34,068 bases of DNA from positions 533-34,600 of the forward strand of contig JAGWBY010000003.1 in the NCBI GenBank assembly GCA_021295675.1, written 5' to 3'. The position numbers were made by a program, and so were the translations under genes. The notes under the pieces were generated by a model. The model made no database searches and was not told the DNA's origin. It saw only the letters and a program-made list of their open reading frames with translations. This document shows, piece after piece, positions 1 to 34,068 of this stretch. Within the stretch, counting starts at the first letter, position 1. Each line of letters starts with the position of its first letter. This DNA is from Candidatus Latescibacterota bacterium (GTDB lineage Bacteria > Latescibacterota > UBA2968 > UBA8231).

Positions 1-127
1 CGAAGCCAAATTCAAAGCCGCGGAAGAAGTGTTGCCACTCTTCTGGGAGCGAGCTAGGATCGCGCTGGTATTGCTCGTAGAGAGCCTCGATGTACTCGGC
101 GTTTTCGCTGTGCGTAGCAAATGACAT
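1..127 (-). CDS. sucA: 2-oxoglutarate dehydrogenase E1 component, N-terminal fragment
   Basis: This is the first 42 codons of a minus-strand gene that runs off the left edge of the window. The translation begins MSFATHSENAEYIEALYEQY and continues with RDPSSLPEEWQHFFRGF. That is the characteristic N-terminal segment of 2-oxoglutarate dehydrogenase E1 (the YIEELYEQYxxDPSSVPxEW signature), which helps anchor E1 to the E2 core. The full enzyme is a thiamine-diphosphate-dependent TCA-cycle decarboxylase in the cytoplasm. The start is supported by a GGAGG ribosome-binding site (CCTCC at 133-137 on the plus strand) five bases upstream of the ATG. It diverges from purL. The family call rests only on this short N-terminal piece, but the motif is distinctive. 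The alternative name odhA would fit equally well. Confidence 0.85.
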   Translation of the reverse strand, partial: MSFATHSENAEYIEALYEQYQRDPSSLPEEWQHFFRGFEFGF

Positions 128-167
128 AGGAACCTCCAGTTCCATGGGCTAGATTCTGAAGATAGAC

Positions 168-209
168 ATTATATACATAGGTGCAAAAATAAGCTCGGCG
201 TGCCGAGCT
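168..209 (-). promoter_or_regulatory. Candidate promoter and 18-bp palindromic operator upstream of sucA
   Basis: In the divergent sucA/purL spacer a perfect TATAAT reads on the minus strand at 173-168. About 17 bases upstream, where a -35 box would lie, is an 18-bp palindrome at 192-209 (AGCTCGGC-GT-GCCGAGCT) and no recognisable -35 hexamer. A palindrome over the -35 region suggests a repressor or activator site. Read on the minus strand it is also followed by TTATTTTTG, so a leader hairpin or attenuator is an alternative if transcription starts further upstream. Confidence 0.4.
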
Positions 210-275
210 CATCCTTGAGAGTATTCACGGCAGCGCCTACATTTTATTGAACCTTTTCCCTTTAGAAAGTATCCC

Positions 276-3200
276 ATGCTACTCGCCTTTGTCGGCCCCC
301 CGGCCCTGTCATCCCTCCGCCGCCGGTCGCTGCTAGCGCGCTGCCAGGATTGCGCGCCCGAAGTTGAAGATTTGACCGTCACGTACTTCTATGCCGTGCA
401 ATGTGCACGCGCCCTAGCTGACGATGAGATGGCGCGGCTCATGCGCATCCTCGACGTGGACGCAGCTCTGCCAGCGCGGGCGCACAACGAGGTGGCCATT
501 GGCCCGCGGCCGGGCACGACGTCTCCGTGGTCGAGCAAGGCTACGGACATCCTCAGAAACTGTGGCCTCGAATTCGTACATCGCGTCGAGCGCGGCACGC
601 TGTATGCCTTTGCCGCCGATACCGTGCCCAGTGCGGTTTTGCCGCTGCTCTACGACCGCATGATTGAGGCTCCGCTTGATTCCTTAGATACCCTCTTTCG
701 CCGCGTGGATCCCAAGCCACTGGTCCACATTTCGGTGCGGGCCGAGGGACGGGGTGCGCTCGTGGCCGCCAACCGCGAGATGGGCTTGGCCCTCTCGGAC
801 GAGGAGATCGACTACGCGTTGCACGCCTTTGCGGGCCGCGACCCGACCGACGTGGAGTTGATGATGTTCGCGGTGGTCAATTCCGAGCACTGCCGCCACA
901 AAATTTTCAATGCCGATTGGATCATCGACGGCCAGCGCGAGGCTCGCTCGCTCTTCGACATGATTCGCCACACGCACGCGGCCCACCCCCAAGGCACGGT
1001 TAAGGCGTATTCCGACAACGCCGGTGTGATCGAGGGCTTTGATGTACCGGTTTTTGGCCCGCAGCGAGACGAGGACTTTCGCTATGGGTACCGCCAGCGG
1101 CAGACCCACGTCTTGATCAAGGTTGAGACCCACAACCATCCCACTGCCATCGCGCCCTATCCCGGAGCTTCTACGGGAGTCGGGGGAGAGATCCGCGACG
1201 AGGGGGCGGCTGGCACGGGCGGCTGGTCGCAGGCGGGCCTGTGTGCCTTTTTTACCTCGCATCTGCGCCTGCCCGAGTTTGCCCAGCCGTGGGAAAAAGA
1301 GCGCGCCGCCTTCCCGGACCGCTTGGCTACCCCGCTCGCCATTATGACTGAAGGGCCGATTGGCGGCGCGGCCTTTGGCAACGAATTTGGCCGGCCCAAT
1401 ATCCTCGGGATGTTCCGCACCATGGAAGACGACAGCACTGGGGTGTGGCGCGGCTATCACAAGCCGATCATGGTCGCTGGCGGCGTCGGCCTCATCGACG
1501 CTGAGCACGTGGAAAAGAAAACTCCGGCGGCGGGCGATTGCGTCATCCAGCTCGGGGGGCCGGCTATGCTCATTGGCTTAGGCGGGGGCGCAGCTTCTAG
1601 CATGGACACGGGTGCCAACAGCGAGGACCTCGACTTTGCCTCGGTGCAGCGCGACAACCCCGAGATGCAGCGCCGCTGCCAAGAGCTGATCAGCCGCTGC
1701 ATATCGCTCGGTGCGGAAAATCCCATCATCAGCATCCACGATGTGGGGTGCCCGGAGTTGGTGGCAGATGTGGGGGCGCGCTTTGACTTGCGCGCCATTC
1801 ACAACGACGATCCGGGCATGAGTCCGATGCAGATTTGGAGCAATGAGGCGCAAGAGCGCTACGTGTTGGTGGTGGGCCGTGCTGATTTGAATCGCTTTGC
1901 CGAGCTGGCCACGCGCGAGCGCTGCCTGTTTGCGGTCATCGGCGAAATCACTGGCGATGGGACGCTGTCGCTCGACGACACGCTACTTGGCGGCAAGCCC
2001 ATCGACGGCCTCGACTTAGCGGTAATTTTGGGCAAGCCGCCCAAGATGGAGCGCTGCGCGAGGCGCAGCCAGCCCGTGCGGCAGCGCCTCGACTTAGGGG
2101 AGCCCTCGATAGCTGAGGCCGTTGAGCGCGTACTCCGCTTCCCTGCCGTAGCGGCTAAGACCTTCCTCATCACTATTGCCGACCGCACGGTTACTGGCTT
2201 GGTGGCCCGCGATCAGATGGTCGGTCCCTATCAGGTACCGGTCGCGGATTTGGCTCTGACTTGTCACTCTTTTCAGGGGTACACCGGGTCGGCCATGGTC
2301 ATGGGTGAGCGCACGCCGCTCGCCTTGGTGGATGCGTCGGCGTCCGGGCGCATGGCCATTGCCGAAGCCATCACCAACATTGCCGCGGCACACATTGGTC
2401 CAATTCACCGCATCAAGCTGTCGGGGAATTGGATGTGCGCTTGTGGGGAGGAGGGCGAAGACGCGGCTCTGTACGATACCGTGCGCGCAGTGGGGTTGGA
2501 GTTTTGCCCGGCGCTGGGAGTGTCGATTCCGGTGGGCAAAGACTCGCTGTCCATGCGGGCGGTGTGGGACGACGACGAGGGCACGGCGCACAAGGTGGTT
2601 GCGCCGTTGAGCTTGGTCGTCTCAGCCTTCGCACCGGTGGACGATGTGCGCCGCCACGCCACGCCCGACCTAAAGTGTGGTGGCGACACCGGACTGCTGC
2701 TCGTGGATTTGGGACGCAGGCAAAACCGCCTCGGCGGCTCTTGCCTCGCCCAAGCGTACAATCAAATTGGCAGCGAGGCCCCGGACGTGGATGCAGGTGA
2801 TGTGCGCGGCCTGTACGAGGCCGTGCAGACTTTGCTCGACCAAGATCTCGTGCTCGCGTACCACGACCGCTCCGATGGCGGCATCTTCGCTGCGGTGGTT
2901 GAGATGGCGTTTGCCGGCCGCTGCGGCGTGGAGTTGGAAATTGCCGCGCTGGGCCGCGACCCGCTCGCCGCGCTCTTTTGCGAGGAAGTGGGCGCTGTGC
3001 TCCAATATCGCGTTGAAGATGAAGAAGCTGTGTACAAGGTCTTTGCGGACCAGGGCATCGCCGATTTGGTGCATAGCGTGGGCCAGCCTGTTGACGGCTT
3101 GCATTTGCGCGTTTGCAGCGGTGGCGATCTCGTCTATGAAGCCCCACTGCTCGATCTCCACGCGGCGTGGGCTGAGTTGACGTATCGAATGCAGGCCCAC

Positions 3201-4097
3201 CGCGACGACCCGGACTGCGCTCGCGAGGAGTACGAGGCTCTTGGCGACGGCCAAGACCCGGGTCTGAACTTCCACTTGGCGCACGAAGTCGCTCCGACCA
3301 TAGGAGGGAAGGCGCGGCCCCGCGTGGCCGTGCTGCGGGAGCAGGGTATCAACGGTCAGGTGGAAATGGCCGCGGCTTTTGACGCCGCCGCCTGCGAGGC
3401 GGTTGACATGACTATGACCGACCTGTTGGAAGGCCGCGTCGAGTTGAGTTCGTTTCACGGGCTGGCTGCCTGCGGCGGCTTCAGTTACGGCGACGTGCTT
3501 GGGGCTGGGGCTGGCTGGGCGCGTTCGATTCTCTTCCACGACCGCCTGCGCGAGCAATTCGCCGCCTTCTTCGAGCGGCCGAATACCTTTTCCTTGGGAG
3601 TGTGCAATGGCTGCCAGATGCTGTCGCACCTCAAGGAGCTGATCCCAGGCGCGGCCAACTGGCCGCAATTTGTGCGCAATCGCTCCGAGCAGTTTGAGGC
3701 GCGGGTTGCCACCGTAGAGGTGCTGGAGAGCTGTTCGGTGCTCTTGCGCGGGATGGAAGGGTCGCGTTTGCCCATTGCGGTGGCGCACGGCGAGGGCCGC
3801 GTCCAATTTGGCGACGAGCGGGCAATGGAACGAGTGCGGATGGAAAATCAGCTTTGCTTGCGCTACGTGGATAACTATGGCGATCCGGCCAAACGCTATC
3901 CGTCCAACCCGAACGGCTCGCCCGACGGGTTGACGGCGCTGACCAGCGCCGATGGCCGCGCCACCATTATGATGCCGCACCCCGAGCGCGTCTTTCGCAA
4001 TATCCAGCTATCTTGGCGTCCGGCAAAGTGGACGGGCGAAGAAGGGCCGTGGCTGAAGCTATTTCAGAACGCCCGCGATTTTGCCGTCCAGAGCTAG
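276..4097 (+). CDS. purL: Phosphoribosylformylglycinamidine synthase, large single-chain type
   Basis: FGAM synthase catalyses step four of purine biosynthesis: FGAR + glutamine + ATP to FGAM, in the cytoplasm. At 1273 aa it matches the large proteobacterial-type PurL (about 1295 aa). In order it shows the N-terminal domain ([15 protein letters not shown] near residue 80), the first AIRS-like half ([33 protein letters not shown]), the second half ([18 protein letters not shown]) and a C-terminal glutaminase domain. The glutaminase has nucleophile Cys1110 in GVCNGCQ and the His1235/Glu1237 pair in PHPER. The start gives a family-like N terminus ([16 protein letters not shown]); only a weak SD (AGAAAG) precedes it. 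Oddity: after H488-D-V-G the family's Gly-rich AGGLSNA stretch is absent and the text continues CPELV, with a second small loss shortly after. The last 10 codons, including the stop, are duplicated at 30135-30164. Confidence 0.97.
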
Positions 4098-4103
4098 GTT
4101 GAC
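4068..4103 (+). repeat. purL 3'-end direct repeat, copy A (left island boundary)
   Basis: These 36 bases span the last codons of purL (NARDFAVQS and the TAG stop) plus six bases beyond. They match 30135-30170 in the same orientation at 33 of 36 positions, and the last 16 bases (CCAGAGCTAGGTTGAC) are identical. Similarity ends one base later (C versus G). Duplicated gene 3' ends flanking foreign DNA are typical of site-specific integration that regenerates the target gene. Calling this an attachment-site-like boundary is an inference. Confidence 0.7.
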
Positions 4104-4164
4104 CGCGATGTGTGACTTTTTTAAGCGCACGCTTCGATAGCCTCTGAGACCACGCCCCAACCCG

Positions 4165-5484
4165 TCAATAATCCTCGCAGCTGTGGTATCCAGAGCCGTA
4201 GTAATCGGTGATGTAGCTGACACCGTAGCGCCCGTGCACCGGCGGCTTTTCCTCGAACCAATGATCCTCGGGACAATTAGCTCCCACCACTTCTTCTACC
4301 GCCGGAAAGGACTGCTCAAAGCCGCCGGTGCCCGTGCTGACCACAGAGCGTATCTCGGGAAATGACACCAGCAGGGGCGGAGCCGCGCCTTCCTCGTTGT
4401 CCTCTTCTCCGGTGAGCAAAACAGTCTCGATCCCCTCGCGCTCGCAGGCCCTGACCGTGAGGGCGGTCTCCAAAAACCGCTGGCCCCGGAAGTCGGTGGT
4501 TACAATAGCTCCTTGGGCCCCTAAACTCTTGGCCAGCAAAGCAGCGCGCTCGGCCGCCATATCCTTCTCTCCTTGGGTGGTCCAATTCGTGCGCTGCACA
4601 ATGCAGCCTAGGAAGTTGCAACTCTCGCCGTGCCGCCGAGCGAGATTGACGACCGTTGGGTTGTTAGACAAATGCCAGCAGGTAGAGCGTCCAGAACCCA
4701 TGAAGAGGGCTCCGTCCATCATCTCCGTGGGGTAGAGCAGCCAAGGTGCCGAGAGCCTCGTCTGTCCGTATACCGAGGTGCCGCGCTGGGATCGCGGACC
4801 CACCTGCCACTCGTTGGACGCCAAATGGGTTATGAAGACAAAGCTGGGGAGGGCGGGATCTGTCGAGGTGAGATCGAATACTTCCAGTTCGGGCGGTTCC
4901 AACTCCGAGGTGATCTGGGCCAGCCGGTCCACTATCCTCAAGACCGCGGCTTGGACGGCCAGATGGCAGTCTTCCTCCTCACCTCGGGGATTTTCCAGCG
5001 TCACACAGACTAGGTTGAGTTCGTCGTACGGGGGTATATTTCCCGGGCCGGACATGTCGAGGAACCCGCCGCGGTTTTCCCGCGGAACACCTGCGCTTGC
5101 ACTCGGTTTTTGAGCCGTCTGCTTGGAACGCTGGCGCGCACTCGGTCCTAGAGGGCCGGCGTCGGTGCAGAGCGCGACGGCGATTTGGCCCAGCCGATGG
5201 GTCCGCCCCTGCCCCACGGCAGTGGCTGGCCGCCCGCACACTCCGGGGTAAAACATCCCCGGACCCGCCACTTTCACTTTGGGCTCGTATAGGTTCTGCA
5301 TTTTTACGATGCGCACGGATTCACTGGGCCGCACCAAGTCGATGCTCGCCGAGGGGATATCACCCCCTTGCAGGACGAGATCCAGCAACTCCTGCCTGTC
5401 GATCTCTAGCCGCCCGTCGTGCCAGCGGGTTTCCGACCCAAAACTCACCTCATCGACCGGAAAGGTACCTAGTTCAAGACGCAT
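4165..5484 (-). CDS. grdE: GrdE-like component B alpha/beta proprotein of a glycine/sarcosine/betaine reductase
   Basis: The 439-aa protein follows the GrdE/GrdG/GrdI family from end to end: MRLELG start, RPSESVRIV, EPKVKVAGPG, GEGRTH-like GQGRTH near residue 93, DMSGPG at 143-148, YPTEMMDGA near 251-259, and VVSTGTGG near the end. In clostridial complexes the proprotein is cut at a Cys (242 in Clostridium sticklandii, in an SGNCVSAC context) to give a pyruvoyl group that binds the amine substrate as a Schiff base. Here the aligned stretch is MGSGRSTC, so the pyruvoyl Cys corresponds to Gly265 and only the later Cys269 remains. There is also an extra stretch rich in S, A, Q, K and R before DMSGPG. 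The start at 5484 is chosen for the family N terminus and a GAGGAGG SD; it overlaps the grdB stop by 11 bases. It is the last gene of the long minus-strand run. Confidence 0.85.
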   Translation of the reverse strand: MRLELGTFPVDEVSFGSETRWHDGRLEIDRQELLDLVLQGGDIPSASIDLVRPSESVRIVKMQNLYEPKVKVAGPGMFYPGVCGRPATAVGQGRTHRLGQIAVALCTDAGPLGPSARQRSKQTAQKPSASAGVPRENRGGFLDMSGPGNIPPYDELNLVCVTLENPRGEEEDCHLAVQAAVLRIVDRLAQITSELEPPELEVFDLTSTDPALPSFVFITHLASNEWQVGPRSQRGTSVYGQTRLSAPWLLYPTEMMDGALFMGSGRSTCWHLSNNPTVVNLARRHGESCNFLGCIVQRTNWTTQGEKDMAAERAALLAKSLGAQGAIVTTDFRGQRFLETALTVRACEREGIETVLLTGEEDNEEGAAPPLLVSFPEIRSVVSTGTGGFEQSFPAVEEVVGANCPEDHWFEEKPPVHGRYGVSYITDYYGSGYHSCEDY

Positions 5485-6823
5485 GGATTCCCTCCTCGGC
5501 GGACGATGCGTCCGGATCGAATAGGGTGGGGCCGGCGACTTCGGTCTGCAGGGCCTGCAGAGCCGTTTCGACAATCCGGCGCATCAGTCGCCGATCGTTT
5601 TCCTCGTTCAAATTCGGATCGCCGCACACGTGCTCCACGCGCACCCCTCTCACCACCCGGCTCACTTCTACCGACAGAGGAATCATGGGAATAGCGCTTA
5701 CCACAGCCACGTTAATGCCCGCCCGGGCCAGTTCTTTGCTCATCGTCGCCCCGCAACGATTGCAACTGCCTCAGGTGGCCACCAGTAGCGCCGCTCGTAT
5801 CTGGGCTCTTTTGAACTCTTGGGCGATCTGCGCTCCCATCTGCTTGGCTTGGGAAACGGCAGTGCCGTTTCCCACTGTGGAGAAAAAGTGCGGATAAATC
5901 GCACCGATTTCCCCTTCTGCTTCCAATTCTCGCAAAACGGGCAACGGCAACACATAGCTGGGCTTTTTGGTGTTGAGGATGTGGGGGTTGAAGCCCCCGT
6001 GGACGGATTCCCAGTCCTCTATACTCAGCGCCTGCTGCCCTTCGATAGAGTAGCGAAAAGCCTCCTGAGCGAATCCAGAGACCTGTCCGTCGGGATTGCC
6101 CCGGGGCACCAATCCACCGCTGGTGACCAGTCCCAGAGTTACCTGTCCAAGATCCTTTACGGGCGGGGGCGGCGGCACGGTTTCGTACTGCTGGAGCAGT
6201 ACTTCTGATGGATAAGGTCGCTCGTGCACGCGGGCCTCCAGCATTTCGATCGCCCGCTCCCAACCAGGCTGTTGACGCACGACGGATCTTCTGAGGCCTG
6301 TGGGCAAATAGCCCTCCTTGGCCGCAGGGCCGAGTCCCTCGCCGCGAGCCAGCTTTGCGCCTAATTCGATCATGCGGGTGAGGATAGCCTGCATCTCCGT
6401 CGCCCGAGTACCCGTAGGTACGCACACCAGCTCTCGCCGGAAGGTAGTGTACCCCGGGTTCTCGGGGTACATGCCGGTGATGGCCGGGATGCCCGCCTCT
6501 TTAGCCACGGCGCACATCTGGGCGCACGCCACTCCGTAGCGCCCCGCGTCAAAGGCCGGGCCGGCGAGTACCAGATGCGGGGCGTAGTGTTCGAGGGCTT
6601 GGCGGGCGGCAACCGCCGCTTGTTCTCCTTCTTCGACGAAATAATTGTCGCCGCAGACAAACGTGGCCACCACGGTCCCGCGGTCGCCCAACATCTGCTG
6701 GACAGCACGGCCCGGCCCTACGGCACCTTCCTCGACCTGCAGGGGGATATTGGCGTGTTCCTCAGCACCGATGCCCCCGAAAAACTGATTCAGATAGTGG
6801 ACTACCCGCAGTGGTTCGACCAT
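5474..6823 (-). CDS. grdB: GrdB-like selenoprotein, component B gamma subunit (in-frame UGA read as Sec)
   Basis: A conventional ORF ends at TGA 5773-5771 after 350 residues, but the same frame stays open to 5474 and the product matches GrdB throughout. Landmarks are VVHYLNQFFGGIGAEE (7-22), CGDNYF, LAGPAFDAGRYGVACA, GMYPENPG, LVTSGGLVPRGNPD and STVGNGTAVS before the TGA. After it comes GSCNRCGATMSKELARAG, matching the clostridial U-G-T-C-T-R-C-G-A-T-M context. The full product is 449 aa with Sec351 and a UxxC pair (U351-G-S-C354). Family knowledge: the selenolate attacks the substrate bound by component B and forms a carboxymethyl-selenoether passed to GrdA. An 8-bp hairpin directly downstream can serve as bacterial SECIS. 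A GGGGTGA SD precedes the ATG. Substrate (glycine, sarcosine, betaine or other) cannot be told from sequence. Confidence 0.92.
5742..5760 (-). promoter_or_regulatory. Candidate bSECIS hairpin of grdB
   Basis: The mRNA ten bases 3' of the UGA (5773-5771) folds into an 8-bp stem, AUCGUUGC / GCGACGAU with one U-G wobble, closed by a GGG loop. The loop starts 19 bases after the UGA. Length, distance and a G at the loop start fit the bacterial SECIS pattern recognised by SelB, and the hairpin lies inside the reading frame as bacterial SECIS elements do. Confidence 0.7.
5771..5773 (-). other. Selenocysteine UGA codon of grdB (Sec351)
   Basis: An in-frame TGA sits between VAT and GSCNRCGAT, exactly at the catalytic Sec position of the GrdB family. 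The context U-G-S-C is the UGSC form rather than the U-G-T-C I recall for Clostridium. Conservation of the protein on both sides argues against a true stop or sequencing error. Confidence 0.9.
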
Positions 6824-6868
6824 AAATTCACCCCTAGATTCCGATAGACGGCACGAGGCCGGCTCATC

Positions 6869-7339
6869 CTAAAGAGTAGTGTTTCGTTGCCGCACTTCCC
6901 GCACGGCTTCCACGATGGCTTCGGCCTCGTCCATGACCATCTCGGCCACGCCTACTTCGGCCTCGTACACCGCGCTGTCCACGACCGCTTTGATCTCGGG
7001 CTCTATAATATGGTAGACCGGAAGTCCAAGGGCTTGACCGGCTAGGGCACCCGCCCAAGTCGGATCCCCTTCGGTCATGGTCAGGGCGTATAGCTTGCTG
7101 CTGTCTGCGGTCGGGGTGCCCAAAATGACGATGACATCGTCGCTGCCCGTGCGCTCAACGGTCCGTTTGATTTCCTCTTGACCTTCCAGGTCAACGCCGC
7201 CTGCGGCCGTTCACACAAAGCAATAGGTCACCTCTAGGACCACTTCGGCACCGGCGCTGCGGACGCAGTTCCCGATGCTCGTCCCCGGCACCCCATCCCG
7301 CTCGCCTAAGACGATTGTTTTTTTCCCTTGCAGTTCCAT
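6869..7339 (-). CDS. grdA: GrdA selenoprotein, reductase protein A (in-frame UGA read as Sec)
   Basis: The product is 156 aa when TGA 7213-7211 is read as Sec. It starts MELQGKKTIVLGERDGVPG, reaches the redox motif C40-F-V-U43 followed by TAAGG, and ends with GDPTWAGALAG, YHIIEPE and a short acidic-basic tail. GrdA is the small, family-defining selenoprotein (about 155-160 aa) shared by glycine, sarcosine and betaine reductases. It takes the carboxymethyl group onto its Sec and hands an acetyl thioester to component C; thioredoxin re-reduces it. A stop-codon-naive caller would see only the 84-aa C-terminal part starting at MGTPTADSS. The ATG lies four bases after grdC, with AGGAG inside the grdC end as its SD. 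A 6-bp SECIS-like hairpin follows the UGA. Confidence 0.95.
7178..7194 (-). promoter_or_regulatory. Candidate bSECIS hairpin of grdA
   Basis: Downstream of the Sec codon the mRNA contains UUGACC-UGGAA-GGUCAA, a perfect 6-bp stem with a 5-base loop that has G in its second position. The loop begins 23 bases after the UGA. Both values fit the bacterial SECIS pattern. The element lies in the coding sequence. Confidence 0.7.
7211..7213 (-). other. Selenocysteine UGA codon of grdA (Sec43)
   Basis: The TGA falls in CFV-TGA-TAAGG, matching the CxxU motif of GrdA (Sec44 in Clostridium). Homology continues on both sides in one frame, so it is read as Sec rather than stop. Confidence 0.93.
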
Positions 7340-7343
7340 CTGC

Positions 7344-8801
7344 TCAACTCCTGTTGGGGTTGTTTTCAACGATAAAAGACACGCCATCGGACATCTGCGT
7401 CATTCGGCCTAGGAACAGGCTGCCCTTGGCGAGGAACATAGCCCTTTGCATAGTGCCATCTCGCATGCGATCCAGCGCATGGCCTAGGTAGGGAATGCCG
7501 GAGGCGATATGCCCTTGGGTGGGCGAAAAACCGGGCATCCCGTACGTCTGGATGAAAGCCGGTATCTCCGACCGGTCAATCTCTTTGCCGAGGACAGCCA
7601 AGGCGGCAAGCACTTGGTAATTCCGCCTAGGGACATCACCGCTGCCCGCGGGCTCTGTGGCCTCGGGATTGTGCAACTCGGTAGCGTACTTGTCCACATC
7701 TCTGAACCTCAAGCCCAGCCTAGCCAGAGGTCGGGAGACCAGCTCCTCGAAGACGGCCTGCTGGGACGAACCAGCCCCGACACCGTGCCGTCCTACCGAG
7801 TCCAGCCGCAACACCGGACTGAGGCCGTCGTCCGGGCCCACCAGTACTGCTACCGCCGCCAACACATCCTCTATGATGGGGTGGTCGCAGCGCAGATGGC
7901 CCTGAAACTTCATTCCTAGCTTGGCCAAGGAGGATCCTCCCACCACAACGACTTCGTTGAACACGCCTGAACTCACCAGAGCCCCAGCCATCACCAAGGC
8001 GTGCGCCGGCCCACAGCAAAAGGCCTTGACGTCGGATCCGGTCGCATTGCTCAGACTGCACATCTCGCCGATGGCTTTGGCCAGATTCCCTCCTCCTCTC
8101 TGGTAGCGCTCTCCGACGGCTTCCTCGCCGCTATTGATAATATAATCGACCGCAGTCGGATTGAGGCGGGCGTCGCGCAACAGCGTCCTCAGCGCCATAG
8201 CGGCCGAGACTTTGCACGTCAGGTTTTCGAGCAACACATCCGCGGTCAGAGTGTCATCTTCTTCGTGGGCGCGATGTATGCATCCGACTAGACGCCCGTT
8301 TTTGAGGAAGAGAGGCAGCGCTGCTTCCAAGTCAGCCACTCTAGTCTGGATTGCCGCGTAGGGCTGGCCGTTGTCGAGCCGCTCCAATTCGGAGTCGTGC
8401 ACCAAGCTATGGTCGGCCAAGGCTTCTCTAACTTCAGAGGTGAATTCCTCTTCCAGCCAGACCAAGTCGAACGCATCGGCTATCTTGAGGAGCCCATAGA
8501 GGGTTTCTTCCGGCATGATCTCGCCGTGGGGATAGCTCCGCTGCCAAGGACTGTTCCCTGCGAACCAAGGCCGCTCGCGGGTGGCGAGTTCGTCGGGCAT
8601 AACTCCCCCCAGAAAGACCTGATTGGGGGCATAGGCCGCCGCTTCTGGATACGAGCGAAGATGCAGCGCAATTTGCTCCCAAAGCTCCGGGGTTTTCAGG
8701 AGTTCGCGGCGCGGTTTGGAACCATAGCGCACCAATCCGGGGGCATGCGCTAGGAAGTATCTAGCGCCCTTGATCACGGGTTGGACAGCGTTCGGCTTCA
8801 T
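7344..8801 (-). CDS. grdC: Glycine/sarcosine/betaine reductase component C, beta subunit (GrdC)
   Basis: This 485-aa cytoplasmic protein matches GrdC along its length. Landmarks are VIKGARYFLAHAPGLV near the start, APNQVFLGGVMPDELA, GEIMPEETLYGLLKI, RLVGCIHRAHEED, ENLTCKVSAAMALR, QRGGGNLAKAIGEM, FCCGPAHAL (about 261-268), GRHGVGAGSSQQAV, PEATEPAGSGDVPRRNY and GMPGFSPTQGHI. The fold is thiolase/FabH-like. With GrdD it takes the acetyl group from GrdA and releases acetyl phosphate. No grdD lies beside it or elsewhere in the window, which is unusual. The chosen ATG (8801-8799) overlaps the TGA of the upstream PPIase gene (8800-8798) as ATGA, implying translational coupling. A longer start at 8846 is possible but adds a non-family N terminus. 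Confidence 0.93.
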   Translation of the reverse strand: MKPNAVQPVIKGARYFLAHAPGLVRYGSKPRRELLKTPELWEQIALHLRSYPEAAAYAPNQVFLGGVMPDELATRERPWFAGNSPWQRSYPHGEIMPEETLYGLLKIADAFDLVWLEEEFTSEVREALADHSLVHDSELERLDNGQPYAAIQTRVADLEAALPLFLKNGRLVGCIHRAHEEDDTLTADVLLENLTCKVSAAMALRTLLRDARLNPTAVDYIINSGEEAVGERYQRGGGNLAKAIGEMCSLSNATGSDVKAFCCGPAHALVMAGALVSSGVFNEVVVVGGSSLAKLGMKFQGHLRCDHPIIEDVLAAVAVLVGPDDGLSPVLRLDSVGRHGVGAGSSQQAVFEELVSRPLARLGLRFRDVDKYATELHNPEATEPAGSGDVPRRNYQVLAALAVLGKEIDRSEIPAFIQTYGMPGFSPTQGHIASGIPYLGHALDRMRDGTMQRAMFLAKGSLFLGRMTQMSDGVSFIVENNPNRS

Positions 8802-10330
8802 CGCGTATTGCCGGTATTCAACCCGGCCAGATGCTCGTCGAACCACTTTACCTCCCCGGCGTAGACCTTGCGCAACGAGTCGATGTAGACTTCAAAAGCC
8901 CGCCTCGCATGCTTCAGCTTGACTTGACGACGGACGTGCTTGCGCACCTTTGCAAAGGGGATCTGGTGCGGTTCAATGGGCTCGTCTAGCCTGAATACAG
9001 CGAACTTGCCGTCCAGTTCCACCGGCCCTTGGATCTGCCCGACTTGCTGCCTTTCTTTGCGCTGGAACAGACTGTAATAGGGCGAACCCTGGAGGGCATA
9101 AATGACCATATGTCCGTCTTGATCGACGTGCATATGCCCGTGTCCGGGATCCGTCCTTGGACGCACTGAGTGATTGTGGGCCAGATCCTCCAAGCTTTGT
9201 CCCGCCTCTGCGGCCCGTCGGATATCCACAGCTTCCTCCCGGGTATTGAGCAGGACCTCGGTCAAGTAGACCGCTCCAGGGACGCTGTACCCTTCTATAT
9301 GCGCCTCGTAGTACTGCTGCACTTCTTCCTCTGAAGGGGGAGGGAGCAGATCGACTACTTCTCGCTGGCGCAGTTGTCTGATCAGCAATTCTTCGTATTT
9401 GGCGTCCTTCCAGGCCAAAAACTCGGCGTTTTGATCGAACCCTTGCCGGCGGCCCTCCCGCAGCAGTAGGGTATCGGACAGGGCCTTGGGATCGCTAGCA
9501 ATGGATTGAGACAGACTATCTTTTTTCTTCAGCTCTTCGAGGTATTCGAGGTGCCGGGCCTTCCATTTGCGCCGGCGCACTTTTGTGGCCAATTGCTCCT
9601 TTAGCCGGTCAAAGGGGAGTCTATAGCGATCGAGAATCGTGAGCACTTCGTATCCCTCTACTGTGCGGATGGGCGCGCTGATGCCCCCCACAGGCAGATC
9701 GAAGATCACCTCCTGCAGCACCGGGGCCACGTCCTCCGGGCCGAAGAAGTGCCCCAAGTCCCCTCCCTTTTCCGTGGCGGCCTTTAGGGAGCGAGCTGCT
9801 GCCAACGCGGCAAAATCCGCTCCTTGCTCCAATTCGCGGACGACTTTTCGGGCCTCTTCCTCGGTGGCGCAGAGAACGCGGGCGGGCCGGACCATCCAGC
9901 CCAGATCGGCTTCTTCGTACTCCTGGAGCAGGTCTCCTTCGGTCACTTCAACCTGCCGGGTGATATATTCGGCTGTAACTTGGTAGATCAATTTTTTATT
10001 GGCGCGCTGCACCAGTTCTGTTCTCAACTCCGGCATCCTCCTATATCCCTTGTTCCCGGCTTCGAGCAGCATTAGCTGGCGGTCCACCAAGCTCTGGAGG
10101 TGTTCGCGCTGGGCCGCCGCTTCGGAGGCGACTGCATGAAAGGCCGTGGGTAGGTTCTGTTCGTACTGCCGCAATGCTCCTGCGGTGATCACCTCGTCGC
10201 CGACCTGTACCAGCGGCGGGTCCGCCGCGGTCTGCGGCTGAGGTTCACAACTGCCAAGAACGAATAGACCAACTGCGGCCAGCAACCAAGCCCAGCAAGG
10301 CGACCTGCGTCGTTTTCCACGACAATTCAT
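8798..10330 (-). CDS. Parvulin-type peptidyl-prolyl isomerase lipoprotein (SurA/PrsA-like)
   Basis: The 510-aa product has a basic N terminus, a hydrophobic stretch and a lipobox LGSC, so it should be lipid-anchored at about Cys28. A SurA-like N-terminal region (VQVGDEVITAGALRQYEQ) follows. The first rotamase-like domain, about residues 145-240, includes GADFAALAAARS, GGDLGHFFGPEDVAPVLQ and FDLPVGGISAPI. A long charged helix comes next, then a second degenerate rotamase-like domain, about 350-457. Such proteins fold or escort outer-membrane and secreted proteins in the periplasm, which fits the barrel-like and FlgD-tailed proteins encoded just upstream. It starts 9 bases after the preceding lipoprotein gene with an AGGAAG SD and overlaps grdC by ATGA. 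The organism-level role is inferred. Confidence 0.82.
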   Translation of the reverse strand: MNCRGKRRRSPCWAWLLAAVGLFVLGSCEPQPQTAADPPLVQVGDEVITAGALRQYEQNLPTAFHAVASEAAAQREHLQSLVDRQLMLLEAGNKGYRRMPELRTELVQRANKKLIYQVTAEYITRQVEVTEGDLLQEYEEADLGWMVRPARVLCATEEEARKVVRELEQGADFAALAAARSLKAATEKGGDLGHFFGPEDVAPVLQEVIFDLPVGGISAPIRTVEGYEVLTILDRYRLPFDRLKEQLATKVRRRKWKARHLEYLEELKKKDSLSQSIASDPKALSDTLLLREGRRQGFDQNAEFLAWKDAKYEELLIRQLRQREVVDLLPPPSEEEVQQYYEAHIEGYSVPGAVYLTEVLLNTREEAVDIRRAAEAGQSLEDLAHNHSVRPRTDPGHGHMHVDQDGHMVIYALQGSPYYSLFQRKERQQVGQIQGPVELDGKFAVFRLDEPIEPHQIPFAKVRKHVRRQVKLKHARRAFEVYIDSLRKVYAGEVKWFDEHLAGLNTGNTR

Positions 10331-10339
10331 CCGGTCTTC

Positions 10340-11122
10340 CTACTTCCGGGCCAACTCAATGCGCCCGTCCGGATACTCCCGTCCGATGTCCCGCTCGAAT
10401 CGGGTGGTGACATCAAGCGTCTCAATGGGTTGGTCCCTAAAATCGAAGCGCACGGCGATGTTGGGAATGTGGACGGTCAGCTTGGCGACATCAGGAGCTA
10501 GGGTTTTGAAGACGATATATCCTTCTCGCTCTTGGCCGCTGAAGATCATCTCGTCGGCGAACAAGGTGCGCCTGAGAATGCTCTGACGCTCCTGCCAGAT
10601 GTGGTACTCTCCGCCCCGGCGCATGCCCCGACTTCTATCCCCGCTACTGGCTGCCCCGCCACCGGACCCACCTAGGGAAAAACTCCGGTAGTAAATTTTG
10701 AGTTGGGCAAAACTAAGCGCGAAGTACTTGCGGCCGTTGTCGGTCTCAATGTAGAGGCTAGTGGGGTCTATGTGGACCTTGGGATAGGCGTAGTTCTTCA
10801 CGCTCAACCGAAAGACCGTAAAGCGGCTGGGAGTCCGGTTTGTCCTAAAGACCTTTGTCCGGCCGTAGGTATAGGGGTTGGTCCCCTGCTCTGTGGCCAC
10901 ACTGAACTGGCGGTTCAATTCCTCGTCGTTCATGGGGCGCAATTGGATTTCCAGACGTCCTGCGGTGAAAATGACGGAGCCGTCGTCGGTGATCCTCTTG
11001 CCCTCGCCCTGAACTGCTTCGTCCATCGGCCTCAGATTGCCGGCATAGTAGTGATAGGCACAACTCGCAGTCAAGCCGATTAATCCCAGTGCCAGCAAAA
11101 GGACGCAGTATACTCTGTGCAT
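10340..11122 (-). CDS. Predicted lipoprotein of unknown function
   Basis: This 260-aa protein begins MHRVYCVLLLALGLIGLTAS followed by Cys21, a type II signal peptide with lipobox LTASC. The mature part is mostly beta-strand-like with alternating hydrophobic residues (RFTVFRLSVKNYAYPKVHI, YIVFKTLAPDVAKLTVHI) and a glycine/serine-rich linker near residues 150-170. I recognise no named family. It sits between the third FlgD-tailed protein and the PPIase lipoprotein, with gaps of 43 and 9 bases. A part in the same envelope assembly is therefore plausible but only inferred. Confidence 0.75.
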   Translation of the reverse strand: MHRVYCVLLLALGLIGLTASCAYHYYAGNLRPMDEAVQGEGKRITDDGSVIFTAGRLEIQLRPMNDEELNRQFSVATEQGTNPYTYGRTKVFRTNRTPSRFTVFRLSVKNYAYPKVHIDPTSLYIETDNGRKYFALSFAQLKIYYRSFSLGGSGGGAASSGDRSRGMRRGGEYHIWQERQSILRRTLFADEMIFSGQEREGYIVFKTLAPDVAKLTVHIPNIAVRFDFRDQPIETLDVTTRFERDIGREYPDGRIELARK

Positions 11123-11165
11123 ACCAGATTATCCTATTCGGGGTTTGATCGCATCTAGGAGTATC

Positions 11166-13376
11166 TCAATAGAGCATGGCCAAGATCCCGGTCTGCCTTT
11201 TGAGTGTGTCGTCCGCATCCGCTGTTATGTGATATAGGTAGATTCCGGGGGGCAGTATCCATCCCCTGTCGTCTCGACCGTCCCAGCGCAACTCGACTAC
11301 ACCAGCCCCGTGCCGCCCGTAGCCTAGGCTTCGCACCCGACGCCCCGACAGGTCGTACAGGTCCACGGTCAGTTCTATGGGCTCGGAGACCAGAAAGAGT
11401 TCAACGGTGATTAGGGCCTCGTCGTTAATCCCGTCGCCGTTGGGCGTGAAGGGATTGGGTGCCACTAGGGGCTTATTGATGAGACCCCCTAAACTTTCTG
11501 CCACTACGGTGAATGCGTCCGTACTCAGTTCGGGACTGGCATCCCCGGGTTCCGTGGGCTGGGGAATGACTTGTCCTCCCTCTTCGGCGTCGTTCCATAC
11601 CGCGCTGGTGAACTGCCACGAGCCATTGAAGAGGGTTGAGGTGAAGATGATCTCAATAGTCCTCTCCTGTCCCGGCGGAAAATCGGCCGCGTCGAGGGTC
11701 GGCAGCTTCACCAATAGTTTGCTAGAGCTGCGGACCGAGTCCAAGACAATGGTCTGGGCGAACTGCCCCAGTGAATCGAGTCCGCCGGGCTCTGGCGGCA
11801 ACCGCTGCGGTTCCACCCCCTCGGTGGCTGCCATTGGTATCTCTATCCAAGGCTGGTCGTCCACCTTGAGCGTCTGGATCCTAGTGGCCGAGTTGGGCAC
11901 GGCGATCTCGATGCGGTTGAAGCCCCTTTGGTCGTTTGGGTCAAAGAAGGGTTTGAGAAAATAGCGGAACGTGGTCTCCTCGCCTAAGAACGCCTGGGGA
12001 GGAAAGACTTCGCCGCGGACTCCTTGGCCCACTACGGGAACATCGTATTCGAACTCGAGGAAGTCGAAGAGCACCGCGCTGTGCTGCAAACTGTCGAAGA
12101 AGATGCGAAATTGCAGATAGCGGGTCTGACCGGGCAAGGGCAGTAGTATGCCGCTCTCCTCTGCTGGCCGCGTCTCATCAATCAAGCCATCCTCGTAGCG
12201 GAGCGATGCCGACCAGAAACTCCAGCCCCTAGGGCCATCGCTCCCCAAGGGGGCACCCAGCTCGTTGTAGGGTAGGTTGTGTTCTGGTACCCGCACCAGC
12301 GAGTTGAGATTCGCCCAACTGAACGCGTCTAGGGTCTGGCCGTTTTCGTCCCGCATATCGACCTCATCCTTCCCTACGCGCCGCTGATAAATGTGGGTAT
12401 CCAAGGAGTTGCCGGCGCGGAACTGAATGCGCACGTCCCCTCCCTCTCCTAGGCGGCGGGCCTTCCAGCGAACCTTTCCCCAAATGACCGAATTGTCCCC
12501 TTGGCCGGGGAACTGGCTCTCTACTTCTGTGCGGTCTTTTAGCTTGTACCGATCCCACTGCTGGGCATAGCGCCGCACGCCGGGCGGATTCGCGCCCAAG
12601 TCGATTATCTCCGAGGCGTAGAAACCATCCGTGGGGTACCCATCTCCGTAAATTTCTACCTCGGCGATTTCCCAGTACTCGCCGGGTGGATGGCGGGAGA
12701 GAATGTCCACCATCCCCATCAGCAGTGGTCGCTCCAGAGATATATCCTTGATCACGGGTATTTGCTGGCCGACTTGGGCAGGGATCACAAAGGGATAGAC
12801 ACTCAGCCTGTTGTTGCTGATGTGCGCGGCATTCCCGTAGCGCACCCAGTAATCCCGCATGGTGGCCTCAGGCACGCTGGGGCGCGGCTGGAAAACGATC
12901 CGATGGATGTAGTAGTAGCCCTGAAAGCGGAGGTCGAAGCGGGCATTGTCGTCTCGGGTGGTGAGACCGTAGGCAGTGAACAGATCGCCGTCGGCCATCT
13001 TGGCCCTGTTTTCTTTGGTCCCCCCGTAGGCCGTGGTATTGAAGGGATCGGCGACTTCTATGCGGACTCCCGCCTCGCTGGGGATAATGGCGATATCTGT
13101 ACCGAACTCACCCTTCTGGGCTCGTTCGGCAAGCAAGGCGACCAAGTTCAAAGTGCTGTCTAGGCGGACGGGACTGACCCAGGTGCTACCGTCCTCGTCT
13201 TGGAGGATTTCCAAGGCCCAGCCCCGACCCCACCTAGTGATCCCACTCACTGGGACCAGTTGCCAAGGATGCGTCTCGTCTCCCACGCGCCACGTTGCGA
13301 CCTCTGCTGAGAGCGCGCCTGCAGCCACCAAGGACAGCGCGCCGCAGATCAGTAGGCTCTTCTTCTGTCTATTCAT
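11166..13376 (-). CDS. Secreted protein with discoidin-like region and FlgD-like C-terminal domain (third of three)
   Basis: The 736-aa product has a type I signal peptide (MNRQKKSLLICGALSLVAAG, then ALSAE). A likely F5/8-type-C-like region at about 100-250 (MADGDLFTAYGL, FDLRFQGYYYIHRIVF) is followed by beta-rich segments. The last 100 residues form a FlgD-Ig/CTD-like module: APNPFTPNGDGIND, LYDLSGRRVRSL, WDGRDDRGWILPPGIYLYHI, ending in Tyr. Such tails act in other FCB bacteria as structural or sorting domains for surface proteins. ATG 13376 is preferred over the upstream TTG (13394), because GGAGG lies within the extended N terminus, 11 bases before the ATG. It follows the barrel-like gene by 37 bases. 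Confidence 0.8.
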   Translation of the reverse strand: MNRQKKSLLICGALSLVAAGALSAEVATWRVGDETHPWQLVPVSGITRWGRGWALEILQDEDGSTWVSPVRLDSTLNLVALLAERAQKGEFGTDIAIIPSEAGVRIEVADPFNTTAYGGTKENRAKMADGDLFTAYGLTTRDDNARFDLRFQGYYYIHRIVFQPRPSVPEATMRDYWVRYGNAAHISNNRLSVYPFVIPAQVGQQIPVIKDISLERPLLMGMVDILSRHPPGEYWEIAEVEIYGDGYPTDGFYASEIIDLGANPPGVRRYAQQWDRYKLKDRTEVESQFPGQGDNSVIWGKVRWKARRLGEGGDVRIQFRAGNSLDTHIYQRRVGKDEVDMRDENGQTLDAFSWANLNSLVRVPEHNLPYNELGAPLGSDGPRGWSFWSASLRYEDGLIDETRPAEESGILLPLPGQTRYLQFRIFFDSLQHSAVLFDFLEFEYDVPVVGQGVRGEVFPPQAFLGEETTFRYFLKPFFDPNDQRGFNRIEIAVPNSATRIQTLKVDDQPWIEIPMAATEGVEPQRLPPEPGGLDSLGQFAQTIVLDSVRSSSKLLVKLPTLDAADFPPGQERTIEIIFTSTLFNGSWQFTSAVWNDAEEGGQVIPQPTEPGDASPELSTDAFTVVAESLGGLINKPLVAPNPFTPNGDGINDEALITVELFLVSEPIELTVDLYDLSGRRVRSLGYGRHGAGVVELRWDGRDDRGWILPPGIYLYHITADADDTLKRQTGILAMLY

Positions 13377-13413
13377 AATCGATACTGCCTCCAAGTTCCG
13401 CCGAGAAGCGAAC

Positions 13414-16158
13414 TCACTCGCCGAAACCAGCGTACAGCGTGAGGAAGAGGCTGCTTTCCGTATGAGCCTTGGCCGCGGACTCCCGATCGACCCTGGCGAT
13501 GTGGATGCCCGCCTGGGCCCACAAGTCGTAGCCCAAGTAGGCTACGTTGTTGGTGAGTTGAAGAGTGTAGATCAGCTCATTGCGATCCGAGCGGACCGGA
13601 TCGTTTTCGAGGATTTCCCTGAACTGGTTGACGTAAAAGTATTCTAGGCCGACCTGCAGGGTGGTCCTGGATAGGATCGAAATGCGGCCTATTAGGGACA
13701 AAAGCTCCCGTAGTTCGGTGGTAGCCACGCGGATCTGGTCTTCTTTACGGGTGGGCCGGTAGCGCAAAAACTCGTTCTTCCAGCGCGGCTCCAGCCGCAG
13801 AGCGCCCAAGTTAAAGGTGTATTCCGCCTTGTTGATGATCCCCAATAGGCTGGCTATCTCCCGGATGGCTTGCTGCTGCTTGAAAGGCCGCTCAGCGAAG
13901 TCCACTTGGCGGAAGAACTCGTATTTGAAGCGGTTGACAAAGCGCAAGTTGTCTGTGGCGTATCGGTAGCCCAAGTACAGGGTATTGGCCCAAGCATTGC
14001 GAGCGGGCAGGGGGTCTTCAAAAGGCACGAAATCTCCTCGCGATCCCTCTCGGAGCACCCATTCTATTACGTTGTCGCGGATATCGTCCTCAACCCGGCG
14101 CAGATTGTCGTAGAATTGCAGCCGTCCTAGCCGCGGAAAATCCTTCTCGTAGGTCAGCAATAGATAGGTACTTTTGTTCCGCCGATCATCCGCCAATTGC
14201 CTCTCGCGCTGGCGTCCCACGCTCAGACGGGCGTCGGGACCCAGACTGGAACCGACGTAGATATTGTAGCCCCGCCGATCCCGCTTGTAGAGATAGTCCG
14301 GCTGGGTGTCGTTCTCAAAGCGATCGACAATACCGTTGTTGTTCATGTCGATCCCAAAGAGGAAGTCCGGCCGATCCGAACTGTAGCGCAGGAAGGGCTC
14401 TTCGTAATCGGGGATAGTGTTGGGACGCCGGAGATTGTCATTCTGGTTGAAATCGACGATGAAGTCTCTGTTTTCGTCCCAGCCTGGAAAGACTTCGGTA
14501 TCGCGGGTAAAACCGCGGCGGAACCAGTCGGGAAAGCGGTCCTGGTCGTCGTTGTCCTCGACAAATTCGTAGACAAACTGGCGGTTGTCGTCGTAGAGGA
14601 TTGGTCCTAGATCATTCTGGATGCCCGCTAGGAAAGTGCTGGTACTGTAGCTTGGATCCATGCTGTAGGCTTCGGCAAAAAAGAACAGCGGATGAGCCCG
14701 TTTGTACAGATTCAGAAACCAAGCCTGTCCGCTCTCCAGAGAAGGCGTGTGTTCGGTCACATCGGTTTCCAGGCGGCGTGGATAGCGCTTGTGTTGCCGG
14801 TTGTGGGCGAATTCGCCCGCTAGGAAAAATCCGTACGCATTTTCCACATCGAGGGTAAAACCGAAGATTTCGTTGCCTACGGGCAGCCCGTAATGAAGGG
14901 AGATAAAACGCTGGTTGGAGCCGTCCTGGACGTTGCCCGGAGCGCGAATTGTGCGCTCGGGAATGCCCTCGGACAGCGTCACCGGTTGGCGTTTCTGGTT
15001 CACTTGGCGGTTGGAGGTCAGGTCGATGCGATAGTCATTGGCCAGCAGCAGCACGAATTCGACGCTCTTGATCCGATCGGGAGCCGGACCAAAGGCCTGG
15101 CGGTATTCCGGCCCCTCCAGATCGTATATCAGGGTTATGACTTCACTGCCATCGGCCGAGAGAAAGCCTTCCTGGCGGAAGCCGCCTTGGATAGTGGGAA
15201 AAAAGTTGAGGATGGAATTGTCGTCCAGACGACGGCGATTGCTAAAGCGCTTGCCGTCGATATTGGTGATGATGATCTCTTCCTGGAAGAAGGCCGCACC
15301 GCCATCGCCGTCTTCGGGCGAGTCGTCGCTCAAGCGGATCTCAATGCGCGATACATCGTTGTTCTGCCCTTCGGTCAAGGTACCCCTGAACGGGTTCCCC
15401 GAGAAGGCCTGATTCTTGGTCTGTGCATTGAACGCGCTGACATAGGTAGTCCCCAACTGGACGAAATCACCCAACTGGACGGTGCCGCGACCTCCCAATA
15501 GATTGGTGTCATTGGAGCGCTCACCCGCTCCGGTGGGGCCTTGGTCGCCGACTGCCCCGGCCGCGCTGGGACGCGAGGCAAGGAGGGTGAACTCGTACTT
15601 GTCGCTGGCCACATCGAACTGCATACCAGTAAAGCTCGGTTTGGAAAAGGTCATGGGCGTCAGCGTCGTCCGAATCCTGTCGCCCACGGTCAGGCTGTAG
15701 AAATACTGGCCCTTCGAGTCCGAGGCGATCACCAAGTTATTGAACCAGGATCTGAACTCGCTGCCCTTGAACAGGGCATTCCCGGCTACCTGAGGGGTGG
15801 AGACGCGCCAGTCGTATACGAGTTTGCCGCGGGTGATGAAATTGCCGTAGAGATCGTAGAAATAGTCCCCTTCGAGCGAGGTGTTCACGTACCTGAGGTA
15901 GTGGCTGCGAGCGTAGTTAGAATACTGCCACTGGCGCCACTGGAATTCGTAGAACAATTCCTGGGGGACGTACCACTTCTTGACCGCGGGATCCAAGGCA
16001 TCAAAAAGCACTCCCGAACCCTGCAATTCATAGGAAATCTCGCCGCCGCGCCGCTCCCCCAAGCGGGTGCCGATTTCTTGGGCTTGGAGCGGCTCCTCTG
16101 CGAGCAGGGCACACAGGACGAAAAAACATACGAAACTTCTGCCGTATGGTCTGTGCAC
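13414..16158 (-). CDS. Large outer-membrane beta-barrel-like protein of unknown family
   Basis: The 914-aa product starts at GTG behind a strong AGGAGGG SD and carries a signal peptide cleaved near EPLQAQ. The sequence is dominated by amphipathic beta-strand-like stretches rich in aromatic and charged residues (YLGYRYATDNLRFVNRFKYEF, GLEYFYVNQFREI, YTLQLTNNVAYLGYDLWAQAGIHI). It ends LTLYAGFGE, with aromatic residues near the C terminus as in barrels. Two Asp-rich EF-hand/TSP3-like loops, DENRDFIVDFNQND and DMNNNGIVDRFEND, lie near residues 535-605 and may bind calcium. I recognise no named family. It is flanked on both sides by FlgD-tailed secreted proteins, suggesting an outer-membrane partner, pore or scaffold for them. 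A purely structural protein is an alternative. Confidence 0.78.
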   Translation of the reverse strand: MHRPYGRSFVCFFVLCALLAEEPLQAQEIGTRLGERRGGEISYELQGSGVLFDALDPAVKKWYVPQELFYEFQWRQWQYSNYARSHYLRYVNTSLEGDYFYDLYGNFITRGKLVYDWRVSTPQVAGNALFKGSEFRSWFNNLVIASDSKGQYFYSLTVGDRIRTTLTPMTFSKPSFTGMQFDVASDKYEFTLLASRPSAAGAVGDQGPTGAGERSNDTNLLGGRGTVQLGDFVQLGTTYVSAFNAQTKNQAFSGNPFRGTLTEGQNNDVSRIEIRLSDDSPEDGDGGAAFFQEEIIITNIDGKRFSNRRRLDDNSILNFFPTIQGGFRQEGFLSADGSEVITLIYDLEGPEYRQAFGPAPDRIKSVEFVLLLANDYRIDLTSNRQVNQKRQPVTLSEGIPERTIRAPGNVQDGSNQRFISLHYGLPVGNEIFGFTLDVENAYGFFLAGEFAHNRQHKRYPRRLETDVTEHTPSLESGQAWFLNLYKRAHPLFFFAEAYSMDPSYSTSTFLAGIQNDLGPILYDDNRQFVYEFVEDNDDQDRFPDWFRRGFTRDTEVFPGWDENRDFIVDFNQNDNLRRPNTIPDYEEPFLRYSSDRPDFLFGIDMNNNGIVDRFENDTQPDYLYKRDRRGYNIYVGSSLGPDARLSVGRQRERQLADDRRNKSTYLLLTYEKDFPRLGRLQFYDNLRRVEDDIRDNVIEWVLREGSRGDFVPFEDPLPARNAWANTLYLGYRYATDNLRFVNRFKYEFFRQVDFAERPFKQQQAIREIASLLGIINKAEYTFNLGALRLEPRWKNEFLRYRPTRKEDQIRVATTELRELLSLIGRISILSRTTLQVGLEYFYVNQFREILENDPVRSDRNELIYTLQLTNNVAYLGYDLWAQAGIHIARVDRESAAKAHTESSLFLTLYAGFGE

Positions 16159-16203
16159 AATACCCTCCTGTCCAGGCTCGAGTGGAATTATCTAGACCTC
16201 GAC

Positions 16204-19200
16204 TCAATAGACCACGTGAACGGGAAGCACGACTTTTTCGTCGCCTTGGTCGGCTTCGACTTGGATCCGGCACAGGTAGATTCCCGGAGGCACCAGCGCC
16301 CCGGACGGACTGCGTCCATCCCAAGTAAACAGCAGTTCACCTGCTTTGCCGATGCTCTCTATCACCCTGCCCTCCTGCACTTGGACGGCTCGACCGACTA
16401 GCCGGCCAGACAAATCGTATAGCGCCACTTCGACGGGGCGCTCTTGCAGGATCTGGATCAGGGCAAATTCGATCTGCAATTGATCGTTGACGCCGTCCCC
16501 GTTGGGCGTGACAAAGGGGTGCATCTGCAAAACGCGGACCAACTCGTCGGCGGACTGGTCCAGACTGATCCGGACGGCGCTGTGTTCGACTAGCTCAGTG
16601 GCGTCCTGACCGTTGAATTCGACCTGCTGAAAGTCCATTTCAGGGTTTTGAGAATTGCGCACGGAACTGTACAATTCCGTCCCATCCCGGTACATTTTTA
16701 CGGCCAACTGCACCTCGGCAATGGCGTGGGTCTGTCCTCGGTTCTCTTTGTTGAGGGAAAAGGGCAGACGAAAGTAGAGCGAATCTGAACCCGTCCGCGC
16801 CAGCATTTGCAGAGACTGGCCCTCGGCATTGCGGAAGAGGCTGTCTCCGGGTGCCCGCTGGAAGTAGTCGGTGAAACGGGTTTCCGTGGCCCTGATTGTG
16901 GTCTGCAAGCTGTCCAGCGAAGAGGTTTCGCGAATCACTCGCACCTCGCCGAGACGGACACCGCGCAATGTGGCTGGCTGCTTGGTGAGAATGAGGATCT
17001 CGTCGAATCCCTCCTGCACCTCCGGCTGCAGCGGATCGGGCCCAGCCGCCCGGATAAAATACGAATAGGTCTGCAATTCCAGCGGGTTGACTTGGCGGGG
17101 AGGGCGATAGTCCAGCGGCTCGGACTCCAGATCGTGCAAGGGGCGCTCCAGCCCCTGTGGAGTCAGCAAGGCGAGCTCAGCACCCGTGTTCAGGGCCAGC
17201 GGCGCGACGAGGTCCACGCGGAGTGCTTTGAGGCGAACGGTGGCATTGGGATCTTCCGATTGAAGATTTACCCGAATCTGTAGGAACTTGCGGGGGCTGG
17301 GAGAAGTGACTATGGCCTCTCTGCGGCCCCCAGTTGGCCGGTAATTCCGGCTCCAAGAACTCCACCCCACAAAAGCCAATTCGCCCTCCCTATCCGGGGT
17401 TTGGCGGGGAGCCCGACGCAGCTTCTTGCCGTCCTCGTCGATCTTGCCGTCCCCGTCGTTGTCGATGAAATCGATCTTATCTTCGTCTTCTTGGCCGTCC
17501 CCATCATCATCGTGCTTGCTCTTGTGACGTTTGCTATTAGGCAGACTCAGCCAGTGGTTCCAGACTCGCCAACCTAGCTCCAGATCGCTATAGCGTTCCG
17601 CGTCTATTTCCGTGCGAACAAGACTTCCTGCCCCGTCATCGACTACCTCGAAATAGGTGAAGAGCGAGTCGGTCTGCTCACTGGTGCGGGTCTGGATTTG
17701 CAAGCTGACCTCCGGGTGCAGATCGAGGGGTTCGGCCACCTCGATGAAGGCTCCGCTCGGATCTTGCCGACGGACGATGGCCTCGCCCTCCCAAGCAATC
17801 TTGGACAGGGTCGTCTGTCGATCTTCGCCTTGGCGTTGCAGGCGGATGGGTTGGGAGTAGAGCCACACGCTGACGGGGTATCCGCTGCCGTACAACTGTA
17901 GCTCCGCGAGATTGCCAAAAGATCCGTAGCGACCGGATTGACGCCCACTGATGTCAATGTCCCGGACTTGGAGGAAGCGAACTTTGCGCGGGGCGAATTT
18001 CTCACTGAACATCCGCACTTGGGTGGTCCGGTTGTCCACCTTGCCAGGGCTGATGATATTCTCCCACTGCAGCCCGTTTTCCAGTTGGGAGAAGTCCTCG
18101 GGAGTGTCGATCTTGACCGGATTCAACAGCGTGCCATCCGAGACCAGAAATTCGTGTCCGAGGAAGTAGTTGCCGTTCATAACGACGTACATCCCGTCCG
18201 TCCAAAAGGTCGCCCCCAGGTCAATCCACATAGTCGCCCTAGCATAGAGGGCCGACCACACATTAGCCGTCCACCAGGTATTGTAGAGACCGTCCGTTGA
18301 CCACCAAGGAGCGCCTCGCCCACCATCCTCATAGGAACTTCCCGCTCGCTTGGTGAGGTCGCGCACCAGATTGTCTCCCTTGGTCCACACTTGCACTTCT
18401 TGGACGCGGGGCACTTCCCCCACAAAGTAGCGGATGGGTCCCTTGCGGTCCGGGGATAGACCTTGGTAGACCTCCTCGGACACCTCGGCCAGCAGTCCAC
18501 CCGCTGTTATCCGTTGATAGATCCGCTTGCCCTGCCGCTCCGGCGCCAGAGCCTCGTACGCCACCCGAGCCGAATCCCCCTCGCCGATCGAGATCCGACG
18601 GTCAAAGTCGCTGTCCGTGGCCTTGATCTTGATATAGTGGAGGAAGGAACTCTGCATGTCTGGAAAGCCGTCTAGATCAAAGTCCGCTCGATCGAGAGGC
18701 TCGGCGGGGAAGGTAATCTGGCGCCAGCGGCCATCGGTGTCCACCGGCTGCAGGTCCCGGTCCGTGGCTTTGCCCAACAGCGTGAATTTGATGTTCTGAG
18801 TGTCCGTACTCAGCGCATGCTCGCCCATTGAGACCAGTACCATAAAGGTCTTGAGTGGGTCGCCGAGGTCTTCCTCGTCCGGGGCACCGGGGAAGACCAC
18901 GGTGATGCTGTCCACTACCACCAGTTGACCTAGGTCCACTAGGAGTTCCCACTTGCGCAGTCCCTCTGGATTGACGTCGCTGGCGGCCGGTTCCCAGTAG
19001 GTCGTCAGACTGCCATCACTAGCACTAGGAGCCAAGCGGTTGTTGGAGAGACTCGAAGCCCCGGCCGCTACAATTTCCCCATTGGCGCGAATTATGTCTT
19101 GATAAAAAAGTCGGCCGGCATCGAGGGACGCGTTTTTCTTGTTGGTGAAATATCGGGGACGGATTCCCTCGCCATCGACGATGAACAAACCCGTGGAGTC

Positions 19201-19380
19201 CACCGCCACTTTTAGGCTGCTGACGAGGTCGTTCTGGTACTCCCAGTTCCGCCAGTGCGAGGGAAGGTCGACGTAAACTGCCTCATCGGTAAGACGGTAC
19301 GCTTGCCCTTGGGCGAGGAGGGGATGGAGCATTCCCCCCAGAGCTAGGCTCAAAATGAGCCACAGGATGTACTTTTTCAC
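16204..19380 (-). CDS. Secreted protein with two discoidin-like regions, TSP3-like Asp repeats and FlgD-like C-terminal domain (second of three)
   Basis: I place the start at GTG 19380. It has GGAGGG nine bases upstream and leads straight into a signal peptide (KKYILWLILSLALGG); an ATG at 19425 would add 15 polar residues. The 1058-aa product has two putative F5/8-type-C-like regions (SASDGSLTTYWEP with WELLVDLGQLVVVDSITV; STDGLYNTWWTANVW with MWIDLGATFWTDGMYVV). An Asp-rich calcium-loop segment (DDDGDGQEDEDKIDFIDNDG, about 630-665) follows. The C-terminal FlgD-like module contains FVTPNGDGVND, LYDLSGRLVGRAV, WDGRSPSGALVPPGIYLCRI and ends VVY. A role as an extracellular surface or matrix protein is inferred. 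Confidence 0.8.
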   Translation of the reverse strand: MKKYILWLILSLALGGMLHPLLAQGQAYRLTDEAVYVDLPSHWRNWEYQNDLVSSLKVAVDSTGLFIVDGEGIRPRYFTNKKNASLDAGRLFYQDIIRANGEIVAAGASSLSNNRLAPSASDGSLTTYWEPAASDVNPEGLRKWELLVDLGQLVVVDSITVVFPGAPDEEDLGDPLKTFMVLVSMGEHALSTDTQNIKFTLLGKATDRDLQPVDTDGRWRQITFPAEPLDRADFDLDGFPDMQSSFLHYIKIKATDSDFDRRISIGEGDSARVAYEALAPERQGKRIYQRITAGGLLAEVSEEVYQGLSPDRKGPIRYFVGEVPRVQEVQVWTKGDNLVRDLTKRAGSSYEDGGRGAPWWSTDGLYNTWWTANVWSALYARATMWIDLGATFWTDGMYVVMNGNYFLGHEFLVSDGTLLNPVKIDTPEDFSQLENGLQWENIISPGKVDNRTTQVRMFSEKFAPRKVRFLQVRDIDISGRQSGRYGSFGNLAELQLYGSGYPVSVWLYSQPIRLQRQGEDRQTTLSKIAWEGEAIVRRQDPSGAFIEVAEPLDLHPEVSLQIQTRTSEQTDSLFTYFEVVDDGAGSLVRTEIDAERYSDLELGWRVWNHWLSLPNSKRHKSKHDDDGDGQEDEDKIDFIDNDGDGKIDEDGKKLRRAPRQTPDREGELAFVGWSSWSRNYRPTGGRREAIVTSPSPRKFLQIRVNLQSEDPNATVRLKALRVDLVAPLALNTGAELALLTPQGLERPLHDLESEPLDYRPPRQVNPLELQTYSYFIRAAGPDPLQPEVQEGFDEILILTKQPATLRGVRLGEVRVIRETSSLDSLQTTIRATETRFTDYFQRAPGDSLFRNAEGQSLQMLARTGSDSLYFRLPFSLNKENRGQTHAIAEVQLAVKMYRDGTELYSSVRNSQNPEMDFQQVEFNGQDATELVEHSAVRISLDQSADELVRVLQMHPFVTPNGDGVNDQLQIEFALIQILQERPVEVALYDLSGRLVGRAVQVQEGRVIESIGKAGELLFTWDGRSPSGALVPPGIYLCRIQVEADQGDEKVVLPVHVVY

Positions 19381-19458
19381 TTTGTCTTTTCCCTCCGCTT
19401 TGGATAGCTTGCCGGGCGCGTTCAACCCGCGGAGCAGATTGTCGAATATGGAAAAAGT

Positions 19459-21954
19459 CTAATAAGCCACAGCTACCTGTTTTAGCACGACCGACTCCTT
19501 GGTATCCGTATCTCCTCTGATACGCAGCAGATAGATCCCCGGAGGCACGGGTTCGCCGTTTTCGTCTCGACCATCCCAGGTCTCTGTGTAGCCTCCTGAT
19601 GTCAACTGGAGTTCCTCGATTAGGCGCTGGCGGCGGCCAGTCAAATCGAATACTTCCAGACGCACCAGACCGGGTCTTATCAGCCGCAATACATCATAGG
19701 AGATGACGAGCTCGTCGTTGACCCCGTCGCCATTGGGCGTGAACGGATTGGGAGCGACCTCAACATTGTCCACCAACTCTTTGCCTTGGGCCGAAATATC
19801 GGCCACCACGCTCAATGAGTTGCGGTCCTCCAGCAACTCGGCAGCGGCGAAATTCACTACATTCCCCTCTCCCACTTCCTGGAGCAACAAAAAGCCCAGC
19901 GTGTCCGGACCAGCTTCGCTCTCATTGATGACCACAACGCCTCCGTCGACAAACTCCGTCCGGTCGCGCGCCCCTAGCGTGTCGAGAAAGACGTGGGCTT
20001 GAAACCGAGTTCTGAAATCAATCACCCGGCCGATGAATTTTACCCGGATGAGAGCAGTTTGGGAAATCCCGTCTTCTGCAGTTCGCAGCCGCGGCAACTC
20101 CACTGCGAAAAACTGATCCTCTATAGCCACTTCCTTGAACTCGTCCTCACCTGGCTCTCGCCGATCCCCCAGCGGAATCCGCCGCAGTTCCCGCACCGGA
20201 CTGTCCTCCAACTCTACGCTCACCGATTCGATTGCGCTAATCCGCGCCGGAGTGCGGATATGTAGCCGGTTGAAGCCTGCATTTTCCGGTGCCAGACTCG
20301 TCTGTAGCGCGAACACGAACAGAGTGTCCCGGCCGGCGATTACATCTGCGGCCGGAGCAATTTCCCCTTTAGCCTCCCGGGCCAGCAGCGGAGTCTCAAA
20401 TTCAAAGCGCAGATTGCGGATTGCCGTAGCCGCCCGCGCACTCTCACTGGAGAAGTCGATTCGGACTTGGAAGTAGGGTCGCCCACTTGGAGCGTTGATA
20501 GCGTCTCCGCTCTCCAGCGGCTGGAAGCCACTCCAAAAGCGCAAATCCGGTTCTACTTTGCTTATCTGATTGCCGGGCAACTCTTGGTACTGTTCGCGCG
20601 TGAGACGCACGGCTAGGCGTTCCTCATCGCTCAGGGCGCTGAAAATCTCGCGGGCATCCAAGCGCAACTCGGGGGAGTTCAAGTCGACCTGCTGGTCAAA
20701 AGTCTCGGATCCCGTCCGCCGGTCGACGACGAGAGCCCCGCCATCCTCCTGCCGCTGCCATTCGAACTCGTCGTCGAAATCGGTCTTGCGGAACAGGATC
20801 TCGGACTCCTGGGTCAAACCAGTCTGAAAGCTGAGTACGGCCTGCGACTGGCTTGGATCGCCTATCTTTTCTTCCTCCCAGAAAATCCGCCCTAGGGTGG
20901 ATGGAGGAAGCGCTAGAACCCGGGTGACATAGGAGGCGCTGGGCAGAAAGCCGTCGGCAAATGCCTCCATTTCCGCCAGATCGTAGTCGAGGTTGGTGTC
21001 CACATCTAGTCGGAAGTAGCGCAGTCGGCGCGGCGGCTCAAAGAAGACCGCCGCAGTGTCCTGCCGGTTGACCGGAACACTCTGCGCAATTACAAAAGTC
21101 GGCAGGGCTTCGGCTACCTTGATGTACTTGGGAAAGCCTGGATTGCCATTCTCCGGATCTTCGAGGTCCAGGCCTGCTATGGTTCTCTCCGTGCCGGGAA
21201 CTCCCAGGCGGAGGGTATAGGCCGAGAGCCGCAGTGCTCCGGGTTTGGGATAAAACCGAATCAGGGACAGAGGGAAAAAGCGATCCAGGTCCACGACGAG
21301 AATCATCTTCTTGACGATATCTTGTCCGGGCTTGTCCACGCGCTCGAAAGAGGTGTGCGGATTGCCGTCGAATATCTCGGCGAACTCCACCTCTTTCTGA
21401 TCCTGAGTGAGAGCGTGCTCGAAATAGGTCGGGCTGGTGAGATTGATATTCTTGCTGAACTTGGTTGCTACCTCGGTCTTGGGAAAAGACTCGGCTACGT
21501 TGATCAGGACTGGCACCTGCTGCACACCGGCCCGCAGCAAAAGCCGCACGTCGCCGATGCTGCCGGGCAGGTTGCTCAGGCGGGGGAGCAAGATTTCTCC
21601 CACCTCGATCACCCGCCCGTTTTCCCGTTCCACTTCCCGCTCGGCCGCCACGTCCTGTTGCGCGATATTCCGGGAAAAGCGGAACAGGCGATCCCGCTGA
21701 TCAGCGCTCAACACGTCCCCATCGAGGGGAATATCGGGAACCTCTGCTATTCGGCGTGGCTCGAGCGACGCGATGCCGTCCGGAATGCGTCCGAAGTCGA
21801 TAGAATGGAAGAATTTGGCCGGTCTAAGGGGAGGCTGCTCAGCCTCCTCCCAGGATATATCTTTGGGAATGGAGAAAATCTGGATTTCGGCTAGGGAAGG
21901 ACAGGATACTGCGCCGACCAGAAGTAGGCAAATCCAGTAGATCCCACAGGGCAT
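19459..21954 (-). CDS. Secreted protein with discoidin-like region and FlgD-like C-terminal domain (first of three)
   Basis: The 831-aa product begins with a hydrophobic signal (MPCGIYWICLLLVGAVSCPS). A possible lipobox (VSC) inside it makes lipoprotein processing an alternative. A discoidin-like region at about 185-320 contains FAEIFDGNPHTSFERV, MILVVDLDRFFPLSLIRFYP and RRLRYFRLDVD. A long beta-rich middle follows. The C-terminal module is VAPNPFTPNGDGVND, VFDLTGRRQRLI, WDGRDENGEPVPPGIYLLRI, ending VAY. It is the promoter-proximal gene of the long minus-strand run, about 55 bases downstream of a near-consensus promoter, with GGAG as a loosely spaced SD. It is paralogous in architecture to the two other FlgD-tailed genes, though the N-terminal regions differ strongly. 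Confidence 0.8.
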   Translation of the reverse strand: MPCGIYWICLLLVGAVSCPSLAEIQIFSIPKDISWEEAEQPPLRPAKFFHSIDFGRIPDGIASLEPRRIAEVPDIPLDGDVLSADQRDRLFRFSRNIAQQDVAAEREVERENGRVIEVGEILLPRLSNLPGSIGDVRLLLRAGVQQVPVLINVAESFPKTEVATKFSKNINLTSPTYFEHALTQDQKEVEFAEIFDGNPHTSFERVDKPGQDIVKKMILVVDLDRFFPLSLIRFYPKPGALRLSAYTLRLGVPGTERTIAGLDLEDPENGNPGFPKYIKVAEALPTFVIAQSVPVNRQDTAAVFFEPPRRLRYFRLDVDTNLDYDLAEMEAFADGFLPSASYVTRVLALPPSTLGRIFWEEEKIGDPSQSQAVLSFQTGLTQESEILFRKTDFDDEFEWQRQEDGGALVVDRRTGSETFDQQVDLNSPELRLDAREIFSALSDEERLAVRLTREQYQELPGNQISKVEPDLRFWSGFQPLESGDAINAPSGRPYFQVRIDFSSESARAATAIRNLRFEFETPLLAREAKGEIAPAADVIAGRDTLFVFALQTSLAPENAGFNRLHIRTPARISAIESVSVELEDSPVRELRRIPLGDRREPGEDEFKEVAIEDQFFAVELPRLRTAEDGISQTALIRVKFIGRVIDFRTRFQAHVFLDTLGARDRTEFVDGGVVVINESEAGPDTLGFLLLQEVGEGNVVNFAAAELLEDRNSLSVVADISAQGKELVDNVEVAPNPFTPNGDGVNDELVISYDVLRLIRPGLVRLEVFDLTGRRQRLIEELQLTSGGYTETWDGRDENGEPVPPGIYLLRIRGDTDTKESVVLKQVAVAY

Positions 21955-22010
21955 TGTCGCAAACTCCGCGAAGAAGTGCTACAATCCAATGTCGACGCTA
22001 TTCCCACAGC

Positions 22011-22039
22011 AATTATAGTTAATATTTCAGAGCGTATCA
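22011..22039 (-). promoter_or_regulatory. Near-consensus sigma70-type promoter of the surface-protein/grd run
   Basis: On the minus strand TTGATA (22039-22034) and a perfect TATAAT (22016-22011) are separated by exactly 17 bases in an AT-rich stretch. The first gene starts at 21954, giving a leader of about 50 bases. No comparably strong promoter was seen further downstream in the short gaps of the run, but internal promoters inside genes were not searched exhaustively. Confidence 0.7.
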
Positions 22040-22087
22040 ATACGGTTTTTATGGGGAATCAATCGGTTGGGACAGCGTTTTGCATCC

Positions 22088-24073
22088 TCAAACCCAGTAG
22101 ATGTTGTTGTCCGTCATGCCGGTGAAATAGTCTATGAGCAGCCATATCCCCGCACAGCTAAATTGTCCGGCGATGAGACCCAAAAAGAAAGGACGAGTCC
22201 GCTGAAAGAGCGCCGGCCCCCCGTACTTGAGGACCAGACCCTTGATGAGCCAGGCCAGAAAGACACTGAACCAGATGTAGTTCGTCATGGCATTGGTGCT
22301 GATGGCGAAGCCCAGTGGGTGCAGGGGCCACCAAGTCAGGTGCTGACGGGCAACCATCAGTAGGGCCATAATGCTGCCTCCAGCCGCAGTGGCGACCCAG
22401 CCGCCGATATCGGGGCCATCGGGGCTGTTGAGTTCGCGACTAACAAAATTGAACGGATAGACCGGCATGCCTGAAGGGCCGAAGAACCAGCCGTTGAGAT
22501 TGATTCCGCCGTAGGAATAACTCAGATAGAGCACCGACCAGATCGAAGAGACTAGACTGACCACAATGGCCAGGAGAATCGCCCAAAACAGCGCGCGCTT
22601 GCCACCCGGCAAGTACTCTTCGGCTAGCTTGAGGCCATTGGCGCAGGAGGCCATAAGCAGATTGCGCAGACTGGTGGCCCAGACATAAGTCATTCCTAGG
22701 ACGGTCAAATTCTGGGGGCCGAGGGCGCTGCTACCCAAGCCCGATGTGACAAAAGCCGTGGGGATGAGAGGGGTGCGCGTCGAGGCGACACCGCCTTCGG
22801 AGACTACCCGGCTCACGCCGATGCAAAGCAGAAACAAGGCGAATAGGTAGATGGGCACGACCCAGAAGGCCATGCCGGCCTCCAGCAGCCACCAGCCGAT
22901 GAAGAGATTGCTGACCAGTAGGCCGAGAACGGCGACTCGATAGGAGAGGATTTCGTCCGAATCGTCGATGCTCTCATCGTTTAGGAAAGCCTTGCGGAAG
23001 ACCTGAGCAAGATGTCGGCGCCCCATCCAGAAGCCGAAGATCACCAAGACGATCATGGCACCCATGCCTTGATGGGCGACGAGAGGAGACGGCCCGGAAA
23101 AATCCAGCGTCTCGGTGCTAGAGACACCCAGTATATTGAGGCACCCCTCTTCGATGCGGGCGATCAAGTTAAAGAGCCAAATGCCGAGGGCAATATCCAG
23201 ATTGACGAAGTACGAAAAGCCCACCATGGGAAAGCTGAGCGCAATGGTCACCTCGGTGGTCTGCCGGAAGAAGGGGAAGCTGGCGACCAAGTTGATGTCG
23301 GGAATGAAGTTGTAATAGTTGTGCAGGGCGCGCATGGAACCCACTGTGAAAGGAATGGCGAATCCGGTCCACATGATCGGGTTTTTGAAAAAGGGCTTGC
23401 AGCGCGAGGTTTGCTCTCCCTCCGCGATCATGGCCAGGGGGAGTTGGATCAGGGGAAAGGTCAGGCGCTCGTGCTGGATCCACTGGCGCCGCAGGATGAC
23501 CATTGTGCAGATCATGGCGAAGTAGAGGGCTAGGATCGCGGGAATCCAGCAAAGGAGTGGCTTTATCCAGGCGGACCAAGGGATAGCATAGCCCGTCGGC
23601 AATCCCTCGTAGAAGTACTTGATTGCTTCCCAATCCTGGGGCAACATCCAGCGGCGGACGTAGGGATGGATCTGCTCGGTCCATGCGTTTTCCGAACTGG
23701 CATAGTAGAGGCCGCCGCTGATGATTGGGAGAAAATTTTCCGTAAGGCCCAGCGTGGCAATCGAAGAACCCACAAGGGCCATGATGTAGATGACAGCTAG
23801 TTCGTGGTCGTGGAACTTCAGACGGGAGTGCTTCAGTATTGCGGGTACCAAAAGCACAAAGAAGAAAAAGAGGAAGATTGCGCCGGCATTGCTGAAATCG
23901 AGCGCCATGTACGAACCCCGCAATACCATATTGGCATACGGCGCTCCGGCAGCTATGCAGAAGACAAACAGGGAACCGACCAGCAGGGCGAGGAAGGTGA
24001 CGCGCGGTCTAGGCCCTTCGGCCGCAGATACCGCCGAACGTTCCGACTTGCCGAGCGGCGTGGTACTTGCCAT
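22088..24073 (-). CDS. Multi-pass membrane protein with WWPLHPLGF motif, possible transporter (paralogue 1)
   Basis: This 661-aa inner-membrane protein has at least a dozen hydrophobic segments. Recognisable stretches are GAPYANMVLRGSYMALDFSN in the first helix region, RRQWIQHERLTFPLIQLPLA, RVVSEGGVASTRTPLIP, ASCANGLKLAEE, WWPLHPLGFAIS, IWFSVFLAWLIKGLVLKYGG and LIDYFTG. From memory these resemble the paired DUF6785/DUF6784 families, which have an OPT-transporter-like look; the exact family and any substrate are uncertain. It lies 21 bases behind the PhyH-family gene and probably shares its transcript. The plus-strand gene at 26450 is a clear paralogue, sharing most of these motifs. Confidence 0.8.
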   Translation of the reverse strand: MASTTPLGKSERSAVSAAEGPRPRVTFLALLVGSLFVFCIAAGAPYANMVLRGSYMALDFSNAGAIFLFFFFVLLVPAILKHSRLKFHDHELAVIYIMALVGSSIATLGLTENFLPIISGGLYYASSENAWTEQIHPYVRRWMLPQDWEAIKYFYEGLPTGYAIPWSAWIKPLLCWIPAILALYFAMICTMVILRRQWIQHERLTFPLIQLPLAMIAEGEQTSRCKPFFKNPIMWTGFAIPFTVGSMRALHNYYNFIPDINLVASFPFFRQTTEVTIALSFPMVGFSYFVNLDIALGIWLFNLIARIEEGCLNILGVSSTETLDFSGPSPLVAHQGMGAMIVLVIFGFWMGRRHLAQVFRKAFLNDESIDDSDEILSYRVAVLGLLVSNLFIGWWLLEAGMAFWVVPIYLFALFLLCIGVSRVVSEGGVASTRTPLIPTAFVTSGLGSSALGPQNLTVLGMTYVWATSLRNLLMASCANGLKLAEEYLPGGKRALFWAILLAIVVSLVSSIWSVLYLSYSYGGINLNGWFFGPSGMPVYPFNFVSRELNSPDGPDIGGWVATAAGGSIMALLMVARQHLTWWPLHPLGFAISTNAMTNYIWFSVFLAWLIKGLVLKYGGPALFQRTRPFFLGLIAGQFSCAGIWLLIDYFTGMTDNNIYWV

Positions 24074-24094
24074 AGCCTGCGCGCTCTTGCGCTG

Positions 24095-24907
24095 CTACTT
24101 CTCTCGCATGAGTTCGACTTGGTCTTGGGGCGGCTTGAAATAGGCCCCCGGGTGCCAAGCGCGTCCCATGTCGCCCAACAAGCGCCGCTGTCTGGGAGTA
24201 CACTGCGCCAGTAGTTCCCGCGAAGGCCGATCATAACCAAAAGACCGGAGGAACAACTGGCTATACCCGAAGATCAGCGATTTCCTGGTGCGGCGCGAGC
24301 GATTCGGTGCCACGCCGTGCCAGAGCGAATGGGGGAATACGGCCGCGTCCCCTGCCGCGACACAGAGCTGAACCGCTCCTGGCGTTTCTACACCGGTTGG
24401 CAGGTGCTCGTCGCCGGGAGCAACCTCTGGAAATGGTAGCAAATGACTCCCTGGGCAAAGGGTGAAATTTCCGCTGTAGGGCTCGGCGACATCCGTCAGG
24501 AAATATTGAACCTTTATCTGGAGGGGCCAGCTTTTTTCGCTCACCCGAATACGGCGCAGCCCTGGTCCTCCATCGGTGTGGATATAGCCTTCGGCTTCGG
24601 GATTGGGAGGGCGCACTAGAACCTCGGCCATACTCAATTGGATGTAGGGACCCATCAACTCGAGAGCAATGTCGAAGATCGGCGGGTAGTCGATCAGTTC
24701 CATCAACACCTCGCTATCTTCTATGGCGAAGTAGATGTCCATCCCCTTCCCGGATACCCGATCATCTCGAGGCACATGCTGGCGGTAAAGTCGGTCCACT
24801 TCCCGAGCGAATCGCTTCACCTCTAGCGGCGAAAGCAGGCCTTTCAACAACAGATAGCCATCGGTTGCCCACTGACACTGTTGTTGTTCGTTCAATTGGC
24901 CCGCCAT
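24095..24907 (-). CDS. Phytanoyl-CoA dioxygenase (PhyH) family protein
   Basis: The 270-aa soluble protein has the features of an Fe(II)/2-oxoglutarate-dependent oxygenase. The iron-binding HxD is in YIHTDGG (H110, D112), the distal His is in PHSLWHG (H197), and an Arg about ten residues later (RRTRKS) can bind 2-oxoglutarate. TDVAEPYSGNFTLCPGSH is the typical PhyH-type strand before the distal His. Such enzymes hydroxylate diverse small molecules using O2; the substrate here is unknown. I prefer ATG 24907 because homology starts with QLNEQQQCQWATDGYLLLKG; ATG 24979 would add 24 unrelated residues. No clear SD precedes either. It is followed at 21 bases by the membrane-protein gene, a possible uptake partner. 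Confidence 0.85.
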   Translation of the reverse strand: MAGQLNEQQQCQWATDGYLLLKGLLSPLEVKRFAREVDRLYRQHVPRDDRVSGKGMDIYFAIEDSEVLMELIDYPPIFDIALELMGPYIQLSMAEVLVRPPNPEAEGYIHTDGGPGLRRIRVSEKSWPLQIKVQYFLTDVAEPYSGNFTLCPGSHLLPFPEVAPGDEHLPTGVETPGAVQLCVAAGDAAVFPHSLWHGVAPNRSRRTRKSLIFGYSQLFLRSFGYDRPSRELLAQCTPRQRRLLGDMGRAWHPGAYFKPPQDQVELMREK

Positions 24908-25000
24908 GGCTATAGCTATATGTACACGTCTAAAGGTAGAGGTGAATAGATAGGGACCATCCGCCGAACTCCAACGCACCGGCGAACCTCTGGTGGCTTA

Positions 25001-25052
25001 GAAATAATAAACAGTCCCAACAGCACATTACACATGTACTGTTGGGACTGTT
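25001..25052 (-). terminator. Strong rho-independent terminator of the small secreted-protein gene
   Basis: Perfect 14-base arms, AACAGTCCCAACAG (25010-25023) and CTGTTGGGACTGTT (25039-25052), enclose a 15-base loop with four further possible pairs. On the minus strand the hairpin is followed by TTATTATTTC, a U-rich tail. It lies about 60 bases after the gene ending at 25111 and before the PhyH-family gene, separating the two transcripts. Confidence 0.8.
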
Positions 25053-25110
25053 CTAACTGACCGCTTGTACCTGCCGCCTAAGGCGGCCTTGTTGGGCTGG
25101 CGCTCCTAGC

Positions 25111-26019
25111 TCAATCTTCGAAAGAAGCTTTGATGCGCCCCCAGGAATTCCTCTCGACAGCGGTGTCGTCTCCGCTTACGCCGATCAGACGCCCATCGAC
25201 AAAACGGCTGGATTCGCCGCTGGTTCCAGACTGACCCGACAGGGTGGAAAAAGAGCGATACGCGGTCGGTTCGGTGTCGAAGTCGGAAGGCGAGGTTTCA
25301 AAGCCGATGATTTTGCCGGGGAAAAGATCGGACACCACGCTCCCCTCCGGATCATTGTAGATCAGCTGGTCAAAAGCAGTTATATAGGCTTCGTTGATCA
25401 GGATGGTGGGATTCTGGCCAACTGCGGCCCCACCCGATTCACTGTAGGGCGGAGAAACGAGCCACTCCCCGGCTTCAGTGGTGTGACCGACTACGATGTT
25501 GTCGGGAGAGGTGGGAATAAAATTGAACATCTGAGCATGAGATCCTCTGGCCAGTTTATAGTCCTCTTCGGTATCAAAGTCGTCCTTACTGAATTGATAC
25601 GGCCCGCCCGAATGATCGGCATCGATCTTGAAGGATATGGAATCGTGTCTCCATATCTCGCCCGGATTGCCGCCGGCATACTCGTTGATGTAGACGTTGT
25701 CCGATCGCCACACCCCGTAGTAGAAGCGGTCTGTAGTCGCGTTCCAGCCCAACCAGATCCGGAAGTCCATGTCGGCCGGATCGTACTGGGCGCCATCCCC
25801 TACGGTCTCGGAAAAGATGAAGTTTCCCGGCAGCAAGGATGGTTCGCCGACGATCTCTTCCCACTCCTCGATCGTTCCATCCGTAAAATCGAACTCTTCG
25901 AGATCTTCGTCGGCAATCTCGAAGAACAAATACACCGTGTCGCCAATGTGGGCACTGGCATTGCTGGAAAATCCCATGCCCAGACCCAAGATCAAAAAGA
26001 AAAGAATAAAGCGTCTCAT
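25111..26019 (-). CDS. Secreted protein of unknown function, possibly CBM9/DOMON-like
   Basis: The 302-aa product has a clear signal peptide (MRRFILFFLILGLGMGFSSN, cleavage near ASA-H). The mature protein is acidic and beta-rich: TVYLFFEIADEDLEEFDF, DFRIWLGWNATTDRFYYGVW, a run RHDSISFKIDADHSGG, then PTILINEAYITAFD. The pattern of aromatic strands followed by a DSISFKIDAD stretch recalls carbohydrate-binding CBM9-like or DOMON-type domains seen in secreted proteins of this kind of bacterium. I cannot assign it firmly. It has its own promoter about 190 bases upstream, a GGAGGAAG SD and a strong terminator, so it looks independently and perhaps highly expressed. Confidence 0.75.
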   Translation of the reverse strand: MRRFILFFLILGLGMGFSSNASAHIGDTVYLFFEIADEDLEEFDFTDGTIEEWEEIVGEPSLLPGNFIFSETVGDGAQYDPADMDFRIWLGWNATTDRFYYGVWRSDNVYINEYAGGNPGEIWRHDSISFKIDADHSGGPYQFSKDDFDTEEDYKLARGSHAQMFNFIPTSPDNIVVGHTTEAGEWLVSPPYSESGGAAVGQNPTILINEAYITAFDQLIYNDPEGSVVSDLFPGKIIGFETSPSDFDTEPTAYRSFSTLSGQSGTSGESSRFVDGRLIGVSGDDTAVERNSWGRIKASFED

Positions 26020-26108
26020 GATTTCTTCCTCCGATAGGTAGATTTTCCGTTTTCTCGCTTCTGCGAATTTCCCGTATAAGGACGCACGGAAATAGTGCTC
26101 GGAACAAT

Positions 26109-26141
26109 AAAGAAAGACAGCTCTATCTTCCTCCTTTCTTT
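26109..26141 (-). promoter_or_regulatory. Leader hairpin presenting a GGAGG sequence
   Basis: AAAGAAAG (26109-26116) and CTTTCTTT (26134-26141) are perfect inverted repeats in the leader RNA of the gene starting at 26019. The 17-base loop includes AGGAGG on the minus strand, about 110 bases before the gene's real SD. It could act as a standby or regulatory site or stabilise the mRNA; no convincing leader peptide follows it. Confidence 0.35.
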
Positions 26142-26203
26142 TTGAAAAATATAAGGTTAAGAAAATTGAGAAAAGGATGGAAGTATAACAAAATCAAGTG
26201 TAC

Positions 26204-26232
26204 CATATAAAATATACCAACCGTAAAGTCAA
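26204..26232 (-). promoter_or_regulatory. Sigma70-type promoter of the small secreted-protein gene
   Basis: On the minus strand TTGACT (26232-26227) and TATATG (26209-26204) are separated by 17 bases of AT-rich sequence. The leader to the ATG at 26019 would be about 180 bases. The upstream 37-bp repeats abut the -35 box within five bases. Confidence 0.6.
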
Positions 26233-26236
26233 GCGA

Positions 26237-26310
26237 AAAAAGAACGATTGACTGATGTGCCGGGAATTTCCAGAAAAAGAACGATTGACTAATGTGCCGG
26301 GAATTTCCAG
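26237..26310. repeat. Two tandem 37-bp direct repeats
   Basis: Copies at 26237-26273 and 26274-26310 are identical except for one base (G26254 versus A26291). Each ends in GGGAATTTCCAG, which contains the small palindrome GGAA-T-TTCC. The pair is immediately upstream of the minus-strand -35 box at 26232-26227, so tandem regulator sites spaced at 3.5 helical turns are a reasonable guess. Confidence 0.85.
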
Positions 26311-26449
26311 AATTTGACAAAACATCAACTTAGAGAACTGCGGGGGTACATATCTGCAGCAATCGATTCCCAAGACGTACAGGTATTTTCTCGAGCGTCG
26401 CAGGACGGATGGGGCCAGATCGCAGAAACTGTCCTTCCGGGCGTTCTGG

Positions 26450-28507
26450 GTGGGGACTTTTCTGAGCTTTTTCCTGGCCATTGGAGCCCCCTATGGCAAT
26501 ATGGTTATCCGGGGCTCGTACATGGCTCTCGATTTCAGCACACCGGGAGCCATCTTTCTATTTCTCTTCCTCATCGGGGTCCTCAATCTCTGCTTCAAAC
26601 TGGCGGCTAGAGGACTTGTCTCCGCCTTGCTTTTCGCCTTTGTGCTAATCGGGGCCTACGCCTATGCCTTCTGGCCCTTCGACGAGCTTGATCCCCATTC
26701 TCCTGGCTTGATTTTTTCCACCTTTGTCGTCATTACGGCGCTACTCAACGTCAAGGTGGTGCAAGACGGGGCCAGTTTGGCACTGAATCGGTCGGAACTC
26801 ATCCTAGTCTACCTCATGCTACTAATCGTCTCAGCTCTATGCACTATGGGGCTGAGCGAGCAACTGCTGCCCATGCTGACCGCCCTTTTCTACTATGCCT
26901 CGCCGGAAAACGAGTGGATGGAGAAGCTTTTGCCGCATGTGCCCAAGCACCATATCCTGGTCGACGACGGCGACAACAACAGGAGCTTCTACGAGGGCAT
27001 TTCTCAAGCCGGACACGACATCCCCTTCTCAGCTTGGGTAGAGCCGCTGGTCTGGTGGGGGATTTTCCTTCTGGCCCTGTACGTGGCCATGGTATGTACT
27101 GCGGTGATCCTGCGACGGCAATGGGTGGAGCGGGAGCGGCTGGCCTATCCCATTACCCAGGTGCCTCTGGCCATGGTGCGCGGGGAAGATTCCGGCCAAC
27201 TAGTCAACGACTTTTTTAAGAGCCGGGCGATGTGGGCGGGCTGTTCCATCCCGTTGATCGTTGGCAGCCTCACCGCTCTGCATCGCTACGATCCCGTCTT
27301 CAGCCCTTTGCAACTCACTTGGATCGTTCCCTTTTTCTCGACCCATACCCTGCAGCTCCACATAACCTTCATGATCTTGGGATTTTCCTACCTGATCAAC
27401 ACCCATGTCGCCGCCGGGATCTGGTTTTTCTACTTGTTGCTCAAGATTGAGAAGGCCGCTTTGCCTGCCATCGGCTTGCAATCCGAACAACACATTGTTT
27501 TTGGCGTGAGCGATTCTCCCTTTCTGGCCTACCAAGGGGTCGGGGCCCTGCTGACTCTGGTCGTGTTGGGATTGTGGAGCGGTCGGGAACATCTCAAAAA
27601 TGTCGTACTCAAATCACTTGGCAGGGCACCTCATATCGATGATGGGGACGAGATCTGCTCCTACCGCAGTGCTGTGATCGGGGGTGTAGGGGGTGTCCTA
27701 GTGATGGTGGGCTGGCTGTGGGCCTTGGGGACTCCTTGGTGGATCTCGCTGGTATTTGTGGTGGTCGCAATGCTGATTTTTGTCGGCATTACCCGCGTCG
27801 TAGCCGAGGCCGGACTGGCTGCTGTGCGAACCCCTATGATCGCCCCAGATCTGTTGATCCAGGGGTTGGGTTCCCAACTGGTGGGCCCGACCGGCGTGTT
27901 CAATTTATCTATGGGCTATATGTGGAGCGGCAGTCTCCGGGTATTCGTCATGGCCACCTGCGCCAACGGACTAAAGCTGGTCGAGGAGATGGGCCGCTCA
28001 AGCCGGCGCTGTGTGTTCTGGAGTATTATCTTGGCTCTGCTAATTGGCAGTCTAGGCGCGTGCTGGATGATCTTCCACACGAGCTACAAGTACGGTGGAA
28101 TCAATCTAAATAGCTGGTTCTTTCACGGAGCCCCGTCCGCAGTGTACGACAGTGCCTTGAGGAATATGGAGTCCTCTGGGATTGACAGGGTCGGGTTGGG
28201 CTTTTGCGTCGGGGGGGGCGCTGCGATGTTCCTGTTGACGTGGCTGCGCCAGCGTCTGTTCTGGTGGCCGGTGCACCCGCTGGGATTCCCCATCGGGGCC
28301 AACAGCATGATGGACTACGTCTGGTTCAGCGTGTTTTTGGCTTGGCTAATAAAGAAGCTGGTGCTCAAGTATGGAGGGGCCGTCCACTATGCGCGCAGCC
28401 AGGCCTTTTTTCTTGGCTTAATCTCGGGACAGGCTCTGTGCAACGGCGCATGGCTAATTGTCGATTACTTCACTGGAAAAGTGGGCAATGCCATTTTCTG
28501 GGTATGA
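26450..28507 (+). CDS. Multi-pass membrane protein with WWPVHPLGF motif, possible transporter (paralogue 2)
   Basis: The product (685 aa from GTG 26450) is a clear paralogue of the protein at 22088-24073. Shared features are IGAPYGNMVIRGSYMALDFS, LRRQWVERERLAYPITQVPLA, RVVAEAGLAAVRTPMI, ATCANGLKLVEE, WWPVHPLGFPIG, WFSVFLAWLIKKLVLKYGG and DYFTGKVGN...WV at the C terminus. It has at least a dozen hydrophobic segments. The start is doubtful: GTG 26450 lacks an SD. The open frame continues upstream to a stop at 26315 and encodes a basic, family-like N tail (YFLERRRTDGARSQKLSFRAFW) without ATG, GTG or TTG. CTG 26354, behind GGGGG, is a possible non-canonical start; alternatively the 5' end was rearranged. 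Substrate unknown. Confidence 0.78.
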   Translation: MGTFLSFFLAIGAPYGNMVIRGSYMALDFSTPGAIFLFLFLIGVLNLCFKLAARGLVSALLFAFVLIGAYAYAFWPFDELDPHSPGLIFSTFVVITALLNVKVVQDGASLALNRSELILVYLMLLIVSALCTMGLSEQLLPMLTALFYYASPENEWMEKLLPHVPKHHILVDDGDNNRSFYEGISQAGHDIPFSAWVEPLVWWGIFLLALYVAMVCTAVILRRQWVERERLAYPITQVPLAMVRGEDSGQLVNDFFKSRAMWAGCSIPLIVGSLTALHRYDPVFSPLQLTWIVPFFSTHTLQLHITFMILGFSYLINTHVAAGIWFFYLLLKIEKAALPAIGLQSEQHIVFGVSDSPFLAYQGVGALLTLVVLGLWSGREHLKNVVLKSLGRAPHIDDGDEICSYRSAVIGGVGGVLVMVGWLWALGTPWWISLVFVVVAMLIFVGITRVVAEAGLAAVRTPMIAPDLLIQGLGSQLVGPTGVFNLSMGYMWSGSLRVFVMATCANGLKLVEEMGRSSRRCVFWSIILALLIGSLGACWMIFHTSYKYGGINLNSWFFHGAPSAVYDSALRNMESSGIDRVGLGFCVGGGAAMFLLTWLRQRLFWWPVHPLGFPIGANSMMDYVWFSVFLAWLIKKLVLKYGGAVHYARSQAFFLGLISGQALCNGAWLIVDYFTGKVGNAIFWV

Positions 28508-28537
28508 GACTAGCCAGGCGGAATTTTTAGACGGCTC

Positions 28538-30010
28538 TCACAGATCTCGCTCCAGGTCTTCCAAGATGGCCTGGGCTGCGGAATAGTCTGGTTTCAATTC
28601 GAGCGCTTTTTTTAGGGCCTCCTTGGCGCTGGCGTGGTCTTTTTGTTGAGCCAAGGCCAAGCCCAAGGCATAATAGGCTTCCGCATAGGCAGGATCAATC
28701 ACCACGGTTTCCCGGAAGCAAGTGACGGCTTGGCCATAGTGCTGTTGTCCGGCGTAGGCGAGTCCAAGATAATAATAGGCGTCTCTGTATTCTGGTTCGC
28801 TGGCCAAGGCTTGGCTAAAGGCGCGGGTGGCTGCTGGCAGGTTTTTGAGCAGAAGACTGGCGCGGCCTAGGCCGTAGAACGCTTGGGCGGATTCCGGTTT
28901 GAGACTCAGAGCCTGCAAATAGGACTGCTGGGCTGCCACAGGATCATCCTGTATCAAGTAGATATTGCCCAAAAGGTTGTGCGGTTCTGGATTTTGTGGA
29001 TCGAGAGCAATGGCCTGCTGTAGCAGCAAAATGGCCGAGCCGGGCAGTTCTCGCTGCAAGTGCACTTTGCTCAAGGTGAGATAGGCTTCCACAAAAGAGG
29101 AATCTATCTGAATGGCCCGACTCAGCGAGGAGACTGCCAATGCCCAGTCCCCTTGGCTGGCATAGCGTTTCCCTTGGTCGAAGTGCTTTGCCGCATTGTC
29201 AAGTTGTTGAAACGTCTTCAGAGCGGACTGTCTTTGCCGAGGTTGTCCGGCTTTTAGGTAAACTGGGCTCAAGGCGAAGTAGATACTGGTATTCCTCGGC
29301 TCCAGATTCGCACCTTGTTGCAGGATCTCTATGGCTTCCCGATAGCGCCCCTGCTCGGTGTAGACTTTTCCCAGGCCCAAATGGGCAGAGACATGCTCTG
29401 GGTCCAACTCTAGGACGCGCCTGAAGCTAGTTGCAGCCGAATCCGGTTGGTTGCTGTACGCCAGCAATAAGCCGCGATAGTAATGGGCTTGTACATGTCC
29501 TTGCTCCAGACGTATGGTCTCCTTATAGGCTTTTATGGCGCCGTCCAAATCGCCATTAGATCTTTTGCTCTCGCCGAGGTGAAAGGAGTATTCGGGCCGT
29601 TCAGGTGCCAGTTCAAGGGCCTGCTGAAACCGTGCGGCCGCATCGCTATAACGGCGCTGGGCATAGAGGGCCATACCAAGGGAGAAGAACAGGTCATGGG
29701 GATTGGGAAGGTGCATCACATCGGCCTTTGCAAAAGCCGCGATAGCTTCTGGATACTGTTCCAATTGTGCGTATGCCAAGCCCATATTTAAATGGATTTC
29801 TGCCGAGTCGGGCACTATTGCCACGGCTTGATGGAAGGCTGCCAGAGCGCTGCGGGGGCGTCCGTCGTTCAGCAAGCGGACCCCGCGATTGTTCAGGCGC
29901 TCGCCTTCCTGGATAGAGATCGCCTGCCCACTGGGCCCGTCGGGAGGCTGTTGCTCCAACGCGCATGCTGCAATTAGGATAAGCGACCACAGGCTGAGGC
30001 CACGCCTCAT
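28538..30010 (-). CDS. TPR-repeat lipoprotein
   Basis: The 490-aa product begins MRRGLSLWSLILIAACALEQ, a lipoprotein signal with lipobox IAAC (Cys16). From about residue 35 to the end it is a nearly continuous solenoid of about twelve or more tetratricopeptide repeats (for example AEIHLNMGLAYAQLEQYPEA, PEYSFHLGESKRSNGDLDGA, AEAYYALGLALAQQKDHASA), with one break near 260-280. TPR lipoproteins are scaffolds for protein-protein contacts at the periplasmic or outer membrane. The gene stands alone, convergent with the membrane-protein gene and next to the right island edge. No clear SD precedes the ATG. Function beyond scaffolding cannot be read from the sequence. Confidence 0.85.
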   Translation of the reverse strand: MRRGLSLWSLILIAACALEQQPPDGPSGQAISIQEGERLNNRGVRLLNDGRPRSALAAFHQAVAIVPDSAEIHLNMGLAYAQLEQYPEAIAAFAKADVMHLPNPHDLFFSLGMALYAQRRYSDAAARFQQALELAPERPEYSFHLGESKRSNGDLDGAIKAYKETIRLEQGHVQAHYYRGLLLAYSNQPDSAATSFRRVLELDPEHVSAHLGLGKVYTEQGRYREAIEILQQGANLEPRNTSIYFALSPVYLKAGQPRQRQSALKTFQQLDNAAKHFDQGKRYASQGDWALAVSSLSRAIQIDSSFVEAYLTLSKVHLQRELPGSAILLLQQAIALDPQNPEPHNLLGNIYLIQDDPVAAQQSYLQALSLKPESAQAFYGLGRASLLLKNLPAATRAFSQALASEPEYRDAYYYLGLAYAGQQHYGQAVTCFRETVVIDPAYAEAYYALGLALAQQKDHASAKEALKKALELKPDYSAAQAILEDLERDL

Positions 30011-30041
30011 GACGATCTGCCGAAGAAGGGGGTGCGAGAAA

Positions 30042-30089
30042 CGGTTTCACAACGCGATTTGCGGCTGAGAGGATGGAGAGGTGAAACCG
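30042..30089. repeat. Nine-base inverted repeat upstream of the TPR lipoprotein gene
   Basis: CGGTTTCAC (30042-30050) and GTGAAACCG (30081-30089) are perfect inverted repeats 30 bases apart, within 80 bases upstream of the ATG at 30010. They could be half-sites for a dimeric regulator or a loose mRNA hairpin; no promoter boxes are obvious around them. Confidence 0.35.
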
Positions 30090-30134
30090 CTTTGAAGAAA
30101 TATAGAAAGATCGAGTGTTTTCTGCTTCTGCTAA

Positions 30135-30164
30135 AACGCCCGCGGCTTTGCCGCCCAGAGCTAG
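30135..30164 (+). pseudogene. purL 3'-terminal remnant (NARGFAAQS-stop)
   Basis: Read in the purL frame this 30-base stretch encodes NARGFAAQS and TAG, against NARDFAVQS and TAG at the end of intact purL. In that frame a TAA lies just upstream (30132-30134), so it is not part of a longer ORF. It looks like the displaced original purL tail left at the far side of an insertion. Confidence 0.7.
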
Positions 30165-30170
30165 GTTGAC
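30135..30170 (+). repeat. purL 3'-end direct repeat, copy B (right island boundary)
   Basis: This matches 4068-4103 in 33 of 36 positions in the same orientation; mismatches fall at 30145, 30146 and 30154. Beyond 30170 the GC-richer flank begins, leading to the Gfo/Idh gene. Confidence 0.7.
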
Positions 30171-30237
30171 GCCTTCTCCACACACGGCCAAACTATAGCC
30201 CCACTTATTTTTCACATCAGCCAATTTAGGAGCGTCC

Positions 30238-31221
30238 ATGACCGCACCCATCCGCTGGGGCATCCTCGGCCCAGGCAGCATTGCCCACAACTTCGCCGTT
30301 GGTCTCCAGGCCACTTCCGCAGGGGAGTTAGTCTCTGTTGGCTCGCGCGACCAGCAGCGCGCCGACTCCTTTGCCGACCAGTACGGTGCCCCCAACCGCC
30401 ACGCCTCGTACGAGGCCCTCAGCGCCGATCCCGACATCGACGCGGTGTACGTGGCCACCCCCCATCCTTTTCACCAAGACAATTCGATTCTCTGTCTCGA
30501 AGCTGGCAAGGCCGTGCTCTGCGAGAAGCCCTTTACCATCAATGCGGCCGAGGCCGAAGCCGTCGTCGCCTGTGCCCGCGCCAACGGCGTCTTTCTGATG
30601 GAGGCCATGTGGTCCCGCTACCTGCCCATTATGGTGCAGGTGCGCGAGTGGCTCGACGCTGGTGCTATTGGCGAGCCGCTGATGGTCAGCGCCGACTTTG
30701 GTTTTCGCGCGGGTGTCAATCCCGATGGGCGACTTTTTAACCTCGCTTTGGGCGGCGGTGCCCTGCTCGATATCGGCATCTACGTCGTCTCCTTTGCGGC
30801 GATGGTGCTCGGAGCGCAACCAGCCCAGGTTGTTGCAGCCGCACACCTCGGCGAGACTGGGGTTGACGAGCAGACGGGCATCGTGCTCCGCTATAGCGGC
30901 GGTGCCATCGCCAACCTCTCTTGTGCCATCCGCACCACGACCTCGCACGAAGCGCGGATCGTTGGCAGCGAGGGGACGATTGCCATTGATCCCGCGTGGT
31001 GGAAGGGCGAAAGTGCCACGCTCAAAGCCGGGGACCGCGAAGAGCGCATCGAATTGCCCTTGGCGGGCAATGGCTACAACTACGAGGCGCAAGAAGTTGC
31101 TCGCTGTCTCGGCGAAGGTCTGACGGAGAGCGCGGTCATGTCGCTCGACGAAACCGTGGCACTGATGCGGATCCTCGACGAAATCCGCGCCCAGATCGGC
31201 CTAAAATACCCAATGGAATGA
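30238..31221 (+). CDS. Gfo/Idh/MocA family NAD(P)-dependent oxidoreductase
   Basis: The 327-aa cytoplasmic protein has an N-terminal Rossmann fold with G11-P-G13-S-I-A16. The family's catalytic-lysine motif is C95-E-K97-P98. The C-terminal alpha/beta domain includes GGGALLDIGIY (D177, Y181). These enzymes oxidise or reduce sugars and cyclitols; the overall look is closest to the dihydrodiol/D-xylose dehydrogenase-type branch, but the substrate is open. AGGAG precedes the ATG at good spacing. It heads a plus-strand series with the aldo/keto reductase (13 bases on) and the sulfatase, consistent with catabolism of a modified, perhaps sulfated, sugar. Confidence 0.92.
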   Translation: MTAPIRWGILGPGSIAHNFAVGLQATSAGELVSVGSRDQQRADSFADQYGAPNRHASYEALSADPDIDAVYVATPHPFHQDNSILCLEAGKAVLCEKPFTINAAEAEAVVACARANGVFLMEAMWSRYLPIMVQVREWLDAGAIGEPLMVSADFGFRAGVNPDGRLFNLALGGGALLDIGIYVVSFAAMVLGAQPAQVVAAAHLGETGVDEQTGIVLRYSGGAIANLSCAIRTTTSHEARIVGSEGTIAIDPAWWKGESATLKAGDREERIELPLAGNGYNYEAQEVARCLGEGLTESAVMSLDETVALMRILDEIRAQIGLKYPME

Positions 31222-31234
31222 AAGGAAAGTAATC

Positions 31235-32203
31235 GTGCAATACGGCAACGTACAAGGCATCGAAAAGAAGATCTCGCGCATAGTTCAAGGCTCGATCATG
31301 CTCAATCGCAGCAATAAGGAAGAAGGCTTTGCTCTGCTCGACGCGGCTTGGCAGGCCGGCATCACCACGTATGACTCGGCACACGGCTACGGCGGCGGTG
31401 AAGTGGATCGCATGCTGGGGCTGTGGATGGAGGCAAGGGGCAACCGCGATGAAATCGTCATCATTGGCAAGGGTGCCCACCTCAATCAGGACCGCAACCG
31501 CGTTACCCCGTACGACATCGCCTCGGACATGGCCGACTCGCTCGTGCGCCTGCGCTCCGACTACATCGACCTCTACCTGTTGCACCGCGATGATCCAGCG
31601 GTCCCGGTTGGCCCGATTGTCGAGGCGCTCAACGAGCACCACGCGGCCGGCCGCATCCACGCCTTTGGCGGCTCGAATTGGACGCCGGAGCGCTTGGCCG
31701 AGGCCAATGAATACGCGGGCAAACGCGGGCTCGTGCCTTTTGCGGCCTCCAGCCCGAACTTCAGCTTGGCGGATCAGATCGCCGAGCCGTGGAAGGATTG
31801 CCTGTCGATTGCCGGCCCGGGCCAAGCTGCCGCTCGCGAATGGTACGCCGAGCACGACATGCCGCTCTTTACTTGGTCGAGCGTGGCGCGTGGCTTCTTC
31901 TCGGGCAAAGTAACCCGCGCCAATGCTGAGCAAGTGCGCGACCAATTCGACGGCACTATGCCCAAATCGTACTACTGCGAAGACAACTTCAAACGGCTCG
32001 ACCGCGCGTGGGCACTGGCGGAAGAAAAGGGATTGTCAGTGCCGCAGATCGCCTTGTCGTACGTGCTGAGCTATCCGCTCGACATCTATGCCTTGGTCGG
32101 CAGCATGAGCGGCGATGAGATCGCGGCGAACATCCAAGCGCTCGACAACCCGCTCACCGAAGCGGAGATGGCGTGGCTGGATTTGCGGAGCGAGGAGCGC
32201 TAA
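31235..32203 (+). CDS. Aldo/keto reductase
   Basis: The 322-aa product starts at GTG with AAAGGAAAG upstream. It is a TIM-barrel NAD(P)H-dependent reductase with the full catalytic tetrad visible: D47 (TTYDSAHGYGG), Y52, K79 (IIGKGAH) and H117 (YLLHRDD). LRLRSDYIDLYLLHRDDP and the C-terminal ALVGSMSGDEIAAN nucleotide-binding segment are typical of the family. The opening is slightly unusual, with QGSIML in place of the common LGLGTW. It lies between a Gfo/Idh oxidoreductase and a sulfatase with almost no spacers, so it likely acts on the same carbohydrate-derived substrate. Confidence 0.92.
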   Translation: MQYGNVQGIEKKISRIVQGSIMLNRSNKEEGFALLDAAWQAGITTYDSAHGYGGGEVDRMLGLWMEARGNRDEIVIIGKGAHLNQDRNRVTPYDIASDMADSLVRLRSDYIDLYLLHRDDPAVPVGPIVEALNEHHAAGRIHAFGGSNWTPERLAEANEYAGKRGLVPFAASSPNFSLADQIAEPWKDCLSIAGPGQAAAREWYAEHDMPLFTWSSVARGFFSGKVTRANAEQVRDQFDGTMPKSYYCEDNFKRLDRAWALAEEKGLSVPQIALSYVLSYPLDIYALVGSMSGDEIAANIQALDNPLTEAEMAWLDLRSEER

Positions 32204-32204
32204 C

Positions 32205-33662
32205 ATGGCTAAGCAACCTAATGTCGTCGTCTTGATGTCCGACCAGCAGCGGCTCGACACGGTGAGTTGCTACGGGCTGAACGAGGTGTGTCGGACGCCG
32301 CACATCGATGCCTTGGCCGCGCGCGGCATTCGCTTTGACTCGGCGTTCACGCCGACTGCGATCTGCTCGCCGGCCCGCGCTTCCTTTTACACGGGCCTCT
32401 ATCCGCACAAGCACGGGGTTACGGCCAACGGCTTGTGTTTGCGCGAGGGCGTGCGCGGGTTGAATCACTATCTGGATGAGGTCGGCTATCGCTGTGGATA
32501 CGCTGGCAAGTGGCACGTGGATGAGCAGACCGGCCCGACGGGCTACGGGTTCGCGGGGCAGGACTTTATGGGCTACGCCTTTCCGGGGTCTGACCTGCTG
32601 CCCGGCTTGCAGTTCGGGGCCAAGCCGAGGGGACACAATCCCTACGCAGACTATCTCAAGGAACGCGGCTTCGACCCGCCGACGGTCTCGCATCGCTTTG
32701 TCGGCACCAATCCCTCGAATCAGGCGCAGGAGATGTTCGCGTTACACGAGGGCCCGGTCGAGTCGTGCATTGAGTATTTCGTCGCCGAGGAATCCATTCG
32801 CGTCCTCGACGAAGTGGCGACCGGTGAGGAACCCTTCTTTCTCTGGGCCAACTTTTGGGGGCCGCACAGTCCGTCGCTGGTGCCGGAGCCGTACTTTTCC
32901 ATGTACGATCCAAAGGCCATTCCCGAACATCCCGGGTACGCCGAGACTTTTGAGAAAAAGCCCTATCGCCAGCAGTTGATCGAGAAGCTATGGGGGTTGG
33001 GCGATTATGGTTGGGAAGGGTTTCAGGAAATCGCCGCGCGCTACTTTGGGCATTGCACGCTGATTGACGACATGGTGGGTCGGGTGGTGGCTCATTTGGA
33101 ACAATTGGGTGTCCTCGACAACACCATCATCGTCTATACTGCCGATCACGGCGACTGTCTCGGCGCGCACAAGCTGATCGAGAAGGGCGAGTTTATGTAC
33201 GACGAGATCTACCGCATCCCGCTCGTCATCGCCCATCCCGATTGCCAAGCTCCGGGCACGGCCTGCGACGAGTTCGTCTATTTGCAGGAAATCATGCTGT
33301 CGTCGCTCGACGCCGCTGGTCTCGACGTTCCCGCCGACCTTGATGGGCAATCCTTTCTCCCGGCGATAGAGGGACGTCCGTTTGCGAATGGCCGCGAGGA
33401 GGTTTACTGCGTGTTCGACCGCCATTTTACGGTTGCCAACCAGCGCATGGTCCGCACCCGCACCCATCAGTTTACCTTTAATTCGGGCGACCCGGGCGAG
33501 CTGTACGACTTGCAACGCGATCCCTATCAGCTCGACAATGTGTATGGCGATCCGGCGTACGAGGCTGTGCGGCAGGATCTCATGGGACGGATGGGCCGCT
33601 ACATGGAGGAATTGGGCGACCCGTTGCGCGGGTGGTTTGGGCGGATTAAGGGCGCGTATTGA
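32205..33662 (+). CDS. Type I sulfatase (formylglycine-dependent)
   Basis: The 485-aa product starts at ATG 32205, one base after the aldo/keto reductase stop, with GAGGAG upstream. It has the alkaline-phosphatase-superfamily metal site start (LMSDQQ, D13/Q14) and the sulfatase signature C54-S-P-A-R58 in a context ending SFYTGLYPHKHG; Cys54 would be converted to formylglycine. A second metal motif is at D314-H315 (YTADHGDCLGAHKL). It hydrolyses sulfate esters; the likely substrate class, sulfated glycans or related compounds, is inferred. No signal peptide is seen, so it may be cytoplasmic. A maturase gene is not in the window; as a Cys-type site it needs FGE or anSME elsewhere. Confidence 0.93.
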   Translation: MAKQPNVVVLMSDQQRLDTVSCYGLNEVCRTPHIDALAARGIRFDSAFTPTAICSPARASFYTGLYPHKHGVTANGLCLREGVRGLNHYLDEVGYRCGYAGKWHVDEQTGPTGYGFAGQDFMGYAFPGSDLLPGLQFGAKPRGHNPYADYLKERGFDPPTVSHRFVGTNPSNQAQEMFALHEGPVESCIEYFVAEESIRVLDEVATGEEPFFLWANFWGPHSPSLVPEPYFSMYDPKAIPEHPGYAETFEKKPYRQQLIEKLWGLGDYGWEGFQEIAARYFGHCTLIDDMVGRVVAHLEQLGVLDNTIIVYTADHGDCLGAHKLIEKGEFMYDEIYRIPLVIAHPDCQAPGTACDEFVYLQEIMLSSLDAAGLDVPADLDGQSFLPAIEGRPFANGREEVYCVFDRHFTVANQRMVRTRTHQFTFNSGDPGELYDLQRDPYQLDNVYGDPAYEAVRQDLMGRMGRYMEELGDPLRGWFGRIKGAY

Positions 33663-33737
33663 ATTGTCGAGGAAACTTCGTAGGGTTTGGCGGTCTCTTT
33701 CCGTATATTACGTCGCAAACGCCTCAGGAGGTGCCAC

Positions 33738-34068
33738 ATGGAAATGTTTCTGACCTTCGCCCTAGTTTTCGCGGTTTTGCTGGTCGTGGTGATCTTCATC
33801 GTCCGGCTGAACCTCTTTATCTGCCAGCCCAACGAGGTCATCATTTTTTCGGGCCGCAAACGCCAGACGGCCGACGGGCGTGCGGTGGGCTACCGCGTGA
33901 TCAAGGGAGGCCGCGCCTTTCGCATCCCGCTCCTCGAAAAGGTCGATCGTCTCGACTTGCGCACGATTCCCCTCGAAGTATCGATCACTAACGCGTACTC
34001 CAAAGGCGGCATCCCGCTGTCGGTGCAAGGCATCGCCAATATCAAGATCGCCGGCGACGAGCCGCTGC
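33738..34068 (+). CDS. SPFH/flotillin-like membrane protein, N-terminal fragment
   Basis: The first 110 codons of a gene cut by the right window edge. One N-terminal transmembrane helix (FLTFALVFAVLLVVVIFIV, about 4-22) precedes FICQPNEVIIFSGRKRQTAD and then RAFRIPLLEKVDRLDLRTIP and a strand series (NAYSKGGIPLSVQGIANIKI). This is the start of an SPFH (band 7) domain as in flotillin/YqiK proteins that organise membrane microdomains. AGGAGG precedes the ATG at good spacing. It lies 75 bases after the sulfatase and may be separately transcribed. Confidence 0.85.
   Translation, partial: MEMFLTFALVFAVLLVVVIFIVRLNLFICQPNEVIIFSGRKRQTADGRAVGYRVIKGGRAFRIPLLEKVDRLDLRTIPLEVSITNAYSKGGIPLSVQGIANIKIAGDEPL

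What the first reader, a model, noticed from the sequence alone, without database searches (positions are those of the whole stretch)
4165..21954. Surface-assembly genes and a Grd-like selenoenzyme appear to form one operon
Ten genes on the minus strand are spaced by at most about 80 bases, with overlaps at PPIase/grdC (ATGA) and grdB/grdE (11 bases). One near-consensus promoter precedes the first. I know of no described link between glycine-reductase-type complexes and secreted FlgD-tailed proteins, an OM barrel and a parvulin lipoprotein. The reductase might feed on, or respond to, a substrate captured at the surface, or the genes may share only regulation. This is the best candidate for an undescribed system in the window.
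Basis: partly seen in the sequence, partly recalled or inferred. Interest (0 to 1): 0.8.

Follow-up and report, generated by a model that had tools for sequence, protein, structure and literature searches.

The report
Surface-protein operon carrying selenium-dependent reductase cargo
In an uncultured bacterium of the Latescibacterota type, genes for outer-surface proteins and a selenium-containing reductase sit head to tail inside what looks like one inserted DNA island, but in the relatives that could be examined the two parts do not occur together, so the pairing looks like a local acquisition rather than a conserved system.

Summary
Ten minus-strand genes (21954-4165) are spaced by at most 45 bp, grdC starts inside the PPIase gene, and grdA and grdB carry Sec-type UGA codons. 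The conserved-system idea is only partly supported. The surface half (FlgD1-FlgD2-barrel-lipoprotein-PPIase) is a standing Latescibacterota cluster, but no grd gene lies in any of 80 related barrel loci (59 with room to show it), and GrdA is in 0 of 64 phylum genomes (control 3 of 3). Segment 4104-30134 is a 26-kb insertion between purL and Gfo/Idh, neighbours in relatives, flanked by a 36-nt direct repeat of the purL 3' end. Its surface proteins are 36-70% identical to native copies, while purL is 90-94% identical to the nearest genomes. The reductase is unusual: GrdE and its 120 nearest homologs lack the Asn-Cys pyruvoyl motif, and no grdD lies in the window. Best reading: an accessory island in which a Grd-type reductase for a non-Schiff-base X-CH2-COO- substrate fills the 3' cargo slot of a surface operon. 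In passing: the barrel family is hugely expanded (39 close copies in one 6.27-Mb chromosome) and co-localises with DUF6785 membrane proteins.

The parts
276..4097 (+). purL (FGAR-AT), host flank of the island
   Evidence: 90-94% identical over full length to G015, G003, G058, G010, G016, G057; Pfam
4068..4103 (.). left direct repeat (attL-like), 3' end of purL
   Evidence: 36 nt, 33 of 36 identical to 30135-30170
4165..5484 (-). grdE-like, component B subunit without the Asn-Cys pyruvoyl motif
   Evidence: PF09338 218 bits; alignment
5474..6823 (-). grdB-like selenoprotein B, UGA at codon 351 (UGSCNRC)
6869..7339 (-). grdA, selenoprotein A, UGA at codon 43 (CFVUTAAG)
7344..8801 (-). grdC, component C beta subunit (alternative start GTG 8846)
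   Evidence: NF040746 641 bits, cut-off 450; starts
8798..10330 (-). parvulin-type PPIase
   Evidence: PF13145, PF00639
10340..11122 (-). lipoprotein-like 260-aa protein, conserved cluster member
   Evidence: 54-60% in ten native clusters; no Pfam family
11166..13394 (-). FlgD3, FlgD_ig/CHU_C-tailed protein, not at this place in native clusters
   Evidence: absent between barrel and lipoprotein in relatives
13414..16158 (-). predicted outer-membrane beta-barrel of a hugely expanded Latescibacterota family
16204..19425 (-). FlgD2, CHU_C-tailed protein with a sub-threshold F5/8C match
19459..21954 (-). FlgD1, CHU_C-tailed protein, first gene of the proposed operon
22012..22040 (-). sigma70-like promoter, 11 of 12 matches (consensus match only)
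22088..24073 (-). DUF6785/DUF6784 membrane protein, copy a
24095..24979 (-). PhyH-type 2OG oxygenase
25111..26019 (-). p302, unnamed protein found upstream of FlgD1 in native surface clusters
   Evidence: 45-52% in seven native clusters
26450..28507 (+). DUF6785/DUF6784 membrane protein, copy b
28538..30010 (-). TPR protein
30135..30170 (.). right direct repeat (attR-like)
   Evidence: the native purL-Gfo/Idh spacer continues from here, 58 of 67 aligned bases identical to L085
30238..31221 (+). Gfo/Idh oxidoreductase, host flank, next to purL in relatives

Best explanation
A 26-kb accessory island sits between purL and Gfo/Idh in a Latescibacterota chromosome. It carries a divergent copy of a standing surface-assembly cluster, and the position after the PPIase, held by a GDSL/TPR gene in native clusters, holds grdC-grdA-grdB-grdE. 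The ten genes are probably co-transcribed. The surface products (FlgD/CHU_C-tailed proteins, barrel, lipoprotein, parvulin) are exported and displayed, probably by the host's type IX route. In the cytoplasm GrdB selenocysteine attacks the alpha carbon of an X-CH2-COO- substrate and passes a carboxymethyl group to GrdA, then to GrdC. Because GrdE lacks the Asn-Cys motif that yields the pyruvoyl group, X is probably not an amine held as a Schiff base but a better leaving group, such as an onium (betaine type) or a halide. The link between the two halves is mainly co-transfer and shared expression. Shown: gene order, overlaps, insertion with direct repeats, no grd beside the barrel in the relatives examined, loss of the motif. 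Inferred: co-transcription, export route, substrate class, shared regulation.
For: Insertion: purL and Gfo/Idh lie 69 and 78 bp apart in G003 and G058 with one copy of the repeat, and Gfo/Idh lies beyond purL in 13 of 16 relatives' regions; the 36-nt repeat flanks the window segment; both flanks match the same near relatives at 90-98%, so chimerism is unlikely. Divergent cluster: window barrel is 65-70% to ten native loci; nine of these compared pairwise are 72-99% to each other; p302, FlgD1, FlgD2, lipoprotein and PPIase are equally remote from all. Cargo slot: the PPIase gene is followed 3 bp later by a GDSL/TPR gene in L003 and L010. Operon. Sec: motifs; tRNA-Sec at 68-72 bits in eight near relatives and SelB over cut-off in seven of them; 117 of 120 listed GrdB relatives end at 320-364 aa, as expected if gene callers stop at the UGA. 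Motif loss. SprA in 4 of 4 near relatives.
Against: No recombinase was recognised among 16 island proteins scanned. No transcript data; promoter and terminator scans barely exceed chance. The whole genome of the window is not held, so grdD elsewhere cannot be excluded. SECIS folds are weak (z -0.57 to -1.95). Codon usage of grd falls inside the range of near-relative genomes, so composition does not prove foreign origin. 18 of the 121 GrdE rows, the window's among them, have another cysteine near the lost motif, so an alternative processing site is not excluded. Contexts of the closest grd relatives were not readable.
Confidence: 0.58

Rival explanations
1. Capture-and-use locus: the surface module and the DUF6785 membrane proteins bind and import the substrate that the reductase consumes, like a polysaccharide-utilisation locus with a reductase as cargo.
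For: The barrel family is massively expanded (48-71 matches per genome, fragments and remote copies included, in eight relatives; 39 close copies in G015) and 27 of 39 have a DUF6785 gene within 15 kb against 7.6 +/- 3.2 by circular shift; two DUF6785 genes sit in the island; grdC starts inside the surface operon's PPIase gene.
Against: Orthologous modules lack grd in nine loci with 9 kb or more of downstream sequence; no grd in any of 80 barrel loci; the commonest neighbours of eight barrel loci are more surface and TPR/ASPIC genes (first 25 of 93 families shown); small zwitterions would not obviously need such a module.
Confidence: 0.2
2. Chance neighbours: grd was assembled next to the surface cluster in the island and is expressed from its own internal promoter, with no shared function or regulation.
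For: Adjacency not found elsewhere. GrdB relatives at 89-97% are listed with contigs of 31108, 136886, 43119, 6177, 186238 and 95743 bases, and none of these lengths occurs among the 120 listed of 857 barrel homologs, whose best full-length member is 70% identical (one 561-aa fragment 81%). A 9-of-12 promoter-like match lies upstream of the PPIase gene.
Against: grdC start lies inside the PPIase gene; no promoter-like site within the PPIase gene itself; grd and surface codon usage indistinguishable (z 0.4).
Confidence: 0.18
3. Ordinary amino-acid (glycine or sarcosine) reductase for Stickland fermentation that happens to lie here.
For: GrdA, GrdB, GrdC of standard families; best GrdB model is sarcosine GrdF.
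Against: Substrate-specific NCBIfam cut-offs missed by far (GrdF 427 of 800 bits, GrdB 373 of 602, GrdH 363 of 775); Asn-Cys motif absent; no grdD or thioredoxin gene recognised in the window.
Confidence: 0.04

Closest known systems
Glycine/sarcosine/betaine reductase complexes (Grd), e.g. the Enterococcus gilvus operon trxB-thioredoxin-grdA-grdC-grdD-component B-grdH (L131) and P. acidaminophilum grdG-grdF (L129)
   Same: GrdA CFVUTAAG, GrdB UxxCxxC, GrdC with conserved FabH-type cysteine region; identities 33% (GrdE), 38-42% (GrdB), 45% (GrdC), 49% (GrdA)
   Different: No grdD or thioredoxin genes beside it; GrdE lacks the Asn-Cys motif with a five-residue deletion against GrdG; placed at the end of a surface operon
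Fluoroacetate reductase FarB/FarE of Synergistota (PMC10838667, passages read)
   Same: FarE also lacks the two cysteines and is said not to be a proprotein; lateral transfer suggested
   Different: FarB is said to lack the CxxC that GrdB here keeps; NF053623 score 104 against a cut-off of 675; no far transporter or radical-SAM gene recognised here
GrdE/GrdB relatives of Chloroflexota (P0259, P0299, P0343, P0349, P0355, P0356; P0019 for GrdB)
   Same: Same loss of the Asn-Cys motif; window GrdE nests among these sequences
   Different: Genomic context not seen; no function found in the papers searched
Type IX secretion cargo (CHU_C/FlgD_ig tails)
   Same: C-terminal tail domains; SprA present in 4 of 4 near relatives
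   Different: Secretion not tested
SusC/D-type expanded outer-membrane modules of Bacteroidota (recalled)
   Same: Many copies per genome, membrane-transporter-like genes nearby
   Different: No Pfam plug or TonB-receptor domain in the barrel
Integrative elements inserted at the 3' end of a gene (recalled)
   Same: Direct repeat of the gene end, empty site in relatives
   Different: No integrase recognised in the island

Membership tests
Grd reductase complex | GrdA selenoprotein with CFVUTAAG | tested here: met
Grd reductase complex | GrdB with in-frame UGA and UxxCxxC | tested here: met
Grd reductase complex | GrdC (component C beta) | tested here: met
   NF040746 641 bits over cut-off 450
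Grd reductase complex | GrdD (component C alpha) encoded with GrdC | tested here: inconclusive
   none recognised among the window genes; genome not held
Glycine or sarcosine reductase (pyruvoyl type) | Asn-Cys motif for pyruvoyl formation in GrdE/GrdG | tested here: not met
   absent in the window and 120 of 120 nearest homologs; 18 of these 121 have another cysteine nearby
Grd reductase complex | Selenocysteine decoding machinery in the organism | tested here: inconclusive
   tRNA-Sec and SelB in near relatives; own genome not held
Grd reductase complex | Reductase activity and substrate | not testable with these tools
   needs enzyme assay
Fluoroacetate reductase FarEB | FarE family model cut-off | tested here: not met
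   104 bits, cut-off 675
Type IX secretion cargo | C-terminal CHU_C/FlgD_ig tail | tested here: met
   CHU_C over cut-off in three proteins
Type IX secretion cargo | Type IX translocon protein SprA in the host clade | tested here: met
   TIGR04189 over cut-off in 4 of 4 relatives, 0 of 14 controls
Type IX secretion cargo | Actual secretion | not testable with these tools
   needs experiment
Outer-membrane beta-barrel | Barrel fold | tested here: met
SusC-like TonB-dependent transporter | Plug/TonB-receptor domain | tested here: not met
   no Pfam family in the barrel
Integrative element | Flanking direct repeat and empty site in relatives | tested here: met
Integrative element | Recombinase gene inside | tested here: not met
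   none recognised among 16 island proteins; four of these match no family at all

The most novel reading that the evidence does not exclude
Latescibacterota run a previously undescribed, massively expanded outer-membrane module (barrel, T9SS-tailed surface proteins, parvulin, with DUF6785 inner-membrane proteins) that works like an exchangeable capture-and-import cassette, and this island is a mobile version whose catabolic cargo is a pyruvoyl-less selenoreductase for an onium- or halide-type acetate.
Probability: 0.15. Interest if true: 0.85.

Novelty: new variant of a known kind. Interest (0 to 1): 0.5.

Why it matters
It shows how a selenoenzyme operon can come to lie inside a surface operon in an uncultured phylum whose nearest genomes already carry selenocysteine decoding genes. 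It draws attention to a large group of Grd-type reductases without the usual pyruvoyl motif, whose substrate is unknown and testable (betaine-like, sulfonium, arsonium or halo-acetates). And it exposes a barrel family present in tens of copies per Latescibacterota genome with no Pfam name, a concrete target for working out how these bacteria handle their surroundings.

Tried and rejected
Assembly chimera: rejected, because both flanks match the same relatives, the native purL-Gfo/Idh spacer resumes right after the second repeat, and the two repeat copies differ at 3 of 36 positions, leaving no long exact match to misjoin.

Foreign composition of grd: a small flank pool suggested it (z 7.8), but near-relative surface genes also differ from their own purL pool (z 5.8), and against wider gene sets of five near relatives grd is ordinary (0.045-0.062 against own-genome values of 0.052-0.056 +/- 0.011-0.014), while the window's surface genes are ordinary for G015 and G016 but not for G003 (0.053 against 0.032 +/- 0.006). 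So I do not use composition as proof of transfer. That the near relatives are sponge symbionts is recalled, not shown by a call.

A conserved grd-surface pairing: sought in 80 barrel loci (best 80 of 321 relatives), 64 genomes (GrdA only) and viral contigs (two scans, GrdB and GrdC), not found. PF07355 was run on 17 of the 64 genomes: two weak 218-aa frames aligning to the C-terminal part. Genome completeness was not told. SECIS: weak folds, inconclusive. Solved structures: no sequence relative of GrdB or GrdE. The first barrel model with 13 sequences was poor (pLDDT 42.9) and was replaced. The barrel model matches many unrelated barrels with low TM-scores, so no function is read from it; families missing from that list are not excluded.

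Hotspot idea: the purL-Gfo/Idh gap varies (28-180 bp in seven relatives, 0.4-1.7 kb in five, 10 kb in G016), but no second repeat copy was found in any of the 16 regions (24 of 36 or better), so a shared integration mechanism is not claimed.

Papers: searches (15-25 listed per search; no paper at all for DUF6785 or DUF6784) showed nothing on grd in Latescibacterota or on this barrel family. Passages only were read of PMC10838667, PMC9751293, PMC4454575, PMC12586988 and PMC8318568 (the last mentions Latescibacteria bins and cites glycine reductase only in its references); all others were seen as listings.
Full report
Observation. The ten genes are there and are tightly packed on the minus strand: FlgD1, FlgD2, barrel, FlgD3, a 260-aa lipoprotein-like protein, a parvulin PPIase, grdC, grdA, grdB, grdE. 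No gap exceeds 45 bp. grdC overlaps the PPIase gene by 4 bp (ATG 8801) or, from a GTG at 8846 that follows a GGAGG, by 49 bp; either way its translation starts inside the PPIase gene. On the minus strand no terminator-like site lies between 10267 and 6808; the best promoter-like site (11 of 12) is at 22040-22012 and a weaker one (9 of 12) at 11074-11045; both kinds of scan barely exceed chance. Family searches confirm GrdA, GrdB, GrdC and a GrdE-type protein, rotamase domains, and FlgD_ig/CHU_C tails.

Selenoproteins. grdA has UGA in CFVUTAAG and grdB in UGSCNRC, both in frames that continue, and both align through the UGA with reference genes. 117 of the 120 listed GrdB relatives are 320-364 aa long, as expected if gene callers stop at that codon. 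RNA folds after the UGA codons are unremarkable. In the phylum search for tRNA-Sec, 47 of 64 genomes pass the cut-off, but weak cross-matches ring everywhere (14 of 14 controls, 5 over cut-off); 42 of 64 score 65 bits or more, and eight near relatives (G003, G004, G006, G010, G015, G016, G057, G058) score 68-72. SelB passes its cut-off in 44 of 64 genomes, including seven of those eight; G058 has only a partial match.

The organism. purL is 90-94% identical over its length to six genomes of the phylum, among them G015 (OX638377, 6.27 Mb, titled uncultured Latescibacteria bacterium) and G003. No genome is held for the window itself.

An inserted island. Of 16 downstream regions fetched, Gfo/Idh was seen beyond purL in 13; in the other three (G061, G012, G057) none was found before the contig ended. 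The gap is 28-180 bp in seven (69 bp in G003, 78 bp in G058), 0.4-1.7 kb in five and 10 kb in G016. In the window the same neighbours (Gfo/Idh 91-94%, aldo/keto reductase 94-98%, sulfatase 92-97% to G003, G010, G015, G016) are 26 kb from purL. A 36-nt repeat, 33 of 36 identical, marks both ends: 4068-4103 at the purL 3' end and 30135-30170. After the second copy the native spacer resumes (58 of 67 aligned bases to L085); after the first it does not (31 of 56 in a gapped alignment). No recombinase was recognised among 16 island proteins.

The surface cluster. Eighty loci with a barrel relative were fetched, the best 80 of 321. In 11 of them barrel, 260-aa protein and PPIase follow each other as in the window but without FlgD3 between barrel and lipoprotein; FlgD1-FlgD2 precede them in eight, the rest being cut by contig ends. 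None of the 80 has a match to grdA, B, C or E; 59 of the 80, and nine of the 11 orthologous ones with 9 kb or more, have at least 5 kb downstream of the barrel (in the window grdC starts 4.6 kb after it). Native copies in L003, L006 and L010 are 97-99% identical to each other for barrel and FlgD1, whereas the window copy is 65-70% (barrel), 46-50% (FlgD1, full-length copies) and 36-42% (PPIase) to the native ones. The window cluster is thus a divergent, probably transferred block, though an ancient paralog is not excluded. In L003 and L010 the gene right after the PPIase gene is a GDSL/TPR protein; the grd genes occupy that place here.

Distribution of grd. GrdA was found in 0 of 64 genomes of the phylum, and in 3 of 3 control records with known grd genes. 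Close grd relatives exist (GrdB 96-97% over 78% of the query, GrdE 94%), but their contigs could not be read. The best full-length barrel relative in the same database is only 70% identical (a 561-aa fragment, P0217, is 81%), which suggests that those contigs lack this surface cluster. The GrdE relatives that bear a taxon name are all Chloroflexota (6 of 6 among the 120 listed).

The reductase. The Asn-Cys dipeptide of the motif is present in GrdG and the Acetoanaerobium protein and absent from the window GrdE and its 120 nearest homologs; 18 of these 121 have some other cysteine nearby, the window's own among them. A quick tree separates the 121 from the three references with full SH-aLRT support. 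PMC10838667 (passages) states that FarE lacks the two cysteines, is not a proprotein, like betaine GrdI, and that glycine and sarcosine are bound as Schiff bases. Hence the inference that the substrate here is not a Schiff-base amine. No grdD was recognised in the window.

Codon usage. grd and window surface genes are indistinguishable (0.047 against 0.044 +/- 0.007), while both differ from the flank pool (z 7.8 and 9.3). Against larger gene sets grd is within range for five near relatives (for G015 0.045 against 0.052 +/- 0.011); the window's surface genes are within range for G015 but not for G003. The two halves share a common make-up, which fits long cohabitation but proves no origin.

The wider family. 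The barrel gives 48-71 matches in each of eight relatives, fragments and remote copies included. G015 has 39 close copies by my merging, and 27 have a DUF6785 gene within 15 kb against 7.6 +/- 3.2 in circular shifts (p 0.002). Around eight of its loci, 85 ORFs include 24 with FlgD_ig, 23 with CHU_C, 8 with F5/8C and 6 with rotamase domains. SprA is in 4 of 4 relatives tested. The shift test does not correct for general clustering of accessory genes.

Conclusion. The pairing is real and probably co-transcribed, but it is a local arrangement inside an island, not a conserved two-part system as far as could be searched. The more general leads are the pyruvoyl-less reductase group and the expanded barrel module.

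Noticed in passing
L019, L021, L022, L043, L047, L065, L068, L070 and genome G015: Barrel family without Pfam name present in tens of copies per genome, with FlgD/CHU_C-tailed neighbours and DUF6785 genes nearby more often than by chance.
   Followed up: partly
window 26237-26310: Two tandem copies of a 37-nt unit, 97% identical, in the low-GC stretch between p302 and the second DUF6785 gene.
   Followed up: no
L104 (G016:C1): A different insert of 10 kb separates purL and Gfo/Idh in G016, with a FlgD-tail match near its start; G015 and G010 have about 1.1-1.2 kb there.
   Followed up: no
L081 1255-1668 and L082 1741-2154: 218-aa frames matching only the C-terminal part of GrdB, 32% identical, in G013 and G009; possibly PrdB-like.
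   Followed up: no
window 11166-13394: FlgD3 has its best match, 46%, at a separate place in L007, so it may be a later addition to the cluster.
   Followed up: no
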